DNA of 64,000 nt from a virus: positions 1 to 64,000 of the IMG/VR virus record IMGVR_UViG_3300035670_000039; one strand, written 5' to 3'. Made by a program: the position numbers and the translations under genes. Positions 1-64,000 of this stretch are shown piece after piece (the stretch's first letter is position 1; every line of letters begins with the position of its first letter). The notes beneath the pieces are model-generated. The model was given only the letters and a program-made list of their open reading frames with translations, searched no databases and was not told the DNA's origin.

Positions 1-1
1 G

Positions 2-127
2 GATGGATTGAATGGTGCTTTTGTTAAGAATGGAATGTTGGTGATGGAAGATATTGAGGGTGATGATATTGAGATTGAGTTTCAGGAGATTAAGATGCAT
101 TATTTGGTGAGTGAAGAACTTGATTGA
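2..127 (+). CDS. 3' end of a truncated hypothetical protein
   Basis: An open frame enters from the left edge and ends at the TGA at 125-127. The visible 41 residues are acidic, with a run rich in Asp, Glu and Ile, and I do not recognise them. There is no start codon in the window. The next gene begins 11 bases downstream without a promoter I can see. Confidence 0.5.
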   Translation, partial: DGLNGAFVKNGMLVMEDIEGDDIEIEFQEIKMHYLVSEELD

Positions 128-137
128 ATAATAAAAA

Positions 138-308
138 ATGAAAATTAATCGTGAAGAACTTGTTATCGGATATATCGCTACTTTGGTTGCGGGTGTTTTA
201 TTTGCGCTCGGTCCACTTGGAAATGATCTAACAAAAGAAATGGCTTTGTTCTTTTTTAAACTGAGCGTTATTCTGTTTGTTATCTTTAGGGTAACAAAAG
301 AAAAATAA
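138..308 (+). CDS. Small membrane protein (56 aa), unknown function
   Basis: The ATG follows an A-rich stretch. The product has a short charged N-terminus (MKINREE), one hydrophobic span around residues 8-25 and a second around residues 36-49, and ends in a basic KEK tail. This suggests a two-span inner-membrane protein. No family is recognised. It sits 11 bases after the truncated first gene, so the two may be co-transcribed. Confidence 0.55.
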   Translation: MKINREELVIGYIATLVAGVLFALGPLGNDLTKEMALFFFKLSVILFVIFRVTKEK

Positions 309-333
309 AAAAACTATATTTTATATACCCACG

Positions 334-576
334 ATGATTGAAGAACCAGAAGCCTCAATGAAGCTTAAGACCTACACGGTGGTGTTGCGTATAAATACGC
401 TTGAGGATGAAAATACTGAGGGTGACCCTATTATTAGTGAATATCTTCAAAGTGAGTTAGAGAAGAAAATTAGAGAAGAACATATGTTTACTGATCAAAA
501 AGGTGGAGCTTTGTTTCTTATTTCTAGAAATGTTGAGAATATTACGATGGTTCGGTCAATATCCGCTTTCAAATAA
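334..576 (+). CDS. Hypothetical protein, 80 aa
   Basis: Small soluble protein with an acidic middle (EDENTEGDP) and an amphipathic helix rich in Glu and Lys. No known domain seen. The nine bases before the ATG (ATACCCACG) are identical to those before the gene at 1021, which belongs to the set of promoters placed right against the start codon. A -10-like A/T element lies upstream, but no good -35 is visible. Confidence 0.6.
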   Translation: MIEEPEASMKLKTYTVVLRINTLEDENTEGDPIISEYLQSELEKKIREEHMFTDQKGGALFLISRNVENITMVRSISAFK

Positions 577-592
577 TTTTTGAAAAAAGTTG

Positions 593-620
593 TTGACTTT
601 TTGAATGGGTAACTTAATAT
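593..620 (+). promoter_or_regulatory. Sigma-70-type promoter
   Basis: TTGACT (593-598), 16-base spacer, TAATAT (615-620). The -10 ends 9 bases before the ATG at 630, predicting a leaderless or near-leaderless transcript. Confidence 0.75.
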
Positions 621-629
621 ATTTTTACA

Positions 630-800
630 ATGACATACAAGATGTTTATTCTCCTTGAAGGCAAAAAGAAATTGATTGCTAGTACCAATAATTTCAGTGA
701 TTTTCAAAATCTTATGACTGAATTTGATAAGTTTGAAATTCAATGGGAAGTTACTGAAAATTATGTTACTGTGTTTTCTACTATGACGGTTTTGAACTAA
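630..800 (+). CDS. Hypothetical protein, 56 aa
   Basis: Encoded directly behind its own promoter with a nine-base gap between -10 and ATG. The start MTYKMFILLEGKKKLI and a short beta-rich body suggest a small single-domain fold. No family recognised. No Shine-Dalgarno is possible in the predicted leader. Confidence 0.6.
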   Translation: MTYKMFILLEGKKKLIASTNNFSDFQNLMTEFDKFEIQWEVTENYVTVFSTMTVLN

Positions 801-809
801 TATAATAAT

Positions 810-986
810 ATGAAGACTGATCACGATTATCAAATCCTTGAAGCAATGCAAACCTATGGTGGTAGCTTTGTCAAACAACTTTCTGTGTTGTGCCGTCTAG
901 CAGATGAAACCAACTTTCAAAAGCTCAAGACCACCTTTGCCAACTACTGGACCGAATACGAAAGTTTTTTGAAGAAAACTCCTTGA
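810..986 (+). CDS. Hypothetical protein, 58 aa
   Basis: Helical, soluble small protein (MKTDHDYQILEAMQTY...) with no recognised family. It starts 9 bases after the preceding stop without its own promoter, so it is probably co-transcribed with the gene at 630. Its last codons overlap the -35 box (TTGACT, 983-988) of the next promoter, showing how tightly this block is packed. Confidence 0.6.
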   Translation: MKTDHDYQILEAMQTYGGSFVKQLSVLCRLADETNFQKLKTTFANYWTEYESFLKKTP

Positions 987-1011
987 CTTTCCAGAACCAC
1001 TAGGGTAATCT
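983..1011 (+). promoter_or_regulatory. Sigma-70-type promoter
   Basis: TTGACT (983-988), 17-base spacer, TAATCT (1006-1011). The -10 ends 9 bases before the ATG at 1021. The -35 contains the stop codon of the upstream gene. Confidence 0.8.
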
Positions 1012-1020
1012 ATACCCACG

Positions 1021-1206
1021 ATGAAAATTCAAAGCAAACATAGAATAAGTGGTGGTGATCCCGATTTGTATTCTTATAAGAAAAAAATGGATGGCAATAC
1101 TACTTTTAAAATGAGCGATTGGCTGAAACGCAGACAAGAACAAGGAAAATCAACTGGTTACGGAACAACTCGTACAAAATTTGTAATCATTTCTAAATTA
1201 AAATAA
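1021..1206 (+). CDS. Small basic hypothetical protein, 61 aa
   Basis: Lys/Arg-rich product (KHRISGG, KRRQEQGKS) with no membrane span. It could bind nucleic acid or a host protein, but no motif proves it. Immediately preceded by a strong promoter whose transcript would begin 1-3 bases before the ATG. Confidence 0.65.
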   Translation: MKIQSKHRISGGDPDLYSYKKKMDGNTTFKMSDWLKRRQEQGKSTGYGTTRTKFVIISKLK

Positions 1207-1262
1207 TATCGTAGTTTTATAAAAAGACTAATTATTAGCGCTGAAAGCACTTAAAATAAGTC

Positions 1263-1290
1263 TTGACTCCTGAAAAATTCCTGATAAATT
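1263..1290 (+). promoter_or_regulatory. Sigma-70-type promoter
   Basis: TTGACT (1263-1268), 16-base spacer, TAAATT (1285-1290), only 6 bases before the ATG at 1297. Confidence 0.7.
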
Positions 1291-1296
1291 ATAAAA

Positions 1297-1428
1297 ATGA
1301 AAATTAAAGTTAGAAAGACCTGGGGAGATACCAAACCCATCACCAAGCGCATTGAGTCCAACAAGATCTACAAGCGCAACAAGAATAAGTTTAGTTATTC
1401 AAATTACAGCTGGGGAGATCTTAACTAA
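1297..1428 (+). CDS. Small basic protein, 43 aa
   Basis: A 43-residue Lys/Arg/Asn-rich peptide (MKIKVRKTWGDTKPITKRIE...), predicted strongly basic. It contains two WGD motifs, at residues 9-11 and 39-41. The gene is supported mainly by the promoter ending 6 bases upstream. Function unknown. Confidence 0.55.
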   Translation: MKIKVRKTWGDTKPITKRIESNKIYKRNKNKFSYSNYSWGDLN

Positions 1429-1449
1429 ATTTAAAATAATATAAATATA

Positions 1450-1746
1450 ATGAATACTAATATTAATCCTGAACTAGAATCAGAACAAACAGAAGATGCC
1501 AAGTACCTGGAAGAACTCAATCACTATGTAAGTACTCTTTCAGCGCCTAGTGCAGAATCAGTTGCTCTATATAGATCAAAGCTTAGTATGCTTGAAGACA
1601 TTCACGCAGAGATTCGTACTAAATATCCTGATTTTATGCCTGATTATGATGCTGCTAAAGATGAACACATCACTGCAGATCCTAAGTATCTGGATAGTAC
1701 ATACAGCTTCTCCAGCCGAGATCTGCGCAACAGCTCAAATAGTTGA
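1450..1746 (+). CDS. Hypothetical acidic protein, 98 aa
   Basis: Acidic, mostly helical product (ELESEQTEDAKYLEELNHYV near the N-terminus) with a Ser/Asn-rich C-terminus. It follows the 43-aa gene by 21 bases and has no promoter of its own, so it is likely the second gene of that transcript. No domain recognised. Confidence 0.6.
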   Translation: MNTNINPELESEQTEDAKYLEELNHYVSTLSAPSAESVALYRSKLSMLEDIHAEIRTKYPDFMPDYDAAKDEHITADPKYLDSTYSFSSRDLRNSSNS

Positions 1747-1755
1747 AAAAATCCG

Positions 1756-1783
1756 TTGACTTTGGCCAGAAATAGTCTAAACT
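1756..1783 (+). promoter_or_regulatory. Sigma-70-type promoter
   Basis: TTGACT (1756-1761), 16-base spacer, TAAACT (1778-1783). The -10 ends 9 bases before the ATG at 1793. Confidence 0.8.
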
Positions 1784-1792
1784 GTATCCCAC

Positions 1793-2365
1793 ATGAAGAA
1801 ACTCCAGAAAGAATTCACCGGTAACTACGACAAAGTTGGTATGAACAAGTTCGTTCAAATCAAGAAAGAGAACAACGTTGCCATCTATCAACGGTTCAAC
1901 ACTGATGGTACTCCTCGTAGTTATGAAGTGTTTATTGTAAAGGTTGTGCCTAAGGGTGCTTCACTTCCCAATGGTAAGGTTGTAGAGGAATCCTATGAAC
2001 AGTATCCAGGCGCTAATGCATTTGGTAAGACTGCTTATGACTGTCGTACTATTGGTCAGGCAGAGGAACGGTTTGATCAACTTGTGATTAAAGCTAAAGA
2101 TAGTGCGGATGCTAAGGAAGAAGCTGCTAAGACTGGTGTACGTAATCGTGGTCGTCGTGGCAATAGCAATAAGGTTAAGCTGGATATGACACTCAATAAG
2201 GGTACCAAGTTTACCGCTAAGTTTCTTATGAGTGTGCTTGGTGTGAGTCAGCCTGTGTTGTTTCCTATCCTCAAACAGTGGGAGAAGGAAGGTAGTATCA
2301 AGGTTAACGGTACTGTAAAGGGAGAAGGTAAGGGACGACCTGCTACAGAGTATATTGTGGTTTAA
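1793..2365 (+). CDS. Putative winged-helix DNA-binding protein, 190 aa
   Basis: The N-terminal ~105 residues form an unrecognised alpha/beta region. A basic linker (RNRGRRGNSNKVK, about residues 116-128) leads to a C-terminal ~60 residues that read like a winged helix: a helix starting FTAKFLMSVLGVSQPVL, then a helix ILKQWEKEGSI, then a wing-like KVNGTVKGEGKGRPATEYIVV. This suggests a small regulator or DNA-organising protein. It has its own leaderless-type promoter and a strong terminator 27 bases after the stop, so it is a single-gene unit. The assignment is inference from pattern only. Confidence 0.6.
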   Translation: MKKLQKEFTGNYDKVGMNKFVQIKKENNVAIYQRFNTDGTPRSYEVFIVKVVPKGASLPNGKVVEESYEQYPGANAFGKTAYDCRTIGQAEERFDQLVIKAKDSADAKEEAAKTGVRNRGRRGNSNKVKLDMTLNKGTKFTAKFLMSVLGVSQPVLFPILKQWEKEGSIKVNGTVKGEGKGRPATEYIVV

Positions 2366-2391
2366 TTAGTCGGGGTTAGTAATAGGTTAAG

Positions 2392-2426
2392 CCAGATAGA
2401 GGTAACACTTTATCTGGTTTTTTATT
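2392..2426 (+). terminator. Rho-independent terminator
   Basis: CCAGATA (2392-2398) pairs with TATCTGG (2411-2417), followed by TTTTTTATTT. Confidence 0.85.
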
Positions 2427-2493
2427 TATAATAATATAGATTTTAGGTATCAATCCTACTCAAAAGTTTTTTGAAGAAAGTTGCAGAAAACGC

Positions 2494-2521
2494 TTGATTC
2501 CGCCACAAACTCTGGTAGATT
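2494..2521 (+). promoter_or_regulatory. Sigma-70-type promoter
   Basis: TTGATT (2494-2499), 16-base spacer, TAGATT (2516-2521), ending 10 bases before the ATG at 2532. It sets the start of that gene: the in-frame ATG at 2481 lies upstream of the promoter. Confidence 0.75.
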
Positions 2522-2531
2522 TATCTCTGTA

Positions 2532-2885
2532 ATGACTAACGTCTCCAACGATTCGAATATGAACTCCACCTCCACCAAGACCTCTAAGGCTGGTCGTCCT
2601 GCCAAGAACCTCAAGCTGATCCTCAACAAGAGCTTCACTCTCAAGGATCTTCAAACCCTCAATCCCGATGTCAAGGCCGTGACCATCCGAGCCGCTGTTC
2701 TTCGGGGTCTGTCCAATGGCAAGTATACCAAGCTTCCTCGTAATGTCCAGACCGGTCGCAAGGGCAAGCCGGCCAATATCTTCATCAACTCCAAGGTCTA
2801 CAAGGCCAATCTGGCGAATCTGGCTAAGTCCAAGGCTGTCGCCACTGTGACTGCCGAGGTTGTGACTGAGACTGTGACCGCTTAA
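2532..2885 (+). CDS. Ser/Thr/Lys-rich basic protein, 117 aa, possibly wHTH-like
   Basis: The N-terminus is low-complexity (many Asn, Ser, Thr). A central block (KAGRPAKNLKLILNKSFTLK) contains an AT-hook-like GRPAK and is followed by a helix pair resembling the C-terminal DNA-binding region of the 190-aa protein at 1793. The tail is Ala/Val/Thr-rich. A DNA-binding role is plausible but unproven. Codons are strongly C/G-ending (ATC, GCC, AAG, CTC), unlike the A/T-rich late genes, which suggests optimisation for host tRNAs. The promoter at 2494 dictates this start. Confidence 0.65.
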   Translation: MTNVSNDSNMNSTSTKTSKAGRPAKNLKLILNKSFTLKDLQTLNPDVKAVTIRAAVLRGLSNGKYTKLPRNVQTGRKGKPANIFINSKVYKANLANLAKSKAVATVTAEVVTETVTA

Positions 2886-2911
2886 AAATAATTTAGAAAA
2901 AGTTCAAAAAA

Positions 2912-2948
2912 CCCTTGACTTTGAACGGTCAAGGGTTTATTCTTTTGG
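2912..2948 (+). terminator. Hairpin overlapping a promoter (terminator/promoter hybrid)
   Basis: CCCTTGAC (2912-2919) pairs perfectly with GTCAAGGG (2928-2935), followed by TTTATTCTTTT. The 5' arm contains the -35 box of the next promoter, and the T-rich tail contains its -10. Confidence 0.7.
2915..2943 (+). promoter_or_regulatory. Sigma-70-type promoter inside a terminator hairpin
   Basis: TTGACT (2915-2920), 17-base spacer, TATTCT (2938-2943), ending 9 bases before the ATG at 2953. Confidence 0.75.
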
Positions 2949-2952
2949 GGTA

Positions 2953-3318
2953 ATGAAAAAGAATCTTATTCACGTTATTTACCCAGACGAAGCTGTTAAC
3001 TCATTCGTGCTGACTACTGATATGTCCACAGCTGACATTCTGGAACGTGTATTCGCTGAATGGAATCACGGTTCTGGGATGGAGAGTGAGATGTTTGTCA
3101 AGTCTAAGAAGCGATCACTGTGTGTCAATGATATCGTGTGTGTCAATGGTGTGTATTTTCAGTGTGCTAGCTTTGGTTGGAACGAAGTAAGTCTTGCGTA
3201 TGTCGTTGATTTGGAAAATGAAGTCTCTGCCCATCCGAGCCGCACGGAGGGTGCCTGGTTCGCCCTCAGCGATGTGATGTGGGAGAGGAACAAGAAACGG
3301 TCTCTTGTGGTCGCCTAA
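2953..3318 (+). CDS. Conserved-looking phage protein, 121 aa
   Basis: The segment ILERVFAEWNHGSGMESEMF followed by RSLCVNDIVCVNGVYFQCASFGW resembles, from memory, a small protein found in many phages and in some bacteria and plasmids with no assigned function. There is no membrane segment. The gene has its own promoter, embedded in the terminator of the upstream gene, and ends ahead of a strong terminator, so it is monocistronic. Codon use is mixed, richer in G and C than the structural genes. Confidence 0.7.
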   Translation: MKKNLIHVIYPDEAVNSFVLTTDMSTADILERVFAEWNHGSGMESEMFVKSKKRSLCVNDIVCVNGVYFQCASFGWNEVSLAYVVDLENEVSAHPSRTEGAWFALSDVMWERNKKRSLVVA

Positions 3319-3367
3319 AAGGCTGCCAGAACGCCCTATAGGCCTCATACAGACACTTTGATTCGCA

Positions 3368-3398
3368 GGGAGGGTGAACATACCCTCCCAATTTTTTT
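3368..3398 (+). terminator. Rho-independent terminator
   Basis: GGGAGGGT (3368-3375) pairs with ACCCTCCC (3382-3389), followed by ATTTTTTT. Confidence 0.9.
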
Positions 3399-3409
3399 GC
3401 ACTTAGGTG

Positions 3410-3437
3410 TTGACTTCCTGACTGGTTGGTGTAAAGT
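3410..3437 (+). promoter_or_regulatory. Promoter of the stable-RNA type
   Basis: TTGACT (3410-3415), 16-base spacer, TAAAGT (3432-3437), with a G/T-rich TTGGTG just before the -10 as in the other RNA-island promoters. No start codon is near; it drives the RNA at 3444. Confidence 0.75.
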
Positions 3438-3443
3438 CTTTGT

Positions 3444-3525
3444 AGATCGGCTGAACAAGCTAGGGTGGGGGACCAGAGAGTGCGTTAATTACGTTAACAT
3501 TAACGCACAAAGTTAAAGAAAGTGC
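3444..3525 (+). ncRNA. Candidate small RNA with a 10-bp hairpin
   Basis: Promoter-driven segment without an ORF. It contains a perfect inverted repeat GTGCGTTAAT (3480-3489) / ATTAACGCAC (3499-3508) around a nine-base loop. No U-tract follows, so the 3' end is unclear; it may read into the gene at 3564 as a leader. Confidence 0.45.
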
Positions 3526-3554
3526 TAGACTTTTCGTTCGAGGTACTGTAGGAT
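3526..3554 (+). promoter_or_regulatory. Promoter (weak -35)
   Basis: TAGACT (3526-3531), 17-base spacer, TAGGAT (3549-3554), ending 9 bases before the ATG at 3564. Confidence 0.6.
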
Positions 3555-3563
3555 ATTTCCACA

Positions 3564-3800
3564 ATGAACACCGCTTCTATCGCCTCCAACAAGATTTCGG
3601 TCAACCATACCGCTTTTGAGAACCGTGAGTTTCTCACCTTCAGTGTCCCCAACGGATGGGATGATGTTAAGAAGCTGACCAACAAGGTGCTGACCTACAA
3701 CAACAAGGATTTCACCTTCAGCGGCTGGAACAGTGACCGCAACGAGTGCTACTTTGTTCGACTAGTCAATGGTCCGAGCTTCGTGGCTTCGATTCGGTAA
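3564..3800 (+). CDS. Hypothetical protein, 78 aa
   Basis: Small beta-rich protein (REFLTFSVPNGWDDVKKLTN, then KDFTFSGWNSDRNECYFVRL). The repeated F/Y-x-F-S-G-W pattern suggests a compact beta fold. No named family. It is a leaderless-type gene with C-rich codons. The next promoter begins 14 bases after its stop. Confidence 0.65.
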   Translation: MNTASIASNKISVNHTAFENREFLTFSVPNGWDDVKKLTNKVLTYNNKDFTFSGWNSDRNECYFVRLVNGPSFVASIR

Positions 3801-3813
3801 TCAAAAATAGTTG

Positions 3814-3841
3814 TTGACTTTTTCTAAAAACCTGATAATCT
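3814..3841 (+). promoter_or_regulatory. Sigma-70-type promoter
   Basis: TTGACT (3814-3819), 16-base spacer, TAATCT (3836-3841). The -10 ends 9 bases before the ATG at 3851 (leader ATTTACACA). Confidence 0.85.
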
Positions 3842-3850
3842 ATTTACACA

Positions 3851-4042
3851 ATGAAAGTTCAAATTGAGTTTGATACCGACAACGCCGCTTTCGAGGATTC
3901 TTTTCTTATGGAAGTTACTCGGACTCTTCAACAGTGCAAGAGTGCTTTGTTGGATAGTGAACGAGGTACTATTACTATTCGTCGTCCTATCAAAGATTCC
4001 AATGGTAATAGGATTGGTGTGGTTAGTATCGGTAATAACTAA
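3851..4042 (+). CDS. Hypothetical protein, 63 aa
   Basis: Alpha/beta small protein (MKVQIEFDTDNAAFEDSFLM..., ending in IRRPIKDSNGNRIGVVSI). It is the first gene of a probable four-gene transcript (3851, 4057, 4200, 4486), since the following genes lack promoters and gaps are short. No family recognised. Confidence 0.65.
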   Translation: MKVQIEFDTDNAAFEDSFLMEVTRTLQQCKSALLDSERGTITIRRPIKDSNGNRIGVVSIGNN

Positions 4043-4056
4043 ATTTTAATAATAAT

Positions 4057-4191
4057 ATGATTGACCCAGAAGATATTGCTTACGAAGATCGTGTTACTGG
4101 TGACGCGTATAGTTACACTGGTGATGGTAGTGGCGAAGATGATTTGGCTGACTACAACCAAAATGAGGCGGGTGACTATTGTAACGAATAA
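4057..4191 (+). CDS. Very acidic small protein, 44 aa
   Basis: Nearly a third of its residues are Asp or Glu and it has only one Arg and no Lys (MIDPEDIAYEDRVTGDAYSY...). The composition suggests a DNA mimic or an anti-host factor, but nothing proves this. It lies 14 bases after the preceding gene with an A/T-rich gap and no Shine-Dalgarno. Confidence 0.5.
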   Translation: MIDPEDIAYEDRVTGDAYSYTGDGSGEDDLADYNQNEAGDYCNE

Positions 4192-4199
4192 ATAATATT

Positions 4200-4484
4200 A
4201 TGACTCTCACTGAACAATACAGCAATGATACTAAGATCCGCAACTACACTCGTATTTATGATCCTGGTCATAGTTGGTTAGAAGTGCCTATCAAGGATGT
4301 ACGAGATGCGGCTGGTGTATGGGATAAGATTACAGCCTATTCACCTCTCAAACGTCATAAGTTCTATCTGGAAGAAGATTGTGATATGTACACCTTCTAC
4401 AAAGCTATGACTGATAAAGGATATACTATCAATATCACCAACATCAATGTAGATGACTTTGACCAATATCTAAAGAATAAGTAA
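4200..4484 (+). CDS. Hypothetical protein, 94 aa
   Basis: Soluble alpha/beta protein with aromatic-rich turns (YDPGHSWLEVPIKDVRDAAG, HKFYLEEDCDMYTFYKAMTD). No named domain. The stop is one base from the start of the next gene, which indicates co-translation or at least one transcript. Confidence 0.65.
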   Translation: MTLTEQYSNDTKIRNYTRIYDPGHSWLEVPIKDVRDAAGVWDKITAYSPLKRHKFYLEEDCDMYTFYKAMTDKGYTINITNINVDDFDQYLKNK

Positions 4485-4485
4485 T

Positions 4486-4692
4486 ATGTCTGTACTAGAA
4501 CAATACAAAGAAAATCTATCAATGAAGCTGTTCGGCCGTAGTGCCATATTAGCCAAAGCCGGTAACCAATGTGTTGAATGTGGTAAATCTGCAGATAAGT
4601 TCCGTGATGCTATTAGTGCAAGAGAATATCAGATTGGTGCATGTTGTCAAGCCTGCCAGGATCTGTTCTGGGGTGGATTACCTAACGAATAG
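4486..4692 (+). CDS. Putative zinc-ribbon protein, 68 aa
   Basis: Contains CVECG at about residues 29-33 and CCQAC at about 49-53, a CxxC...CxxC arrangement fitting one zinc site. The N-terminal half is a short basic helix. Such phage proteins often bind nucleic acid or host transcription machinery, but the target is unknown. Last gene of the 3851-4692 transcript. Confidence 0.65.
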   Translation: MSVLEQYKENLSMKLFGRSAILAKAGNQCVECGKSADKFRDAISAREYQIGACCQACQDLFWGGLPNE

Positions 4693-4715
4693 TTAAAAAA
4701 AGCTTAGAAAAAAGC

Positions 4716-4743
4716 TTGAGGTTTGGCCTGGGTAGTATAAGAT
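4716..4743 (+). promoter_or_regulatory. Sigma-70-type promoter
   Basis: TTGAGG (4716-4721), 16-base spacer, TAAGAT (4738-4743). The -10 ends 9 bases before the ATG at 4753 (leader ATTTACACA). Confidence 0.75.
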
Positions 4744-4752
4744 ATTTACACA

Positions 4753-5055
4753 ATGAACGTTGATTCTGTCCCTTTCATCCCCACCCGTGATGACCTGATC
4801 GGTTTCATCTCGGACACTTACAAGGAGATCAACGGCTTCCGCCCTCGTCCCAACTGGTCCGAGCTGACCTACAACCAGCTGGATCAGTGGGGTCAACAGC
4901 TGTCCGCCGAGGTGGTTGCCTACCGCAAACAAGAGGTTGTCCGCAACCGCATCGCCCGTGGCCTTCGCCGTGCTCAACAACGGGCCTGGGTTGAGAAGAA
5001 GCGTGGCTACTTCACCCCGGAACCGATCACCCTCGGAAATGTGGTCAACTTCTAA
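4753..5055 (+). CDS. Conserved-looking phage protein, 100 aa
   Basis: The N-terminal FISDTYKEINGFRPRPNWSE resembles, from memory, a motif in small phage proteins ('YKEINGxRPR') of unknown function. The C-terminal half is a basic helix (RKQEVVRNRIARGLRRAQQR). Codons are markedly C/G-ending (CTG, ATC, GCC, CGC), in sharp contrast with the structural genes. It has a leaderless-type promoter of its own. Confidence 0.7.
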   Translation: MNVDSVPFIPTRDDLIGFISDTYKEINGFRPRPNWSELTYNQLDQWGQQLSAEVVAYRKQEVVRNRIARGLRRAQQRAWVEKKRGYFTPEPITLGNVVNF

Positions 5056-5064
5056 AAAAAGCTG

Positions 5065-5092
5065 TTGACTTTCAGCCAGACTCTGGTATTCT
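5065..5092 (+). promoter_or_regulatory. Sigma-70-type promoter
   Basis: TTGACT (5065-5070), 16-base spacer, TATTCT (5087-5092). The -10 ends 9 bases before the ATG at 5102 (leader ATTTACACA). Confidence 0.85.
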
Positions 5093-5101
5093 ATTTACAC
5101 A

Positions 5102-5254
5102 ATGAACGTTGACTTCAACACGATTGATCCCCAGAACGAAATGTCCGATCTGTACGTTCCTGACTATCGGGAACAGTCTATCAACGAGGATGCCTATCTG
5201 GATCAGGCATACGAGGACCGATTTGAATGTGCTTGTATGGCTGACTACCAGTAA
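5102..5254 (+). CDS. Acidic small protein, 50 aa
   Basis: Begins MNVDFNTIDPQNEMSDLY; rich in Asp, Glu and Tyr with a Cys pair (CAC) near the end. It shares the MNVD start and the leader ATTTACACA with the gene at 4753, so promoter plus first codons look like a duplicated cassette. Function unknown. Confidence 0.6.
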   Translation: MNVDFNTIDPQNEMSDLYVPDYREQSINEDAYLDQAYEDRFECACMADYQ

Positions 5255-5302
5255 TTTGTTCGGGGTAACACAACAACAACAATAATAAACACTAATACTA
5301 CT

Positions 5303-5815
5303 ATGGCTATTAAAAAGAACGACATCGTTACCAATAACATTCAGATCGCCCTTGGTTCAATCAATAACCTCACCGTCATACCTGCTGGTACTCAACTACG
5401 CGTATGGAAAGCTACTCGTACCGGTATCCTTAATTGTACCGCAGTTGATCGCAACCTCTCTTATTACAATATCAATGTACGTACAACCGATGTCACTAAG
5501 GTCGAACAACCCAAACCCAAAGTCAATGTAGGCGATATCTTTGTGTGCTCTTGGGGTTATGACCAAACCAATATCGATTACTACAAAGTACTTGAAGTAA
5601 AGAATAAGTCAGTGGTCATTGCAGGTATCGGTCAGAACCGTACTTACACTGGTCATATGCAAGGTGAGTGTACTCCAGTTCCCAATGCGGTTGGTAATAA
5701 ACGTATCACAAAACGCATCATTCCTAATGGTGATAGTGTGAGTCTCAAGATGACCAGTTACAGCTGGGCTTATCCGTGGAACGGTAAAACCAATAACTTC
5801 ACTGAGTGGGCCTAA
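5303..5815 (+). CDS. Conserved-looking phage protein, 170 aa
   Basis: Contains VGDIFVCSWGYDQTNIDYYK followed by VLEVKNKSVVIAGIG, a motif I recall from uncharacterised phage and plasmid proteins ('SWGYDQTNxxFYxV'). The protein is beta-rich and soluble. The 40-base leader is an A/C-rich unstructured run (repeated ACA/AAT triplets) with no Shine-Dalgarno, unlike the leaderless genes upstream; no promoter is seen, so it may be read from the one at 5065. Confidence 0.7.
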   Translation: MAIKKNDIVTNNIQIALGSINNLTVIPAGTQLRVWKATRTGILNCTAVDRNLSYYNINVRTTDVTKVEQPKPKVNVGDIFVCSWGYDQTNIDYYKVLEVKNKSVVIAGIGQNRTYTGHMQGECTPVPNAVGNKRITKRIIPNGDSVSLKMTSYSWAYPWNGKTNNFTEWA

Positions 5816-6193
5816 TAGGGTAGGTGGTAGGGGGCTATGTCACAAATAGCCTATTTATAAACTTGACGGGGTGGGGGGTATAACTCCCTACCTCTTTTTG
5901 TTTATATAGGGGGGAGGGGGTATGCAGCACCCTACCGAAGTGGTTCTGAACATAGCAAACAGCCCCGCGCTACCCCCACGGAGAGCTTCATGACACACAA
6001 GGAGGTTTTTTACTTGGGAAAAAGCACATATGTACATTTGTTTGAGTGCTTATAAAAGTGGTGTAAAAGGGTGTTTTTGGGGGGTATTTTTGGGTTTATT
6101 TGGACAATTTGTGTAAAAACCATGGGGGATATTTTTTTTATGGGAGAAAGTGTATATGTGATTTTTATAAATGTTTTGGGTGTATATATTAAT
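5816..6193 (+). other. G-rich intergenic region, no gene
   Basis: Holds a GGCTAT/ATAGCC hairpin near 5837-5854, a terminator at 5869-5900, then GGGGGGAGGGGG at about 5909-5920 and further G runs. The plus strand turns strongly G+T-rich from about 6000. An open frame starts at 6071, but the methyltransferase domain begins later, so I place that start at 6194. Confidence 0.6.
5869..5900 (+). terminator. Probable terminator
   Basis: GGTGGGGGGTAT folds against AACTCCCTACC with G-T and A-loop interruptions, followed by TCTTTTTGTTT. Confidence 0.6.
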
Positions 6194-6985
6194 ATGCCTA
6201 TTAGTCATAACATATTAAAGAGTGATGTTAGAGTATATTTTGAAAAGTATGTGAATATCGGTAGCAAGATATTGGATATTGGAGCTGGTGTTGGTACTTA
6301 TAGTAAGTTATTGCGGGATCTTGGGTATAAAATGGATTGTATGGAGGTATGGTTGCCTTATGTGGTGGAGTACAAGTTGAATGAATTGTATGACAATGTG
6401 ATAATAGGCAATGTTATGAATTATGATATTTGCAATTATGATGTTATAATAATGGGGGATATATTGGAGCATTTGAGTGTACAAGAGTCATTGGTGTTGA
6501 TGGATGTTATAGAGCGTAACAAACAATTGTGTTTGGTTGCGGTGCCTTATCAATTGGAGCAGGGAGAGTATTATGGCAATGTGTATGAGATACACAAGCA
6601 AAGTGATTTGACCAATGATGTTATGTTGAGCAGGTATAGCAATTTGAATTTGTTATTTAAAAGCAATTGTTATCAGTATGGATATTATATAAATCGTGGT
6701 GGATATTACAACAATGATATGCAGTGTTATGTTGATGATATCAATAATGTTAGTGATAGATTACATATCAATAAAATTCAAAATAAGTTTGTGGAGTATG
6801 TAAATGATGGTGGTAGTGTTATAGATGTGAGGTTAGATATATATGATGGTATAAATTTAATATATGCGCATAATATATCTATGGAGTCCAAGGTGCATTA
6901 TTGGAGCAGTGTTAACAATGATAGTGGCAACAAGTTGAAGTATGTGTTTAGTGGTGAGGGCATCAACAAGGTGTATGTTTGTTGA
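6194..6985 (+). CDS. Class I SAM-dependent methyltransferase, 263 aa
   Basis: Motif I is ILDIGAGVGTYSKLLRDLG near residues 28-46. An acidic strand end follows at about residue 51 (MDCMEVW), then YDVIIMGDILEHLSVQESL, the typical E/H-rich segment of small-molecule and protein methyltransferases. The C-terminal ~80 residues form a separate beta-rich region. I chose the ATG at 6194 because the upstream 41 codons are low-complexity hydrophobic and G/T-biased. Given the glycosyltransferase-like gene next door, a sugar or surface-structure substrate is plausible. The codons are extremely T/G-rich. It converges with the minus-strand gene at 6990. Confidence 0.75.
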   Translation: MPISHNILKSDVRVYFEKYVNIGSKILDIGAGVGTYSKLLRDLGYKMDCMEVWLPYVVEYKLNELYDNVIIGNVMNYDICNYDVIIMGDILEHLSVQESLVLMDVIERNKQLCLVAVPYQLEQGEYYGNVYEIHKQSDLTNDVMLSRYSNLNLLFKSNCYQYGYYINRGGYYNNDMQCYVDDINNVSDRLHINKIQNKFVEYVNDGGSVIDVRLDIYDGINLIYAHNISMESKVHYWSSVNNDSGNKLKYVFSGEGINKVYVC

Positions 6986-6989
6986 GTGG

Positions 6990-7670
6990 TTAGAAGGTTT
7001 TGAGTATTGATTTATTTGAGAAGCATGTGGACATATCGAAGAATGATGTGTCTGTTGACATTGTGTTCGAGTTGGAGAGGTGTATGACGTTTGCGCTTTT
7101 GATGCAAATTTGTTTATATTTGTTATCGAATAAAACTCGTCTACTGAACATCAGGTCTGAGCTTGCGAATGGGGGGTTTAGGCATTCGTATGGATATTGT
7201 GTCCATATGTGTTTTTTCATACCTGTGTAAAACCATCCTGTGAATGCGGTTTCTATTTGATTTGGAAGCGAGTTAATTTCGTGAGTTTTGTAGGAAAAGT
7301 TGTATTGTTGGTTTTTCAAATAATTGGTTGTGAATTGGTGTTTGAATATGTTTTGTTGTAAGAAGTTGTGTGGTTTGGTGATGGTGGTGTGAGTGCAATT
7401 TTGGCGTATAACTCCCCAGCCTGAAACTATATCGTGGTAGTGTAGTGCGTTTTTCAATTGATCGAACTGATATGGTTTGATGATCAAATCGTCTGGGGTG
7501 ATGAAGTAGTTTTCGAAGTTTGAATTTTTTATAAAGTCATTTATTATTGGTGCTAGTTCGTGTTCTCTGTAGCCTTTGAACCAAATTTTTTCGCATTGCA
7601 ATTTATTGACTGATTGTTCGAAGCTTTTGGAATTTCTGACTGATAGTATCATTAGTACTGTGTTGTGCAT
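6990..7670 (-). CDS. Putative glycosyltransferase, 226 aa
   Basis: Reads as a small GT-A-like protein: an N-terminal strand (TVLMILSVRNSKSF), FITPDDLIIKPYQF with an acidic pair in a DxD-like position near residues 59-60, and GWFYTGMKK then ASSDLMFSRRVLF further on, where GT-A enzymes place acceptor-site residues. The match is by pattern only. It is encoded on the minus strand with A/C-rich codons, so the plus strand stays G/T-rich. It lies 12 bases downstream of the gene at 7683 in the same operon. Confidence 0.5.
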   Translation of the reverse strand: MHNTVLMILSVRNSKSFEQSVNKLQCEKIWFKGYREHELAPIINDFIKNSNFENYFITPDDLIIKPYQFDQLKNALHYHDIVSGWGVIRQNCTHTTITKPHNFLQQNIFKHQFTTNYLKNQQYNFSYKTHEINSLPNQIETAFTGWFYTGMKKHIWTQYPYECLNPPFASSDLMFSRRVLFDNKYKQICIKSANVIHLSNSNTMSTDTSFFDMSTCFSNKSILKTF

Positions 7671-7682
7671 ATAGTGTAATGA

Positions 7683-8369
7683 TTAAATTATGGTGGTATA
7701 GTAGTATAGAATATCGTTTATGATATCCAGGGAATTTTTATTATGCAATTGGTCTGGGTGATAATTTATATCTGGCATTTGAGTATTGGGTTGATAGAAT
7801 CTGCCGATGTGTAGACCCAGGTAATATTGTTTATTTGTATCATCGGTGTTGTATTTTACATCTGCGATGTGGTCAAATTCTGTTGTGGAGGCGACTGTAT
7901 CATTTTTTATGGATATGTCGCAATGCATTTGTTTTTTAAAATTTTCTATAACATTCATCCAGGTGTATAGTTCACGATCATCTTTTGGGTGAAGGGTAAA
8001 ATTGACCAATTTGTATTTGCAGTCCATAGTATCTGACTGATACAATTTGTCGTTGTAATAAATGTCTACGTGATATGGAACAAAGTGTTTTACAAAGCTT
8101 GGCATTAGCCAACATCCCAGGTTGCAGTTATTGGTTGTGAGCAGTGTTTTATCTGAAGATGAGTGTGTTTCTTCTATGGTGGCTGTGATGCCCAATTGAT
8201 CTGGGTGAGATTGTAGGCTGCGTTTTATTTTTTTGTGCACAAAGTAAGTTTTGACCATGTAGTGTGATTGTTTGTCTTTGGCGAATTCAACATCGTTGTA
8301 GTTGTTGTTTATAACAAGTCCGTCTGTATAGTCTATGGTAAAATTGTGCATAACAGATATAGATACCAT
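7683..8369 (-). CDS. Hypothetical protein, 228 aa
   Basis: Predicted beta-rich soluble protein. Segments such as HVDIYYNDKLYQSDTMDCKY and LVNFTLHPKDDRELYTWMNV suggest a domain for carbohydrate or protein binding, without a named family. It is the first gene of a two-gene minus-strand operon with the glycosyltransferase-like gene at 6990. ATGs also occur at codons 1 and 7; I use the first. Confidence 0.6.
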   Translation of the reverse strand: MVSISVMHNFTIDYTDGLVINNNYNDVEFAKDKQSHYMVKTYFVHKKIKRSLQSHPDQLGITATIEETHSSSDKTLLTTNNCNLGCWLMPSFVKHFVPYHVDIYYNDKLYQSDTMDCKYKLVNFTLHPKDDRELYTWMNVIENFKKQMHCDISIKNDTVASTTEFDHIADVKYNTDDTNKQYYLGLHIGRFYQPNTQMPDINYHPDQLHNKNSLDIINDILYYYTTII

Positions 8370-8445
8370 TGCGTTAATAGTTGTTTATAATTTTAATTTA
8401 ATATAATAAGTTTAATGATTGAAAAACAAGTATGTATTGTGCGAT

Positions 8446-8595
8446 ATGTTTACATTGAGCGAAGAGCAACGTAATATAATTGGTTGGGTTATAACAATTG
8501 GTATGAGTTTTGGAGTGGGTGCTTTGAGTGCTTTGACACTGTATTGTTTTTATAGTTGTTATAAGGTTATAAAGAATTTTGCAAAAAAATATTGA
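8446..8595 (+). CDS. Small single-span membrane protein, 49 aa
   Basis: A polar N-terminus (MFTLSEEQRN) precedes a hydrophobic span of about 24 residues (IIGWVITIGMSFGVGALSAL onward) and a basic tail KVIKNFAKKY. The positive-inside rule places the C-terminus in the cytoplasm. Unknown function. Its stop codon overlaps the -35 of the following promoter. Confidence 0.55.
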   Translation: MFTLSEEQRNIIGWVITIGMSFGVGALSALTLYCFYSCYKVIKNFAKKY

Positions 8596-8620
8596 CGTTT
8601 AGTAAATTTCTTGATATATA
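8592..8620 (+). promoter_or_regulatory. Sigma-70-type promoter
   Basis: TTGACG (8592-8597), 17-base spacer, TATATA (8615-8620), ending 8 bases before the ATG at 8629. Confidence 0.6.
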
Positions 8621-8628
8621 TTAACGTA

Positions 8629-8712
8629 ATGAAAGTACATTATACAAATATTAAGCGTTGGAATACCTTTACAAATCGTGAAGATAGAGGTATGGCGGCT
8701 GATATTGTGTAA
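8629..8712 (+). CDS. Possible micropeptide, 27 aa
   Basis: MKVHYTNIKRWNTFTNREDR... starts 8 bases behind a -10 box and ends 28 bases before a terminator, the same architecture as the leaderless genes at 630-5102. The small size makes coding uncertain; the transcript could instead act as RNA. Confidence 0.4.
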   Translation: MKVHYTNIKRWNTFTNREDRGMAADIV

Positions 8713-8740
8713 ATGTAGATCTGAAACCCAAACAATATCA

Positions 8741-8774
8741 ACCGTCACCGAAAAAAAGTGACGGTTTTTTTATT
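8741..8774 (+). terminator. Rho-independent terminator
   Basis: ACCGTCAC (8741-8748) pairs with GTGACGGT (8758-8765), followed by TTTTTTATTTT. Confidence 0.9.
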
Positions 8775-8781
8775 TTCTGGG

Positions 8782-8809
8782 TTGACGTTCTTTGGATGTG
8801 TGGTAAAGT
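8782..8809 (+). promoter_or_regulatory. RNA-island promoter 1
   Basis: TTGACG (8782-8787), 16-base spacer ending GTGTGG, TAAAGT (8804-8809). The GTGTGGTAA block recurs at 12800 and 17906. Confidence 0.8.
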
Positions 8810-8871
8810 AGTTAAACAGTGAACGAAGTAAGTAGTTCATTGGATGACGAAAAAGAAATTTTAAAAGTCAG

Positions 8872-8899
8872 TTGACAATGGCGAAAGCTGTGATAGACT
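8872..8899 (+). promoter_or_regulatory. RNA-island promoter 2
   Basis: TTGACA (8872-8877), 16-base spacer, TAGACT (8894-8899). It drives the structured RNA at 8905 and the following tRNAs. Confidence 0.7.
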
Positions 8900-8904
8900 G
8901 AATA

Positions 8905-9090
8905 AAGAGTAAGGAAGGTTTGAAACTCCATCTGTTGAACCTCCTCCAGTGAGTCAAGAAATTGACGATAGGGTAAAGTCTGGGAAAATCAATTGATTGG
9001 TCCGTGGGTGTTATGCTGGAATACAGAACCCATAGGGCGATGACAGTATTACTGAGGTGATTACTGTGAATGTTGAAGTAAAGAAAATTT
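8905..9090 (+). ncRNA. Structured non-coding RNA, unknown class
   Basis: No ORF. Hand-folded stems: AGGAAGGTT (8920-8928) with AACCTCCT (8938-8945); GTCAAGAAATTGAC, five pairs closing a GAAA tetraloop (8953-8966); GTGGGTGT with an interrupted ACAGAACCCAT (around 9004-9033); ACAGTA with TACTGT (9043-9067). It lies between promoter 2 and the first tRNA. A chance likeness to RNase P boxes was considered and rejected. Confidence 0.5.
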
Positions 9091-9093
9091 AAC

Positions 9094-9175
9094 GCCGTTG
9101 TGAGTTGAGTGGTTGAAAACACCAGTTTTGTAAACTGGAAAATCATCGCAGGTTCGAATCCTGTCAACGGCTCCA
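9094..9175 (+). tRNA. tRNA-Thr(UGU), canonical
   Basis: Acceptor GCCGTTG/CAACGGC, loop TTTGTAA gives anticodon TGT. D-loop has GG, T-loop TTCGAAT. Discriminator T, CCA encoded. Confidence 0.9.
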
Positions 9176-9187
9176 GCTTATAGTAAT

Positions 9188-9263
9188 GGTGAATATCCTC
9201 TATGTAGTAAGAGCATTGCCTGTGAAGCAATCAAAGGGAGTGCAAATCTCCTTATTCACCCCA
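9188..9263 (+). tRNA. tRNA-His(GUG), A18/G55 type
   Basis: Extra G at -1 before GTGAATA/TATTCAC, facing discriminator C as His requires. Loop CTGTGAA. D-loop carries GTAGTAA with AG rather than GG; T-loop TGCAAAT has G55. CCA encoded. Confidence 0.9.
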
Positions 9264-9271
9264 ATTTTAAT

Positions 9272-9347
9272 TACCCTATCGTCTAGGTTTAGGACGGATG
9301 TGTTCTCTGAGACATCAACCTTGGTGAAAATCCAAGTGGGGTAACCA
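9272..9347 (+). tRNA. tRNA-like gene, Glu-like body, abnormal anticodon arm
   Basis: Acceptor TACCCTA/TGGGGTA, D-arm GTCT-AGGTTTA-GGAC as in the Glu tRNAs nearby, T-stem CTTGG/CCAAG with loop TGAAAAT (C56 lost), discriminator A and CCA. The only good anticodon stem, GATGT/ACATC, encloses ten bases (GTTCTCTGAG) instead of seven, so no isotype can be given. Degenerate, or an expanded-loop tRNA. Confidence 0.55.
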
Positions 9348-9353
9348 ATTTAT

Positions 9354-9431
9354 GCTTCGGTGGTGAAAATGGATTTATCACGCAACGCTACGAACGTTGA
9401 GTTTGGGGTTCGAATCCTCACTGAAGCACCA
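9354..9431 (+). tRNA. tRNA-Arg(ACG), canonical
   Basis: Acceptor GCTTCGG/CTGAAGC, stem CAACG/CGTTG, loop CTACGAA. D-loop has GG, T-loop TTCGAAT, discriminator A, CCA encoded. A34 would need inosine formation to read CGC and CGA. Confidence 0.9.
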
Positions 9432-9442
9432 ATTTATATAAT

Positions 9443-9520
9443 GGCCTCATCGTCTAATGGGTATAGGACGGTAGACTTTCAATCTACAAATCGTGGGTTC
9501 AATTCCCCGTGGGGCTACCA
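9443..9520 (+). tRNA. tRNA-Glu(UUC), canonical
   Basis: GTAGA/TCTAC closes loop CTTTCAA. D-arm GTCTAATGGGTATAGGAC, T-loop TTCAATT, discriminator A, CCA encoded. First acceptor pair is G-U. Confidence 0.9.
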
Positions 9521-9528
9521 TTTTAAAA

Positions 9529-9615
9529 GTGACGAGGGCAACAAAGAGACTTAAACCCAAAAGATTGAAGGAGCCCTTGCATGCCGGGTAATTCCTACTG
9601 GGGTAATCTCGTCAC
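9529..9615 (+). ncRNA. tRNA-sized structured element
   Basis: Perfect 8-bp terminal helix GTGACGAG/CTCGTCAC encloses 71 bases. An inner AGGGC/GCCCT helix is visible and ATTCC can pair with GG-AAT near the 3' side. I cannot draw an anticodon or T-arm, and there is no CCA. It sits between two Glu tRNAs in the same transcript. Confidence 0.45.
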
Positions 9616-9625
9616 AATATTTAAC

Positions 9626-9702
9626 GGTCGCATCGTCTATGTGTGATAGGACACCATCCTCTCAAGATGGAGAATAGGGTTCAAATCCCAATGCGACTGC
9701 CA
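9626..9702 (+). tRNA. tRNA-Glu(CUC)
   Basis: Acceptor GGTCGCA/TGCGACT (first pair G-U), stem CCATC/GATGG, loop CTCTCAA. T-loop TTCAAAT is canonical, but the D-loop (ATGTGTGATA) has neither GG nor AG. Discriminator G, CCA encoded. Confidence 0.85.
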
Positions 9703-9712
9703 TTTATAGTAT

Positions 9713-9789
9713 ATCCGCCAATGTTCCAAGGATTAGGCGACAGGCTCTCCAAAAGCCCGTGGGTAAGTTCGATTCTTACGGTGGATGCA
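9713..9789 (+). tRNA. tRNA-Trp(CCA), CCA tail incomplete
   Basis: Acceptor ATCCGCC/GGTGGAT, loop CTCCAAA, T-stem GTAAG/CTTAC with TTCGATT, discriminator G. Only CA follows, so the host CCA enzyme must repair the end. The D-loop is long (13 nt) and contains GG. Confidence 0.85.
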
Positions 9790-9836
9790 TTTCAAAAAAA
9801 ATAATATTATTTGAGTTCGTGTCTATATTTATTATT

Positions 9837-10508
9837 ATGGACACGAACGCTCAATATAAATACACGATATATAAGATTACAAATAAATTGAACCAAAAAA
9901 TTTACATTGGAATGCATAAAACAAAAAATTTGCAGGACAATTATATGGGTTCTGGAAAACTTCTAAAAAGAGCAATACAAAAATATGGTGAAGAAAATTT
10001 TATTAAAGAAATTTTATTTATATTTGATACCGCTGAAGAAATGTTTTCCAAAGAAAGAGAAATTGTAAACCAATTATTTATTGAATCGAATAATACTTAC
10101 AATATAATGGAAGGTGGTTATGGCGGTTATTCTTATATAAACGAATCTGGAAAAAATATACATCATAAAAATATTGAGATTAGGAAAAAGAATTTGTTGA
10201 CAGGAGATAAGATAAAAGAATTTTTAATTGAAAAAGGATTATTTGAAGAATGGAAACAGAAAGTATCAACATCTTTAAAGGAAAAATGGAAACAAAATGC
10301 TTTTCATTGGACCGGTAAAAAACATAAAGAAGATACAAAAAAGAAAATCGGAGAAAAACTAAAAGTAGCACAATCCGGTGCAAAAAATTCCCAATATGGA
10401 ACTTGTTGGGTATATCATTCTGAAACAAATAAAAATCTTAAAATTAAAAAAGAACAACTACAAACATACTTGACAAACGGATATGTTAAAGGTAGAGTAT
10501 ATAAATAA
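9837..10508 (+). CDS. GIY-YIG homing-type endonuclease, 223 aa
   Basis: The N-terminal YTIYKITNKLNQKIYIGMH (about residues 8-26) is the GIY-YIG core, here as IYK...YIG, followed by SGKLLKRAIQKYGEENFIKE with the usual Arg and Glu positions. The C-terminal half is Lys-rich with repeated ...KKHKEDTKKKIGEKLK, like the DNA-binding NUMOD-type repeats of such enzymes. The ATG at 9837 is used because the longer frame would start inside tRNA-Trp. It sits alone between tRNAs, as mobile nucleases do. TATTTATT lies 3 bases before the ATG. Confidence 0.85.
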   Translation: MDTNAQYKYTIYKITNKLNQKIYIGMHKTKNLQDNYMGSGKLLKRAIQKYGEENFIKEILFIFDTAEEMFSKEREIVNQLFIESNNTYNIMEGGYGGYSYINESGKNIHHKNIEIRKKNLLTGDKIKEFLIEKGLFEEWKQKVSTSLKEKWKQNAFHWTGKKHKEDTKKKIGEKLKVAQSGAKNSQYGTCWVYHSETNKNLKIKKEQLQTYLTNGYVKGRVYK

Positions 10509-10534
10509 TTTTTAAATACATTAGGTGAAGGCAA

Positions 10535-10610
10535 CGAACGTAGCTTAATTGGTAAAGCAACTGCGCTGTATGCAGTAGTCATTCAGTTCGAATCTGAATC
10601 AATAGTTGAA
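10535..10610 (+). tRNA. tRNA-like gene with broken acceptor
   Basis: A good D-arm (GCTTAATTGGTAAAGC), anticodon stem ACTGC/GCAGT and T-arm TTCAG-TTCGAAT-CTGAA are present. The loop GCTGTAT has C at position 33, and the flanks (ACGAACG, TCAATAG) do not pair. No CCA. Probably a decayed tRNA; limits are approximate. Confidence 0.5.
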
Positions 10611-10619
10611 GTAGTAAGT

Positions 10620-10790
10620 AATGTATTGACACTGATAGACATTGAAGGTTATAATCTGACGAGGTTATAGTTAGTAGGTGGAACAAGCATAGTGAAATCC
10701 AGTAAACATTTTTTGAAAGAGAGTCTGTTGAAGTCAGAACTGGGCAGTCCGCCCTAAGTGGTGGTAAGAGAATCCACACTTTCAAATTTA
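10620..10790 (+). ncRNA. Structured RNA with a cloverleaf-like 3' domain
   Basis: The 3' part folds with terminal helix TTGAAAG (around 10713-10719) / CTTTCAA (around 10779-10785) and three arms: GTCTG...CAGAAC, GGGC-AGTCC-GCCC and GTGG...CCAC. The loops match no tRNA consensus. The 5' part has TATAA/TTATA. No ORF of merit on either strand. Confidence 0.4.
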
Positions 10791-10799
10791 ATTTTTAAT

Positions 10800-10877
10800 T
10801 CCAGTCAAGGAAACTTAGTGTAACCGGCGGTCTGTTAAACCGTGTCGAGCTTGGGGCGGAGCCAAGGGCTGGAGCCA
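10800..10877 (+). tRNA. tRNA-Asn(GUU), A18/G55 type
   Basis: Acceptor TCCAGTC/GGCTGGA, stem GCGGT/ACCGT, loop CTGTTAA, discriminator G, CCA encoded. T-stem CTTGG/CCAAG closes the aberrant loop GGCGGAG; the D-loop carries CTTAGTG instead of GG. A second, interrupted Asn tRNA follows. Confidence 0.85.
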
Positions 10878-10885
10878 TTTTCAAT

Positions 10886-11008
10886 TCCAGAGTAGCTCAA
10901 TGGTAGAGCATGCGGCTGTGGGCCATAAAGTATTATTTAATAGAGAGTGCAAATCTCACAAGGCCAAAGTTAACCGCAGGGTTGGGGGTTCGAAACCCTC
11001 CTCTGGAG
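10886..11008 (+). tRNA. tRNA-Asn(GUU), canonical fold, interrupted in the anticodon loop
   Basis: Acceptor TCCAGAG/CTCTGGA, D-arm GCTCAATGGTAGAGC, T-arm GGGGG-TTCGAAA-CCCTC and discriminator G are typical of Asn. The anticodon stem TGCGG/CCGCA is separated by 58 bases instead of 7. Removing 51 bases leaves CTGTTAA (GTT). No CCA is encoded. Without removal of the insertion the gene cannot give a working tRNA. Confidence 0.75.
10920..10970 (+). other. 51-nt insertion in the tRNA-Asn anticodon loop
   Basis: Limits ambiguous by one base (10919-10969). It begins GGGCC and ends GGCCAAAGT, so GGCC/GGCC can close it, and contains GAGA-GTGCAAA-TCTC, which resembles a T-arm with loop TGCAAAT like that of the tRNA-His in this array. 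Far too short for a group I or II intron. Confidence 0.6.
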
Positions 11009-11024
11009 CTCTTTCAATAGTTTT

Positions 11025-11140
11025 ATATGATGTATGGAGTATGCTGATTGAGGGTTAGGCAGTTGATCAAATTGCAATAGTATGAACATAAAGTGCCTTA
11101 AGAAATTTAAATAATTTCATTGTTCATCATACATTATATA
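11025..11140 (+). ncRNA. Structured RNA between tRNAs
   Basis: Terminal helix TGATGTATG / CATACATTA, internal helix TTAGGCA / TGCCTTAA and hairpin GAAAT...ATTTC. No ORF. It is the size of an interrupted tRNA, but no anticodon arm is evident. Confidence 0.4.
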
Positions 11141-11146
11141 TTTTTT

Positions 11147-11232
11147 GGGGTATTATACTGATAAAGACGCAGAACGGTCTGTAAAACCGTTGCCTTCGGG
11201 CTGGGTAGGAGCATTACCTACATACCCCACCA
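11147..11232 (+). tRNA. tRNA-Tyr(GUA), A18/G55 type
   Basis: Acceptor GGGGTAT/ATACCCC, stem ACGGT/ACCGT, loop CTGTAAA, long variable arm as expected for Tyr. T-stem GTAGG/CCTAC closes AGCATTA; the D-loop is ATAAAGACG. Discriminator A, CCA encoded. Confidence 0.9.
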
Positions 11233-11312
11233 TTTTATTAACAACAATTACAACATTGTAACTTTTTGTAACTTTAGTTTAATTCAATGATATTTATTTG
11301 TAGGAGAAATTT

Positions 11313-11699
11313 ATGCCTACAAAAGAATATATACAAAACTATAGAAAAAAAAGAAAACAACTTGGACTTGAAATGCTTGGAGGTAAATGTTGTAAATGTA
11401 ATTCTGAAAAAGATTTACAATTTGACCATATAGATCCAAGAACGAAAGTGAATGAAATATCTTCTATGTTTACAACAAATATAGAAGTCTTTGTAAGAGA
11501 AATACACAAATGTCAATTATTATGTTATCCGTGTCATTTGAAGAAAAGTTTAGATAACAAAGATTATTTAATTAATAGAGAATCTTGGAAACACGGTAAA
11601 TCTGGTTATATAAATCATAAATGTAGATGTGAAATTTGCAAAAAAGAATACCACGAATATTGTGTAGAAAAATGGCAAAAAACAAAAAACAAAATTTAA
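11313..11699 (+). CDS. HNH homing-type endonuclease, 128 aa
   Basis: Contains CCKC near residues 26-29, then LQFDHIDPRTK (HNH histidine pair region), then LLCYPCHLKKS, giving the HNH fold with two zinc-binding CxxC pairs. A second CxxC region near the C-terminus (CRCEICKKEYHEYC) may be an added zinc finger. Unlike nearly all genes here it has a clear Shine-Dalgarno (AGGAG, about 7 bases before the ATG), which suggests a separate origin. Standing between tRNA-Tyr and the interrupted tRNA-Phe, it is a likely mobile element. Confidence 0.85.
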   Translation: MPTKEYIQNYRKKRKQLGLEMLGGKCCKCNSEKDLQFDHIDPRTKVNEISSMFTTNIEVFVREIHKCQLLCYPCHLKKSLDNKDYLINRESWKHGKSGYINHKCRCEICKKEYHEYCVEKWQKTKNKI

Positions 11700-11706
11700 T
11701 TTTAGA

Positions 11707-11808
11707 TTGTGTGTAGTTCAGGGGTAGATCAGTGCTCACTATGATGGTAAATGACACCGTAAAAGTGTGAATAAGCACGGGCCGTTGGTTCGATTCCAAC
11801 CACACAAT
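11707..11808 (+). tRNA. tRNA-Phe(GAA), canonical fold, interrupted in the anticodon loop
   Basis: Acceptor TTGTGTG/CACACAA, D-arm GTTCAGGGGTAGATC, T-arm GTTGG-TTCGATT-CCAAC are regular. The anticodon stem GTGCT/AGCAC encloses 37 bases. Removing 30 leaves C-TGAATA, anticodon GAA. Discriminator T, no CCA. A second, uninterrupted Phe tRNA lies at 11909. Confidence 0.7.
11738..11767 (+). other. 30-nt insertion in the tRNA-Phe anticodon loop
   Basis: With the preceding C it forms CACT...AGTG, four pairs directly at the insertion boundary, with an inner GGT-AAATGAC-ACC hairpin. The likely junction is between positions 32 and 33. Confidence 0.55.
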
Positions 11809-11817
11809 TTAGTTTTT

Positions 11818-11895
11818 GACAGGTGCTAGTGCGCAGGGCGTGGTAAAGGAGCGGGCGACTCTGTTCCGAAAAGGTTCGATTCCTTTGACTTGTCA
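11818..11895 (+). tRNA. tRNA-like gene, isotype unclear
   Basis: Terminal helix GACAGGT/ACTTGTC and T-arm AAAGG-TTCGATT-CCTTT are present. One extra base sits between T-stem and acceptor, no CCA, and the best anticodon stem GGAGC/GTTCC encloses ten bases (GGGCGACTCT) with no U33. Probably degenerate, or of an unusual architecture shared with the element at 9272. Confidence 0.45.
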
Positions 11896-11908
11896 ATAGA
11901 TTTATAAT

Positions 11909-11984
11909 CCCAGTTAAGCTAACCTAGTGAAAGCGCAAGTCTGAAGAACTTGAGAGGTTGGGGCGGAACCAACAATTGGGACCA
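11909..11984 (+). tRNA. tRNA-Phe(GAA), A18/G55 type
   Basis: Acceptor CCCAGTT/AATTGGG, stem CAAGT/ACTTG, loop CTGAAGA. T-stem GTTGG/CCAAC closes GGCGGAA; D-arm GCT-AACCTAGTGAA-AGC carries AG. Discriminator A, CCA encoded. Confidence 0.9.
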
Positions 11985-12005
11985 TTTTTTGACGATGCAT
12001 GCAGA

Positions 12006-12013
12006 TATTTATA
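12006..12013 (+). promoter_or_regulatory. TATTTATA motif before a start codon
   Basis: Candidate late promoter, 4 bases before the ATG at 12018. Confidence 0.5.
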
Positions 12014-12017
12014 TCAT

Positions 12018-12767
12018 ATGATTAAATTGAAAGAATTAATATTGGAGGGTTTGAAAGATAGTGTATATTTGGAACCCAAGAGTAAATCTGAAGTATTGAA
12101 TTTTATTAAGCAGCATTATTTAAAGACATATCCTACGGCGGTGGCTGCTAATTATGGTGTGATGTACAAGAAGACAGATGGTAATGTGGATATGGTAGGA
12201 GTGATTGTTTATGGACAAACCACCAAGCCACAAGATTATGAAGAAATAGCTGTAGATGCAGAGGGCAACAGTTTATTGCAAAAGAATGAAGTATTTGAGT
12301 TATTGAGATTATATTTGAAACCTGAGGCAAAACAAATACCTGAGTTAAGCAACTTGGCGTCGTATGTAATTGGTTTGGGTAATAAAAAGATTAAACAGGA
12401 TTATCCCGAATTAAAGGTTGTTATTACACGGGCTGATAGTGGACAGGGACATACTGGATCTATATATCAAGCAACAAATGCAATTTATTTAGGCAAGAGT
12501 AAAGATACAAAACGTTTGTGGGATAAAAAAGAAAACAAGTGGGTGTATAGATTACCACAAATAAAGAAGTATGGTTTTGAAACTGGTAAAGATGCAGCAA
12601 ATGATGCAAGAACCAATCCTAATAGTCCATTTGAAATAAGAACTGCTACTGGAAAACATATGTACATTTATATTTTATCCGGACAAAATTCTAGTGATGG
12701 TAAAAGAATATTGGGTGGATTGATTAAGTCAATTCAACCATATCCAAAGAAACAAAGTAACGTTTAA
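12018..12767 (+). CDS. Mom-like GNAT family DNA-modification protein, 249 aa
   Basis: The pattern matches the Mom/GNAT family known from phage Mu: a strand pair around VMYKKTDGNVDMVGVIVYG, then FELLRLYLKPEAKQIPELSN (hydrophobic-R-L core), ASYVIGLGNKKIKQDYPELK, and the hallmark VVITRADSGQGHTGSIYQAT followed by NAIYLG. Mom modifies adenines and protects phage DNA from host restriction, so an anti-restriction role is likely. The start at 12018 is used because the longer frame begins inside tRNA-Phe. The C-terminus (from about residue 170) is an extra basic region. Confidence 0.75.
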   Translation: MIKLKELILEGLKDSVYLEPKSKSEVLNFIKQHYLKTYPTAVAANYGVMYKKTDGNVDMVGVIVYGQTTKPQDYEEIAVDAEGNSLLQKNEVFELLRLYLKPEAKQIPELSNLASYVIGLGNKKIKQDYPELKVVITRADSGQGHTGSIYQATNAIYLGKSKDTKRLWDKKENKWVYRLPQIKKYGFETGKDAANDARTNPNSPFEIRTATGKHMYIYILSGQNSSDGKRILGGLIKSIQPYPKKQSNV

Positions 12768-12785
12768 AGTTTTTTTAAAAAGCTG

Positions 12786-12813
12786 TTGACGAAGTTATAA
12801 AGTGTGGTAAGAT
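12786..12813 (+). promoter_or_regulatory. RNA-island promoter 3
   Basis: TTGACG (12786-12791), 16-base spacer ending GTGTGG, TAAGAT (12808-12813). It drives the tRNA group from 12856. Confidence 0.8.
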
Positions 12814-12855
12814 GATTATAGTTCGTTGACAATGTAAGAAGAAATTTTTAATAAT

Positions 12856-12931
12856 GGAATCATAAGTCAATTGGCTAGACTACGATACTCTTAATATCGT
12901 GATTCGGGTTCAAATCCCGATGATTCCACCA
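12856..12931 (+). tRNA. tRNA-Lys(CUU), canonical
   Basis: Acceptor GGAATCA/TGATTCC, stem CGATA/TATCG, loop CTCTTAA, D-loop with GG, T-loop TTCAAAT, discriminator A, CCA encoded. Confidence 0.9.
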
Positions 12932-12937
12932 TTTTAT

Positions 12938-13019
12938 AAGTCTAGCGGTAACTCGTAACCGATATTTGCCGGGGTTGAAATCCTAGGGATTAAAGAGTGA
13001 CAGAGGGAAAGACCCACCA
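12938..13019 (+). ncRNA. tRNA-sized structured element
   Basis: Nested helices GTCT...AGAC and ACTC...GAGT enclose two hairpins, AACCG...CGGGGTT and AATCC-TAG-GGATT. It ends in ACCCACCA. No standard cloverleaf can be drawn. Confidence 0.4.
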
Positions 13020-13025
13020 ATTTAT

Positions 13026-13104
13026 GGAGTCAAAGCCACAATAGACGGGCAGCCGGCTTTTAACCGGACGATTCGTGTGGGAGCATTACCCACTGGCTCC
13101 ACCA
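13026..13104 (+). tRNA. tRNA-Lys(UUU), A18/G55 type
   Basis: Acceptor GGAGTCA/TGGCTCC, loop CTTTTAA. T-stem GTGGG/CCCAC closes AGCATTA; D-arm GCC-ACAATAGACG-GGC carries AG. Variable region slightly long (8 nt). Discriminator A, CCA encoded. Confidence 0.9.
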
Positions 13105-13107
13105 ATT

Positions 13108-13184
13108 TAATGGGTAACTGGCCCCATAAGTGACTGCCGACCGGTACAATCGGTAAAACACAGAGACGGCGTGGAGAGCACAGC
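13108..13184 (+). ncRNA. tRNA-sized structured element
   Basis: Hairpins ATGGG...CCCAT and ACCG-GTACAAT-CGGT, the latter inside GCCG...CGGC. It ends GCACCA, but the 3' strand has no matching 5' acceptor strand. Confidence 0.35.
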
Positions 13185-13195
13185 ACCAATTTTTT

Positions 13196-13271
13196 GGGGT
13201 ATAAGAGGAACAGCAGACTCATTTCCCTGTCACGGAAAAGATAGTGGGGGCAGCACCCATATACCTCGCCA
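13196..13271 (+). tRNA. tRNA-Asp(GUC), A18/G55 type
   Basis: Acceptor GGGGTAT/ATACCTC, stem TTTCC/GGAAA, loop CTGTCAC, discriminator G, CCA encoded. T-stem GTGGG/CCCAT closes GGCAGCA; D-arm GAG-GAACAGCAGA-CTC carries AG. Confidence 0.9.
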
Positions 13272-13278
13272 TTTCAAT

Positions 13279-13352
13279 TGACCGTTAATTCAATAGCAGA
13301 ATAGACGACTGATAATCGTCCTACGCCGGAGCGTAACCGGCACGGTCAACCA
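13279..13352 (+). tRNA. tRNA-Ile(GAU), A18/G55 type
   Basis: Acceptor TGACCGT/ACGGTCA, stem GACGA/TCGTC, loop CTGATAA. T-stem GCCGG/CCGGC closes AGCGTAA; D-arm ATTC-AATAGCA-GAAT carries AG. Discriminator A, CCA encoded. Confidence 0.92.
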
Positions 13353-13356
13353 TTTT

Positions 13357-13462
13357 CACCAACTCTATGAAGCAGGTCGTGTGGTAAAAGAGATAGCGGG
13401 ATTTGTGTTGACGACGAACACAAACCGAATAAGCCTATTAGCAAACTATCGTGTTGGTGCCA
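13357..13462 (+). ncRNA. Structured RNA ending in CCA, possibly an unusual tRNA
   Basis: CACCAAC (13357-13363) pairs with GTTGGTG (13453-13459), followed directly by CCA. Inside, GATAG/CTATC encloses a hairpin with TTTGTGTT/AACACAAA and a TAA/TTA hairpin. At 106 nt it is too long for a plain tRNA and I see no valid anticodon loop. Confidence 0.4.
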
Positions 13463-13484
13463 CCATTGTTCGAACAGTGGTGGG
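13460..13484 (+). repeat. Perfect-looking hairpin with palindromic loop
   Basis: CCACCATTG and CAGTGGTGG pair around TTCGAA with one T-G pair. It overlaps the CCA of the previous RNA, so it may affect processing. Confidence 0.5.
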
Positions 13485-13494
13485 TAATTTTAAC

Positions 13495-13572
13495 GCACTC
13501 GTAGCTAAACTGGACTAAAGCGACTCGGTTCTAACGAGAAGATTGCAGGTTCGAATCCTGCCGGGTGTGCCA
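13495..13572 (+). tRNA. tRNA-Arg(UCU), canonical
   Basis: Acceptor GCACTCG/CGGGTGT, loop GTTCTAA, T-arm GCAGG-TTCGAAT-CCTGC, D-loop with GG, discriminator G, CCA encoded. Confidence 0.85.
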
Positions 13573-13577
13573 TTTTT

Positions 13578-13651
13578 GCCTTCATAGTATAAAAGTATTA
13601 CACATCATTGGTAATGATGAAACGCAGGGGCGGTACCTGCTGGAGGCTCCA
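13578..13651 (+). tRNA. tRNA-Thr(GGU), A18/G55 type
   Basis: Acceptor GCCTTCA/TGGAGGC, stem CATCA/TGATG, loop TTGGTAA. T-stem GCAGG/CCTGC closes GGCGGTA; D-arm GTA-TAAAAGTAT-TAC carries AG. Discriminator T, CCA encoded. Confidence 0.9.
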
Positions 13652-13704
13652 TTTTAAAAATATATTTAAGTGTGAGGGTATTATATATATAATAAAATAA
13701 ATTT

Positions 13705-14508
13705 ATGGAATCTACAAACTCTCCCCAAACATTTTCGTTTACTAATAAAAAGGTATTATATTCAATAATTGCTGTAATTGTATTGGTAATTTTTGGATTA
13801 TACGCATTATTTAGTTCATTAAATAAAGACAATAAAGTTTTGTCTAAAAAAGTTGCTAATCAGTCTGAGATTGTTGTAAATCAAAGTTTATTGATTACCA
13901 ATTTAAATCAAAAAAATGTGGAAATGACTTCATTATTGAAGAGTTATGACAATAAATTGAGTATATTGCATACTAATTTAACTCAGTTACAGAATATTAC
14001 TGAGAAGTTAAAATTATCATCTGATGAAAAAGACATAAAGATTAAAGATTTGACCCAAGAAAAATCTGCGCTTGAATCTGATTTAAAATCATTGCGTAAT
14101 ACGCTTGTAAAAATGACTAAAGAGATCGTAGATTTGAGTGATGAGCTTAAAGTTGCAAAGACTGATAAAGATCAAAATGAGCTTGTGGCTAAGATTGAAG
14201 AGCTTACAAAAGAAAGAGATTTCTTGAAGAACAAGATTGTTGAGTATGAAAAAATTATAGAGGAATTGAAGAGAGAAAATGCACTTTTGGCTCAAAATTT
14301 GAGACAAAATATGAAAAAAAGTGGTTATGAATTTAAAAACAAATTGGGTGAGTGGCCAAAAGGTGCGGAAGTTTTGATGAAAATTTCAAATCAGCACTCA
14401 AATAATTTATCAAAAGAAATTAATCAAGTAGATGAATCAAAACAAGAGGAAAAACCTAAAAAAGTGGGTTTTTGGAAGCGTATTTTTGGTTCAAATGCGG
14501 ACGAATAA
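13705..14508 (+). CDS. Membrane-anchored coiled-coil protein, 267 aa
   Basis: A short polar N-terminus leads to a transmembrane span at about residues 14-34 (KKVLYSIIAVIVLVIFGLYA), followed by a long coiled coil (about residues 38-200; heptads such as KIEELTKERDFLKNKIVEYE). The tail is Lys-rich and ends in KKVGFWKRIFGS. One pass with the coil probably on the periplasmic side; a role in envelope or virion assembly is possible, but no family is recognised. It sits inside the tRNA array with no clear promoter. Confidence 0.7.
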   Translation: MESTNSPQTFSFTNKKVLYSIIAVIVLVIFGLYALFSSLNKDNKVLSKKVANQSEIVVNQSLLITNLNQKNVEMTSLLKSYDNKLSILHTNLTQLQNITEKLKLSSDEKDIKIKDLTQEKSALESDLKSLRNTLVKMTKEIVDLSDELKVAKTDKDQNELVAKIEELTKERDFLKNKIVEYEKIIEELKRENALLAQNLRQNMKKSGYEFKNKLGEWPKGAEVLMKISNQHSNNLSKEINQVDESKQEEKPKKVGFWKRIFGSNADE

Positions 14509-14514
14509 TTTAAT

Positions 14515-14589
14515 GCCTGTATAGCTTAATAGTAAAGCATCAATTTCGTAAATTGATAGATATTGGGTCAAAACCAATTGCAGGCTCCA
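14515..14589 (+). tRNA. tRNA-Thr(CGU), intermediate type
   Basis: Acceptor GCCTGTA/TGCAGGC, stem TCAAT/ATTGA, loop TTCGTAA, discriminator T, CCA encoded. The D-loop carries AG (TTAATAGTAAA), but the T-loop GTCAAAA keeps U55, so this gene pairs A18 with U55. Confidence 0.85.
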
Positions 14590-14591
14590 AT

Positions 14592-14666
14592 TGTCACGTA
14601 GCGTAATAGAATCGCAGCTGGTTCTGACCCAGAAGATTGTGGGTGCAAGTCCTACCGTGACAACCA
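14592..14666 (+). tRNA. tRNA-Gln(CUG), A18/G55 type, isotype provisional
   Basis: Acceptor TGTCACG/CGTGACA, four-pair anticodon stem CTGG/CCAG, loop TTCTGAC. T-stem GTGGG/CCTAC closes TGCAAGT; D-loop TAATAGAAT carries AG. Discriminator A is unlike the two other Gln tRNAs (G). Confidence 0.7.
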
Positions 14667-14677
14667 TTTTATATAAA

Positions 14678-14768
14678 GCACGATGACAGAGCTAGAGAAC
14701 TGAGATGTCTGCAAAACATCATTGTATGAAAATACATATGCAAGGAGCGTAACCTTGATCGTGCTCCA
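14678..14768 (+). tRNA. tRNA-Cys(GCA), A18/G55 type, with a long variable arm
   Basis: Acceptor GCACGAT/ATCGTGC, stem GATGT/ACATC, loop CTGCAAA, discriminator T as in Cys, CCA encoded. T-stem CAAGG/CCTTG closes AGCGTAA. The variable region is about 19 nt and folds as TGTAT-GAAA-ATACA, whereas Cys tRNAs normally have a short one. Confidence 0.85.
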
Positions 14769-14830
14769 AAAATTTTAAAATTAATTCGTATATTACACAA
14801 TACTCCATTTTATTTTCTATTTATTTGGGT

Positions 14831-15001
14831 ATGGAAAAAAGTAATCTCTATCAAAAGTTTTTGGAATTGAAAAAAGAAATTGAAAAACATAAATGGATAG
14901 AGAGTGAAAAACTTGGAAACGATATAGGATTTGAACAAGCGTTGGTAGATTGGATGACCAAACACAGAGTTGGTTGGAGTGAAAGCATAAAACAAAAATA
15001 A
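14831..15001 (+). CDS. Small hypothetical protein, 56 aa
   Basis: Helical N-terminus (LYQKFLELKKEIEKHKWIES) and a conserved-looking end EQALVDWMTKHRVGWSES, which I recall from small uncharacterised bacterial and phage proteins. TATTTATT lies 4 bases before the ATG, the candidate late-start motif. Confidence 0.65.
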   Translation: MEKSNLYQKFLELKKEIEKHKWIESEKLGNDIGFEQALVDWMTKHRVGWSESIKQK

Positions 15002-15024
15002 GTGTACCTATTTTACAATTTTTA

Positions 15025-15032
15025 TATTTATA
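15025..15032 (+). promoter_or_regulatory. TATTTATA motif before a start codon
   Basis: Candidate late promoter, 4 bases before the ATG at 15037. Confidence 0.55.
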
Positions 15033-15036
15033 ACAT

Positions 15037-15450
15037 ATGACCAAGAACGATTTAAAAAAGTTAATCAAAAGTTTGACCAAGGAAATTTTAGTTGAAGATT
15101 TTGACAATGCAGCTGAAGTAGAGAGTGATAAATTGACTGCTACTTTATCTGAAACTGATAAAGCTAAAGACATCAAAGACTTGGAAAATTTGTTAAAAAA
15201 TCCTGATCCAAGTAGAGCAAAAGATTATGGTTCTATTGAGAAATACAAACAGATGTTGAAAGATAAAATTGCCAGACTTAAAGAAAGTGGTGATCCATTT
15301 AGAGACATTGTAAAGAAATATGCTAAACTATATAGAGACAGTGAAGACGCTCGTAGTGAAAAAAGCAATTACAATGCTTGGTTACAATCAAAAGCTCAAC
15401 AAGACCCAAAGTTAAAAAAGGCGTTGCAGTTGATGAAAAAATCAAAGTAA
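15037..15450 (+). CDS. Hypothetical helical protein, 137 aa
   Basis: Highly charged and almost entirely helical (KKLIKSLTKEILVEDFDN..., SIEKYKQMLKDKIARLKESG, AKLYRDSEDARSEKSNYNAW). The N-terminus resembles that of the 157-aa protein at 40181 ('KKxIKxxxKEIL/V'), a feature of scaffold-like phage proteins. Followed by a terminator. Function unknown. Confidence 0.65.
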   Translation: MTKNDLKKLIKSLTKEILVEDFDNAAEVESDKLTATLSETDKAKDIKDLENLLKNPDPSRAKDYGSIEKYKQMLKDKIARLKESGDPFRDIVKKYAKLYRDSEDARSEKSNYNAWLQSKAQQDPKLKKALQLMKKSK

Positions 15451-15478
15451 AAATTAAATAAATTTATATAAAGTACAA

Positions 15479-15512
15479 CGATTAATGTAAAAATTAATCG
15501 TTTTATTTTTTA
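15479..15512 (+). terminator. Rho-independent terminator
   Basis: CGATTAAT (15479-15486) pairs with ATTAATCG (15493-15500), followed by TTTTATTTTTTATT. Confidence 0.85.
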
Positions 15513-15540
15513 TTGACAATGTGACATTAACAAGTATAAT
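15513..15540 (+). promoter_or_regulatory. Near-consensus sigma-70 promoter
   Basis: TTGACA (15513-15518), 16-base spacer, TATAAT (15535-15540), 11 bases before the ATG at 15552. Confidence 0.9.
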
Positions 15541-15551
15541 AAAAGTATAGT

Positions 15552-15875
15552 ATGAATGAATTAAGTAAAATTGATATGGCTAATCTGGTCTTTAGTGAAG
15601 ACAAGAAGGCTAAAATTAAAGACATTTTGTGTTCTTTTTATGGAGCTACTGATGTACAATATAAAAGTTTAAATTACGGCATTTGTATAGAAATATCTGG
15701 TACTGATAGTTTTAGGTTTATTAAAAATGCTATTGGTAAAGTGTTGGAGGTAAGTGAAGATACGCTTAGTGTTTTGGGTGAAAATAAAAAGTCACAAAAA
15801 GCGTCGTATGTTTATTTGCCTGAGAAAGACAAAGCTTTGTATAAAAAACTCAAAAAGTCAGCGGTAAATAAATAA
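15552..15875 (+). CDS. Hypothetical protein, 107 aa
   Basis: Alpha/beta protein (SFYGATDVQYKSLNYGICIE, FRFIKNAIGKVLEVSEDTLS) with a Lys-rich tail. No known domain. It has the best sigma-70 promoter of the window and an 11-base gap to the ATG, so it is probably strongly expressed early. Monocistronic. Confidence 0.65.
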   Translation: MNELSKIDMANLVFSEDKKAKIKDILCSFYGATDVQYKSLNYGICIEISGTDSFRFIKNAIGKVLEVSEDTLSVLGENKKSQKASYVYLPEKDKALYKKLKKSAVNK

Positions 15876-16013
15876 TTTATTATAAAAATATAAAACTATT
15901 TATATACAACAATATTTGGGACGGTCCCAAAACGCATTAAAGATGGTTATTTTTTTGTAATCTGAATTAGTGTGGTGTAAATAACAAAACAAACAAAAAG
16001 GATAGTTAAAAAT

Positions 16014-16712
16014 ATGAAGAAAGTATTAGTATTAGTGTCATTGTTGACCGCTCTAGCAGTTACTGCTGGAGATAATTCTAACATCTCAGTAGAGGCTGGT
16101 TATAACAACCAGTACATCGTTAACGGTGTAGCTCGTTCTGAAGGCACGCCATTTGTGGGTGTAGGTGCTGTAAAGAGTTTAAAGTATGCGGATGTATATT
16201 TGGGTGGTACTCTTTTGGCCAATGGCGACCTAGATCAGTCTCATTGGACTTTGGGTGCTGGAAAAGAAGTAAATGTGTGGAAGGATGTATTTTCCGCACG
16301 ATTGGATACTACTGTAACTCGTCACCAAGCTGGTAACTTTGGTATTCCCAACAGCACTGAATTTGGTGTTAAGTTGGCACTACCAAACAAGATTGTTACA
16401 CCATATGTTCGTGGATATTATGATGTAGACTTGAAGCAAAGTGGTGTATTTGTTGGTGCAGAACGTGCTCAAAAACTTCCATTTGGATTTGTTGTAACTC
16501 CTGGAGTTGAGTATGGTAAGGTAGAAGATTATACCGCTGTAAATGCAAAGTTGGCATTGACTCGTCCGTTTGAAACTTCATTTGGTGTATTTACTCCATT
16601 TGTAAGTGCTGGATGGTATGACAACAACTTTAATACTACCAAGTACAATTGGGCAACCCGTGAATTTAGTGGTGACATTGTATATTCTGGTGGTTTGAAA
16701 TTGACCTTCTAA
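16014..16712 (+). CDS. Outer-membrane beta-barrel (TorF-like putative porin), 232 aa
   Basis: Signal peptide at residues 1-18 (MKKVLVLVSLLTALAVTAG). The mature part is a series of alternating beta strands with aromatic girdles (VEAGYNNQYIVNGVARSEGT, DVYLGGTLLANGDLDQSHWT, VTPGVEYGKVEDY) and a terminal strand ending in F (GGLKLTF), the signal for BAM-dependent insertion. It resembles the TorF-type putative porins. A phage-borne porin could replace or mask a host receptor. Preceded by an AAGGA-type ribosome site and followed by a strong terminator. Confidence 0.75.
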   Translation: MKKVLVLVSLLTALAVTAGDNSNISVEAGYNNQYIVNGVARSEGTPFVGVGAVKSLKYADVYLGGTLLANGDLDQSHWTLGAGKEVNVWKDVFSARLDTTVTRHQAGNFGIPNSTEFGVKLALPNKIVTPYVRGYYDVDLKQSGVFVGAERAQKLPFGFVVTPGVEYGKVEDYTAVNAKLALTRPFETSFGVFTPFVSAGWYDNNFNTTKYNWATREFSGDIVYSGGLKLTF

Positions 16713-16738
16713 TAGTAATTGTAGAATTACAAATGTGA

Positions 16739-16769
16739 ACCCGCTTAGAAATAAGCGGGTTTTTTATTT
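16739..16769 (+). terminator. Rho-independent terminator
   Basis: ACCCGCTTA / TAAGCGGGT around a GAAA tetraloop, then TTTTTATTTT. Confidence 0.95.
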
Positions 16770-16775
16770 TGCGCA

Positions 16776-16783
16776 TATTTATA
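16776..16783 (+). promoter_or_regulatory. TATTTATA motif
   Basis: Candidate late promoter, 20 bases before the ATG at 16804, a longer gap than usual. Confidence 0.45.
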
Positions 16784-16803
16784 AATAAAGAAAGATTTAT
16801 TTT

Positions 16804-17712
16804 ATGCCTACTATAATGGAAAGTTTATTAGCGGAACACGCAATTTTGTTACAAAAAATAATTGATCAGGCAAAGAAAGATGCTTTATCATCACAAGCAT
16901 CATCATCAGGAATAACTGGAACAACAAATGTAGTAAAGTTGGATTTGTTGTCACATATCAATTCTAACTTTGACAATTTAATTAAAGAAAAGAAAGACAA
17001 GAATATTTTAACTCCATATGTTAATCCTTATAATTGGCCTAGAAACAATAATTGTTGGGCAAAGAGTATTAATTTGACGGGATATTCTTCTTGTATTGTA
17101 CCTTTAGGAGGAGTTGGCGGCGGAACACTTATAACTAAGAAACATGTATTATTTGCAAATCACGTGCCTTATTCATCAACTCCATTTCTTATTTTCTTTG
17201 TAAATAATAATAACGTTACACTTACTTACAATGTTGTCAAAACAAAACGAGTGGGTAATACAGACATTTTAATTGGTGAGTTGGATAAAGAAGTTGATGA
17301 TTCATTAAAAGTATACAGTGTATTGCCAGCTAATTACACCAAATATTTTGATGTGAACAAAATTAATTTCCCAATACTATATTCTGATCAAGAAAGAAAA
17401 GCTTTGATTGGAGAATTTGGAGGTATTAATGGTTCATATGGATCAAATAACACAGTAATAAATCTATCAAAAGATCCTAATAGAGCGCAATATTTTGAAG
17501 CTTTAATTGGTGGTGACAGCGGCAATATTGTCTCTACTATTATTAATAATGAAATAGTATTGATAGGTGGTTGGTATATGACATTAGGAAGTTCTGCTGG
17601 TGTTGGAACAAGTATTCCTAGTTATATAACCGAAATAAATAATACAATATCATCACTAAGTGTTGGATATAAAGTTAACGAGTTCGATTTGAGTGGATTT
17701 AAAACTTTTTAA
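16804..17712 (+). CDS. Trypsin-like serine protease, 302 aa
   Basis: A chymotrypsin-fold core is readable: the His in LFANHVPYSS (about residue 119), the Asp in GNTDILIGEL (about residue 157) and the Ser in the GGDSGN box (about residue 239), preceded by a Gly-rich GGVGGGTLIT. The first ~90 residues are a Gln/Ser-rich helical leader without a signal peptide, so the protein probably acts in the cytoplasm or is packaged. It could process virion proteins, though it is not the usual T4 gp21-type prohead protease. Confidence 0.75.
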   Translation: MPTIMESLLAEHAILLQKIIDQAKKDALSSQASSSGITGTTNVVKLDLLSHINSNFDNLIKEKKDKNILTPYVNPYNWPRNNNCWAKSINLTGYSSCIVPLGGVGGGTLITKKHVLFANHVPYSSTPFLIFFVNNNNVTLTYNVVKTKRVGNTDILIGELDKEVDDSLKVYSVLPANYTKYFDVNKINFPILYSDQERKALIGEFGGINGSYGSNNTVINLSKDPNRAQYFEALIGGDSGNIVSTIINNEIVLIGGWYMTLGSSAGVGTSIPSYITEINNTISSLSVGYKVNEFDLSGFKTF

Positions 17713-17721
17713 AAAATTTTG

Positions 17722-17750
17722 TTGATTTTGTATTTTGAATACTATATATT
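17722..17750 (+). promoter_or_regulatory. Sigma-70-type promoter
   Basis: TTGATT (17722-17727), 17-base spacer, TATATT (17745-17750), ending 9 bases before an ATG at 17760. Confidence 0.7.
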
Positions 17751-17759
17751 AGTAACAAT

Positions 17760-17813
17760 ATGAATTTAATTTCACAACCTAGTCAAGCCAGTCAACTCCC
17801 ATCCGGAAGTTGA
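17760..17813 (+). CDS. Possible 17-aa leaderless micropeptide
   Basis: MNLISQPSQASQLPSGS, starting exactly 9 bases after a -10 box, the same spacing as the leaderless genes of the first 5 kb. The frame overlaps a strong hairpin. Coding is uncertain because of size. Confidence 0.3.
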   Translation: MNLISQPSQASQLPSGS

Positions 17814-17843
17814 AGGCGAGGTTGTTTGCTCCTAAAAGAACCA

Positions 17844-17878
17844 ACCCGTCACTTCAAAAAAAGAATGACGGGTTTTTG
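17844..17878 (+). terminator. Rho-independent terminator
   Basis: ACCCGTCA (17844-17851) pairs with TGACGGGT (17866-17873), followed by TTTTGATTTTT. Confidence 0.85.
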
Positions 17879-17889
17879 ATTTTTAGGTG

Positions 17890-17917
17890 TTGACAAAATG
17901 AGAAGGTGTGGTAAATT
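17890..17917 (+). promoter_or_regulatory. RNA-island promoter 4
   Basis: TTGACA (17890-17895), 16-base spacer ending GTGTGG, TAAATT (17912-17917). Same class as 8782 and 12786. Confidence 0.85.
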
Positions 17918-17923
17918 AGAAAT

Positions 17924-18060
17924 ATAACGATGTAAACAACATCAACAGTCTTTAGAAAGTTTGAACTGAGATCAAAACCGTAGAGGCGAGCCAAGGAATA
18001 GGAGACGCCGGTCCTTAGAAATAAGGGCTACCAACGATAGGTACACAATCCAACAAATTT
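17924..18060 (+). ncRNA. Structured non-coding RNA, unknown class
   Basis: Hand-folded: GATGT-AAACA-ACATC (17929-17943), then a three-way junction in which GTAG...CTAC encloses GGCG...CGCC and the seven-pair GTCCTTA-GAAA-TAAGGGC. No ORF. Like the RNA at 8905, it stands between a promoter of the RNA-island class and the first tRNA of a group. Confidence 0.5.
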
Positions 18061-18065
18061 TAAAT

Positions 18066-18140
18066 GGGCGGTTAGCTCAGTGGAAGAGCAGGACCTTTAC
18101 ACGGTCAAGGCCAGAGGTTCAAATCCTTTACCGCCTACCA
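18066..18140 (+). tRNA. tRNA-Val(UAC), canonical
   Basis: Acceptor GGGCGGT/ACCGCCT (first pair G-U), stem GACC/GGTC, loop TTTACAC, D-loop GG, T-loop TTCAAAT, discriminator A, CCA encoded. Confidence 0.85.
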
Positions 18141-18162
18141 TTTTTTTGATTAACAAATCAAA

Positions 18163-18236
18163 CGGTCACAGGTGTTACGGTAGCATCCGTGCTTTGGGAG
18201 CATGTGGAGCCAGTTCAATTCTGGCGTGGCCGACCA
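18163..18236 (+). tRNA. tRNA-Pro(UGG), canonical
   Basis: Acceptor CGGTCAC/GTGGCCG, stem CGTGC/GCATG, loop TTTGGGA, D-loop TACGGTA, T-loop TTCAATT, discriminator A, CCA encoded. A second Pro(UGG) of the other type lies at 19689. Confidence 0.9.
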
Positions 18237-18242
18237 TTTTAT

Positions 18243-18327
18243 GGGCATATGGCGAAATTGGCAGACGCACGAGTCTTAGAAGCTCGGGGAGAAATCCGTG
18301 GAGGTTCAAGTCCCTCTATGCCCACCA
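18243..18327 (+). tRNA. tRNA-Leu(UAG), canonical
   Basis: Acceptor GGGCATA/TATGCCC, stem CGAGT/GCTCG, loop CTTAGAA, long variable arm, T-loop TTCAAGT, discriminator A, CCA encoded. Confidence 0.92.
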
Positions 18328-18335
18328 ATTTATAC

Positions 18336-18427
18336 GGTTGATAGGCAGATATAAGCTGGCTGCACTAGTCTTGAAAACTAGGTTCGTTGAAAGACGAAGG
18401 TCCGGGCAGTACGGACATCAACCGCCA
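18336..18427 (+). tRNA. tRNA-Ser(UGA), A18/G55 type
   Basis: Acceptor GGTTGAT/ATCAACC, stem CTAGT/ACTAG, loop CTTGAAA, long variable arm, discriminator G, CCA encoded. T-stem GTCCG/CGGAC closes GGCAGTA; D-arm GCAG-ATATAAGCTGG-CTGC. Confidence 0.9.
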
Positions 18428-18436
18428 TTTTAATAC

Positions 18437-18505
18437 AACTCCACTTGACAATGGAGCCGAGGACTGATAATATCGTCCCGTGAAGAAATCGGAGATTGTC
18501 AAAGA
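18437..18505 (+). ncRNA. Structured element with two competing folds
   Basis: Either CTCCA-CTTGACAA-TGGAG (18441-18458) forms, or TTGACAAT pairs with ATTGTCAA near 18495. GGAC...GTCC encloses ten bases that contain the Ile-like string TGATAATATC. No CCA, no T-arm. Possibly a tRNA-Ile relic. Confidence 0.35.
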
Positions 18506-18511
18506 TTTTAT

Positions 18512-18602
18512 GGAGGTGACGTAGATAGTTAGGTTTCTACAGCAATTTGCTAAATTGCCGTGGTTTAAAAAGCCACTGAGGGGGCAGCACCCTTCGCCTC
18601 CG
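18512..18602 (+). tRNA. tRNA-Ser(GCU), A18/G55 type, no CCA
   Basis: Acceptor GGAGGTG/CGCCTCC, stem GCAAT/ATTGC, loop TTGCTAA, long variable arm, discriminator G followed by CGC instead of CCA. T-stem GAGGG/CCCTT closes GGCAGCA. The D-loop ATAGTTAGGTTT contains both AG and GG. Confidence 0.85.
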
Positions 18603-18605
18603 CGC

Positions 18606-18680
18606 TATGAGAAATTAGATTACCTGTCCGTGGTTCATAGTACACATCAAATATTTGATGACTGAACATCTAATAATTTA
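18606..18680 (+). ncRNA. Nested hairpin element
   Basis: TTAGAT...ATCTAA encloses GTTCA...TGAAC, which encloses the perfect palindrome CATCAAATATTTGATG. An alternative CTATGA...TCATAG helix is possible. No ORF. Confidence 0.4.
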
Positions 18681-18687
18681 TTAAAAT

Positions 18688-18762
18688 GCAGTAGTGGTAT
18701 AATGGCTATTACGTGAGTCTTCCAAACTTGAAATGAGAGTTCAATTCTCTCCTACTGCACCA
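18688..18762 (+). tRNA. tRNA-Gly(UCC), canonical
   Basis: Acceptor GCAGTAG/CTACTGC, stem TGAGT/ACTTG, loop CTTCCAA, D-loop with GG, T-loop TTCAATT, discriminator A, CCA encoded. Confidence 0.9.
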
Positions 18763-18773
18763 TTTTTAGTAAC

Positions 18774-18848
18774 CGGGGATTGATTGTAATAGTAGCAAAT
18801 CAGACTTTGAATCTGAGAGAATCGGAGCGTAACCGGTATCCCCTGCCA
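18774..18848 (+). tRNA. tRNA-Gln(UUG), A18/G55 type
   Basis: Acceptor CGGGGAT/ATCCCCT with a 1-72 mismatch, as in the Gln tRNA at 19606. Stem TCAGA/TCTGA, loop CTTTGAA, discriminator G, CCA encoded. T-stem ATCGG/CCGGT closes AGCGTAA; D-loop TAATAGTAG carries AG. Confidence 0.88.
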
Positions 18849-18908
18849 TTTAATAAATTTAATATTAAAAATTGAACTTTCATTCTGTTCTTACATATTT
18901 ATGTATGT

Positions 18909-19592
18909 ATGAGTAAAAATAGAACAAGTATTATCTGGAAAGTTTCAAACGAAAAATTTACAACTTTAGTAAAAAATAGCAAAACTATGTCTGAGTTACT
19001 AAAACACTTTGGTATGGAAAATAAAGGTGGAAATTTTAAAACTTGTAAAAAAAGAATTGTTGAATTACAAATTGATACCAGTCATTTCCTTTCTAGGACA
19101 CAATCAAGTAATTGGACAAGACAAGTTACAAAAGAAGATTTATTAAAAAAATTGACAACAAATTCTCGTTGTAATAGAACAGATTTAAAAAAACGTTTAA
19201 TTAAATTTAATATAATAAAATATGAATGTGCAAAATGTAAAAATAATGGCATTTGGGAAAATGAAAAATTAACTCTTCAATTAGAACATAAAAACGGAAT
19301 ATCAGATGATAATAGAATTGAAAATTTAGAATTTTTATGTCCGAATTGTCATAGTCAAACATCTACATTTGCGGGTCGTTCTCTAAATAAACACCGCATT
19401 AAACCATCAGAAATAAATCCTGATTGGAGACATCAACCAAGATATGAAAAAAGAAAAACAGATAGACCAACCAAAGAAATTTTGGAAAAAGAAGTAAAAG
19501 AAAATACAATGGTGAGTTTAGGTAAAAAATATGGTGTGTCAGATAATGCTGTGAGAAAATGGTGTAAATCTTATGGTATTATTATAAATTAA
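18909..19592 (+). CDS. HNH homing-type endonuclease, 227 aa
   Basis: An N-terminal ~85 residues contain a small HTH-like region (TMSELLKHFGMENKGGNFKT). The HNH core follows: CAKC near residue 113, LQLEHKNGISDDNRIENLEF and LCPNCHSQT. The C-terminal ~45 residues (LGKKYGVSDNAVRKWCKSYG) are a resolvase-like helix-turn-helix for DNA recognition. It stands between two Gln(UUG) tRNAs of different architecture, which fits homing into a tRNA gene. TATTTATG lies 5 bases before the ATG. Confidence 0.88.
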   Translation: MSKNRTSIIWKVSNEKFTTLVKNSKTMSELLKHFGMENKGGNFKTCKKRIVELQIDTSHFLSRTQSSNWTRQVTKEDLLKKLTTNSRCNRTDLKKRLIKFNIIKYECAKCKNNGIWENEKLTLQLEHKNGISDDNRIENLEFLCPNCHSQTSTFAGRSLNKHRIKPSEINPDWRHQPRYEKRKTDRPTKEILEKEVKENTMVSLGKKYGVSDNAVRKWCKSYGIIIN

Positions 19593-19605
19593 TATGAAGT
19601 TCAAC

Positions 19606-19681
19606 TGGGGATTTGCGTAGTGGTAGCGCGGCGGGCTTTGGACCCGCGTCTGTAGGGGTTCGATTCCCTTATCCCCTGCCA
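19606..19681 (+). tRNA. tRNA-Gln(UUG), canonical
   Basis: Acceptor TGGGGAT/ATCCCCT with a 1-72 U-U mismatch, stem GCGGG/CCCGC, loop CTTTGGA, D-loop TAGTGGTA, T-loop TTCGATT, discriminator G, CCA encoded. Confidence 0.9.
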
Positions 19682-19688
19682 ATTTAAT

Positions 19689-19764
19689 CGGAATGTAATG
19701 TCAATAGTAGACGGCCTGGTTTGGAGCTAGGAGGTTGCAGGTGCGAGTCCTGTCATTCCGACCA
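19689..19764 (+). tRNA. tRNA-Pro(UGG), A18/G55 type
   Basis: Acceptor CGGAATG/CATTCCG, stem CCTGG/CTAGG, loop TTTGGAG. T-stem GCAGG/CCTGT closes TGCGAGT; D-arm GTC-AATAGTA-GAC carries AG. Discriminator A, CCA encoded. Confidence 0.9.
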
Positions 19765-19769
19765 TTTTA

Positions 19770-19998
19770 TATACCAGACAACGGTAGAGGTTTGAACTTG
19801 GCTAGGTCCGAAACAATAACCAACGGCTGTGTTCGGCTAATAATCTGTGGGTTAAATATGCCCATAAAACCGCCAAGGTGTCTGGGATAGAACAATGTGC
19901 GTGTTGGGGATTGACTCCAACAGCGTGAGGGACACGATACACCCCTGTATGTCTGACCCGGACGAATCTGATCCAGATAGGATAGGGTTGAATTTTTG
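19770..19998 (+). ncRNA. Large structured RNA, unknown class
   Basis: No convincing ORF on either strand. Stems seen: CCAGACA (about 19773) with TGTCTGG (about 19880); TTGG...CCAA; TGGG-TTAAATATG-CCCA; TGTTGG-GGATTGACT-CCAACA; ATACA-CCCC-TGTAT; ATCTG-ATC-CAGAT. The first helix is placed like an acceptor stem around ~100 bases. Confidence 0.45.
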
Positions 19999-20000
19999 AT

Positions 20001-20029
20001 TTGACATACACTATATATTGGTGTAAGAT
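20001..20029 (+). promoter_or_regulatory. RNA-island promoter 5
   Basis: TTGACA (20001-20006), 17-base spacer ending TTGGTG, TAAGAT (20024-20029). It drives tRNA-Ala, tRNA-Gly and the tmRNA. Confidence 0.8.
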
Positions 20030-20041
20030 CTTTATAGATAT

Positions 20042-20116
20042 GGGCTGTTGGTGATAGTGGTAGCACGGGAGCTTTGCAAGCTTTAGGGAAGAGTTCGATT
20101 CTCTTACGGTCCACCA
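20042..20116 (+). tRNA. tRNA-Ala(UGC), canonical
   Basis: Acceptor GGGCTGT/ACGGTCC, stem GGAGC/GCTTT, loop TTTGCAA, D-loop AGTGGTA, T-loop TTCGATT, discriminator A, CCA encoded. Confidence 0.9.
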
Positions 20117-20165
20117 TTTTAAATTAATGTATATTGATTGATTTCAACTATATATTATAGAGAGC

Positions 20166-20239
20166 GCGGGTATGATGTAGTGGTAGCCTGCAACCTTGCC
20201 AAGGTCGATGTGCCGGTTCGATTCCGGCTACCCGCTCCA
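20166..20239 (+). tRNA. tRNA-Gly(GCC), canonical
   Basis: Acceptor GCGGGTA/TACCCGC, loop TTGCCAA, D-loop with GTGG, T-arm GCCGG-TTCGATT-CCGGC, discriminator T, CCA encoded. Confidence 0.9.
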
Positions 20240-20262
20240 ATTTCAGTTCTTTAAAATTTTAT

Positions 20263-20649
20263 GGGGATGCGTAGATTTGACATAGATAAATATCTATTGT
20301 TAGGCACGTAGAGGATGATAGTTGGCCTCTTTAATACACCTATCGAAACATTAACTGCTGAAGATAACGTAGTTAGCTATGACTTCTCTTACGATGACGT
20401 TGTAGCCCTTGCAGCCTAAGTTGTTGCACATTCAATACAATGAAGTCTGATATTTGTGTTGGGTGTAAATTATTGGACTGGACCAAATATTTGATTTGCG
20501 TAAATGGTCAAGATATTAGTAAATCTTAAGGGTAATATTTTTAGATATTTTTCATTATTAACCCCTAACAATATAAAATATATAAGCGTGTAGTCTGGCA
20601 GTAATAATTTTTTATGGACGCGGGGTGCGACTCCTCGCCATCTCCACCA
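20263..20649 (+). ncRNA. ssrA: One-piece tmRNA with A18/G55-type tRNA domain
   Basis: The 5' GGGGATG pairs with CATCTCC at the 3' end, followed by A and CCA. The 5' part GTAGATTTGACA aligns with the conserved tmRNA D-loop (canonical TGGATTCGAC), and the 3' part GGACGCGGGGTGCGACTCC with the tmRNA T-arm. A tag frame runs 20357-20419: AEDNVVSYDFSYDDVVALAA then TAA, ending in the usual hydrophobic ALAA degron. tmRNA rescues stalled ribosomes and tags their products for proteolysis. At the alignable positions G18 is replaced by A and U55 by G, the same swap as in 14 tRNAs of this array. A strong terminator follows. Confidence 0.9.
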
Positions 20650-20655
20650 TTTTTA

Positions 20656-20686
20656 AAACCCCAAGTTATGCTTGGGGTTTTTTATT
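20656..20686 (+). terminator. Rho-independent terminator
   Basis: AAACCCCAAG (20656-20665) pairs with CTTGGGGTTT (20671-20680), followed by TTTATT. It ends the tmRNA transcript and faces the stop of the minus-strand gene at 20682. Confidence 0.9.
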
Positions 20687-20903
20687 GCGGTTCAAAGTCA
20701 ATGTAACTATCAAATACTAAACAGTTGCATTTTTCTGGATCTATATATCCTTCTTTTTGTAGATAATCTAACATTTTCTCTCTACAAGTTTCGTCTTCAT
20801 ATAAATCACATTTTTCTGGGTGTCTTAAAACAATAAATCTATCAGCCCAGATTGTTATATGGTGATCTTTAATTTTTATATCTTGAAAATTTACGTCATT
20901 CAT
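20682..20903 (-). CDS. Hypothetical protein, 73 aa
   Basis: Small alpha/beta protein: MNDVNFQDIKIKDHHITIWA, then FIVLRHPEKCDLYEDETCRE and a helix LDYLQKEGYIDPEKCNCLVF. Four Cys residues in the second half could bind a metal or stay reduced. No named family. It diverges from the gene at 20929 across a 25-base gap. Confidence 0.6.
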   Translation of the reverse strand: MNDVNFQDIKIKDHHITIWADRFIVLRHPEKCDLYEDETCREKMLDYLQKEGYIDPEKCNCLVFDSYIDFEPQ

Positions 20904-20928
20904 TGTATATTAAATATATATTAAAGTT

Positions 20929-21114
20929 ATGAGTAATATTAAATTAACAAAGGCTGAAGCCGAAAAGAAAGTATATGAACTAACCGAAAATCTTTTGCAT
21001 GTAAAGAAAGATTTTAAAGATGTAGCTGCTGGCTACAAAGAACGCATGAAAGAAATCGAAAATGAAATTAAAGCGATTGTCGAAGATGCGTCTATAGGTG
21101 ATCCAACTAAGTAA
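20929..21114 (+). CDS. Small coiled-coil protein, 61 aa
   Basis: Charged helix throughout (KLTKAEAEKKVYELTENLLH, KDFKDVAAGYKERMKEIENE), predicted coiled coil. It resembles in kind the 94-aa protein encoded opposite at 21150, with which it shares a bidirectional terminator. Function unknown. Confidence 0.6.
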   Translation: MSNIKLTKAEAEKKVYELTENLLHVKKDFKDVAAGYKERMKEIENEIKAIVEDASIGDPTK

Positions 21115-21120
21115 AACAAA

Positions 21121-21148
21121 AAGCCGGTCAATTAAGACCGGCTTTTTT
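21121..21148 (+). terminator. Bidirectional terminator
   Basis: AAGCCGGTC / GACCGGCTT with loop AATTAA. T-tract on the plus side and A-rich run before the stem, serving both converging genes. Confidence 0.9.
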
Positions 21149-21149
21149 A

Positions 21150-21434
21150 TTATTGTTCTTTTGGAGCTGGCTTAAATGTGCCATCTTTTAAATTAAGACT
21201 ACCATCTCCATATTTTGTAGCCAGACTATTTAGTAAGTTTTCTTCTAGTTTTTGAATGTCTTTCCACTCTGTTAGAATAGCTGATCTACGTTCAGTTAAT
21301 TCTGTTTTTGTTTGTTCCAATTCAATTTCTTCTAATTGCAATTGACCAAGTTCAAATATTTTTTGTTGATATTTGGATTGAACGATTGCGATTTCTTGCA
21401 TTTCTTGTTCTGTAAATTTAGTAACTTCACTCAT
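21150..21434 (-). CDS. Coiled-coil protein, 94 aa
   Basis: Almost entirely helical and Gln/Glu-rich (EQEMQEIAIVQSKYQQKIFE, QLEEIELEQTKTELTERRSA), ending in a Lys-poor, Pro-containing tail. This pattern is common among small phage proteins that interact with virion or host partners; no family recognised. Confidence 0.65.
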   Translation of the reverse strand: MSEVTKFTEQEMQEIAIVQSKYQQKIFELGQLQLEEIELEQTKTELTERRSAILTEWKDIQKLEENLLNSLATKYGDGSLNLKDGTFKPAPKEQ

Positions 21435-21492
21435 AATATTTTTAGATACATATTCAATAATGATGTGTCACAGTTATTATATTTGTATAATA

Positions 21493-23277
21493 TTATTTTG
21501 ATAATGAATCGATTGATCTTTTCACTTTTGGATCTATTACTAAATCTTGTGTGTTCTTATTAACAACTGCTTTTAAAAACTTCTTTAAAATGCCCATCAA
21601 CATTTTGTCTTCTTGTGTAGACATTTTGACTTTGGAAAGTTCTTTTAATAACATTACCATAGCTGGTAAACTTTTCTTTATAACATCGATTATAGATGTA
21701 GATTGTGCCAATATATTGGTTGATGTATTTCCCGATCCAACTGATTCTTGTTCATTTATCTTTCCTATTAAATCTTTAACTTGTGATATAGATGGTGTAT
21801 TATTTAGTTCCCACAAAAATCTTTTAATAAATTTTTTCTTTAATTTTTTAGCTATAGGTTTGTTTTCTATTGAGATAAAATCAAGTAGTTTTAAAGATCC
21901 CAATGTGTTTTTTAAAGTAGTAAAGTATTTATTTACATCTTTATTTGTTTGCAAATTTTTACCAAGATTTTTTTCAAATTCAGATTGAAGTCTTATTAAT
22001 TGTGAATAATAAGCTCCGAATTTATTTATTTCGTCCGTGGTTAACATATCTTCATCTACGCCTGATGTACCTGTAGTACCTGTAGTACCAGTAGTACCAG
22101 TAGTACCTGATGTGCCAGTTGTGCCAGTTGTGCCAGTTGTGCCAGTTGTGCCAGTAGTGCCAGTTGTGCCAGTTGTACCTGATGTGCCAGTAGTGCCAGT
22201 AGTGCCAGTAGTGCCAGTAGTGCCAGTTGTACCTGTAGTGCCAGTAGTGCCTGAAGTGTCTGTTGTGCCTGTTAATGTAAAAGCATCTTTTATAGGTTTA
22301 TTAGCTTTTAATGCAATATATGCTGCAAATAATTTATTAAAAATATCACCAATACCATTTTTATGTAAAATAATATAAAGTTTTTTATGTTCATATGGTT
22401 TAATACCTAAAGACGATACAATTGAGTTAGTTATTGTTTCAAACTTGTTTATAAATTCTTGTTTTTTATTAGTATCATCCCAATAAGATAATTCATCTAT
22501 TTCTGTTATGACAGGAGGTCTAATAGGCAATTGTATGTTTTTAGGTAATATTTTGCTATCATTTGTTATATTATTTAAAACATTCTTCGCATCTACAGGC
22601 AAATTGTTGTATAAATTATCAAAATCTTGTTTTATTTTATTTACATTTATTTGTTTTAGTATAGTACCACCACCAATATCATCACCAAAATTTAAATCAT
22701 CAATTTGTTTAGTTTGATATCCAGGTCTTTCGGATCTACCCGTAGTGCCTGATGTACCTGTTGTACCTGTTGTACCCGTAGTGCCTGATGTACCTGTTGT
22801 ACCTGTTGTACCCGTAGTGCCTGATGTACCTGTTGTACCTGTTGTACCTGTAGTGCCTGTTGTACCTGTTGTACCTGTAGTGCCTGATGTACCTGTTGTA
22901 CCTGTTGTACCTGTTGTACCTGTTGTACCTGTTGTACCTGTTGTGCCTGCGGTACCTGTAGTGCCTGCGGTTCCGGCTACTGATTTGATTTTATTTAATA
23001 AGTTTGTTAATTGTGTTGCGTACTGAATTATTTCTGGCGTAACTAAATCTTTACTAGGGCCATTTGTTAAGTCGTTAATAAGATTTTCTTTGGTCGAACC
23101 AATTTCATTTGCGATATTGGTTAGTAGGGAATTTATATTTTGTTCTAATATCTGAAGATCATTAGAAGACAATTGTTTTTTACCTCCCAAACCTACAGAT
23201 CCTTTTAATTTATCAAAAAAACCAGCTTCATTTAAAAATTGAGTATATAACTCTTTAGTATAATTCATATCATTCAT
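21493..23277 (-). CDS. Repeat protein with two Gly-Thr-Thr/Ser collagen-like tracts, 594 aa
   Basis: Helical segments (about 1-100, 180-335 and 425-594) alternate with two tracts of G-T-T/G-T-S triplets at about residues 100-175 and 335-410. A Gly at every third position is the rule for collagen-like triple helices, so the protein may trimerise into a fibre. The N-terminus ([20 protein letters not shown]) resembles that of other helical phage structural proteins here. It starts one base downstream of the 579-aa gene, forming a two-gene minus-strand operon. The tract lengths are prone to slippage. Confidence 0.65.
22055..22270 (-). repeat. Minisatellite encoding Gly-Thr-Thr repeats (C-terminal tract)
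   Basis: Tandem nine-base units; on the plus strand variants of GTAGTACCA, TTGTGCCAG and GTACCTGAT. Confidence 0.85.
22740..22977 (-). repeat. Minisatellite encoding Gly-Thr-Thr repeats (N-terminal tract)
   Basis: Tandem units dominated by GTACCTGTT with higher-order repeats of about 45 bases (GTGCCTGATGTACCTGTT recurring). Confidence 0.85.
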
Positions 23278-23278
23278 A

Positions 23279-25018
23279 TTATATATATAGTTTTTTAATA
23301 ATCGACTTGTATGCTGATTCTTGTACTGTCGGAGTAACTGATTTTCCAGCTTTTGTTGCCAACTTAGCTAAAACATCTTCATCAACTGGATTCCCCATTT
23401 GCTTAGCCATACTCATTGCAGTGTATGCAGTTTTTGCTTCGTCTGGTGTCAATTTATCAATAACACTTACGCCATTTATAGATATTGGTATATGTCCTCT
23501 TAACTCAGCAGTCAGATTGAGAGTTCGTGGTCCAACTCCTGAAAAAAACTGATTTCTATCAATTATTCCGGCATCCATAGCTTTTTTCAAGATTCTATAC
23601 TGATCCACACCCAGAGATTTGGTCGCCATAAATTTTTGCAAGTAAGCATCCATAGCTTTATTGTCACCTTGTAAAGCAAGTTTGCCAATTTCTTTTAGAG
23701 GTTTGTCAGTATATGATTGAGTAGCAGTATCTGCTATACCTGTTGCTAATTTAGTCAATGATTCTTTAGGTATTCCGCCCGCACCATTAATAATGTCTGC
23801 GAGGTCAGATCGGTCCTGGAACCTAATGAATGTTTTTATATCAGGATAACTCTCCGATTCTTCTTTAAAAGCTTTGTACAATGCTGGAGTGTTTTTAATA
23901 ATAGTAAGTAATTTTTCATCACCACCTCGTCTAGTGGCAACCATTAATTTTGTTATATCAGCCTCAGATACTTTAATATTTCCACTGGTAATATTTTGAT
24001 CTGATATGTCAGCGCCTGGAACTCCTGTAAAATAAGACTTAGCGCCGTCAATAAATCCACCACCTTTGAAGTAGCTAAATAGTCCTTTTGTAAGTGCGCC
24101 ACCAACTAAAGATAAACCTGTAACTAATAATGCATTTTTTAATGCATCTTTCCAAGATTCTTTTTTGAGATAGTGACCAACAATTGTTCTTACTAATAAT
24201 CCAGTTAACACACCGATTACCAAAGATGTGCCTACAGTAGCACCTGTTAATGATATTGATAACATTTTTGTAATGTTAATTAATAGACCAATTATGGTAT
24301 TAGTCCATTTTGGATTCAACTTTGTAAAATCTTGTAATTTATTGAGCATCGATGTTCCTGAAGAATCACTTTCATATGTTATGGTGCCATCAGCTGCTCT
24401 TTTTGCAATCTTCATACTTGGACCCAATTTGGTCATTATCATTTGCCAAGCCGATCCTTGTTTTTTAGCGTCTAAAATATCTGATTTTAATGCAGATGAC
24501 CAATTTACAAATCGATTGAGTGCATTTACCACAATTGATTGAAATAAAGTCATTGCAATCTGACCTGCTTTACCACCCAATTCTTTTGTTTTTAATGCTG
24601 CCTTTTGAATAATACTTGGTTCGGCACCAATATTTTTTGGTACAGATGTGTCTTTTAATCTTTCATCAGAATCAACGTTATCTAAGTATTGTTTATTATC
24701 TGTGTGAAATTTATTGATTAGTGATAGTATATTTTTTGAAGTATCTGCTGTTGATACTGGATCTGTGGAAGCTTCTACTAACAATGATATATCAGAAATT
24801 TGTTGATTGTTTTCACGTATTTCTTTTAATACTTTACGTGTACCAACACTCAATTTAAATTCTGCTAAATGTAAATTGTTAGTTTCTATGCATTCTTGAA
24901 GAATTGATAATTCCTTCAACATTCGATTGAATGTGAATTCTAATTTTTTTAAATTGTAAATCTCTTGCTTAGATAAATTTGGATTTAACAGTTGATTTTC
25001 TTCCAATAAAGCTATCAT
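23279..25018 (-). CDS. Large helical protein with a hydrophobic middle, 579 aa
   Basis: N-terminal ~90 residues are helical. Around residues 240-325 there is a hydrophobic, Gly-rich stretch ([56 protein letters not shown]) that could cross a membrane or line a channel. The rest is helical and soluble. It could be an injected internal virion protein, judged by size, helical content and pairing with the repeat protein, but this is inference. TATTTATA (minus-strand sense) lies 5 bases before the ATG. Confidence 0.6.
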
Positions 25019-25025
25019 ATTTATA
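25018..25025 (+). promoter_or_regulatory. TATTTATA motif, plus sense
   Basis: One half of a symmetric element; no plus-strand gene starts nearby. Confidence 0.3.
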
Positions 25026-25031
25026 TAAATA
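25024..25031 (-). promoter_or_regulatory. TATTTATA motif, minus sense
   Basis: Candidate late promoter, 5 bases before the ATG of the minus-strand gene ending at 25018. Confidence 0.5.
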
Positions 25032-25064
25032 TGTATACGTGAATAAAAACTGATTAAAATAAAC

Positions 25065-25093
25065 TTGACGTATATACGTTTTGTATATATTAT
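25065..25093 (+). promoter_or_regulatory. Promoter with palindromic operator candidate
   Basis: TTGACG (25065-25070), 17-base spacer, TATTAT (25088-25093). The 12-base palindrome ACGTATATACGT (25068-25079) overlaps the -35 and spacer. The ~75-base leader contains hairpin CTAAG-GCTGGTAAT-CTTAG. Confidence 0.7.
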
Positions 25094-25170
25094 TACGTTA
25101 TGTTCTAAGGCTGGTAATCTTAGAATCCGTAGTTATATTACCACATTCAAATATTAAATTATAAATTAGT

Positions 25171-25362
25171 ATGACAGCGAAAAGCGACAGTTTGACAGAT
25201 AATAATATTAAGTACGTAATTCTACGAGACGGTAGAAGAGTTTCCGATTTGGAATATACTTCCAAGGATGAGGCTAGAACGGAGTATGAACATTGGTCAT
25301 CAATTATTAAACGATGGCCGGATGGTTCTAAAATTGAAATTGTAGAAACGAAAGGTAAATAA
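25171..25362 (+). CDS. Hypothetical protein, 63 aa
   Basis: Small alpha/beta protein; NIKYVILRDGRRVSDLEYTS then a helix with EYEHWSSIIKRWPDGSKIEI, a plausible two-strand and helix fold. First gene of a two-gene unit; its stop codon overlaps the next ATG (TAATG). The leader includes a hairpin, unusual in this leader-poor genome. Confidence 0.65.
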   Translation: MTAKSDSLTDNNIKYVILRDGRRVSDLEYTSKDEARTEYEHWSSIIKRWPDGSKIEIVETKGK

Positions 25363-25595
25363 TGAGTGGTACTACATTTGGGTTAAAACAAAGAATTGTA
25401 GCAGCTGGTTCTGAGAAAGAAGTGTTGGATTTGTTGCAACTTGGCAAAACTTACACAGATGCTTCTCAAGAAACAATTCGTTCTTGGAAAAACGCTTCTA
25501 ACAGAAGGTTACAACAATTAAATTCAACCGTGACACAAACAGAAACGGTCGAAAACGATAGTGACAAACCTGTTAAAAAGAAGAAGAAAAAGTAA
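25362..25595 (+). CDS. Small basic protein, 77 aa
   Basis: Begins MSGTTFGLKQRIVAAGSEKE; a helical core containing a possible helix-turn-helix (SQETIRSWKNASNRRLQQLN) and a poly-Lys tail (KPVKKKKKK). Nucleic-acid binding is likely on charge alone. Overlaps the preceding stop; followed by a UUCG-loop terminator. Confidence 0.65.
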   Translation: MSGTTFGLKQRIVAAGSEKEVLDLLQLGKTYTDASQETIRSWKNASNRRLQQLNSTVTQTETVENDSDKPVKKKKKK

Positions 25596-25620
25596 AAGGT
25601 TAGATAAATTGGTTATGAAA

Positions 25621-25650
25621 AGACGTTACTTCGGTAACGTCTTTATTTTT
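25621..25650 (+). terminator. Rho-independent terminator
   Basis: AGACGTTA / TAACGTCT around the loop CTTCGG, then TTATTTTTT. Confidence 0.95.
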
Positions 25651-25666
25651 TGTTATATACTTATAT

Positions 25667-26020
25667 ATGATGACAGATAAGTACTCTTCATTAACTTTGC
25701 CATCTGATTATGATCAGATGGAGAGTTTAATTAAATCTAATAAAATTAAATTGATGGAACAAATTGTTTCATCAATATGTTATGCGGTAGACAACAATTT
25801 GAATGCGATAGAGGTCTTTAACTTTAAAGATTCTGATTTCATAGTAGTATTAGACCGCAATTCATTTGAAGATAATCTAAATAATATTTACGAATATTAT
25901 ATTTCGTCTGAGAAATATGAACATTGTGGTCGTGTTTTAAACATTAAACAACAACTAACCAACAAAAATGAGCAAGAAAAAAGACACAAGCCCAAAGGTT
26001 CATCAAAACGAAAAAATTAG
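25667..26020 (+). CDS. Hypothetical protein, 117 aa
   Basis: Helical, with a beta segment (NAIEVFNFKDSDFIVVLDRN) in the middle and a basic tail (KHKPKGSSKRKN). Its last 53 bases overlap the start of phoH in another frame, so the two are translationally linked. The fold is unknown; similar small genes often precede phoH in T4-like phages. Confidence 0.7.
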   Translation: MMTDKYSSLTLPSDYDQMESLIKSNKIKLMEQIVSSICYAVDNNLNAIEVFNFKDSDFIVVLDRNSFEDNLNNIYEYYISSEKYEHCGRVLNIKQQLTNKNEQEKRHKPKGSSKRKN

Positions 26021-26678
26021 AGAAACAATAAAAATTGATGACCGAACTCTTACGCCAAAACAAATTGAATTATTAAATTTACTACAAAATAAAACAACTA
26101 AACTAGTCTTCATTTCAGGTCCAGCTGGAACTTCAAAAACATATACATCTGTATTAGCCGGTTTAAATTTGATAAACCAAAAAAGAGTAAGTGAAATCGT
26201 ATACGTCAGAAGTATCGTAGAAAGTAGTGATAGTAAATTGGGATTTTTACCAGGTGAAATGGATGAAAAGATGAGTCCTTACATTCAACCACTAATAGAT
26301 AAATTAGAAGAATTATTGCCAAAACACGATATTGATAAGTTAAAAAAAGAAGAACGTATTCACGGTTTTCCAATAAATTTCTTACGTGGTTTGAGTTGGA
26401 ACGCTAAATGTATTGTAGCTGATGAAGCTCAGAATATGAGTAAGAAAGAATTGACCACATTAATTACCCGTGTTGGAGAATTTAGTAAGTTGTTTATATG
26501 TGGTGACCCCGATCAAAGTGATATCAATGGTAAAAGTGGATTTGTGCCAATGATGAACATCTTCGATGATGAAGAAAGTAGAAATAACGGAATTTATGTA
26601 TTTAAATTCGATGAAGATGATATTGTTAGAAGCGGTTTAGTAAAATTTATATTAAAAAAACTAAAAAATGTTGGGTGA
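25968..26678 (+). CDS. phoH: PhoH-like ATPase, 236 aa
   Basis: Walker A FISGPAGTSKTYTS at about residues 45-58, the PhoH-typical EIVYVRSIVESSDSKLGFLPGEMDEKM, and Walker B CIVADEAQNMSKKE followed by the sensor ICGDPDQSD. PhoH proteins are RNA-related ATPases close to superfamily I helicases, common in marine and freshwater T4-like phages; their exact role in infection is unknown. The start overlaps the preceding gene; upstream Lys-rich residues form a short extension. Confidence 0.92.
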   Translation: MSKKKDTSPKVHQNEKIRETIKIDDRTLTPKQIELLNLLQNKTTKLVFISGPAGTSKTYTSVLAGLNLINQKRVSEIVYVRSIVESSDSKLGFLPGEMDEKMSPYIQPLIDKLEELLPKHDIDKLKKEERIHGFPINFLRGLSWNAKCIVADEAQNMSKKELTTLITRVGEFSKLFICGDPDQSDINGKSGFVPMMNIFDDEESRNNGIYVFKFDEDDIVRSGLVKFILKKLKNVG

Positions 26679-26698
26679 TTAATAATTATTAATATATT

Positions 26699-29071
26699 AT
26701 GGCGATAGTATCCAATCAAGGTAGAACTGTTCCCGAATTACCAACACTAACAGCTGGTACTATCGGTAATAATGATTATTTAATCATACAAAATGTAAGT
26801 AGCAACTCTACAAAAAAGTCTACTGTTAGTAGTTTTGTACAAAAAACAGCAAATCTTCTAACAACATTCAACAACTTGAATTTTGTAGGACCAAATAATA
26901 CATACACGGGTTCATTTAGAAGTTTTGAAGGTGATAACTATTCTGTAATAAGTCAGAAAATACCCAATGTATTTAAACGAGCCATAGTAAGTGATTATCT
27001 TACTATTGGATACAATCCATCAGCGCCAACGTTTTTGGGAATATATGCAAAGACGATAGAGTTTAATCAATCTATTGGCGGCGGTGGCAATATTACATTC
27101 ACTGGAAATGGTATTAACAGTGAAATAACAGTTTTAGATTACCCTAATGGTCTAACTCTTGAAAATACTCCATTTAATATAGAACAACTCACAGCTAGTG
27201 TTGGTATAACAGGCAGTTTAAAAGGACGTTTACTAGGCAATGTAACGGTTGGTATAGGTAAAAGTTCATTTAACAATGTAGATGTAAATAACAATTTATA
27301 TGCTGTAAATGGTGAAATAGACAACGCAACTATAAATGGTGGTTCTATTGGCGGAGTAACTATTAATAATAGTCCAATTGGAACTACTGTACCAAATGTC
27401 ATATCTGGTTCAAAGATTTATTCTGCAAATGGATTTTCAGGAGTATTTTCTGGTAGTGGTAATATCTCACTCACAGGTAGTTTAAAAGGTAAGTTAACAG
27501 GCAACGTTACTGCTACTACTGGTACAAGTGCATTTAACAATATTACTGCAGCTAGTATATATTCAAGTGTATATATTGAGTCACCATCATTTGTAGGCAC
27601 AGCTAGTTATTCTTACAACGGAAATGGGGAACTATCATCTTTATCTAGTAGTTACGCACAAACATCAAGTATGTGTATGTCAACTACTGCAGATACCGCT
27701 TCGTATTTAGTTTGGTCAAACCTAAGAGTAAATGGTACATCTAGTTATTCTTATAATGGCAATCAAAAATACTCATCTTTTTCAAGTAGTTATGCATTAA
27801 CATCAAGTAAAGCTATTAGTAGTAGTTATTCTACCAGAACCACTAGTGCTTCATACGCATTAAGAGCTTCAACTGTACTTGGGACTGTAGATAATGCTTT
27901 AAATGCTATAACTGCGGATTCTTCAACTACATCACTAACATCCTCTTATTTGTTAAAAGGATCTTTAAATAGTTCAAGCGCTGTACCATATTTTGATGGC
28001 AACAGATTAACAACATCTCCTCTATTTTATAAAAATGAGTTTGGTCAAATAAATTTTTATGTATCTGCGTCTGCTAAATACGCTCAATCAAATTTTGTAG
28101 TAGTAAATAGAGGATCTGGTACATTAAGTTCAGCTGGTTTTGTATTGCAAAATAAAAACAGATCAACTGGATATCCAAATCAAGATCAGTGGTTTATACA
28201 ATCCGTTTCCAGTGGCAGTTTGACATTGAGTATTACCACAGGATCATATCATCTTAAAAATAGTACCATTACATCGAGAACTTCGGATTCATCTGGTACA
28301 ATGGCCGCATTGAAACAAATACGTAATGGTTTTTACTTCTGGCCATATATTAATACGGATTCAGCTGCTAGAGATGGTTCAGTTGGTATAGGTGTAACAC
28401 CTCCTGCAGAGCCAAGTGGTTCTATAAATAAGTATCTACGTGCTAAGTTGCAAATCAGAATGTTTAGTGGTAGCAATGAAGCCGCAAACGTTGCTGGATC
28501 GGTATTAGCTGGTAAATTCGTGGGAGGTGCTCCAGTTGGAGTAGAAAACAAACAAACCGCTATATTAGTACAATATGGATCAAGTAGTTTTGCCAATACA
28601 TTTTATGTATCCAGTAGCGGTGATATGCGTGCTTATGGATCTATCAGTGGCAGTAAAATGTATTCTTATGGAAATATTAAAGTTGATAATGGCTCAATTA
28701 TTTCCAAGACAGATGCGGCTATTATCACAGGATCTTTCAAGGGTAATTACCAAAAAGATTATACAACTGTAAGTGCTACTGTTGCAGCTGCAACTACTAA
28801 TTTGAGTTTTGATGATTATGATATGATTTATGTAACGGCTACAGCATCTCAAACGTTTAATGTAAATCTGACTCAGAAGAAGGTGTGTTATTTGTATTTT
28901 TATAACAATAGCGGTGGCACTTCATTTACGTGGAGCACCGGTACACCTAATTCTTTAAAGTGGCCAGGTGGTTCGGCATCAAATCCATCAAATGGGTCTA
29001 GAGACTTGTATTCAATTGTATTGATGGGCAGTGAAATTCTTATTAATCGAATAGGAGCTTCTTACTCTTAA
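26699..29071 (+). CDS. Tail-fibre/adhesin-like protein, 790 aa
   Basis: Begins MAIVSNQGRTVPELPTLTAG followed by NDYLIIQNVSSNSTKKSTVS, a virion-attachment N-terminus also seen at 29091 and 29636. The body is Ser/Thr/Gly/Asn-rich with repeats of SGSLKGKLTGNV type and 'SYSYNGN...SSSYAxTSS', as in trimeric beta-helical fibres. The C-terminal ~90 residues form a globular tip (FNVNLTQKKVCYLYFYNN...). No chaperone domain is visible here. Likely part of the host-recognition apparatus. Confidence 0.8.
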   Translation: MAIVSNQGRTVPELPTLTAGTIGNNDYLIIQNVSSNSTKKSTVSSFVQKTANLLTTFNNLNFVGPNNTYTGSFRSFEGDNYSVISQKIPNVFKRAIVSDYLTIGYNPSAPTFLGIYAKTIEFNQSIGGGGNITFTGNGINSEITVLDYPNGLTLENTPFNIEQLTASVGITGSLKGRLLGNVTVGIGKSSFNNVDVNNNLYAVNGEIDNATINGGSIGGVTINNSPIGTTVPNVISGSKIYSANGFSGVFSGSGNISLTGSLKGKLTGNVTATTGTSAFNNITAASIYSSVYIESPSFVGTASYSYNGNGELSSLSSSYAQTSSMCMSTTADTASYLVWSNLRVNGTSSYSYNGNQKYSSFSSSYALTSSKAISSSYSTRTTSASYALRASTVLGTVDNALNAITADSSTTSLTSSYLLKGSLNSSSAVPYFDGNRLTTSPLFYKNEFGQINFYVSASAKYAQSNFVVVNRGSGTLSSAGFVLQNKNRSTGYPNQDQWFIQSVSSGSLTLSITTGSYHLKNSTITSRTSDSSGTMAALKQIRNGFYFWPYINTDSAARDGSVGIGVTPPAEPSGSINKYLRAKLQIRMFSGSNEAANVAGSVLAGKFVGGAPVGVENKQTAILVQYGSSSFANTFYVSSSGDMRAYGSISGSKMYSYGNIKVDNGSIISKTDAAIITGSFKGNYQKDYTTVSATVAAATTNLSFDDYDMIYVTATASQTFNVNLTQKKVCYLYFYNNSGGTSFTWSTGTPNSLKWPGGSASNPSNGSRDLYSIVLMGSEILINRIGASYS

Positions 29072-29078
29072 TACTTTA

Positions 29079-29086
29079 TATTTATA
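29079..29086 (+). promoter_or_regulatory. TATTTATA motif before a start codon
   Basis: Candidate late promoter, 4 bases before the ATG at 29091. Confidence 0.6.
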
Positions 29087-29090
29087 AAAT

Positions 29091-29633
29091 ATGTCAACTC
29101 CGTGTAACAGTTTAAATGTACAACTAATAAAGGTCAGCGATCTAGCAACTTATTCTAGTATCAAAGATGCAGATCAACTGATGGTTATTGAAAATACAGG
29201 TGGTTCAAAATATTCTAGAAAATCCACTTTATCTGATTTAAAAGATTATGCTAACTCAGATGGTATATCTGGATATACCACTTCTTTATTTAATACCACA
29301 ACTGATAGTAATAGCGTATCATATTATTCATCTGGAAATGTTCTTTCATTTTCCCACGGATTTTCTGCTGTACCTTCTTTGGTCCGAGTAGTTTTAAAAT
29401 GTAATAGTAATGATGGAAGATTTGTTATTAACCAAGAAGTTGACGTAACATCTTTTTTCAATAACCAAACAAAACCAATTTGCAGTATCGTTTCGAGTTC
29501 TAGTACTGTGTTACTAATTGTCCCAACTTATACCAGCATTACTGTTTACGACTATAACAGTAGCACCAGTGTAATAAGTCAATATAATATCGATACAACC
29601 AAATGGTATCTTAAAATTTACGCCTGGAAGTAA
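29091..29633 (+). CDS. Short fibre-related protein, 180 aa
   Basis: The N-terminal ~60 residues (VQLIKVSDLATYSSIKDADQ, LMVIENTGGSKYSRKSTLSD) match the attachment module of the 496-aa fibre at 29636 (QVKVSDLVRYNTLTSKDLIL, SRKST). The remaining ~120 residues form a beta-sandwich-like tip. It may be a short fibre that uses the same socket as the long fibres. Two bases separate it from the next gene. Confidence 0.75.
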   Translation: MSTPCNSLNVQLIKVSDLATYSSIKDADQLMVIENTGGSKYSRKSTLSDLKDYANSDGISGYTTSLFNTTTDSNSVSYYSSGNVLSFSHGFSAVPSLVRVVLKCNSNDGRFVINQEVDVTSFFNNQTKPICSIVSSSSTVLLIVPTYTSITVYDYNSSTSVISQYNIDTTKWYLKIYAWK

Positions 29634-29635
29634 TT

Positions 29636-31126
29636 ATGTCAACTACCTGTAATTTAATACAACAAGTAAAAGTTAGCGATCTGGTACGATACAACACGTT
29701 AACGTCTAAAGATTTAATTTTAACAATTGAATCTGGTTCTTCCAACGATTTATACTCCAGAAAAAGCACATTTGGGGACGTTGTAACATTTTTATCATCT
29801 GTAACAGGATCTTATACCGGAAGTTTTTCTGGATCTGCAAAAACATTAAGTGGTACTTTTACAGGAAGTTTTACTGGTAGTTTTCAAGGTGATCACTCCG
29901 GTAGTTTTAGTGGAAACTTCAACGGTACCAATACAGGTAGTTTTACAGGCAGTTTTAACGGACTAACAACGGGAAAATCCAATACTTCAGGATCATTGAG
30001 CGGTAGTTTTTATGGTTATATATTGACTAAGAAAGCAAGTGCTAGTGGAAGTTTCAGTGGAAGTTTATATGGTTCATTGATTAGTAAAAACTCTAAATTA
30101 ACTGGTAGTTTTAGTGGTGTTTCAAGAGGACGTTTCTCAGGAAGTGTTTCTGCTAGCATCAAGGGTTACATTAGTGCATCAAATCATTACAACGCAAATA
30201 GAAAAGTTGCATTTTATGGTACGGCTAGTTGCGCTAAAACCGCTTCTTATGCTTTGAATTCAGGAGGAAACATAACAGGCACTGGTACTGCAAATCAATT
30301 TACATACTGGACAACAGGCACTGCTATAGGATCTACTAATTATCTGGTGAGAAATAGTAGTATTAATAATTTGGGAAGTATGGGTTCAGGTAGAGTTACT
30401 GTAAACAACCCATTACAATTTTCCGCTGTAGGTGAGCATTTGATTCAAAATTCTTCATCGGGTCAATCCATATATGGTATAGGATTACAAACCTCAAACA
30501 ATTATTTAAGAACATCTGCTAATTTTGCATTTTATTATTCTGGATCTCACGTAAATACATCAGCTTTACCAGGCAAAGATGTAACTTGGCAATCAGGAAA
30601 ATCTGGTTGGGGAGTTTTGGGAATCAGACAAAGATTATTAAGTGTTGGAAATATAGTGAGTTCCGACAACGTAAATGCTCAATTACATTTGCATTTAAGT
30701 GGGTCCACTGGATGGCCATCTGGATACAATCCAAATTCAAATGTGTTTTTAATTACATCTGGTAGTTCACAAACCAAATTATTACGTGTTAGTGGAAGCG
30801 GACAGTTGGATGTTAGAGGCGATATAGTTGCACTTTCTACATTTGCTACATCTGATATCAGACTCAAGGATAATATTAGACCAATTGAAAATGCACTGAA
30901 AAAAGTGGAACAAATCAATGCAATTGAATTCAATTGGAAGTCTAATGGCAAACAAGATTTCGGAGTTATTGCTCAACAAATTGAAGAATTGTATCCTGAT
31001 TTGGTAATGGAAAATCTTGAGGGATACAAAGTTGTAAAATATAATCCATTGATAGCACTGTTGTTGAAATCTATTCAAGAACTCAACAAAGAAGTTCAAG
31101 AACTAAAAAATAAGATTAAATCTTAA
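29636..31126 (+). CDS. Tail fibre with C-terminal S74 intramolecular chaperone, 496 aa
   Basis: Attachment module (residues 1-60), then a Gly/Ser/Phe repeat shaft (GSFTGSFQGDHSGSFSGNFN type, about 65-180), a receptor-binding region, and a C-terminal S74-type domain starting at SDIRLKDNIRPIENALKKVE and ending in a coiled coil (QELNKEVQELKNKIKS). S74 domains help the fibre trimerise and then cleave themselves off at the Ser of the S-D-x-R-x-K-D motif. This is the best-defined fibre of the window. Confidence 0.9.
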   Translation: MSTTCNLIQQVKVSDLVRYNTLTSKDLILTIESGSSNDLYSRKSTFGDVVTFLSSVTGSYTGSFSGSAKTLSGTFTGSFTGSFQGDHSGSFSGNFNGTNTGSFTGSFNGLTTGKSNTSGSLSGSFYGYILTKKASASGSFSGSLYGSLISKNSKLTGSFSGVSRGRFSGSVSASIKGYISASNHYNANRKVAFYGTASCAKTASYALNSGGNITGTGTANQFTYWTTGTAIGSTNYLVRNSSINNLGSMGSGRVTVNNPLQFSAVGEHLIQNSSSGQSIYGIGLQTSNNYLRTSANFAFYYSGSHVNTSALPGKDVTWQSGKSGWGVLGIRQRLLSVGNIVSSDNVNAQLHLHLSGSTGWPSGYNPNSNVFLITSGSSQTKLLRVSGSGQLDVRGDIVALSTFATSDIRLKDNIRPIENALKKVEQINAIEFNWKSNGKQDFGVIAQQIEELYPDLVMENLEGYKVVKYNPLIALLLKSIQELNKEVQELKNKIKS

Positions 31127-31140
31127 TATATATAGGATAT

Positions 31141-33096
31141 ATGCCTGTCAATATATTAAATAGATTTGGGCCGCTTAGTTTTAAAAGTGAAACCAACAAT
31201 AGTGAAAATTTATCTATCAATAGTTTATTAAGTAACTTTTATAATCCAGGATCAAGTAATTTTTCTATATCACAGAGTTATTACCAGATGGAAAATAGAA
31301 TTGGTAATTCCAATACTGATTCAAGTACGATTAATATCACAAAAGCTTTGGGAGTTGGGTTTATAAACAAAGACAATAGAAGACCAATAAAATTTAGTGA
31401 GTTTTATGGCGCATCTTATATAAGCAGTTCTTTTAAAGTAGCTGCGTCTACAGGAGTAGCAACTGTTAAAATTTATTCACCGAGCGTTATACAAAACAAC
31501 AACTTTTTAACCAACAACATACAAGATAAAGTTTATCAATACACGTTGTATTCCAAATCTGATGTTACTACTCCAATTGTTGATTCTGGATGGAATAAAG
31601 TTTTTTCTTATGCTAAATCAGGCGATAATATTGAATTGTTTTATAATTTGGTAGATACGAAAGCTTATAAATTGGTATCAAAAGATTGTTTATCGAATGC
31701 ATTTACGTCCAGTATGTTTATAGGCACTTGTGCCAGTACTGTAACGGATAGTACAACTTATACATACACAATAACAGCTGCGGATTTACCCACTGCAAGT
31801 TCATTACTGTTTCAAAAAATCAACGGCGATAAAACTGCAAATGGATATACAAACACTAAAATAACTGATTTATCAAACATATTAAATAACTTAAATAGTT
31901 TGTTACAAAATCCAAACATAACAACATACAAATCGAGTGGACAACTTTTGCCTGTTATATCTTACAGAGATAATTTAGGATACAATAGAACTTTGACATT
32001 TGACGGATTGATTTTGCAAAAATCAAATACACCTGACGGATCACTTGGATATTTTTATACAGGTTTGGTTACAGCAACTAGTTTGGGTGGAACAAATGTT
32101 ACTTATGAATATGCATTCGAAAATACATCTACATTTGGTCAAATAACACTTTATATTTTGGGTACACAAGATTCAAATGCATCCTCTTGTACGTCTCCAC
32201 CAGCAACTGTTGGAAATTTTCCAACAAATATATCATTTACAGGACCAAGATGTGGTTACTTGGACTGTGGAGATGGTTATACTCAACCAGTTTGTAACCC
32301 AACCGCAACTACACAAGTAAAACACAGCGGCAGTTTCATAATAACAAATAATAATAATGCGGAAATGTTGGCTACCATTAGTCCTACTTGGACCAATTTA
32401 GATGGAACATCATTAAACGCATTGATTAACACTGTTGATGTTAGTCCATCAGGAATGTTTTCTATTCCAGCGAACGGAATACGTAAAATTAGCATTGGTT
32501 TTGGACTTGCTAATTATCAAAACACACTTCAACCAAAAACTTTTAATGCAAAGGGTTCTGTGAGTTTGACTTTGCCATTGGGATATTCACCTCAATCTCA
32601 AAATTGTGAAATTATAGCTAACTTTGATAAGAATTCTTGTGTGGTTTCTCCGGTAGTACCTCCAGTGGTTACACCTGTAACAAGTAATCTCGGGTGTATT
32701 AGTTATAATCCAAGTATGTTGGAGAGTTGGACACAGATAAAAACCAGAACAGTAGTAACAATTGCCTACAAAACAGGTACATCTGCAGATAAAACTTTTG
32801 CTAAAGCGGTTGTTAATGCTTTGCCAAATTCAGGCTGTACATTACCTTCGACTATAACTCAAGACGGATATACTATTAACATTTCGTGGACATTAGATCC
32901 AGCCGGAGGTCAAGACTATGCGTGTACCACTGGTGCATCGGGACAATTTTCAGGTACTTATACAGTTGTAACAACAAATTCAATATTGGGTAGTGCAAGC
33001 TTTTACATATTGTTCTTGAGAAGAAACAATAATATTGTGTCCATCGAAAACTATATTAATTTGTGTCAAACAGGTGGAGTTTCGTCTGTAGGATAA
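31141..33096 (+). CDS. Tail-fibre/adhesin protein, 651 aa
   Basis: N-terminal ~95 residues resemble a phage structural 'RDNRRPIKFSEFYGA' module (here NKDNRRPIKFSEFYGAS), known from several tail proteins. Then repeated beta domains, some rich in Cys (CGYLDCGDGYTQPVC) and a Val/Pro linker (VVSPVVPPVVTPVTSN) before the C-terminal domain, suggesting Ig-like or fibronectin-like modules. Secreted-type disulfides are unlikely in the cytoplasm, so the Cys may bind metal or oxidise after release. Confidence 0.75.
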   Translation: MPVNILNRFGPLSFKSETNNSENLSINSLLSNFYNPGSSNFSISQSYYQMENRIGNSNTDSSTINITKALGVGFINKDNRRPIKFSEFYGASYISSSFKVAASTGVATVKIYSPSVIQNNNFLTNNIQDKVYQYTLYSKSDVTTPIVDSGWNKVFSYAKSGDNIELFYNLVDTKAYKLVSKDCLSNAFTSSMFIGTCASTVTDSTTYTYTITAADLPTASSLLFQKINGDKTANGYTNTKITDLSNILNNLNSLLQNPNITTYKSSGQLLPVISYRDNLGYNRTLTFDGLILQKSNTPDGSLGYFYTGLVTATSLGGTNVTYEYAFENTSTFGQITLYILGTQDSNASSCTSPPATVGNFPTNISFTGPRCGYLDCGDGYTQPVCNPTATTQVKHSGSFIITNNNNAEMLATISPTWTNLDGTSLNALINTVDVSPSGMFSIPANGIRKISIGFGLANYQNTLQPKTFNAKGSVSLTLPLGYSPQSQNCEIIANFDKNSCVVSPVVPPVVTPVTSNLGCISYNPSMLESWTQIKTRTVVTIAYKTGTSADKTFAKAVVNALPNSGCTLPSTITQDGYTINISWTLDPAGGQDYACTTGASGQFSGTYTVVTTNSILGSASFYILFLRRNNNIVSIENYINLCQTGGVSSVG

Positions 33097-33102
33097 AAAA
33101 TA

Positions 33103-33130
33103 TTGACATTTTTCAAAATTTGGTTATATA
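33103..33130 (+). promoter_or_regulatory. Sigma-70-type promoter for hsp20
   Basis: TTGACA (33103-33108), 16-base spacer, TATATA (33125-33130). The ~95-base leader contains ACAC-GGAT-GTGT and the palindrome CACTATAGTG (33159-33168). Confidence 0.75.
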
Positions 33131-33228
33131 TATTGTTGAACGACACGGATGTGTTATTCACTATAGTGCTCGAATGAGGCTATTAGGTTAATAAGTTCAA
33201 TAGAATTATTAAAAAGAAAGGTAAATAT

Positions 33229-33711
33229 ATGTCAGTAGTAAAATATAGTCCGTTTGCATTGCGACACATTGATCGTGATGAATTTTTAACACCATTTGAC
33301 CGCGTATTTGATGAAGTATTTGCGGCTCACTTCCCAGAATTAAACAAAGAATTAGGTGTTGGTTTTTTTGAAAAACAAAGTTATCCCCGCGTAGATGTTA
33401 TTGATTATAATGACCGTGTGGAAATTCTAGCGGAAATTCCAGGTTTGTCTAAAGACGAAGTATCTGTAGATGTACAAGAAAACGTACTTACTATCAGTGG
33501 TCAAAAGATCAAAAACGTGGATGATAAGGAGTCTACAGGAAAATACATTCGTAGAGAACTAAAACACAGTAGTTTCAAACGTAGTTTTACTTTAGGAGAT
33601 CAAATTGATCGAGCGAATCCCACCGCAAAGTTTGAAAATGGATTGTTAAAGGTTACATTATTAAAGGTGAAACCAACGATTCCTGTCACGAAAAAAGTAA
33701 AGATTGATTAA
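33229..33711 (+). CDS. Small heat-shock protein Hsp20, 160 aa
   Basis: Alpha-crystallin domain from about residue 48 (YPRVDVIDYNDRVEILAEIP, GLSKDEVSVDVQENVLTISG) through to the conserved ENGLLKVTLLK (A-x-x-x-n-G-v-L class motif), with an IPV-like C-terminal anchor (TIPVTKKV). Such ATP-independent holdases are common in T4-like phages and are thought to assist virion assembly or withstand host stress. It has its own promoter, long leader, ribosome site (AAAGG) and terminator. Confidence 0.95.
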   Translation: MSVVKYSPFALRHIDRDEFLTPFDRVFDEVFAAHFPELNKELGVGFFEKQSYPRVDVIDYNDRVEILAEIPGLSKDEVSVDVQENVLTISGQKIKNVDDKESTGKYIRRELKHSSFKRSFTLGDQIDRANPTAKFENGLLKVTLLKVKPTIPVTKKVKID

Positions 33712-33731
33712 TATTCAATCAAGGTTATATT

Positions 33732-33763
33732 AACCCCGTTATTAAATTAACGGGGTTTTTTAT
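33732..33763 (+). terminator. Rho-independent terminator
   Basis: AACCCCGTT (33732-33740) pairs with AACGGGGTT (33749-33757), followed by TTTTATTTTT. Confidence 0.95.
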
Positions 33764-33770
33764 TTTTATA

Positions 33771-33778
33771 TATTTATA
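33771..33778 (+). promoter_or_regulatory. TATTTATA motif before a start codon
   Basis: Candidate late promoter, 3 bases before the ATG at 33782 and just after a terminator. Confidence 0.65.
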
Positions 33779-33781
33779 GAT

Positions 33782-34837
33782 ATGATAAAATTTCATCATT
33801 TGGTAATGGCAACGTCACTTTTAATCGCCGGGTGTGCTGCCTATTTTAGTGTATATGGTATTGGATTGTTATTTTCAGGAGCAACTATTGCTGCAATGAT
33901 TATGGCTGGTTCATTGGAACTAGGTAAACTTGTAACAACATCGTGGTTATTCAGATATTGGAATAAAGCCAATATATTAATGAGAACCTATATGATAATT
34001 GCTGTATTTGCTTTAATGGCAATTACATCTCTAGGTGTATTTGGATTTTTAACAGCTGCGTTTCAAAAATCTTCATTGGAGACCGAGTTATCTATGAATA
34101 AGATTGTCACACTTGAGTCTCAGAAAAAAGAAGAACTTAGTAAGATGGAGTCTACTAAAAAGACAATTGAAAAACTTTATAGTTTGAGAAGTAGTCAAGA
34201 GGTTAGATTGAACGAAGTACTTACAAATGTATTAATTGCAAGAAATCCAATACAATTGCAAAATATTCAAAATCAGATTAATGATCAGATTGGGGATTTA
34301 AACAAACAATTGGAGGGGGAAAATGAAAAGATTAAAACTTATAGTACCAAAGTAAGTTCTATAGATGATAACATTTACAAATTAAAAGTGGATAATAGTC
34401 AAAAGAAGGATATTACCACATTTAAATTTGTTGCGGATCAATTCAACACTACAATTCAAACAGTAGTTAAATGGTTCATAGTAGTGCTTATTACAGTATT
34501 TGATCCACTTGCAGTTATATTGTTATTAGCATATAATATAAGTAGCAATAAAACCTACGTAGAGGAAGACAAAAATTACGAACTATATAAGAAACAAGAA
34601 AAAAATACGGTTGACTCTAATGATAAAAACATATCTCCGACTCCATCTGTTGTTGAAAAGATAGTCGAGAAGCCAGTAGATGTTGAAAAGATAGTGGAAA
34701 AAATCGTAGAAAAACCAGTGGAAGTGGAAAAGATAGTGGAAAAAATAATAGAGAAACCAGTTGAGGTTGAAAAGATAGTAGAGAAGGTTGTTGAACGAAA
34801 AGGCAAAACTGGTGTAAGAGGCATGTTTAGTTTTTAA
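33782..34837 (+). CDS. Multi-span membrane protein with coiled coil and Val-Glu-Lys repeats, 351 aa
   Basis: N-terminal spans at about residues 7-27, 30-50 and 65-90, then a coiled coil (about 100-215), a fourth span (about 223-247, KWFIVVLITVFDPLAVILLL), and a tail with five repeats of VEKIVEKPVEVEKIVEK type. The order TM-TM-TM-coil-TM resembles DUF4407-like proteins. The repeats probably form a charged extended arm. A virion or envelope role is possible; similar proteins occur next to phage structural genes. Confidence 0.75.
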   Translation: MIKFHHLVMATSLLIAGCAAYFSVYGIGLLFSGATIAAMIMAGSLELGKLVTTSWLFRYWNKANILMRTYMIIAVFALMAITSLGVFGFLTAAFQKSSLETELSMNKIVTLESQKKEELSKMESTKKTIEKLYSLRSSQEVRLNEVLTNVLIARNPIQLQNIQNQINDQIGDLNKQLEGENEKIKTYSTKVSSIDDNIYKLKVDNSQKKDITTFKFVADQFNTTIQTVVKWFIVVLITVFDPLAVILLLAYNISSNKTYVEEDKNYELYKKQEKNTVDSNDKNISPTPSVVEKIVEKPVDVEKIVEKIVEKPVEVEKIVEKIIEKPVEVEKIVEKVVERKGKTGVRGMFSF

Positions 34838-34902
34838 CAATTACAATTAAAATAATTTTTTTATTCGTTTTGTAGATCATCCATATATATGTAGTTATAA
34901 GT

Positions 34903-35046
34903 ATGGATGAAACTGAGCTTAAAGAATTGTACAAATTGATCAAAAGATCATACGATGAATCGTGTTGGAAAACCTTAAATGACGCTTTAGATTACATATC
35001 TGAATTCGTTGAAGTAGATGATGAATCTCCTATAGACAATGATTGA
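34903..35046 (+). CDS. Small acidic protein, 47 aa
   Basis: Helical, acidic product (MDETELKELYKLIKRSYDES...). The stop overlaps the start of the next gene by eight bases in another frame, so the two are likely translated together. No family recognised. Confidence 0.55.
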   Translation: MDETELKELYKLIKRSYDESCWKTLNDALDYISEFVEVDDESPIDND

Positions 35047-35320
35047 AATTTTATTATTAATACTGTTATTGGTATCCGTATCAGCTAATGTGTTTTTATT
35101 AATCACATTAAAAAAATCATTTAATCAAATAGATATACTTGAAGACTGGATTATAAACTTTAAAAATTCTGTAGAAAGTACTTTTAATAAATTGAAAGAT
35201 GTTGATAACCGTGGTATATTTGAAAAAGATGACGATGTTGGTTTTCTTTTCACGGATTTGAAACAAATCATTGAATCTTTGAATAAAAAAGTAAAAGAAG
35301 AAGAAACCGACAACGTTTGA
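35039..35320 (+). CDS. Small membrane protein, 93 aa
   Basis: One N-terminal span at residues 2-24 (IEILLLILLLVSVSANVFLL), then a helical cytoplasmic or periplasmic coil ending in EEETDNV. It overlaps the 47-aa gene and lies 13 bases before the late sigma gene. Function unknown; possibly a membrane anchor working with the 351-aa protein. Confidence 0.65.
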   Translation: MIEILLLILLLVSVSANVFLLITLKKSFNQIDILEDWIINFKNSVESTFNKLKDVDNRGIFEKDDDVGFLFTDLKQIIESLNKKVKEEETDNV

Positions 35321-35333
35321 CATTATTACTTGA

Positions 35334-36338
35334 ATGAAAAAAATAAAAAAAAGTAAAGTCATTACCAAAAAAGTGACTAAAGTAGTAAATCCTAAAAAAC
35401 GTAAAGTATCTGCTATGGTAAAAAGTGTTAATAAAAAAATAAAGAAGCCAACAAAAATAACATCTGTAAAAAAGATAGTTAAAAAACCCAAAAAGGTAAA
35501 TAAATTAAAATTAGACATTACATATGAATCTAAAAATTTATCTGAGATCAATGTACCCCGTACCATAACAAGCAAAGATGTAATAGTAATTAATGAATTG
35601 GACGCGATTAATAAAGAAGTTGAAGAACTTACAGAAGTAAGAAAAAAACGTAGAGGTCGCAATAAAAAAGAAAAAATTTACTTTTCTAAAAAAACCGAAG
35701 AAGCTATCATCGAATACAATTCCGAAACCGACAACGTAAAAAGAAATGAAATTTACGAAACTCGTATAAAATACAGCTTTGATAAATTGGTAGAAAATAT
35801 TTTTAACACATTTAAATTTACTTATTTTGACAACAGTCCATTAGAGATTCAAAAAGAAACCGTAGCACACTTGGTTTCAAATATTCACAAATTTGAAGCT
35901 GGTAAAGGTAAGGCATTTAGTTATTTTAGTATTGTAGCTAAAAATTACTTGATATTCCATAACAATAACAATTATAAAAGATTTAATCAACACGTAGATA
36001 TTAGTGAAACTCCAGGTGAAGATAGTGTTTGTTTGCAAACAGAAGATGCACATCATAAGACTATTCAGACACAAGAGTTTATGAAATTGTTAATTAACTA
36101 TTGGGAAAGAAATATAACAAAAATATTCACCAAACAAAAAGATCTCAATATAGCATATGCAGTTATAGAATTATTTAGAAACAGCGAAAGAATTGAAAAT
36201 TTCAATAAAAAAACACTATATCTTTACATCAGAGAACTAAGTAATTGTAAAACACAACAAATTACTAAAATTATCAATAAAATGAAATCATATCAAAATA
36301 TAGTTATGAAAAATTACATTGATAACGGAAAAATATAA
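35334..36338 (+). CDS. Late-promoter sigma factor, T4 gp55-like, 334 aa
   Basis: The first ~110 residues are a very Lys-rich low-complexity extension. The core (about 140-260) has the sigma region-2-like segment EAGKGKAFSYFSIVAKNYLI, matching the 'KAFxYFxxIxxN' signature of T4 gp55 and its relatives, followed by helices with basic faces. gp55 replaces sigma-70 on host RNA polymerase to read late promoters. Here it precedes the structural operon, and the conserved TATTTATA near late gene starts is a natural candidate target. The basic extension is unusual. Confidence 0.75.
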   Translation: MKKIKKSKVITKKVTKVVNPKKRKVSAMVKSVNKKIKKPTKITSVKKIVKKPKKVNKLKLDITYESKNLSEINVPRTITSKDVIVINELDAINKEVEELTEVRKKRRGRNKKEKIYFSKKTEEAIIEYNSETDNVKRNEIYETRIKYSFDKLVENIFNTFKFTYFDNSPLEIQKETVAHLVSNIHKFEAGKGKAFSYFSIVAKNYLIFHNNNNYKRFNQHVDISETPGEDSVCLQTEDAHHKTIQTQEFMKLLINYWERNITKIFTKQKDLNIAYAVIELFRNSERIENFNKKTLYLYIRELSNCKTQQITKIINKMKSYQNIVMKNYIDNGKI

Positions 36339-36351
36339 TACAAAACAAATA

Positions 36352-36377
36352 AACCACTCAAATAGAGTGGTTTTTCT
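36352..36377 (+). terminator. Rho-independent terminator
   Basis: AACCACTC (36352-36359) pairs with GAGTGGTT (36365-36372), followed by TTTCTATTT. Confidence 0.85.
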
Positions 36378-36384
36378 ATTTATA
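36377..36384 (+). promoter_or_regulatory. TATTTATA motif before a start codon
   Basis: Candidate late promoter, 5 bases before the ATG at 36390. It heads the spike/baseplate operon right behind a terminator. Confidence 0.7.
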
Positions 36385-36389
36385 GATAT

Positions 36390-36731
36390 ATGGACTTAAA
36401 TTTTGAAATTTATAAAGGAAAGAATTTTTCTGGTCTTTGTAAAGACATAGTGAAAAATTCAGAGAGCAAGAAAGATCAAATTGATATTTTAATATCTGAG
36501 TTAAGAAGTTTAATTAAAACTGTTAACGACGCTACTATCGTAGTGCCTATGATAAAAGACTATTATGATGTAGGCGTTAAAAACGATGAACAATTGGTCA
36601 AATTAGCCGCAGTTATACAAAGATTGGTAGCAAAAGGTGAAGCTACTGGCGAAGGCAATTCAATGGTATTAAGTGAAGACGAACGTAAACAGTTAATGGA
36701 TGAAGTTATAACAATTAGTAAAGGCGAATAA
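36390..36731 (+). CDS. Conserved phage protein, 113 aa
   Basis: Helical protein with ILISELRSLIKTVNDATIVV and DYYDVGVKNDEQLVKLAAVI, a pattern I recall from uncharacterised proteins of T4-like phages. First gene of the long spike/baseplate operon; its stop is one base from the next start. Probably structural or an assembly factor. Confidence 0.75.
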   Translation: MDLNFEIYKGKNFSGLCKDIVKNSESKKDQIDILISELRSLIKTVNDATIVVPMIKDYYDVGVKNDEQLVKLAAVIQRLVAKGEATGEGNSMVLSEDERKQLMDEVITISKGE

Positions 36732-36732
36732 T

Positions 36733-38409
36733 ATGGTAGTTACGGATGTATCCAAATCAAATAAATCTCCACAGTTAAACGATCAACAAATAAAAGATTT
36801 GGTTGATATTCGTTCACCTATACAACTCGCCGTTGTAGTTGATGTGATTTTCAATGAAAATCACGTAAAATTGCAGGACGAATATAAACAAAAAATAAAT
36901 CCACAAACAGTTCCTCTTAACTATAAGAATGAACCAGCCAAAGAAAACGATGTGGATTTTTCGTACATAGGACGGGCCAAAGTAAGAATCTTATCACAAG
37001 AAAAAAAGTCATCGGTGGAAAAATTGCCTTGGGCTATACCTTTGGATCAAACTATTACGCAATATCCATTGGTCAATGAACTTGTATTGGTTCAAAAAGT
37101 AGGCAATAACTACTATTACAGCAAACCTTTAAATAAATTCAACTTTCCAACCAATATAGATTACACTGTAGAAACAGTATATAGTGAAAATGGAAAGCCT
37201 GCTGTGCCTTTTTACTTTGACGGAAATAGAGCTACTTATACATCAGCTCCAATTTATTCAAAATACAATAACATTGGGTATGTTGGGGAATATTTCATTT
37301 CCAATCCATTTATAAGATTGATTAGAAAAAACGAAGGAGATACAGCAATAGAAAGTAGATTTGGTCAATCAATTCGTTTTAGTGCTTATGATAATAATAG
37401 ACTTAATGATAAAGGATCATATCCATCCTACGCATTAAACAGCAATTTATTAAAAGAATCTAGTGGTGGTGGATATGGAAATCCAAAGATTACTATTAGA
37501 AATAGACAAAGAAATATCTCTTTAGACGAACCACAACAATTACATCCCAAGTTACCACCTATTCCAAAAATAACTCCATCTGAGAAAAATTTTGGTGGAC
37601 AAATAGATGAAGATATTAACAATGATGGCAGCACAATACAAATAACAAGTGGAAAAACAGAAAGCGATTGGAAAACTACAGTTTATAAAAGTATATTTGG
37701 CAAAACGTCAAACGGAGAGCCAACTGAAGAACAAGTTAGATACAATCCAAAAGGATCCACTACATTTAAATTTCCTGTTTTAGACGGCGATCAAATTGTA
37801 ATAAACACTGATAGATTGATATTGAGTAGTAGATTCGCAGAAACGTTCCATTTTAGCAAAAAACGTTATGCTGTAGCTACTGATAGTGAATATACAGTAG
37901 ATGCTAATGATAATGTAGTTATAACTACAAATAATACCGCTTGTATAAATGCGCCACAAATATTTTTGGGTCAATATGGTGAAACAAATGAACCAGTATT
38001 ACTAGGTCAAACAACTGTAGATTGGATGTACGATTTATGTAATTGGTTATTAGACCACGTACATTGGCATCACCACGTACACCCACATCCACACACGCAT
38101 CCTAGATCAGGAGATGCAACGCCTGAAAATACAAAGGATGCTAATCCAGATCAAACTCAAATACCAGTACAACAAATCAAGCTTAAATTATTAAGAGATA
38201 ATTTGCATAAAACTTTGAGTAGAAGAGTATTTGTTACAGGAGGAGGATATGCTCCAGGTAGCAATGGAGTTAAACCACCTGGTAGTGGCGGCGAGTGTAA
38301 AGACCCAGTAGAAATTAATACTGTTACAGGTGCTGGAGTTGTGGGTGATTTCAAAGGTAGAAATCGTCGTGAAGGTCCAGTACAAGTTGAATTTGAATTT
38401 GAGGATTAA
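36733..38409 (+). CDS. Baseplate central-spike protein (gp5-like), 558 aa
   Basis: An OB-fold-like region (about 75-125, GRAKVRILSQEKKSSVEKLP then WAIPLDQTITQYPLVNELVL) matches the N-terminal domain of gp5/VgrG spikes. Towards the C-terminus comes a beta-prism-like segment (AETFHFSKKRYAVATDSEYT) and a remarkable His cluster (DHVHWHHHVHPHPHTHPRSG, about 435-455), fitting the metal-binding HxH tip. No lysozyme domain is visible. It starts one base after the preceding stop. Confidence 0.75.
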   Translation: MVVTDVSKSNKSPQLNDQQIKDLVDIRSPIQLAVVVDVIFNENHVKLQDEYKQKINPQTVPLNYKNEPAKENDVDFSYIGRAKVRILSQEKKSSVEKLPWAIPLDQTITQYPLVNELVLVQKVGNNYYYSKPLNKFNFPTNIDYTVETVYSENGKPAVPFYFDGNRATYTSAPIYSKYNNIGYVGEYFISNPFIRLIRKNEGDTAIESRFGQSIRFSAYDNNRLNDKGSYPSYALNSNLLKESSGGGYGNPKITIRNRQRNISLDEPQQLHPKLPPIPKITPSEKNFGGQIDEDINNDGSTIQITSGKTESDWKTTVYKSIFGKTSNGEPTEEQVRYNPKGSTTFKFPVLDGDQIVINTDRLILSSRFAETFHFSKKRYAVATDSEYTVDANDNVVITTNNTACINAPQIFLGQYGETNEPVLLGQTTVDWMYDLCNWLLDHVHWHHHVHPHPHTHPRSGDATPENTKDANPDQTQIPVQQIKLKLLRDNLHKTLSRRVFVTGGGYAPGSNGVKPPGSGGECKDPVEINTVTGAGVVGDFKGRNRREGPVQVEFEFED

Positions 38410-38412
38410 TAT

Positions 38413-40158
38413 ATGGCATTACAAGTAGTAGACATATTTGGCAATTTACAACCAAGTTCTGGCAGAACATTGCCAAGTGGAAATTTTTTATTCATACCAT
38501 CATATAAAAAATATAAGTATAATTATGATTTTTATGTAGATTCCATTAACTATAATGACGCCATTCCGAATCCAAAACAAATCCTTACTTGGGATGAATT
38601 TTATAAAAATTATACGGATTTAACATCTCTGGAACAAAACGGATATGTTAAACTTAGTTCTGGCACTTATAAAAAAGATCTTACTAAAAAACTTGCTAGA
38701 ATAATTTCAATAAATAATTTATATATCACCGACGCATATCAAATAAAAACGCCCATCGCGGGTATAACCACGATGAAAGGTAATATTATAATAAATTTAG
38801 AAGAAACGGATATTTTTAAAAAAACGGTTAGAGATAAATTAGATTGTATTGCTCAAGTGTCGTCGTTGGGCGGAGATCCTACTTTATTGACCAAATCTTT
38901 GGCCGCCTTATTTTTCAGTTCATATTTTGAATTTCAGACAAATTATAATAGACTACCCGAATCAAGTTACGATTCTAATTTACAAGGAGCTGAAACTAAA
39001 ATCAATGACTTTTTGAAATCGATCAAATCTGATTTAGATAAAAATATTTCGTCTGGAACTTGGAAAAAAGAGAATGTTCCTGCTTGTTTTTTACCTGATC
39101 CTGATCCGGCGTTACCTGGACCTCCTACACAATCAATTAATGGTGTAGCAAATAAAGCTCCTGTAGTAGACAATCCTAATTTAAAACTACCGTCCCAAGA
39201 AGTAAAAGGGTTAGACGCAAATGCAGCACAACAAGCAGCATCACAAGCGCAAGGCGTAGCAAGTAATGCTGCATCTCAAGTACAAAGTGCGGCCGGTGGA
39301 TTGACTAGCCAAGTACAAGGCGCAGCTGGTCAAGCTCAAGGTGCATTAGAAGGTGCAGCTGGTCAAGTACAGGGAGCAGCTGGTCAGGCACAAGGTGCAT
39401 TAGAAGGTGCAGCTGGTCAGGCACAAGGTGCAATTGGTGGTGTTCAAGAATCTGCAGGTGGTGTACTTAGTAATTTATCATCTGGTGTTAAAGGTGCGAT
39501 TGGAGGAGGTGCTTTAGGAGCCGGTATAGGTGCATTAGCAGGCGGCGGAAAAGGTGCATTGATTGGAGCTGGTGCTGGATTGGTTGCTGGTGGTGTAGCC
39601 GGTAAAGTATTTGATAAACTAAATCCTAAAGGCATTAAACCAGACGGCTTGGGTAAGGATTGGTCTCCTGATAAATATAGTCCTGAATCTATAGCTGGAA
39701 ATACTAAATTTGTAAATGCCAAAACAGGTGTGGTTGAATCTACTTCTGAATTAGCTAAAGGATTAAAAGGTGGATTGTTAGGTGGTGCTCTTGGAGCCGG
39801 TGTAGGTGCATTAGCTGGGGGTGGCAAAGGTGCATTAATAGGTGGATTAAGTGGAACTGCACTTGGTGCTGGATTATCCGTTGGAGGTGTAACAGGAGGA
39901 GCTTTAGCCGGCGGTGGATTGGGAGCTGGAATAGGAGGAATAGTTGGAGGCGGAAAAGGTGCTGTAATTGGAGCAGTTTCTGGAGGAGCCGTTGGTGCAG
40001 CTGCAGCTAAATTAGCTAGTGTTCAAAAAGGAATGCCTAAGCCAAATATACCAAAACCACCTAGTACTCCACGTATTAAAACAATTAAAATACCAAGACC
40101 GTCGTATCCAAAAGGCGCAACAGATTTATTAAATTTACCTAAATCTCCTCTGGGTTAA
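38413..40158 (+). CDS. Tail protein with glycine-zipper repeats, 581 aa
   Basis: N-terminal ~220 residues are alpha/beta (an SH3- or hub-like region). Residues about 270-340 are Ala/Gln/Gly repeats (QVQGAAGQAQGALEGAAGQ type), and about 350-540 contain several glycine zippers (GGGALGAGIGALAGGGKGAL and similar), then a Pro/Lys-rich tail. Glycine zippers mark membrane-inserting or oligomeric channel proteins, so it may form the DNA-delivery pore near the spike. Three bases after the spike gene. Confidence 0.65.
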   Translation: MALQVVDIFGNLQPSSGRTLPSGNFLFIPSYKKYKYNYDFYVDSINYNDAIPNPKQILTWDEFYKNYTDLTSLEQNGYVKLSSGTYKKDLTKKLARIISINNLYITDAYQIKTPIAGITTMKGNIIINLEETDIFKKTVRDKLDCIAQVSSLGGDPTLLTKSLAALFFSSYFEFQTNYNRLPESSYDSNLQGAETKINDFLKSIKSDLDKNISSGTWKKENVPACFLPDPDPALPGPPTQSINGVANKAPVVDNPNLKLPSQEVKGLDANAAQQAASQAQGVASNAASQVQSAAGGLTSQVQGAAGQAQGALEGAAGQVQGAAGQAQGALEGAAGQAQGAIGGVQESAGGVLSNLSSGVKGAIGGGALGAGIGALAGGGKGALIGAGAGLVAGGVAGKVFDKLNPKGIKPDGLGKDWSPDKYSPESIAGNTKFVNAKTGVVESTSELAKGLKGGLLGGALGAGVGALAGGGKGALIGGLSGTALGAGLSVGGVTGGALAGGGLGAGIGGIVGGGKGAVIGAVSGGAVGAAAAKLASVQKGMPKPNIPKPPSTPRIKTIKIPRPSYPKGATDLLNLPKSPLG

Positions 40159-40180
40159 TAATTATATATATATAAACAAT

Positions 40181-40654
40181 ATGAAAATAGAAGTGCTTAA
40201 AGAGTTTATTAAAAAAACAGTACAACAAGAAGTTCGCAACGTATTAAAGACTGAGTTGAAAAGTCAATTATCAGAAATATTTGCGAATAATTCATCAAAG
40301 CCTCAAAAAAAGACAAAATCTGCAGATTCTGATCTAGAAGCTGAAATTTTGAATGAACTTGAATCTATGAATGAATCAGTAGCAGAAGTTGAAACTAAGC
40401 CTGCGAAGAAATATGTTAAATATACAAACAATCCAATGTTGAATGACATATTAAATCAGACTACAGGAGGAGTACCACAAGAAGGTGGTATGGTTAGTAT
40501 GATGGGTGGGTATGGATCAACTTCCTCTCAAGTAATTACAGAAACAAAAGCTCCCGAGAATGCTCCTGAACCAGTTAAATCTGTATATTCCGCTATGACC
40601 CGAGATTATTCTAAGTTGATGAGTGCTATAGAGAAGAAAAAATCTAAGATTTAA
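40181..40654 (+). CDS. Helical scaffold-like protein, 157 aa
   Basis: N-terminal helix with charged heptads (KEFIKKTVQQEVRNVLKTEL), Ser/Lys linker, acidic helix, then a Met/Gly-rich loop (GGMVSMMGGYGSTSSQVITE) and a basic C-terminus (YSKLMSAIEKKKSKI). The small size and position next to gp25 suggest a baseplate assembly factor. Two bases before the gp25-like gene. Confidence 0.65.
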   Translation: MKIEVLKEFIKKTVQQEVRNVLKTELKSQLSEIFANNSSKPQKKTKSADSDLEAEILNELESMNESVAEVETKPAKKYVKYTNNPMLNDILNQTTGGVPQEGGMVSMMGGYGSTSSQVITETKAPENAPEPVKSVYSAMTRDYSKLMSAIEKKKSKI

Positions 40655-40656
40655 TT

Positions 40657-41058
40657 ATGTCTAAAAAAGCACTAGGACTTAAAATACCTTTCAGATTGGG
40701 TCAAAATGGTTATTTTGAAACCAATGTGGATACTATTTCCCAAGTTTCGAGTAATATAAAGAATCTTTTATTAACACGACCTGGCGAACGTAGGTTTAAC
40801 AATGCGTTTGGGTCTTCTTTATATAAAGTGTTGTTTGAACAGAATGAATTACAAGAAATGTTGCCTATGTTGGTAAATCTTATTCAAAATGACGTAAATA
40901 GATTTATGAATGGGGTAATAGTGGAAGATGTTAAAGTTCAATTAGTAGAAAATGATGCTGTAAATAATGATTACAATAAAATATTTATAAAAGTAGCCTT
41001 TAGTTATAAAGAACTGAAGTCTACAACCGAAGTAATTATCACAAACAATAATATATAA
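40657..41058 (+). CDS. Baseplate wedge protein, gp25-like, 133 aa
   Basis: GPW/gp25 family: QVSSNIKNLLLTRPGERRFN followed by NAFGSSLYKVLFEQNELQEM carries the conserved 'LLxTxPGERxxxPxFGsxL' core. In T4, gp25 joins the gp6-gp7-gp53 wedge at the sheath interface and starts sheath polymerisation. It shares one base with the next gene (stop TAA at 41056-41058, start ATG at 41058). Confidence 0.92.
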   Translation: MSKKALGLKIPFRLGQNGYFETNVDTISQVSSNIKNLLLTRPGERRFNNAFGSSLYKVLFEQNELQEMLPMLVNLIQNDVNRFMNGVIVEDVKVQLVENDAVNNDYNKIFIKVAFSYKELKSTTEVIITNNNI

Positions 41059-43043
41059 TGCAACAACTAATTAACAAAACATTCAAAGCTAATACAAAAG
41101 ACGTTTTGTATTTAAATCGTGATTTTACTTCGTTAAAGCAACAACTGATCGATTTTACCAAACAGTATTATCCACAAAGTTACAAGGACTTCAGTGAAAG
41201 TTCGCCAGGACAAATTTTTATTGAACAAGCTAGCTTTGTTGGCGATGTACTATCTTACTACACTGATTATCAATTCAAAGAAAGTTTTATTCAATTCGCG
41301 GGTGAACGTAAGAACATTATAAATCAAGCACAATTTTTGGGTTATAAACCAAAAGTGTCTTCAGTATCTTCTACATACGTAGAATTATTTCAATTATTAC
41401 CAGCAACTCGTACATCAGGAGTTAATGGCGAATATATACCAGACGAAAGATATTGTTTGATTTTGAAACCATATACACAACTATCCAGTGTATCTGGTGT
41501 ATCATTTATCGTTGAAGAAAGTGTAGATTTTAGTCAAGACACACTATTCTCACCAAGAGAAATAAGTGTTTACAATCGTGACAATACAGGTGCTCCATTG
41601 TTTTATTTGATAAAGAAAACAGCACAGTGTTATTCAGGCAGAATTACGTCTAAGACTTTTAGTATTGGTGACCCCCAATCTTTCTTAAAAATTAAGCTGG
41701 ATGAAACGAATGTTGTCAAAATAATAAGTGTGGTTGATTCAAATGGTATTAACTATTATGAAACCCAATACTTGGCACAAGATACCATTCCTATTTTAGT
41801 TGATAACGTTCCGCTTAATAATCAAACACTGTCTCCATATAGAAATGAAACGCCTAAGATTTTAAAGTATTTAAGAACTGAACGCAGATTTATAACAACA
41901 ATAGATCAAAACAACTTCACTTACATCCAATTTGGAGCAAATACAGAAAATTACGAAAATACTGTTATCATACCAAATCCAACCAACGTTGGTGTAGCTC
42001 TATCCAATTTAAAAAATCTCAATATATCTTTGGATGGGACAAACGTATTGAAAGCAAATTCTTATGGTGTATCTCCATCAAACACAACATTAACAGTTAC
42101 TTATGTTGTAGGTGGTGGTTTGGATTCAAATGTAAATTCCGACGAAATAAATAAGATTGCTAGTACCGATTATTTAAATGATGTCACTAGTTTGACTGAC
42201 AGCGAAGTTATTTTATTGAATAATATAAAAAACTCATTGAGAGTAAATAATCCACAGTCATCTACAGGTGGTAACAATGCTGAAACAGACGAAGAAATAC
42301 GTCAAAGTGCAATATTGAATTTTTCCGCTCAAAACAGAATGGTTACATCAGAAGATATTTTACTTAGAGTGTATTCATTACCAACATATTTAGGTAATAT
42401 CTCTAAAGCATATGTTGAAAGCAATTCAAATAGACGCATTCAATATAACCAACTAATTAAAGGTATAGTGAATGAAAATGGAAATGAAACATTGGATCTA
42501 AATCCACTAAATCCATTGGATAGAAGAAAGTTTTTAGAAGCAAGTAATCCATTTACCAACAATCTTTATTTGTTGGGATACGACGTTAATAAAAATTTAA
42601 CCAAACTAAATCCTGCTACATTACAGAACTTAATAAGTTATTTGAATAATTTCAAAATATTAACAGATAAAATTAACATTATAGACGGATATATTATTAA
42701 TTTGGGATTGGAGTTTAAGATTACTGTTTTCAATGGTTTCAATAAACGAGATGTTTTAAATAATTGTATTCAATCCGTTAAAAGCTTTTTGAACATTGAT
42801 AATATGAGTTTTAATCAACCAATAAATCTCAGTCAGCTTAATTTTGAAATAATGAAAAACGAAGGCGTTCAATCTGTTATTGAATTGAAGATCAAAAATT
42901 TGACAATTGATGATGGTGATTATTCTCCCGTAGCATATAATGTAAGTATTGCTACACAAAACAATATTCTTTATCCATCAAAAGACCCATCTGTATTTGA
43001 AATAAAATATCCAGACAATGACATTAAAGGATTGGTAGTATAA
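41058..43043 (+). CDS. Baseplate wedge protein, gp6/J-like, 661 aa
   Basis: N-terminal SSPGQIFIEQASFVGDVLSY and YTDYQFKESFIQFAGERKNI, then LTVTYVVGGGLDSNVNSDEI, are the hallmarks of gp6/Baseplate-J-like wedge proteins. The C-terminal third has LINYLNNFKILTDKINIIDG as in gp6 dimerisation domains. It builds the inner ring of the baseplate with gp25. Genes at 43045 onwards follow without gaps. Confidence 0.88.
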   Translation: MQQLINKTFKANTKDVLYLNRDFTSLKQQLIDFTKQYYPQSYKDFSESSPGQIFIEQASFVGDVLSYYTDYQFKESFIQFAGERKNIINQAQFLGYKPKVSSVSSTYVELFQLLPATRTSGVNGEYIPDERYCLILKPYTQLSSVSGVSFIVEESVDFSQDTLFSPREISVYNRDNTGAPLFYLIKKTAQCYSGRITSKTFSIGDPQSFLKIKLDETNVVKIISVVDSNGINYYETQYLAQDTIPILVDNVPLNNQTLSPYRNETPKILKYLRTERRFITTIDQNNFTYIQFGANTENYENTVIIPNPTNVGVALSNLKNLNISLDGTNVLKANSYGVSPSNTTLTVTYVVGGGLDSNVNSDEINKIASTDYLNDVTSLTDSEVILLNNIKNSLRVNNPQSSTGGNNAETDEEIRQSAILNFSAQNRMVTSEDILLRVYSLPTYLGNISKAYVESNSNRRIQYNQLIKGIVNENGNETLDLNPLNPLDRRKFLEASNPFTNNLYLLGYDVNKNLTKLNPATLQNLISYLNNFKILTDKINIIDGYIINLGLEFKITVFNGFNKRDVLNNCIQSVKSFLNIDNMSFNQPINLSQLNFEIMKNEGVQSVIELKIKNLTIDDGDYSPVAYNVSIATQNNILYPSKDPSVFEIKYPDNDIKGLVV

Positions 43044-43044
43044 T

Positions 43045-44712
43045 ATGCATATTTTTATTTATCCATCTCAAGACACTTATATTAACAATTCCGACAAATA
43101 CCAAAACAAAAATTTTGGGTTGGACGAAGTGTTAGAGATATACGCCTCTAACTCAGGCAAAACAACGGTTTATACAGATCCAAATTGGCACACGCCTCCT
43201 CTTACTGCCTCTTCATATGGCAATAATGGATGGTTAGCTTATACTACATCTTCACTATTTATCTACTCTGGTAGTAAATGGTATGCATATAGTCTTACTT
43301 CATCTGTAATACCAAATACGTCATTTATTGCTAATTTCACAGGCAGATTATCAAATGTTACTACTGCTCCTAGAAAATCTCTTTATATTTCCGGATCAGC
43401 TATATCCGCATCTGGCAGATTTGTAGGAAGTATTACAGGATCAAACTGTGTAAGCAGATCTTTCAGTGGTAGTTTCTCCAGTTCAAGTTTTAAATCAATT
43501 ATTAACACAAATACCTCAAGTGTATCTTATTATGTTGATGTGGTAAATTTCGCTGGATATTTTAAAGGACAATATAGTGGATCTTTTACTCGTCCATCAA
43601 CAGCCACATATCTTAATTATCCAGAGTTTAGTAGAACTATGATCAAGTTTGACTTAACCACATTAAGTCAATCAATCTCTAAAAATGAAATCAGTAGTTC
43701 AAAATTAAAATTTACGTTGAATTTAAAAGCCTGTGGTATGAGAAATCTACCACTAAACTACTCTATTTATGCTTATCCTATAAGTCAGAGTTGGGAAAAT
43801 GGAAATGGTAGATATGCCGACGATGGTTCCCAATTGGGAGCTACTTGGAACAATAGATCTTACTCAGGAAGCAATTTGTGGTACGGTAGTAAAATAACAA
43901 ATAGTTATCAACAAGTAAATTATTTATTGACCGCATCATATTCCAGTGCTAGTTTTCAAAATCAAGGCGGAACTTGGTATTACAAAGTACCAGCATCTTA
44001 TACAAACAAACCAAAGTGGATCTGTAATTCCACAGCTTTTCCTTCGTTGGTAAATAATGGATTAATTTGCAGTCAATCATTTAGTTACGGACAACAAAGT
44101 GATATATCAATGGACATCACTACTATCGTTCGTTCTTGGTTATGTGGATGTGTTCCAAATAACGGACTAATGTTATTGACTTCATTTGAAATAAGTACAC
44201 CTCCTCTTCAACCAACCAACGGGCTGTTACAATTTTTCAGCAAAGATACCAATACAATTTACAGCCCATATATTGATATGGGTTGGGATGATACTGTATT
44301 TAATACAGGTAGTTTAAAACCAGTATCTTCTTCCATACAAAACTTGGTTACATTGCAACAGTTAAATAGTACATATAAAGCTGGTAGTGTTGCTAAAATA
44401 TTTGTGTTCGCTAGAGATAAATATCCTCTCAAAACATTTAATAAAGCATATCAACAACCAGCTATGGTTACTCCTAAGTATCTGCCAACATCTTCATATT
44501 ATATGGTTAAAGATGCTGAGTCTGAGGAAGTTTTGATTAATTTCGATAATTATACCAAGTTAAGTTGCGATGCTACGTATGGTAATTATTTTAAATTAAA
44601 TACAAATGGATTGCCTCAAGAACGATATTTGACAGTATTTATTAAGGTAGAGTACAAAGATGGGACAGTTGACATCGTTGATACCGGAAAAATATTTAAA
44701 ATAACGCGTTAG
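43045..44712 (+). CDS. DNRLRE-domain structural protein, 555 aa
   Basis: Begins MHIFIYPSQDTYINNSDKYQ with NFGLDEVLEIY, then SRTMIKFDLTTLSQSISKNE and LKACGMRNLPLNYSIYAYPI, the pattern of DNRLRE-type beta-sandwich domains ('Dtyi....n.g....L.v......r.li+Fdls'). A GSITGSNCVSRSFSGSFSSS-type insertion copies the fibre-shaft composition. Located between gp6-like and gp7-like genes, it is probably part of the baseplate periphery. Confidence 0.8.
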   Translation: MHIFIYPSQDTYINNSDKYQNKNFGLDEVLEIYASNSGKTTVYTDPNWHTPPLTASSYGNNGWLAYTTSSLFIYSGSKWYAYSLTSSVIPNTSFIANFTGRLSNVTTAPRKSLYISGSAISASGRFVGSITGSNCVSRSFSGSFSSSSFKSIINTNTSSVSYYVDVVNFAGYFKGQYSGSFTRPSTATYLNYPEFSRTMIKFDLTTLSQSISKNEISSSKLKFTLNLKACGMRNLPLNYSIYAYPISQSWENGNGRYADDGSQLGATWNNRSYSGSNLWYGSKITNSYQQVNYLLTASYSSASFQNQGGTWYYKVPASYTNKPKWICNSTAFPSLVNNGLICSQSFSYGQQSDISMDITTIVRSWLCGCVPNNGLMLLTSFEISTPPLQPTNGLLQFFSKDTNTIYSPYIDMGWDDTVFNTGSLKPVSSSIQNLVTLQQLNSTYKAGSVAKIFVFARDKYPLKTFNKAYQQPAMVTPKYLPTSSYYMVKDAESEEVLINFDNYTKLSCDATYGNYFKLNTNGLPQERYLTVFIKVEYKDGTVDIVDTGKIFKITR

Positions 44713-44713
44713 T

Positions 44714-45190
44714 ATGGCAAATATACCATTAGTATATAATGTATCTTTAAGTGATGTACAAACATTTAAAGACTTTGGTACTTTCCAAAACAATTTTGAT
44801 GATTTTGGAAATGATCAATTGGTTTATAACATATCACAGTCGCTTGAAGGTAAATACAACTATATAAAAGTACCAATAAAAAGTTTTTTATATAATGAAA
44901 ACAAAATCGTTGATACTTCACAATCGGATTTTACTGAATTACAAACAACTGCGGTTGAAGAAAAGAGAAATTTAACAGATGTTATAACACAATATAATAA
45001 CGTGCTGGTCGAGAACAGAATTTTAAATCAAACGGTAAATGAATTAGTAGAAAAATACGAAAACAATGACGATAAACAAGTTATTGCAGCTATGAAAAAC
45101 CAAATTATTGGTTTACGAATCCAATTGGGACAAGGAAAAGTTGCTTCGGATTTCGATGATGATTACCCATTTTTACCATTAACTTCTTGA
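44714..45190 (+). CDS. Baseplate-cluster protein, 158 aa
   Basis: N-terminal beta segment (PLVYNVSLSDVQTFKDFGTF) then a coiled coil of about 70 residues (ENRILNQTVNELVEKYENND, AAMKNQIIGLRIQLGQGKVA). The arrangement of attachment domain plus coil suggests a trimeric connector in the baseplate; gp53-like or gp8-like roles cannot be tested here. One base from both neighbours. Confidence 0.65.
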   Translation: MANIPLVYNVSLSDVQTFKDFGTFQNNFDDFGNDQLVYNISQSLEGKYNYIKVPIKSFLYNENKIVDTSQSDFTELQTTAVEEKRNLTDVITQYNNVLVENRILNQTVNELVEKYENNDDKQVIAAMKNQIIGLRIQLGQGKVASDFDDDYPFLPLTS

Positions 45191-45191
45191 T

Positions 45192-48100
45192 ATGCCTTAC
45201 GACTATTTAACAATAAATGATAACGATTTAAATAAGGGTCTTACAAGCGCATCTTATTTTTCCACTGATTTACAGGCTTTATACGAACAACAACTAATCA
45301 GTGAGGATATATTTTACGGTGAATCCGATGATGATTTGTTTGAATTTACACTGTATAATAATAACCAACAACTTATAAATTTCAACAGAGTAGTTCCATC
45401 TGTAACATATTCTGTATTGCAAGGTAGTTACAGAGACATTAATAACGTATTAAGATCATATAGATTTGCAAACCCATTTACGAATGTGGTATCGTACAAA
45501 AACGATATTCTATTACATCCACAATTCGACTTAAATGTAAATGGAGTTGGTCCTGGTTTATATTATTTGTTGTATAACCCAGTTAGAAATATAGCCGGTA
45601 ATCCAACAAATAGATTGGTTATAAAAGAAATATCTCCTAGTAGAACTGAGATACGTTTATCTTACGCATTTGATGTAAATAAGAATGAAACATCTAGATT
45701 AGACGCAATTAAAATTTCAACATTCGCGGATAAAAAATATTTGTTGTTGAGAATTTATCAAGACTTAACTGCAATCATTAATAATAATCCAATTGAAAAA
45801 GATTTTCTATCTAACAAAGACAAATACAACTACACAGACATCTGTTTGAAGTTGGGTCTAAAAAGTGAAGCAGAACTACAAGAGTTTGTTAATTCAACAT
45901 ATGTTGGATATAATAGTATTATTAAGTTGAACGGTGATACAGATTCAACAATTTTACAAACAAACAAATTTACAGGTGTTCAAGAACAAATCAATAATTT
46001 CATTTACACTTACAACAATACAGAGTTTACAGAAGCTGAAGTATTGGAATCATTTAGAATTATCACATTAAAGGTATCTCAAGATAGAATATTACAAAAG
46101 AGTTCTATAAATGACATTGATCTACAAAACATACTTGGTTTATTTGAACAAACAATTTATACAGATTGGATATTGCCCAATGTAACTAAATTGTTAGAAA
46201 ATTACCGAATCAAATACTACGGTCTTTATAAAAATGCTTTAAATTTTGATAATGGCAATTTGATCAAGATTTTAACTCATACAAATTATTTAAATCCAAC
46301 TGATGGCGCAGTTAATGTACAAGTAAAACTAGATGCGCCTTTACCTTTACAATATAATGTAAAAACCACTTGTTGGATATCAAATATTTCAATTGCTCCT
46401 CTTTATTTCAAAGTTAACTTGTTTTCTTCAAAGATATCAAGAAAGGTATTTTTAAATGACATAAACTTTGATGTACAAATATCTAAAGTCAGTCCTTCTA
46501 CAGAAAAATATGATGGCAACGATTCTTTCACACTAGATAAATCCAAAATAAGATTGAAAGAAAAGTATAATGATTTATATATCGATTATACAGATTTTAA
46601 TAATTTCATCAATTATTCTTCTGCCGAACTACGCACTAAAATAGCTAAGAATAAGATTAAAGATTATAATCAACTTGACTATATTAAAAAGTCTACGATT
46701 ACATCATCTTTAAATACAAGTGGTATAATTTCTTCTTCATATGGAGAGCTAGTTAGCCAAAAAACTGCTCAACAAATTGCTTTGTTGGATACATTTGATG
46801 AATATGAGTCTTATTTGTTTTTTAACTCATCTAGTATAGATGATAAAATTGAAGAAGCTATTGTATATGATTCAGACAACTATAATAGCTTGGTGTATCA
46901 ACTTCCGGCATATGTAAAGGAAGATTCCGATTCCGCTGATTATATTAAATTTACAGCAATGGTGGGACATTTTTTTGATAACATCTTGGTGTTTATAAAG
47001 AAGTTTCCTAAGTCATATCCAATTTCAAATAACGATTCAAATTATTACCCAAAAAATTATATAGACGAACTACTCAATAGTTTTAGTTGGAATATTGATA
47101 TTGATAAGTTTACTCAAAGTGATTTGAATCAATTATATTTTAATAATCAAGATATTGCTGGGTATAGTTCTTCTTCTTATTTTGATTACGCAAAATCTAT
47201 ATTAAACAGATTTGCCAATAACATTTCTTCTGTTTATAAATCCAAAGGAACTGTAAATTCATTCGAAATGATCCGAACTATGTTTGGAATTCCAGCTGGA
47301 ATAATAACTACCAGAGAATATGGAAGCGCAGATGCTTTTTCAAACCGTGATAATTACTTTGTTTACGATGACATAATCTATATGACCGATTTCAAGGAAA
47401 ACAATTTCTTGAATTTTGAACATACAAGCAGTGACTTTGTTTACACAACCAGTAGTTATTATGCTTCGGGATCTAATATCAATACTTTTACTAGTAGCAC
47501 TGAATATACTTCCCGATTTAATGGTATATCTACAATTGAATTTTCTTTTAGATTCAAATCTACAAACTATGACTTTGGAGATAAGATCAAATTGATGTCC
47601 AAATACAGAAATAAAAAATCTGATTGGGATTTATACATTAAAAAATCAAAGCAAGTTAATTCAGGTCAGTTGGTATTTGAAATTCACCCATACGAATTGG
47701 GAAATACAACTTCAAGTTTAACATTAAATGAGTTACCTCTATTAAACGGGGAAATTTTTACAGTGATGTTAAAGCGTGAGCCTGTGCCAGGAGATTTTGA
47801 CAAATTAAATGTAAGTTCAAGCAAGATTACAAATCAAATTACACCGTTTATTATAGAAGACGATGGTGACTTTGTAATAGAAGACGATGGAGATTTTGTA
47901 ACATTAGCTTCACAGAAAACAACACTAACTTCATCATACTACGTTAACTCCACCAAAGAATTGATTCCATATATTTATAGTTTGTCTACAAATCAATATG
48001 ATGGAAGTACCAAAAACTTTTCAGCAACAAAACGTAAAGTTATAAGTCATACTGTAAATAAAAACTTTTCTTCGGGAAGTTATTATATTGGCAATTATTC

Positions 48101-49706
48101 ATCATCTGTGTCATTTATAGGAAATCTAGATAAAATAAAAGTTTTAAGAGATCCTCTTGATAATCAATATTTCGATGAACATTCATATAACTTGGATTCA
48201 ATATCAATTCCAGATAAAGAAAATGTTTATTCCAATTTGTTTTATTTGTGGAGTTTTGATACTCCTGTGAATTTATATTCACCTAGTTCTATTAGTAAAA
48301 CAGTAGATAATCAAAACATTTATTATCAAACTCAATTCAATGCATATAATTTTGGACAAAAAGAAAAGTATTTTAGTTACCCAACTTGTTCAAATGTATT
48401 AATAGACGAATTTCCATATCAGTTTGATAAGATTAATATAAAACAAACTGTTAATACTAACAACTTTGGTCCTAACTATAAGATCAATAGCAAGATAAAT
48501 AAAATAACAGAGACTGCTTTATCTAATCTTACTCCTTATGATTATTCTACCAGAATTCAAGATAACTTGGGTGATGATTCAATACTCTCTGGATTTTTCA
48601 TAAGTCCATATAATTATTTAAATCAAAAAATAGAGAATTTCATAGGGTTGGATGGTATAGCTGATATCATTGGTGAGCCAGAAAACTTAACTAAACAAAA
48701 TTATGTTGGGTTGGACACATTACAACGTGAGTTTGGTAAAATAAATGAGAAATACATATACCCTCAAGAATTTTACAGTACATACAAATTTTATATCGAC
48801 TTTTCAATATTTGATGTCGTAAGTAAGTTAAAACCAGCAAGATCTAATTTATTAACAGGTGTTCTATTGGAACCAAGTTTATTTGAACGTAAAAAATTTA
48901 ACTACAGAGACGTAGAATTCGTAACAAACAACCAATTTGATTTGTACTTTAACAATAAAGCATCATTTACATCGTCCTTGTTAAACACAAACAATACATC
49001 TAGCTTTACTATAATAACCAGTTCACGTGTTAACGATATCACCCAAGATCAAAATACTTATAATTATTCCCGTCTTGAAATAAAAGACGTAATAGATAGT
49101 CGTGATTTTATTTACGCAAAATATGGAAAGTACGTATATGTTGATTCAAATGGATATAATGTACGTGATACAGTTAATGTAGGCAAAAAAGATTATTATC
49201 AATCTGTTAATAACACTGGATTTGTGGTAACATTTACCTCTTCGTTCAATGAAGTTCAAGTTATTGGATCTGGGTCTGTCACAGGAAGTAAATACTTAAA
49301 AAATTACTATAAAGGCGATGCTTTTAATAGTGGATATTCCAATAGACATTTGAGTAAATTCTCATTTGTCGGTAGTAGAACACAGTATCAAGCGTTAAGC
49401 AGTTCCAAAACACAACTGGTAAACGGACTAAAATTAAATAATGGCGGTAATATCACATATTATACTTATACAAAGGGTAAAAATGATAAAAATAGTACCG
49501 TAGACAGAAGTGGTATTACAAACGGAAGTGAACCAGTTATAACAATACCTGGATTTTTAAGTTTGAATATAGAAACCAACAATGCACCTGCTTATGGTGA
49601 TACAACTGGTTCTATAGGAAGTCCAGATTCATTGTTTACACAACTACCACTAACAGCTTCTTTACAGACCAGTGCAAGTTTGGAAAGATACATAATGAAT
49701 TTATAA
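45192..49706 (+). CDS. Giant baseplate wedge protein, gp7-like position, 1504 aa
   Basis: The largest gene here. Multidomain beta-rich protein. About 600-720: helical arm (FDNILVFIKKFPKSYPISNN, LLNSFSWNIDIDKFTQSDLN) and SVYKSKGTVNSFEMIRTMFG, typical of long phage baseplate proteins. About 765-880: a LamG/concanavalin-like domain (YTSRFNGISTIEFSFRFKST). A short tandem duplication IIEDDGDFVIEDDGDF lies near 895. Size and place after gp25/gp6 point to the gp7-type wedge. The C-terminus has a tail-tip-like region. Confidence 0.75.
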   Translation: MPYDYLTINDNDLNKGLTSASYFSTDLQALYEQQLISEDIFYGESDDDLFEFTLYNNNQQLINFNRVVPSVTYSVLQGSYRDINNVLRSYRFANPFTNVVSYKNDILLHPQFDLNVNGVGPGLYYLLYNPVRNIAGNPTNRLVIKEISPSRTEIRLSYAFDVNKNETSRLDAIKISTFADKKYLLLRIYQDLTAIINNNPIEKDFLSNKDKYNYTDICLKLGLKSEAELQEFVNSTYVGYNSIIKLNGDTDSTILQTNKFTGVQEQINNFIYTYNNTEFTEAEVLESFRIITLKVSQDRILQKSSINDIDLQNILGLFEQTIYTDWILPNVTKLLENYRIKYYGLYKNALNFDNGNLIKILTHTNYLNPTDGAVNVQVKLDAPLPLQYNVKTTCWISNISIAPLYFKVNLFSSKISRKVFLNDINFDVQISKVSPSTEKYDGNDSFTLDKSKIRLKEKYNDLYIDYTDFNNFINYSSAELRTKIAKNKIKDYNQLDYIKKSTITSSLNTSGIISSSYGELVSQKTAQQIALLDTFDEYESYLFFNSSSIDDKIEEAIVYDSDNYNSLVYQLPAYVKEDSDSADYIKFTAMVGHFFDNILVFIKKFPKSYPISNNDSNYYPKNYIDELLNSFSWNIDIDKFTQSDLNQLYFNNQDIAGYSSSSYFDYAKSILNRFANNISSVYKSKGTVNSFEMIRTMFGIPAGIITTREYGSADAFSNRDNYFVYDDIIYMTDFKENNFLNFEHTSSDFVYTTSSYYASGSNINTFTSSTEYTSRFNGISTIEFSFRFKSTNYDFGDKIKLMSKYRNKKSDWDLYIKKSKQVNSGQLVFEIHPYELGNTTSSLTLNELPLLNGEIFTVMLKREPVPGDFDKLNVSSSKITNQITPFIIEDDGDFVIEDDGDFVTLASQKTTLTSSYYVNSTKELIPYIYSLSTNQYDGSTKNFSATKRKVISHTVNKNFSSGSYYIGNYSSSVSFIGNLDKIKVLRDPLDNQYFDEHSYNLDSISIPDKENVYSNLFYLWSFDTPVNLYSPSSISKTVDNQNIYYQTQFNAYNFGQKEKYFSYPTCSNVLIDEFPYQFDKINIKQTVNTNNFGPNYKINSKINKITETALSNLTPYDYSTRIQDNLGDDSILSGFFISPYNYLNQKIENFIGLDGIADIIGEPENLTKQNYVGLDTLQREFGKINEKYIYPQEFYSTYKFYIDFSIFDVVSKLKPARSNLLTGVLLEPSLFERKKFNYRDVEFVTNNQFDLYFNNKASFTSSLLNTNNTSSFTIITSSRVNDITQDQNTYNYSRLEIKDVIDSRDFIYAKYGKYVYVDSNGYNVRDTVNVGKKDYYQSVNNTGFVVTFTSSFNEVQVIGSGSVTGSKYLKNYYKGDAFNSGYSNRHLSKFSFVGSRTQYQALSSSKTQLVNGLKLNNGGNITYYTYTKGKNDKNSTVDRSGITNGSEPVITIPGFLSLNIETNNAPAYGDTTGSIGSPDSLFTQLPLTASLQTSASLERYIMNL

Positions 49707-49752
49707 TTCATATTTTTGAGTAAAATTTAAAACTTATCAATAATTATTATAT

Positions 49753-50394
49753 ATGGCATATTTAAATAACAACATTCTTACAGTGAATGCTGTATTGACT
49801 AAAAAGGGAAGAGAAATACTCGCAAAAACAGGCGGTTTGAATATCACAGCCTTTGCTTTGGCGGATGATGAAATTGACTATACTCAATTCAATCCAAATC
49901 ATCCACTAGGCAGTGCATATTACGACATTGCAATTCGTAACACTCCAATTCAAGAACCTATTACTGATGAATCACAGTCAATGAAGTATAAGTTGGTAAC
50001 TCTAAACGATGGTGTAACATCTGTACCTACTATTATCTTGAATATCTCAGAAATCACTGTTCCAAGAGACTATACTGGGGAAAGTTTAATTAGTCCAAGT
50101 ACAAATCCAACTTATAATGTTACACTTGGATATACAGCCATTTTGGCCAATAAGAACGTTGGAACTTTGATTGTGACCGAAACAAATAGTTTAAATTCAA
50201 CAAGTGCCACAATTCCTACTTTCTCAGGAGATCTAACTTCACAAACATCACAAGTAGTTGTTGGTAATAAATTTAGATTTGTACCAAACGCAGGATTGTC
50301 TAAAACCACAACCACTAATATTACAATTATTGGAAATGAAAGTGGCGGTAATACATCAATTACAGTGACAGTTAAAGTTCCAACAACAACATAA
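49753..50394 (+). CDS. Structural protein, 213 aa
   Basis: The start NNILTVNAVLTKKGREILAK followed by LNITAFALADDEIDYTQFNP is a motif I recall in far-T4-type phage structural proteins ('LTxKGRELLA...ITxFAL.DDEVDY'). The C-terminal ~95 residues form an Ig-like beta domain. The gap of 46 bases before it is the first break in the operon. Confidence 0.78.
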   Translation: MAYLNNNILTVNAVLTKKGREILAKTGGLNITAFALADDEIDYTQFNPNHPLGSAYYDIAIRNTPIQEPITDESQSMKYKLVTLNDGVTSVPTIILNISEITVPRDYTGESLISPSTNPTYNVTLGYTAILANKNVGTLIVTETNSLNSTSATIPTFSGDLTSQTSQVVVGNKFRFVPNAGLSKTTTTNITIIGNESGGNTSITVTVKVPTTT

Positions 50395-50396
50395 TT

Positions 50397-51515
50397 ATGA
50401 TATTTAGTAAATTTAATAACGATGACATCGTAGTAGGTAGAATTAATCAAGTATCTTCTGGTTTATTCGGAACTGGTAGTTTATTTGTTAGTCAATCTAC
50501 GTTTGTGACACAATCAGGTGTTACTGGTCAAGCTAATCAACTCACTGGCTCCAGTCCATACGATGTAAGAAACGGTCAGTATTATTTAGACATTTATTCC
50601 GGCGGAGACTTATACTTTGATGTTGCATATGGTGACTATGCTAATAGTGGAAGTTCTCGTTTTGACGTAACGACTTACTCAACTCCTGTATTGACCAATG
50701 AAACTAAGGTCATTTACTCTCAATACAAAAACACACTTTTACAACCAGGCGACAATTTGTTTACCTTCGCATCTGGAAGCGTCGATAAAACTGTTGAAAG
50801 CCAAGCAATTTATGTAATTAGCTATGCCGCTGATAAATTCAAGGATCAAATTGACCCAGGCCAAATACAAATTACATTTAGTGGCTCAATCGCACCTAAG
50901 AAATTTACCTTTATTGATGATTCTCAAGTAGTGAATAAACAACAGAACTCATACAATTTGATCTCTGGATCAATTGTAAATGGTATTGCTACTCCTTATT
51001 TAAAGAATGGATCTCCAGTATATGCCGGAATAGGGTTGGTTTATCCATCAAATGGAGTTATAGTGTTTAATGCTATAAATCTAGATAAATACGTGGGTAT
51101 TACCGCAGGACAACAGATTTTGAATCGCGCTAACTATTCCAATAGTGTAACTTCTACAAATCGAAGTGGATATTGGAAAGTATGGACCAGAGATTTTTAT
51201 AACGCAATCAGAAGATCTAATTTAACGATGGGCGTGAGAAAGTCTGAATTTGTGCCGTCTACAAATTATTTCGTTCGTGTGAAGAACAAAGAGTTTAACT
51301 ATAGTAACAATCCAACTTTTGTTTCAGATGGTACAGATGGCTTGACTAAAGGAACTATTATCTATCAAGATTTAATTAATAATCCACGAACCTATATTAC
51401 TTCAGTTGGTTTGTATAATGATAATAATGAACTGTTAGCAATTGGTAAAATTAGTCAACCAACGATGAAATCATTTGATAATGAGTTACTAATTAAGGTG
51501 AGAATAGATTTCTAA
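50397..51515 (+). CDS. Tail/baseplate structural protein, 372 aa
   Basis: Beta-rich, Gly/Ser/Tyr-rich protein. The last 50 residues (NNPRTYITSVGLYNDNNELL, AIGKISQPTMKSFDNELLIK) match the end of the 858-aa protein at 52252, a shared module that may bind the same partner. Two bases after the 213-aa gene. Confidence 0.75.
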   Translation: MIFSKFNNDDIVVGRINQVSSGLFGTGSLFVSQSTFVTQSGVTGQANQLTGSSPYDVRNGQYYLDIYSGGDLYFDVAYGDYANSGSSRFDVTTYSTPVLTNETKVIYSQYKNTLLQPGDNLFTFASGSVDKTVESQAIYVISYAADKFKDQIDPGQIQITFSGSIAPKKFTFIDDSQVVNKQQNSYNLISGSIVNGIATPYLKNGSPVYAGIGLVYPSNGVIVFNAINLDKYVGITAGQQILNRANYSNSVTSTNRSGYWKVWTRDFYNAIRRSNLTMGVRKSEFVPSTNYFVRVKNKEFNYSNNPTFVSDGTDGLTKGTIIYQDLINNPRTYITSVGLYNDNNELLAIGKISQPTMKSFDNELLIKVRIDF

Positions 51516-51538
51516 TCTATAATAGTTTGTTTTTATTC

Positions 51539-51546
51539 TATTTATA
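51539..51546 (+). promoter_or_regulatory. TATTTATA motif before a start codon
   Basis: Candidate late promoter, 5 bases before the ATG at 51552. Confidence 0.6.
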
Positions 51547-51551
51547 ATAGA

Positions 51552-52250
51552 ATGATCAAATTTTTTAAAACTCAAGACGTATTAGTTACTAGATTTACTG
51601 TTTCTAAAGAAAAGACGTTTAATAACGTTTTAAATAATCTTTTATCTGGTACAGACGGCACCGATGATAGTGTATTTCCAATACAACTATCCTATTTTTC
51701 TTGTGACAATAATAAATCTGGAAGTTGTGAAGGTGTTTATTTTGATGATATATATTTATCGATGACTCAATTTGAAGAGGCTTCTCAGATAGATTTTTCA
51801 GTGGGTAAATATGTAAATTCCAGTTCTGTTTTCTATCCATCTTCAAGTGCTAAATGGAATCCTGTTGTCAATCCTGTAAATGTTAATGGTACGTATAAAG
51901 GTCAAGTTTATAATACCGTAGATAAGATGTATTATAACGACTATAATAACAGTTATAATATCTTTGGATTTGATGATTACGACAATCAAAGAACTAAACT
52001 AGATTTGACAAATGATTTTTCTTTATATAAATTGTCTGTTTCTCAGACGGGCGATGGCATAAAAAGAAATTCTGTGGTAATATACAATCAATCCGGCGAT
52101 ATAGTTTCAAATATAGAAGATGACGGAAATCACAACTTAATACTAGGCGGTACTTATTTTATTAATAGTTATGAATTTACGACTGGGAGTAAAGATACTG
52201 TAGAAAACCGTGGTACTTATGGTTTGGGTTATTATTTATTGAATACATAG
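51552..52250 (+). CDS. Structural protein, 232 aa
   Basis: Aromatic- and Asn-rich beta protein (SGSCEGVYFDDIYLSMTQFE, DKMYYNDYNNSYNIFGFDDY). The start FFKTQDVLVTRFTVSKEKTF suggests a virion-association segment. No named family. Its stop is one base from the start of the beta-propeller protein, so they probably act together. Confidence 0.65.
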   Translation: MIKFFKTQDVLVTRFTVSKEKTFNNVLNNLLSGTDGTDDSVFPIQLSYFSCDNNKSGSCEGVYFDDIYLSMTQFEEASQIDFSVGKYVNSSSVFYPSSSAKWNPVVNPVNVNGTYKGQVYNTVDKMYYNDYNNSYNIFGFDDYDNQRTKLDLTNDFSLYKLSVSQTGDGIKRNSVVIYNQSGDIVSNIEDDGNHNLILGGTYFINSYEFTTGSKDTVENRGTYGLGYYLLNT

Positions 52251-52251
52251 T

Positions 52252-54828
52252 ATGAGTTTAATTAACATATATAACGAAAGATATGGTACCTCTGTTGCTA
52301 CGAATGGTAACATAATAGCAATAGGAAATCCACCAACTAAAAATTGGCAATATGCGGAAGGATTTTCTCGTAGAGGACAAATATTTTTGGTTCGTAAAAA
52401 TCAATTTCAATCAAATTATGAAGTAATTAAAACTTTGTTTAATGAAAATGAAAATTTACTAACACCATATTACACCGAACAAAGTAGCAGTACAGTTAAT
52501 ACAAGTTCTTTAATTGCTAATAGTGGCAGTTTGCCAAATACAGATGCATCTTGTAGTTATTTAACAATTGAAAACTCTACAAAGTTTGTTTATCAAAGCA
52601 AATATGGCGAAGCACTTGACGTATGTGATTATTTTCTAGCAGCAAGTGATGTTTCTTTTACACAGAGTATAGACAACAGAAACTTTTTTAGTCAAAACCA
52701 AGTAAACATATACGAAATAGATCCCAACTATGTATATGAAAGTGGAAGCATTCAGTCAAAATCCACAGAATATACAAAAGAATCCACAAGTATATACGAA
52801 ATAAGTTCAACTCCTATCGCTTATTTAACATCGTCAAGCAATATACAGTTTGGTAAATCAGTCAGTATATCAAATAATTATTTAGCAGTTGGTGCTCCAG
52901 GTTATAATAACGGCCGAGGATGTGTTTATGTTTTTAAGAATGTAAATAACAGTTATAATTTGGTACAAAAACTAAGCAGCAGTGTTGTATCTGATCCATA
53001 TCAATCTTCATTTGGATTTAGTGTTTGTATAGACAAATATGCTGAAGATAAATTGGTGGTCGGATGTAATCAAGTGTCAGCTAGTAAAGTGTTTCTATTC
53101 ACATCTGGATCAGGTGGATGGAGAATTTCACAAAGGTTTCAAAACATAACAGGATCTGAATACTTAAAGTTGGAAGGATTTGAATTTGATTTATATCCTT
53201 CAGGAAGTTTATCTGCTGCACAGAAAAATAACAGATTTGGATATTCTGTATCTTTACATAAAAACGTATTAGCAATCGGATCACCAAATGATCTTTTATA
53301 CTACGAATATTCAGGATCTAATGTTTTAAGACAAAGAGGTGCGACTTATATTTACGAAAATGGTTTGTGTCCAACAGGATCAAATCAATATTTGTTTATT
53401 AAAAAGATTTATGGCGATGAAATAACCTTCAAAGATAATATGATGGGTTATTCAGTTTCTACACACAATAATAAAGTATTGATTGGATCTCCCAAACCAT
53501 ATTTTCCATTCAGTTCTCTTTATATATCTAGCTCAATCAAATACTATGATAAGTTTTATGATGTAAATGATTACGGTGAATCAAGTTATTGTGGACAATG
53601 TTTGTATTATAATGTAAGTAATTCAATCGTAACTCAAATTACTACAGATCCAATTGCTAAAAGAAAAGAGTACAATAAACCATTTAGTGCTTTTGGATAC
53701 TCCGTTGCTTTATCAGATCCTAATTTAGTGGTGGGGTCTCCTATTCCACTAAATGAAGATTTGTATTTAAGTGTTCCTTTAATAACTGAGTCTGGAAGTT
53801 ATGATGATCCTAGTTATGTAAATACATCTTCATTCAGCCCAGAAAATTGTACTGAAACATCCGATGTTGTATATTTTCAAATAGAGGATACAGTGTATGG
53901 AAGTGGCAGTGTAGTTACAAAAATTGCACTACAAATGGAATCTGATTCATATTCAGACATCGTTGGTAAAGCTTATATTTATGACAACTTAGATTTGAAA
54001 ACAAATTATCCTGTAGGCAATATATTTTATAACAATAATAGTTTGGTAATTAACAATACAGGTAGCGTTTTGAATTTGTTGACAAGAGATCCTATAGATC
54101 CAGATTATTCATCGTTGTATATGGATTATAAGACACTCATAACCACTTACGAAAAACAATATGTGTGTACTATATTGCCAGGAGAGTTTAATATATCAAC
54201 GAATCCAACTGCTACAACTTCATCGCTTATAAATTATTGTGTAATTAATAAGAGCAATTTTAACTTTGAAAATTTGGATATAATTTTAAGATATATAAAC
54301 TACAAAAATGTGGTACCAGGCTCTGAAAAATGGTATTTGAATATGATTTCAAATGACGTTGAACAAAATATTTTTGGATTTTATACATCATCATATTTAA
54401 ACTATAATACCAATTTGTTAACTCCTGAATTGAAAAACATATTGGCTGAGAAAAATCTAGATGTTGATAACGATGGAAAAGTAGACATTTACGATGGTAA
54501 AATGATGTGGAAATATTTCATCAATAAGTTGAATTTCACAAACTACAAGTCTTTTTTGAATACACTAAGCAATCGTAATAATTACGACGACATTATTAGA
54601 TTTTTAGATAATCAAACAGGCAAGTCAATTAAAAATTACGTAAAACAAGACTTCTTCAAGTATCAATATAGTTCTTCTATTGATCCAACTGGATCTTATT
54701 TGGCACCGTACATAACAACTGTGGGATTGTATAGTGGATGTGATTTGGTTGCGGTTGCTAAATTGGCACAACCAATTAAAAATACTGGGGAAATTCCAAT
54801 AAATATTTCTGTTAAATGGGACACTTAA
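52252..54828 (+). CDS. Beta-propeller (FG-GAP) virion protein with a dockerin-like EF-hand, 858 aa
   Basis: Six or so FG-GAP-type repeats: YGTSVATNGNIIAIGNPPTK near the start, FGKSVSISNNYLAVGAPGYN, FGFSVCIDKYAEDKLVVGCN, FGYSVSLHKNVLAIGSPNDL, MGYSVSTHNNKVLIGSPKPY, FGYSVALSDPNLVVGSPIPL. These suggest an integrin-alpha-like propeller spanning about residues 1-500. Near the C-terminus, NLDVDNDGKVDIYDGKMMWK is a calcium-binding loop of dockerin/EF-hand type. The final 50 residues share a module with the protein at 50397. Adhesive, calcium-dependent surface role inferred. Confidence 0.78.
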   Translation: MSLINIYNERYGTSVATNGNIIAIGNPPTKNWQYAEGFSRRGQIFLVRKNQFQSNYEVIKTLFNENENLLTPYYTEQSSSTVNTSSLIANSGSLPNTDASCSYLTIENSTKFVYQSKYGEALDVCDYFLAASDVSFTQSIDNRNFFSQNQVNIYEIDPNYVYESGSIQSKSTEYTKESTSIYEISSTPIAYLTSSSNIQFGKSVSISNNYLAVGAPGYNNGRGCVYVFKNVNNSYNLVQKLSSSVVSDPYQSSFGFSVCIDKYAEDKLVVGCNQVSASKVFLFTSGSGGWRISQRFQNITGSEYLKLEGFEFDLYPSGSLSAAQKNNRFGYSVSLHKNVLAIGSPNDLLYYEYSGSNVLRQRGATYIYENGLCPTGSNQYLFIKKIYGDEITFKDNMMGYSVSTHNNKVLIGSPKPYFPFSSLYISSSIKYYDKFYDVNDYGESSYCGQCLYYNVSNSIVTQITTDPIAKRKEYNKPFSAFGYSVALSDPNLVVGSPIPLNEDLYLSVPLITESGSYDDPSYVNTSSFSPENCTETSDVVYFQIEDTVYGSGSVVTKIALQMESDSYSDIVGKAYIYDNLDLKTNYPVGNIFYNNNSLVINNTGSVLNLLTRDPIDPDYSSLYMDYKTLITTYEKQYVCTILPGEFNISTNPTATTSSLINYCVINKSNFNFENLDIILRYINYKNVVPGSEKWYLNMISNDVEQNIFGFYTSSYLNYNTNLLTPELKNILAEKNLDVDNDGKVDIYDGKMMWKYFINKLNFTNYKSFLNTLSNRNNYDDIIRFLDNQTGKSIKNYVKQDFFKYQYSSSIDPTGSYLAPYITTVGLYSGCDLVAVAKLAQPIKNTGEIPINISVKWDT

Positions 54829-54857
54829 TTATATTTATTATAAAATAGAACAAACAT

Positions 54858-55166
54858 ATGGCAACATCACCAGACGCAAAAGTAATTGACCGTGAATCAT
54901 TAAAGACAAGCTTAGAAGCTAGATTTCTAGCCAAACAAAAAGCTGGCGGTGCGTTTAATGCATATAAAGCTACAAGATTTATACCTGGCGGTACTATGTT
55001 AGATGGACTACAAGGATCAATGGGTTATTCACAAAAATCTCGTCAATATACAGTTAATCCAGGATTTCTTACATCAATAGATAATCAAGAAGAAAATTTT
55101 AACACTAAAGCTTTAAATTACTCAGACACTTTGCCAGGATTTAATACGAAACGATATTTTCGTTGA
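54858..55166 (+). CDS. Hypothetical phage protein, 102 aa
   Basis: Soluble protein starting MATSPDAKVIDRESLKTSLE with several aromatic/Gly turns (IPGGTMLDGLQGSMGYSQKS). Last gene of the structural block, 12 bases before the resolvase. TATTTATT lies 18 bases upstream. No family recognised. Confidence 0.65.
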   Translation: MATSPDAKVIDRESLKTSLEARFLAKQKAGGAFNAYKATRFIPGGTMLDGLQGSMGYSQKSRQYTVNPGFLTSIDNQEENFNTKALNYSDTLPGFNTKRYFR

Positions 55167-55178
55167 TATGTATTTTAA

Positions 55179-55691
55179 ATGGTTATATTAGGTTTAGATT
55201 CATCAACATCAGTTACAGGTTGGGCGTTGAGTAAAGACGGAAGAGTCTTGGACGCTGGTTATATTGACACAAAAAAACTCGAAACTACCAAAGAAAAAAC
55301 GTTTTTTGTTATATCAGAATTGGAAAAAAAGCCTTTAATCAAAGATATTGCCACCATTAACTTAGAAGCCGCTTTAAGCGGATTTGCTGGTGGTTTTACC
55401 AGTCAACAAGTCATCATTACATTAGCCAGACACAATGCTGTCTTTGCATATATTATCGAAGAACACTTCAAGATCAAGGTAAATCTATTATCAGTTAACA
55501 CTATGCGCAAACAGTTGTTTGGCAAATGTAGAATTAAAGGTGTAAAATCAAAAGATTTTGTAAAATCAGAATTAGAATCACTTTGTCCAGATGTAGTTAA
55601 GTTTGCGGTTCTTAATAAAAAAGGCAATTGGGACGAAAGAAACGGTGATATGTACGATGGTATAGTCTGCTCATTATATAAAAAGTTGTGA
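55179..55691 (+). CDS. RuvC-like Holliday-junction resolvase, 170 aa
   Basis: RNase H fold: first strand ILGLDSSTSVTGWALSKDGR with the catalytic Asp at residue 7, a Glu in TINLEAALSGFAGG (about residue 66), and the final acidic pair in RNGDMYDGIVCSLY (about residues 155-163). This order matches RuvC-type phage resolvases that process recombination and replication junctions; T4 uses the unrelated gp49. It opens a replication/recombination set with the primase and SbcDC-like nuclease. Confidence 0.85.
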   Translation: MVILGLDSSTSVTGWALSKDGRVLDAGYIDTKKLETTKEKTFFVISELEKKPLIKDIATINLEAALSGFAGGFTSQQVIITLARHNAVFAYIIEEHFKIKVNLLSVNTMRKQLFGKCRIKGVKSKDFVKSELESLCPDVVKFAVLNKKGNWDERNGDMYDGIVCSLYKKL

Positions 55692-55720
55692 TTTCAAATT
55701 TTGGTGTTATACTAATCTAA

Positions 55721-56632
55721 ATGACTGTAGTTGACACATTATCAAGATTATTTAAGCAAAAAATTCACATCCAAAAAGGCGGTGAAGAAATTCTTGTTTT
55801 TTGTCCCAGTTGCAGTCATCACAAACGTAAGTTAAACATCAATACAAAAACTGGATTTTACCAATGTTGGGTATGTGGGTTTAGTGGCAAAAGTTTTCAT
55901 AGTCTATTAAAAAAGATAAAGGCTCCTAAAGAATATTATGACATTTTGTGTAAAGATGGACCCAAACGAACCAATGTTGTAGTAAAAGAAGAAAAAAAGA
56001 TATTAAGTTTGCCTGAAGAGTTTAAACCTTTGTGTAAACCGAATAATGATATTGAGTACAAGCACGCATTGAGTTACTGTTTAAACCGTAATATATCTAC
56101 TTTAGATATAGTTAGATATAACATTGGGTATTGTACGAGTGGAAATTTTATCAATAGAATCATTGTACCGTCATATGATTGTCAAGGAAAGCTCAACTTT
56201 TACTGTGGTAGATCATTTTACGATGGATATCTTAAATATAGACTCTGTGATGGTAGCAAAGATATTATAGGATTTGAACTATATACAGACTTTAATCAAC
56301 CAGTAACTTTGGTAGAAGGTGTGTTTGATGCTATGTCCGTAAAGTATAATGTTATTCCTTTGTTTGGTAAAACTTTATCTAAATCACTCAAACTAAAATT
56401 GGTAGAAAACAAACCACCCAGAGTAAATGTTTTGTTGGACAACGATGCATTGGCATCAAGTTTGAAAATTTGTGAATTTTTAATTGCAAATGATATAACT
56501 ACACATTTGGTAAGACTTGACGGTAAAGATCCAAATGAATTGGGTCATAAAAAAACTTGGCAAACCATAGATAGTTGTGTTAGAATGGATGAAAGCTTGT
56601 TGTATAAGTTAAAATTAACAGTTAAATTATGA
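55721..56632 (+). CDS. DNA primase, DnaG-type with zinc finger and Toprim, 303 aa
   Basis: The zinc motif CPSCSHHKRKLNINTKTGFY then QCWVCG (about residues 26-52) is the CHC2-type finger. A Toprim core follows: VTLVEGVFDAMSV (about residue 198, catalytic Glu) and NVLLDNDALASS (about residue 240, DxD-like). It lays RNA primers for lagging-strand synthesis (T4 gp61 role). The last four bases overlap the next gene (ATGA). Confidence 0.88.
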   Translation: MTVVDTLSRLFKQKIHIQKGGEEILVFCPSCSHHKRKLNINTKTGFYQCWVCGFSGKSFHSLLKKIKAPKEYYDILCKDGPKRTNVVVKEEKKILSLPEEFKPLCKPNNDIEYKHALSYCLNRNISTLDIVRYNIGYCTSGNFINRIIVPSYDCQGKLNFYCGRSFYDGYLKYRLCDGSKDIIGFELYTDFNQPVTLVEGVFDAMSVKYNVIPLFGKTLSKSLKLKLVENKPPRVNVLLDNDALASSLKICEFLIANDITTHLVRLDGKDPNELGHKKTWQTIDSCVRMDESLLYKLKLTVKL

Positions 56633-59600
56633 TCGTATTAAAAAATACAGATAAAAAAATTAATTCGGTGGTGCATATTGCGGATATTCATATTCGTTTA
56701 ACAAAACGTCACGACGAATATACTTTGGTTTTTGAAAAGCTTTACAAAGCACTTGATAAAGCAAAAACACTAGATGCTATCTTGGTTATAGCCGGTGATT
56801 TGTTTCATAATAAATCCGATTTGAGTCCTGAATGTGTTAAAATTGGAAGTGATTTTCTAAAAAATTGCGCAGATAGAGTTCCTGTTATTTTAACGGCTGG
56901 CAATCACGATGCTACATTGGCTAATAAATCTAGATTAGATTGTATTACACCAATTGTGGATGCTTTGAATCATCCTAATCTATTTTATCTCAGAAATACA
57001 GATGTTTATAGATATGAAAATATTTTGTTTAATAACTTTAGTGTTTTTGATTGGGATGTTCCTGAAAAATACATTAAATACGAAAATATCCCATCGAAAT
57101 ATCGTGATGAAACAGACCATCACATTGCTTTGTTTCACGGACCAGTATATAATGCTGTTACTGATATTGGGTACACTGTTAGTAGCCGATCTGTAACCAA
57201 TGAAACTTTTGATGGACATCACATTGCTATGCTTGGTGATATTCACAAACATCAAATTCTACAAGAATATGATGACAATGAATCTTTGCCAGTTGTTGTA
57301 TATGCAGGATCGATGATTCAACAAAACCACGGTGAGGAGCTTAAAGGTCACGGTTTCATTATGTGGGACTTGAAGCGTAAATTATTCAAACACTACGAAC
57401 TAGTAAATGAATATGGGTATTATACAGTGGAAGTTGACAAGGGTCAGTTGATTACGGATATTTCTAACATCCCAAAGAAATCCACACTGCGTGTTATCTG
57501 TCGCGAGTCCATTCCTTCACAAGTAAAGGAGATTTTAAATGACATCAAAACCAAATCTACGTTAATCGAAACCACCTATGTTCGTGCCGACGATGTATCA
57601 AAAGATACAATTTTGAACTCTGGAAAAGTGTTTGATGTACATAACATTTTTGATGTTGACTACCAAAACAAATTAGTAGAAGACACATTGTTATCAAAAA
57701 ATGTAGATAAGAATCTAATAGAAATGGTCAAGGATCTAAACAAGACCATTAATAAAGAAATACCAAAAGATAAAGCTCCAAAGAATATTCGTTGGAAACC
57801 AAAGAAATTTGAATTCGACAATATGTTTAGTTATGGCGAAGGCAATATAATAGATTTTGCTAAACTAAACGGTACTATCGGACTTTTTGCACCAAATGCT
57901 AGTGGTAAATCAAGCATTATGGATGCGCTTGCATTTTGTGTTTTTGATAAGTTCAGCAAGGGTTACAAAGCATCACACGTGCTTAATACTCAAAAAATGA
58001 GCTTTCGTTGTAAGTTTAATTTTGAGGTAAATGGAGTTGATTATTTTATTGAACGTGAAGGTAAAGCAGACAAAAAAGGCAATGTCAAAGTTGAAGTCAA
58101 ATTCTACAAAAAAGAAAATGACAAAGAAGTTCCATTGAACGGAGAAGCTCGTAGAAGCACGAACGATATTATTCGCGATTACGTTGGTACATATGAAGAT
58201 TTTATTCTTACTGTTTTAAGTGTACAAAACAGTAAAGCTGGGTCTTTTATTGATCTTGGACAGACCGAACGAAAAGATTTATTGTGTCAGTTTATGGGAT
58301 TGGATGTATTCGATCAATTATATACTATAGCAAATGATAAGTTCAAAGAAACAAATACTTTATTAAAGAATATAAGTAAAGACCAACTTATTCAAGAGTT
58401 GGAAACTGTATCTGGCAGTATAGACTATACTAATACCAAGATTCAAGAGTTTAACGAAGAAGTAAAAAATCAAGAATTGTTAAAGGATTCTTATAACAAT
58501 CTCTTATTAGAATTATCCAATAAAATTACTAAGACTGTAAGTTTTGATTTTGATATTGTTAAATTGGAAAGTAACAAAATTGAACTTGAAGGTCAGATTA
58601 ATGAAACCAATCTTAATATTAAACTTCAAAAAGATAAACTAATTGATGTAGAAACAAATATTACCAATCTGTCTTCATCCATATCAGACTGCGAAAATAT
58701 TGATCGTGATTATGATCTTTATAAAGTTGTCAAACAAAATTTTGATAACAAGACCAATGAATTAAATAATCTTAAGCTTGTTGTGAAAAATAAAATGGAC
58801 AAATTGAAGAAGTTGGAAGATCACAAATATGATCCTAACTGTTCATATTGCGTAAACAATGTATTCGTAAAAGATGCAATAAAAGTCAAAGCTGAATTGG
58901 AGAATGATAAAATCAAAAGCAAGGTTATTGTAGACGAGTATAATACAATAAAGTCATCTTTGGAGAGTTATGGCGACATTGAAACAAAATTCAAACGTTG
59001 TCAAAAAGTAAATAACGATAAAGTTGCTTTTGAAAAAAGCAAGAGTGTTATTTCAAATACAATTCTTAAGTTGGAAAATGATCTTATTAAGATTCAAACC
59101 AAACTTAAGACTGTAACAGATAACATTTCAACTTTTTATACAAATAAAGATATTATTGAGAATAATAACAAGTTGATGTCTGACATCAACACTCAGAAAG
59201 ATTTGATTAAATCTATCGACGTTAATATTAAATCTATTAATTCCAAGCTTTTTTCCTCATTAACTGAAAAAGGAAAGTTAGAAGTTCAGTATAAAACTGT
59301 TACTGAACAATTGCAAAAGGTAAAAGAATTAGAGTCGAGTTATGAAGCTTACAAACATTATACAAATGTGGTTAGCCGTGATGGAATTCCATATGAAATT
59401 ATAACCAAGACTCTTCCTGAGATTGAAAAGGAAGTTAATAATATTCTTCAACAGTTAGTAGACTTTACAGTTACTCTTCAAACTGATGGAAAAAACATTA
59501 TGACCAATATCGTTTACGAAGACAAACGTTGGCCACTTGAAATGGCAAGTGGAATGGAAAAATTCGTAAGTGGGCTTGCTATCAGAGTTTCGTTGATTAA

Positions 59601-59820
59601 TATTAGTAATCTACCAAGACCAAATATTATTTGTATTGATGAAGGATTTGGTTGTGCTGATAGTGATCATTTGGGTCAAATGGGAGCTTTGTTTAATTAT
59701 TTGAAACATCAATTTGATTTTATCTGGGTAATCAGTCATTTGGATCAAATGCGTGATATGGTTGATAACCAAGTGGAAATAAAAAAAGAGAATGGCTTTA
59801 GTAAGGTAGTATATATTTAA
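56629..59820 (+). CDS. Fused SbcD-SbcC (Mre11-Rad50, gp47-gp46) nuclease, 1063 aa
   Basis: N-terminal metallophosphoesterase: VVHIADIHIRL (residues 14-24), VIAGDLFHNK (about 58), LTAGNHDATL (about 92), HIALFHGPVY and MLGDIHKHQI (about 200). From about residue 380 a Rad50-type ATPase begins: Walker A GLFAPNASGKSSIMDAL (about 420), long coiled coils, the zinc hook CSYC (about 738), signature-like ASGMEKFVSGLAIRVSL, and Walker B NIICIDEGFGCAD (about 1000). In T4 and bacteria the two are separate proteins; here no stop or start separates them. They resect DNA ends for recombination. Confidence 0.93.
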   Translation: MIVLKNTDKKINSVVHIADIHIRLTKRHDEYTLVFEKLYKALDKAKTLDAILVIAGDLFHNKSDLSPECVKIGSDFLKNCADRVPVILTAGNHDATLANKSRLDCITPIVDALNHPNLFYLRNTDVYRYENILFNNFSVFDWDVPEKYIKYENIPSKYRDETDHHIALFHGPVYNAVTDIGYTVSSRSVTNETFDGHHIAMLGDIHKHQILQEYDDNESLPVVVYAGSMIQQNHGEELKGHGFIMWDLKRKLFKHYELVNEYGYYTVEVDKGQLITDISNIPKKSTLRVICRESIPSQVKEILNDIKTKSTLIETTYVRADDVSKDTILNSGKVFDVHNIFDVDYQNKLVEDTLLSKNVDKNLIEMVKDLNKTINKEIPKDKAPKNIRWKPKKFEFDNMFSYGEGNIIDFAKLNGTIGLFAPNASGKSSIMDALAFCVFDKFSKGYKASHVLNTQKMSFRCKFNFEVNGVDYFIEREGKADKKGNVKVEVKFYKKENDKEVPLNGEARRSTNDIIRDYVGTYEDFILTVLSVQNSKAGSFIDLGQTERKDLLCQFMGLDVFDQLYTIANDKFKETNTLLKNISKDQLIQELETVSGSIDYTNTKIQEFNEEVKNQELLKDSYNNLLLELSNKITKTVSFDFDIVKLESNKIELEGQINETNLNIKLQKDKLIDVETNITNLSSSISDCENIDRDYDLYKVVKQNFDNKTNELNNLKLVVKNKMDKLKKLEDHKYDPNCSYCVNNVFVKDAIKVKAELENDKIKSKVIVDEYNTIKSSLESYGDIETKFKRCQKVNNDKVAFEKSKSVISNTILKLENDLIKIQTKLKTVTDNISTFYTNKDIIENNNKLMSDINTQKDLIKSIDVNIKSINSKLFSSLTEKGKLEVQYKTVTEQLQKVKELESSYEAYKHYTNVVSRDGIPYEIITKTLPEIEKEVNNILQQLVDFTVTLQTDGKNIMTNIVYEDKRWPLEMASGMEKFVSGLAIRVSLINISNLPRPNIICIDEGFGCADSDHLGQMGALFNYLKHQFDFIWVISHLDQMRDMVDNQVEIKKENGFSKVVYI

Positions 59821-59821
59821 T

Positions 59822-60781
59822 ATGCCTATTATCGACGATATCTATTTGGAAAAGTTTGGAAAATTAACAATTATTATTACGGATGAAGGTGTGTTTAAAA
59901 CCATCAATGATTCATCGGTTAATTATGAGTTTATAATAACAATACGAAGTTTAGATTCCAATCTTATTTCACATATTATGTATCACCACTGTACAGTGGG
60001 GCATGATATGTGGACGTATAATTATAACATTTTTTATATAAAAGAAATTTTAAATAAAAATCATCCTGGCATTTGCATAGAAATACACGACGTAGATAAT
60101 ACTTTACTATTCAGTAAAAATTATCACGGGACTAAAAAATTTAGATGTTTGGATCTAAAATCTAAACAAGGTGATACTACCTATCCATCTTACCATACAT
60201 TTTTCTACGATGATTATTTTACATCAAATTTCAGTATCAAAGATGGAGATGTTGTTTATGATCTGGGAGCTAATATTGGTGCGTTTTCTATTGCGTGTTC
60301 CAATTTTGATATCAAACAAATATATGCATTTGAACCACATCCAGAACTCTCACAGTATCTTAACGATAATTTGAACAGATATGGTAAAAACACAAAAGTG
60401 TTTAATAATGCGATTTCAAGTGAATTTAAAAAAGTAAGATTTGGTACCACAGAATCTACAGTTGCTTCCAGAATTAGAAACGAAGGTGAATTTGAAGTTG
60501 ATGCTATTAATTTAGAAAAGTTTGTAATAGATAATAATTTGGAATTGCCAACTTATTTAAAAATTGATATAGAAGGAGCTGAATATGAGTTTTTTGAAAA
60601 TACAAGTGACAATTTCTTCAAAAATGTTAGAAGTATATTCTTTGAATTTCATTGCAATGACGGCGTAAATCTACTTAAAATAATTGATAGATTTAAGAAT
60701 TTAGGATACAAGTTAAGTCACAAAGATAATGCCTTGGATCATAATCTATCACATATGAACACCGTATACTTAAATAAGTAA
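59822..60781 (+). CDS. FkbM-family methyltransferase, 319 aa
   Basis: Motif I DVVYDLGANIGAFSIACSNF (about 142-160), IYAFEPHPELSQYLNDNLNR (motif II), and the FkbM hallmark LKIDIEGAEYEFFENTSDNF (about 247-266). The family methylates hydroxyls of sugars and other small molecules. N-terminal ~110 residues are a beta-rich extra domain. One base after the SbcDC stop and four before the glycosyltransferase, so it is part of a glycan-modifying set. Confidence 0.88.
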   Translation: MPIIDDIYLEKFGKLTIIITDEGVFKTINDSSVNYEFIITIRSLDSNLISHIMYHHCTVGHDMWTYNYNIFYIKEILNKNHPGICIEIHDVDNTLLFSKNYHGTKKFRCLDLKSKQGDTTYPSYHTFFYDDYFTSNFSIKDGDVVYDLGANIGAFSIACSNFDIKQIYAFEPHPELSQYLNDNLNRYGKNTKVFNNAISSEFKKVRFGTTESTVASRIRNEGEFEVDAINLEKFVIDNNLELPTYLKIDIEGAEYEFFENTSDNFFKNVRSIFFEFHCNDGVNLLKIIDRFKNLGYKLSHKDNALDHNLSHMNTVYLNK

Positions 60782-60784
60782 ATT

Positions 60785-62797
60785 ATGAAAAAAATATTGT
60801 TTATAGCTCCACATCTTTCTACTGGAGGACTACCTCAATTTTTATTGAAAAAAATACAATCATTAATTAATGATTATGAAATATATTGTGTAGAATATGA
60901 TGATATTACTGGTGGAGTTTTAGTTGTTCAAAGAAAGCAGCTTCAGAAAATTTGCGGTAAGAGGTTTTACACATTATCATCAAATAAATTTGAGTTACTA
61001 AAACTAGTTGACAATATAAAACCTGACATTATTCATTTGGAGGAAATGCCAGAATACTTTATGGATGTTAACTTGGCTACTAAACTCTATAATAAAGACC
61101 GAGAATATCTAATTGTGGAAACTTCGCACGATAGTAGTTTTGATCCAAGAAGAAAGCGTGTTTTTCCAGATAAATTTACATTCGTAAGTAATTATCAAAA
61201 ACAAAATGTCGAATCTTTAGGCATAAATACTACAGTTATTGAATATCCAATTTCTGTAAAATGTAGAAAAGATAGATCTGAAGGATTGAAATTTTTGGGA
61301 CTAGATGAAAGTAAAAAACACGTATTACACGTTGGGTTGTTTACTCCTAGAAAAAATCAAAAAGAATTTATAGAATATGCCCGTGCAATGGAAAAAGAAA
61401 ATGTTCAATTTCATTGTCTGGGGAATATGGCTGATAACTTCAAAAATTATTGGCAACCTTTGTTGGATAACTTACCAAGTAATGTAAAAGTTTGGGGTGA
61501 ACGCAAAGATGTAGAAAACTTCTACAGTTGTATGGATTTGTTTTTGTTCACTAGCAGAGGCCACGCAACTGATAAAGAGACAGCACCTATTGTAATTAAA
61601 GAGGCTATATCCTATAATATACCATCTCTATTGTACAATTTGCCTGTTTACCTTGATAGATACAAGGTATTTGAAAATATCAAGTATCTAGACGAAACCA
61701 ATTTTAATCGTAATGTTAAACTCATAAAGAATCAATTGGGGATGATTTCAGATTCTGAAATAGAGATTGTTAATATAAAGAAATCCGCAAATAAAAACAC
61801 GGTGGTTATCATATCAACACATCCCAATTTTAAAGCTGTAGAAGACACAACTTTGGAATCAATTAATCAAGCTAAAAAAGCCGGTTATAAAGTGTTGTTG
61901 TCATCTCATTATCCTGCTAGTGTTGATTTGCAAAAAGCGGCTGATCATTATGTATATGATTCAAACAATCCAATTTTAAAACATAATTTCTATAATAGAT
62001 GGACATACAACACAGATAATACCAAGATCAATTTATTTTTTCCACCTTCTGATTGTGATAATTATCACGGTCTTGCTGTATTATTAAACTATTACAATGG
62101 CATATCATTGGCAAATAAAATCGGATACAAAAATGCAATTTGCTTCAATTATGATATGATCATTTCAGAATCAGATTTTTCAAAGTTATATGATGTAGAT
62201 GAAATCTTAATTAATAAGAAAGCCTTTTTCTTTTATGATAAGGCGTTAGAAGGTGACACATTCAAAACAGTATTTCACGGGATTAATACTCAGTTTTTCT
62301 TGGATAATTTTGATTACTATACCCCAGAAGAATATATGGAATTTGTTACGAAGAAAAATATATCAAATGGATTGGAACAATTCTATTATAATAAACTAAT
62401 ATCTAATAAGAACGATCTTCATATAGATTACACGAACAACGAAGAATCTTATTTAAGCAATAGTAAAAATAATTTATTCTCAATGGTAGAATATTTATCG
62501 GTTCTGAGGATGAAGAACACAAATAAGTTTGGAGTATTAACATATATCAATAATAAATTGGATGATCGTATAAATGAGATAATAATAAAAAAGAACGGAG
62601 AAGTAGTTAACAATTATTCCTACACGGTATCAGAAAAGGTTTGTTTTTATTTAGCAAACGAGTTTGAAAACAATAATTTCTATGAAATTGAAAACAATTT
62701 ATATGATCAAAATAAAATTTTATTGAGAAGTTATAAAAAGTCATTTAGAAGATTAGAAGACATAGATATTAACGGTTCTATTGATATTACACAATGA
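60785..62797 (+). CDS. Two-domain glycosyltransferase, 670 aa
   Basis: N-terminal half is GT-B/GT4-like: ILFIAPHLSTGGLPQFLLKK, TFVSNYQKQNVESLG, then VLHVGLFTPRKNQKEFIEYA and the donor-site DLFLFTSRGHATDKETAPIV IKEA box. The C-terminal half (from about 340; VVIISTHPNFKAVEDTTLES, NAICFNYDMIISESDFSKLY) looks like a GT-A-type nucleotide-sugar domain with an NYDM/DxD-like site. Possibly a bifunctional enzyme for glycosylating virion proteins or DNA. It overlaps the next start by four bases (ATGA). Confidence 0.75.
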   Translation: MKKILFIAPHLSTGGLPQFLLKKIQSLINDYEIYCVEYDDITGGVLVVQRKQLQKICGKRFYTLSSNKFELLKLVDNIKPDIIHLEEMPEYFMDVNLATKLYNKDREYLIVETSHDSSFDPRRKRVFPDKFTFVSNYQKQNVESLGINTTVIEYPISVKCRKDRSEGLKFLGLDESKKHVLHVGLFTPRKNQKEFIEYARAMEKENVQFHCLGNMADNFKNYWQPLLDNLPSNVKVWGERKDVENFYSCMDLFLFTSRGHATDKETAPIVIKEAISYNIPSLLYNLPVYLDRYKVFENIKYLDETNFNRNVKLIKNQLGMISDSEIEIVNIKKSANKNTVVIISTHPNFKAVEDTTLESINQAKKAGYKVLLSSHYPASVDLQKAADHYVYDSNNPILKHNFYNRWTYNTDNTKINLFFPPSDCDNYHGLAVLLNYYNGISLANKIGYKNAICFNYDMIISESDFSKLYDVDEILINKKAFFFYDKALEGDTFKTVFHGINTQFFLDNFDYYTPEEYMEFVTKKNISNGLEQFYYNKLISNKNDLHIDYTNNEESYLSNSKNNLFSMVEYLSVLRMKNTNKFGVLTYINNKLDDRINEIIIKKNGEVVNNYSYTVSEKVCFYLANEFENNNFYEIENNLYDQNKILLRSYKKSFRRLEDIDINGSIDITQ

Positions 62798-64000
62798 AAA
62801 TTATACAAGTTAATTTAGGGTTATTGCCTATTCCGCCTAATGGATGGGGTGCAGTTGAAAAAATCATTTGGGATTATCATCAACTGTTAAACAAAAAGGG
62901 ATTAGAATGTCAGATAAAGTATTTGAATGAAATTAAATATTCAGACGATATAATCGTACATATACACGTAGCAAATCTGGCAAATGAATGTCATAAAAGA
63001 GGCATACCTTATATCTTTAGTTTACACGATCACCACGCTTATTTGTATGGCAAAGATTCATCTGTATATAAAGAGAATTTACAAGCAATTGAAAATAGTG
63101 TAATATCTACTTGTCCTGCCAAATATTTGGTTGATTATTTCGGAAGTAAAAAATTACGTTATTTTTCCCACGCGGTAAATACCGATGTGTTTAAACATAA
63201 AAATAAAAAAATTCCAGTAAATAAACTGTTGTGTGTTGCAAATAATGGTTATGCCAATAATCAATCATATGACAGAAAAGGATTCACATATGCGATTAAA
63301 GCGGCTAAAGAATTAGGATATCCAATTACTATTGCTGGACCATCTAATAATAAAAAGTTCTTTGATATATTAGATGAAGAATTAAATCAGTATGATAAAT
63401 TGACAAAAGTATTTGATTTAAATGAAGAATCGTTGATCGATTTATATAATGACCATTCTATATTCATACATCCATCGGAATTGGAAGCAGGGCATCCAAA
63501 TCTAACGTTGTTAGAAGCAATGAGTTGTGGTTTACCTGTGGTAGGTACGTTTGAGGAAAAATCATATAAAGGTATGGTTGTCGTTGAACGAAATGTAGAA
63601 CAAATAAAATCCGCAATACAACAAATCACATCTGATTATAGTCGATATCAAACCAAAGCTTTGGAATGTGCTAAGGAAAATTCCTATTTCAACCGAGTAG
63701 ACCAATTAATCGATTTATATGATCAATATACTGAAAGATTGTTTGCTATCAAACATATTGATGTTTATGAAAATCTTAAAAAGAATGAAAAGAGTATTAA
63801 AACAAATGCTGTGTTTAAATATTCATTCAATGATAATGCCAAGATTGAAGTAGATAACCCAGTAGATGTAGATCAAAGTTTCCACATAACATTCTATAAT
63901 GGTGATGACAATAGTATTAAATACGAAACCAATTTAAAACACAATTGGTGGGGAAGTTGTAATTTTACATATTACATTCCTTATGAAATTCATATCAAAG
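62794..64000 (+). CDS. GT4-like glycosyltransferase, 3' end outside the window
   Basis: Frame stays open to the window edge (402 codons visible). GT-B features: the Gly-rich start IQVNLGLLPIPPNGWGAVEK, the HDHHAYLYG segment, VANNGYANNQSYDRKGFTYA, and the donor-binding IHPSELEAGHPNLTLLEAMS CGLPVVGT. From about residue 340 a separate beta-rich region begins (KTNAVFKYSFNDNAKIEVDN), of a kind also seen behind the methyltransferase at 6194. Acceptor unknown. Confidence 0.85.
   Translation, partial: MKIIQVNLGLLPIPPNGWGAVEKIIWDYHQLLNKKGLECQIKYLNEIKYSDDIIVHIHVANLANECHKRGIPYIFSLHDHHAYLYGKDSSVYKENLQAIENSVISTCPAKYLVDYFGSKKLRYFSHAVNTDVFKHKNKKIPVNKLLCVANNGYANNQSYDRKGFTYAIKAAKELGYPITIAGPSNNKKFFDILDEELNQYDKLTKVFDLNEESLIDLYNDHSIFIHPSELEAGHPNLTLLEAMSCGLPVVGTFEEKSYKGMVVVERNVEQIKSAIQQITSDYSRYQTKALECAKENSYFNRVDQLIDLYDQYTERLFAIKHIDVYENLKKNEKSIKTNAVFKYSFNDNAKIEVDNPVDVDQSFHITFYNGDDNSIKYETNLKHNWWGSCNFTYYIPYEIHIK

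Follow-up and report, generated by a model that had tools for sequence, protein, structure and literature searches.

Can a tRNA do without the ordinary contact between its positions 18 and 55? Textbooks treat G18-U55 and pseudouridine 55 as fixed features of tRNA, and the canonical elbow is built from G18-pseudouridine55, G19-C56 and U54-A58. An earlier note on a T4-like phage array, contained in a 64,000-nucleotide stretch of viral DNA that we call the window, had claimed that fourteen tRNAs and a tmRNA exchange this contact for A18 and G55, and that no such natural tRNA set was known. We found that the elbow is real but not the property of one phage: it recurs in many other phages, in accessory clusters of some bacteria and on archaeal genome contigs. 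Our best reading is that it is a genuine alternative tRNA elbow, mostly kept in accessory tRNA sets.

The swapped elbow in the phage array

All fourteen tRNAs and the tmRNA were found where the note had placed them (Table 1), in a dense cluster with redundant isoacceptors, that is, a tRNA array unit or accessory set. The class makes up about half of the phage's tRNAs, plus the tmRNA. Read loop by loop (positions 54-60), the fourteen T-loops all have the form N-G-C-R-N-N-N, and the tmRNA shares N54-G55-C56-R57. The claim of AG D-loops stands for thirteen of the tRNAs, as for the tmRNA, but not for Ser-GCU, which is ambiguous between AG and GG; the register of Asn was set by eye, because its D-stem has only 2 bp and the scanner missed the D-loop. 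G19, C56 and R57 are indeed kept while 18 and 55 change. In structural alignment with Infernal the column of G18 holds an A and that of U55 a G; the printed alignments, which cover Gln-CUG and the tmRNA from the swapped class, are independent of our script. The G18-U55 contact of RF00005 is absent from the class, with G19/C56 retained and 18/55 being A/G.

At least 12 tRNAs of the window keep the ordinary elbow. These canonical-type tRNAs had been said to combine GG with TTC nearly always, and they do: the window holds 12 GG/UC, 12 AG/GC, 1 AG/UC and 0 GG/GC tRNAs (letters 18-19/55-56; Fisher p = 2.7e-6), a count made without Ser-GCU, Asn and tRNAs that the scanner missed (e.g. Glu-UUC 9443), and with two register-shifted duplicates, a likely false match at 8273 and Glu-CUC dropped. 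Gln-UUG and Pro-UGG each occur in both elbow classes within the array. The tRNA at 9272, with T-loop TGAAAAT, belongs to neither class. Another array member, at 10534, is degenerate: its acceptor pairs poorly and it lacks CCA.

Table 1. Swapped-class members and exceptions in the window
Feature	Coordinates	Strand	D-loop	T-loop	Remarks
tRNA-His(GUG)	9188..9263	+	ATGTAGTA (A18 G19)	TGCAAAT (G55)	G-1 opposite C73 (sequence)
tRNA-Asn(GUU)	10800..10877	+	ACTTAGTG (region)	GGCGGAG	2-bp D-stem, register by eye
tRNA-Tyr(GUA)	11147..11232	+	ATAAAGACG	AGCATTA	long variable arm
tRNA-Phe(GAA)	11909..11984	+	ACCTAGTGA	GGCGGAA	
tRNA-Lys(UUU)	13026..13104	+	CAATAGAC	AGCATTA	
tRNA-Asp(GUC)	13196..13271	+	AACAGCAG	GGCAGCA	
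tRNA-Ile(GAU)	13279..13352	+	AATAGCA	AGCGTAA	
tRNA-Thr(GGU)	13578..13651	+	AAAAGTA	GGCGGTA	
tRNA-Gln(CUG)	14592..14666	+	AATAGAA	TGCAAGT	Infernal alignment
tRNA-Cys(GCA)	14678..14768	+	GCTAGAGA	AGCGTAA	long variable arm
tRNA-Ser(UGA)	18336..18427	+	ATATAAGCTGG	GGCAGTA	type II; D-loop end also GG
tRNA-Ser(GCU)	18512..18602	+	ATAGTTAGGTTT	GGCAGCA	type II; AG or GG readable
tRNA-Gln(UUG)	18774..18848	+	AATAGTA	AGCGTAA	second Gln-UUG, 19606, canonical
tRNA-Pro(UGG)	19689..19764	+	AATAGTA	TGCGAGT	second Pro-UGG, 18163, canonical
tmRNA	20263..20649	+	TAGATTTGAC (A18 G19 at 20273-20274)	TGCGACT (20626-20632)	G55 at 20627
Exception, tRNA-Thr(CGU)	14515..14589	+	AATAGTA	GTCAAAA	A18 but U55
Exception, tRNA-Glu(CUC)	9626..9702	+	ATGTGTGATA	TTCAAAT	U55, D-loop without GG

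Could the class be an alignment artefact, or a collection of decayed pseudogenes? Twelve of the fourteen have all 7/7 acceptor and 5/5 T-stem pairs and a CCA, and Gln-UUG at 18774 has 6/7 acceptor pairs (one mismatch) and 5/5 in the T-stem. Ser-GCU is missing from this list because the window has GCGC in place of an encoded CCA; relatives L121, L125, L139, L150 and L177 do encode it. The RF00005 gathering threshold is passed by seven (His, Thr-GGU, Gln-CUG, Gln-UUG and Pro, with Ile and Phe in a laxer search); the other seven are not reported by Rfam and were assigned by paired arms and CCA, or by sequence for Ser-GCU. The degenerate member at 10534 and the missing CCA of Ser-GCU are what decay would leave, but the intact arms of the twelve, the Infernal alignment and the compensated stem changes between orthologues make artefact or decay hardly credible. 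Judged by their sequences, the members of the class, tmRNA included, are most likely functional molecules with an alternative elbow, in which A18/G55 would replace G18-U55 as a unit.

The same double change had been claimed for the tmRNA, and Infernal assigns it A18 and G55. The molecule scores 104.9 bits against RF00023 (gathering threshold 47), ends in CCA and has, read by eye, a G3-U70 acceptor pair and a tag frame. In relatives, one common tmRNA body carries A18/G55 ends at 20 loci, G18/U55 ends at 20 and hybrid ends at two, both hybrids with a mismatched acceptor stem. Two further phage tmRNAs with A18 (L027 and L036) both have G55. Matches to the A18 tmRNA pattern were otherwise mostly chance, a matching tmRNA 3' end being present only in these two among the 120 loci listed.

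Linkage of positions 18 and 55 beyond the window

Covariation statistics, which the earlier note had proposed as a check, reveal linkage of 18 with 55 in the window, in its relatives and well outside that group. Two outcomes that the note had named as refuting, a structural alignment with other residues at 18 and 55 and a lack of linkage in relatives, did not come about. In scans that required A18 but left 55 open, G55-C56 was found, among the matches listed, in 64/70 resolved tRNAs of a viral scan and in 91/102 on genome contigs; these contigs are bacterial and archaeal. The viral loci from pattern scans, plus the window, hold 1,082 tRNAs with G19 and C56 among the matches listed: 815 G18/U55, 247 A18/G55, 10 GG/GC and 10 AG/UC (p about 1e-216). 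Leaving out tRNAs that match the D-arm or T-arm search pattern gives 815 GG/UC, 10 GG/GC, 9 AG/UC and 177 AG/GC, and 67 of 1,140 unique viral tRNAs fall outside the four cells. The GG/UC class spans 49 anticodons and the AG/GC class 43, with long variable arms in 156/815 and 44/247 tRNAs respectively. From this covariation we infer that A18 and G55 pair or touch, with a putative base-pair geometry. The rule is not strict, however: Thr-CGU in the window, 20 of the 1,082 tRNAs (among the matches listed) and the two hybrid tmRNAs are mixed. A18/G55 is, moreover, a minority state. When 18 and 55 were both left free, a viral scan gave 104 G18/U55, 5 G18/C55 and 4 A18/G55 among 113 resolved places in the matches listed, three of 120 stretches, which lie in earlier unlisted loci, not being counted.

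The strongest evidence for a paired exchange comes from homologous genes found in either state. The Thr-GGU orthologue in L347 reads AAAGGTA / ATCGATA and differs from the window gene at 18, one T-stem pair, 54, 55 and 58, the rest being identical; in L767 the gene takes yet another form, A18 together with AGCGTTA. Both states are likewise represented within the phage group for Ser-UGA, Ala-UGC, Gln-UUG and Pro-UGG, and in the orthologue comparison stem changes are compensated. Such homologues are ready double-mutant pairs for elbow tests, and a compensated exchange that nature has repeated tells the indispensable parts of the elbow from the others.

Might the linkage simply be inherited from one odd G55 tRNA that was duplicated and re-coded? 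On a loop-free tree the state is clumped (122 parsimony changes, where shuffled labels average 166), so relatedness accounts for part of the counts, and many window tRNAs have near-identical copies in relatives. But 122 changes are far from one, the swap covers 43 anticodons, short- and long-arm tRNAs and tmRNAs, and homologous genes exist in both states. Descent from a single origin is thus largely refuted already, and we regard it as very improbable.

T-loop remodelling and elbow modification

Positions 54 and 58 covary too, so that remodelling of the T-loop is wider than 18/55; T54 is absent from 119/247 AG/GC tRNAs vs 47/815 GG/UC tRNAs among the matches listed. We propose that G19-C56 would stay while G18-U55 (normally G18-pseudouridine55) would give way to A18 and G55, that the U55-N-R turn of the T-loop would become a G55-N-R turn, and that U54-A58 may turn into G54-G58 or A54-U58. 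A G-N-R turn is the kind that starts GNRA tetraloops. The L-fold would be kept, and the RNAs presumably are made and charged. The class shares with canonical tRNA the cloverleaf, G19-C56, R57, the 7-nt T-loop, the G-1 of His and the long arms of Ser; it differs in having A/G at 18/55, at times G-G or A-U at 54/58, and no pseudouridine-55 site.

Suppressor tRNAs from D/T-loop libraries are reportedly functional with G54-G58 or G54-A58 (work of Zagryadskaya, Doyon and Steinberg in 2003 and of Zagryadskaya, Kotlova and Steinberg in 2004). Those were laboratory selections, whereas here both combinations occur in nature. Other natural departures from G18 G19 / T-psi-C are mitochondrial tRNAs and tRNA-Pyl, in which, in the available text of PMC7609411 and of the elbow review PMC4810234, the D/T contact is lost or absent; unlike these as described, the swapped class exchanges the contact and keeps its loops intact. 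The term G55 occurs in neither available text, nor A18 in that of the review. The literature searched, with subscription papers outside its scope, yielded no description of natural A18-G55 tRNAs, which is a weak result.

TruB is present in 13/18 genomes holding A18 tRNAs of the swapped kind, which rules out its loss as the cause: a missing pseudouridine-55 enzyme does not account for the swap. Escape from modification is a different matter. Folding tuned to work without pseudouridine 55, ribothymidine 54 or Gm18 would be useful if phage tRNAs outpace host modification, or if modification is unwanted. G55 cannot be converted to pseudouridine, T54 is often missing, TruB usually persists in carrier cells and TrmK, according to part of PMC9801127, reads G18 and U55 themselves. 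We nevertheless think this explanation unlikely, the ordinary elbows in the window meaning that the phage does not need such escape for all its tRNAs. In the one published test of a different 18/55 exchange, G18U-U55G failed to restore TrmK recognition (PMC9801127, in part), and hence 18/55 exchanges are not all equivalent; a G18A mutant has been made in human Val tRNA (PMC11046453, in part).

Accessory sets, RNA-repair genes and cultured phages

Some sets are swapped almost throughout. The phage contig L390, which encodes terminase, portal and head proteins, carries 21 AG/GC and 0 GG/UC tRNAs, and whole arrays in Verrucomicrobia reach AG/GC:GG/UC ratios of 23:0 (L570) and 17:2 (L555). Outside Verrucomicrobia, most genome loci have one or two swapped tRNAs and not arrays. 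An RNA-repair gene, RtcB or TROVE, lies within 10 kb of the array in 14/25 array genomes, with 0.19 expected; the other 11 have neither nearby. Genome loci holding three or more AG/GC tRNAs number 28, of which the test covers 25, omitting L546, L590 and L612 (by title the same genome as L559), and RtcB is present in L546 and TROVE in L612. Viral loci, compared with one query protein each, are not enriched: 2/28 with at least three AG/GC tRNAs vs 1/31 among loci that lack AG/GC tRNAs but hold three or more GG/UC. Neither RtcB nor TROVE is matched in the phage's 131-kb, perhaps incomplete, record.

Dense accessory sets are known from mycobacterial array units, proposed as antidefence (PMC12803027, in part), and from the Anabaena trn operon, a stress reserve (PMC10272220, in part), and the phage array resembles both, as it does other phage arrays. 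The A18/G55 elbow and its RtcB/TROVE tie go beyond the main text of these papers, which mentions neither T-loop nor D-loop.

The likeliest purpose, if still short of probable, is that of a mark of accessory backup sets, found in phage arrays and in bacterial arrays that neighbour RNA-repair genes; such sets would sustain translation while the cell's usual tRNAs are damaged. The swapped elbow would neither need nor present the G18/U54/U55 features that modification or tRNA-damaging enzymes may read. More tentatively, we envision A18-G55 as a second, recurrent natural elbow marking parallel translation sets in phages and bacterial RNA-repair islands and telling reserve from housekeeping tRNAs, so that attack or modification aimed at the G18-pseudouridine55 elbow would spare the reserve. 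Against a backup role stand the lack of RtcB/TROVE excess in phage loci, the absence of a match in the 131-kb record, the 11 array genomes with neither gene nearby and the one or two swapped tRNAs, not arrays, of most genome loci outside Verrucomicrobia. If it holds, A18/G55 would be a sequence mark for finding some reserve tRNA sets, and, through the bacterial tie, the threat that phage and accessory tRNAs guard against can be put to a direct test.

A purposeless origin is a possibility that we take seriously without favouring it: A18-G55 may be structurally equivalent to G18-U55, and phage or mobile tRNAs that are redundant and weakly selected may have arrived at it through two chance changes. 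Both mixed intermediates do occur (10 + 10 of 1,082 among the matches listed), homologous genes of one phage group show either state, large sets sit in phages or accessory arrays, and the state is rare where both positions are free. Yet neutral drift leads one to expect neither the near-complete sets nor the bacterial RtcB/TROVE association.

That association would also suit a tRNA-cutting enzyme, encoded by the phage or belonging to host defence, that recognises G18/U55 elbows and destroys host tRNAs while phage tRNAs survive. Known tRNA nucleases cut mainly the anticodon loop, however, and its letters 32, 37 and 38 are alike in both classes; of the record's 94 non-overlapping ORFs, the 40 scanned by Pfam and the 10 scanned by PHROGs gave no recognised tRNA nuclease or tRNA-modifying enzyme. 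Nuclease escape seems improbable to us, even though backup-like bacterial arrays adjoin RNA-repair genes and TrcR represses both the Anabaena trn operon and rtcB (PMC10272220, in part).

The exact pattern is rare in one phylum sample, 145 genomes from the phylum of an Akkermansiaceae genome giving one match, the centre itself. A Nostoc tRNA query found no match among plasmids. Against named phages, window positions 8500-21500 gave no DNA match and a 790-aa protein of the phage no match, and PhoH matches were all below 60% identity (top-ranked, 36%). Six cultured phages, reached by a tRNA-Gly query, have tRNAs that are nearly all G18/U55; a second query gave no match. Among the exceptions, one Asn tRNA of coliphage BEU5 is A18/U55, and in Erythrobacter phage XM05, also cultured, the T-loop GGCAGGA occurs in two Val tRNAs, one with the A18 D-loop AGTTAGTA and the other with AGTTAGGA, which allows either an AG or a GG reading and was scored GG/GC by the script.

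Two kinds of tRNA in one phage array

The window covers the initial 64 kb of a virus record that is 131,075 bases long and has T4-like genes for portal, terminase, baseplate and sheath stabiliser. Clustered at 9.09-20.65 kb are a tmRNA and about 33 tRNA genes, interrupted by homing-endonuclease-like and other genes, and the GIY-YIG and HNH genes among these are likely homing elements (see table). The array intermixes two kinds of tRNA. The first carries G18 G19 and a TTCRA-type T-loop (GG/UC, canonical). The second is the class announced in the earlier note: 14 tRNAs and the tmRNA indeed have N-G-C-R T-loops, and the A18 G19 D-loop ascribed to them is present in the tmRNA and 13 of the 14 tRNAs (Asn by eye), Ser-GCU being ambiguous. 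These swapped RNAs (AG/GC, or A18/G55) remain tRNA; their stems are intact, CCA is encoded in most, and tRNA-His has G-1. Gln-UUG and Pro-UGG occur in one copy per class, while Thr-CGU (A18/U55), Glu-CUC and the tRNA at 9272 belong to neither. The D-loop of the last, AGGTTTA, could supply U19 to its A56. The tRNA-sized segments in the table are possibly decayed or highly unusual tRNAs.

Features of the phage record and of a second phage record
Feature	Position	Located in	Observation
GIY-YIG and HNH endonuclease genes	9759-10508, 18909-19592	window, within tRNA array	Pfam, slightly below cut-off
tRNA	9272-9347	window	four-base anticodon call (ctct); T-loop TGAAAAT (G55, A56)
tRNA reading as Asn(GUU)	10886-11008	window	anticodon loop carries a self-folding insert of ~51 bases, including a hairpin that resembles a T-arm and has a loop of the G55 type (GAGAGTGCAAATCTC)
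tRNA-like gene	11707-11808	window	canonical D- and T-loops; ~30 additional bases in anticodon arm
tRNA-sized segments	13352-13466, 19775-19881, 18440-18506, 12934-13022	window	on folding, some have paired ends and odd interiors
Mom-family DNA-modification gene	11958-12767	window	
Mom-family DNA-modification gene	276-1049	L759, same phage record	
Gene for ankyrin + cyclase-like protein	1296-3071	L759	
TROVE (Ro60-like) gene	205564-206628	G165 (record of locus L391)	amid tRNA region of a 238-kb phage record

Covariation at the tRNA elbow

We scanned IMG/VR with a D-arm in which A18 was fixed and the T-loop left unconstrained. Among the matches listed, 87 entries fell in fetched loci and 70 resolved as tRNAs, 64 of them with G55-C56. 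The six others read CC (2), TC (2), GT (1) and AG (1), and at least one of these, in locus L321, is mis-aligned, as its sequence also has a GGTGCAA arm. A scan of genome contigs, with A18 and C56 fixed and 54 and 55 unconstrained, gave 109 entries among the matches listed, of which 102 resolved (91 GC, 9 TC, 2 CC). In a second viral scan both 18 and 55 were unconstrained, and 117 of 120 stretches were considered. Among the matches listed, 113 places resolved as 104 G18/U55, 5 G18/C55 and 4 A18/G55, and neither G18/G55 nor A18/U55 appeared in these 113. A18/G55 is a small minority state, and G55 is nearly obligatory given A18.

Our classifying script called 18 and 19 blind to the T-loop, chose GG when both fitted, and at the score used gave one match in 120 shuffled loci on one strand. 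Among the matches listed in the viral loci and the window, it counted 815 GG/UC, 10 GG/GC, 10 AG/UC and 247 AG/GC tRNAs; 67 of 1,140 unique viral tRNAs fell outside these four cells (e.g. 10 GG/CC, 12 TG/UU). When tRNAs matching a search pattern are removed, 815, 10, 9 and 177 are left. The 18/55 linkage predicted earlier also holds in relatives found via PhoH protein alone (75 GG/UC, 2 GG/GC, 2 AG/UC, 20 AG/GC). Such covariation implies a joint reading of the two bases, and in tRNA this points to the contact between D-loop and T-loop. On the simplest reading, A18/G55 would be an alternative 18-55 layer, a second solution for the elbow.

Remodelling extends beyond this pair. Positions 54 and 58 are U-A in 768 of 815 G18/U55 tRNAs, and in A18/G55 tRNAs they are U-A (128), G-G (55), A-U (45), C-A (9), C-C (6) or A-A (4). 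R57 is retained in 256 of 257 G55-C56 loops, and position 60 is A in 50/53 G54-G58 and 42/44 A54-U58 loops. GNRA tetraloops form a U-turn, and in laboratory selections G54-G58 was reportedly functional in suppressor tRNAs. The T-loop contains a U-turn, according to an elbow review (PMC4810234). We envision that its U-N-R turn may become a G-N-R turn, leaving the 54-58 pair free for other forms.

Seven viral loci (L135, L137, L145, L147, L150, L160, L161) have Val-UAC tRNAs in which U56 goes with an apparent A19 (AGTTGATA or AGTCTGATA with TTTAAAT or TTTGAAT), apparently a Watson-Crick exchange of the adjoining 19-56 pair.

The literature searched gave no account of natural A18/G55 tRNAs, which does not prove their absence from print; the term G55 is missing from a review of non-canonical tRNAs (PMC7609411) and from the elbow review (PMC4810234).

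Homologues in both states, in phages and cells

The phage's tmRNA is present in 50 fetched loci, at ~74-100% identity over the aligned parts. Its ends are A18/G55 in 20 (TAGATT or TAGTTT with TGCGACT) and G18/U55 in another 20 (CTGGTAT or CTGGTTT with TTCAACT or TTCGACT); in the second set, two loci duplicate a contig already in the group. Five have G18 and a T-loop unresolved by the script yet legible as GTTC, and three are cut off. The remaining two (L123, L182) are hybrids: the 5' end is G18-type, the 3' end G55-type and the acceptor stem mismatched, which would fit either a recombination event in progress or a chimeric assembly. Because acceptor stems vary together with the loops, entire ends are exchanged. 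Thr-GGU differs between the window and locus L347 only at 18, one T-stem pair, 54, 55 and 58; it shows a third state (AGCGTTA) in L767 and a T-arm longer by two bases in L762. Within the group, both states are also seen in a Ser-UGA distinct from that of the window and in Ala-UGC, Gln-UUG and Pro-UGG; for Gln-UUG and Pro-UGG the homology is more remote. Homologues found in both states argue against simple inheritance.

Two further A18 phage tmRNAs (L027, L036) both have G55, one of them in a locus where 6/6 scanned tRNAs are canonical. The phage contig L324 has a canonical tmRNA, with 16 swapped tRNAs against 1 canonical. Certain phages are swapped almost completely, such as L324 and L390, the latter a contig with 21 AG/GC, 0 GG/UC and 1 other tRNA that also encodes terminase, portal, protease and head genes. 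Among six cultured phages, Erythrobacter phage XM05 has the A18/G55 elbow.

In cells, at least three swapped tRNAs were found in 28 of 114 genome loci among the matches listed, 25 of the 28 being Verrucomicrobia by title. Swapped-to-canonical ratios in arrays reach 23:0 (L570), 17:2 (L555) and 13:1 (L530). Some array-bearing contigs may be phage, since one tRNA of L541 equals a viral tRNA in L350. Single A18/G55 tRNAs occur in Pelagibacteraceae and Verrucomicrobia (Phe) and in Micrarchaeota and Woesearchaeota (Ala), and odd ones in Nostoc and Streptomyces. L526, L549, L568, L593, L600 and other Nostocales loci hold an A18/G55 family with a near-constant body (TACATACTAGCTCAATAGTAGAGC...) and varying anticodons.

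Possible uses of a proposed second elbow

Phage sets and accessory arrays could serve as backup tRNAs for periods of tRNA damage. Such a role would fit the RNA-repair genes that adjoin bacterial arrays: of 25 array genomes, 11 have RtcB within 10 kb, 7 have TROVE and 14 have either, against a chance expectation of 0.19. Relatedness among the genomes and the shortness of many contigs make the p-value a guide only. It would also fit the Anabaena trn operon, which shares a single repressor with rtcB (PMC10272220), and the view, voiced in another paper (PMC7824862), that phage tRNAs substitute for cleaved host tRNAs. RtcB lies ~1 kb from the final tRNA of L390; across viral loci, RtcB/TROVE showed no enrichment (2/28 vs 1/31 comparison loci). 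Drift in redundant tRNAs may also explain the swap, and here the lack of any RtcB or TROVE match in the present phage's 131-kb record counts against a backup role. tRNAs with other letters at the elbow could escape the notice of enzymes such as TrmK, which reads G18 and U55 themselves (PMC9801127). TruB, the pseudouridine-55 enzyme, is encoded in 13 of 18 genomes with A18/G55 tRNAs, and the five without it are 0.6 to 1.3 Mb in size.
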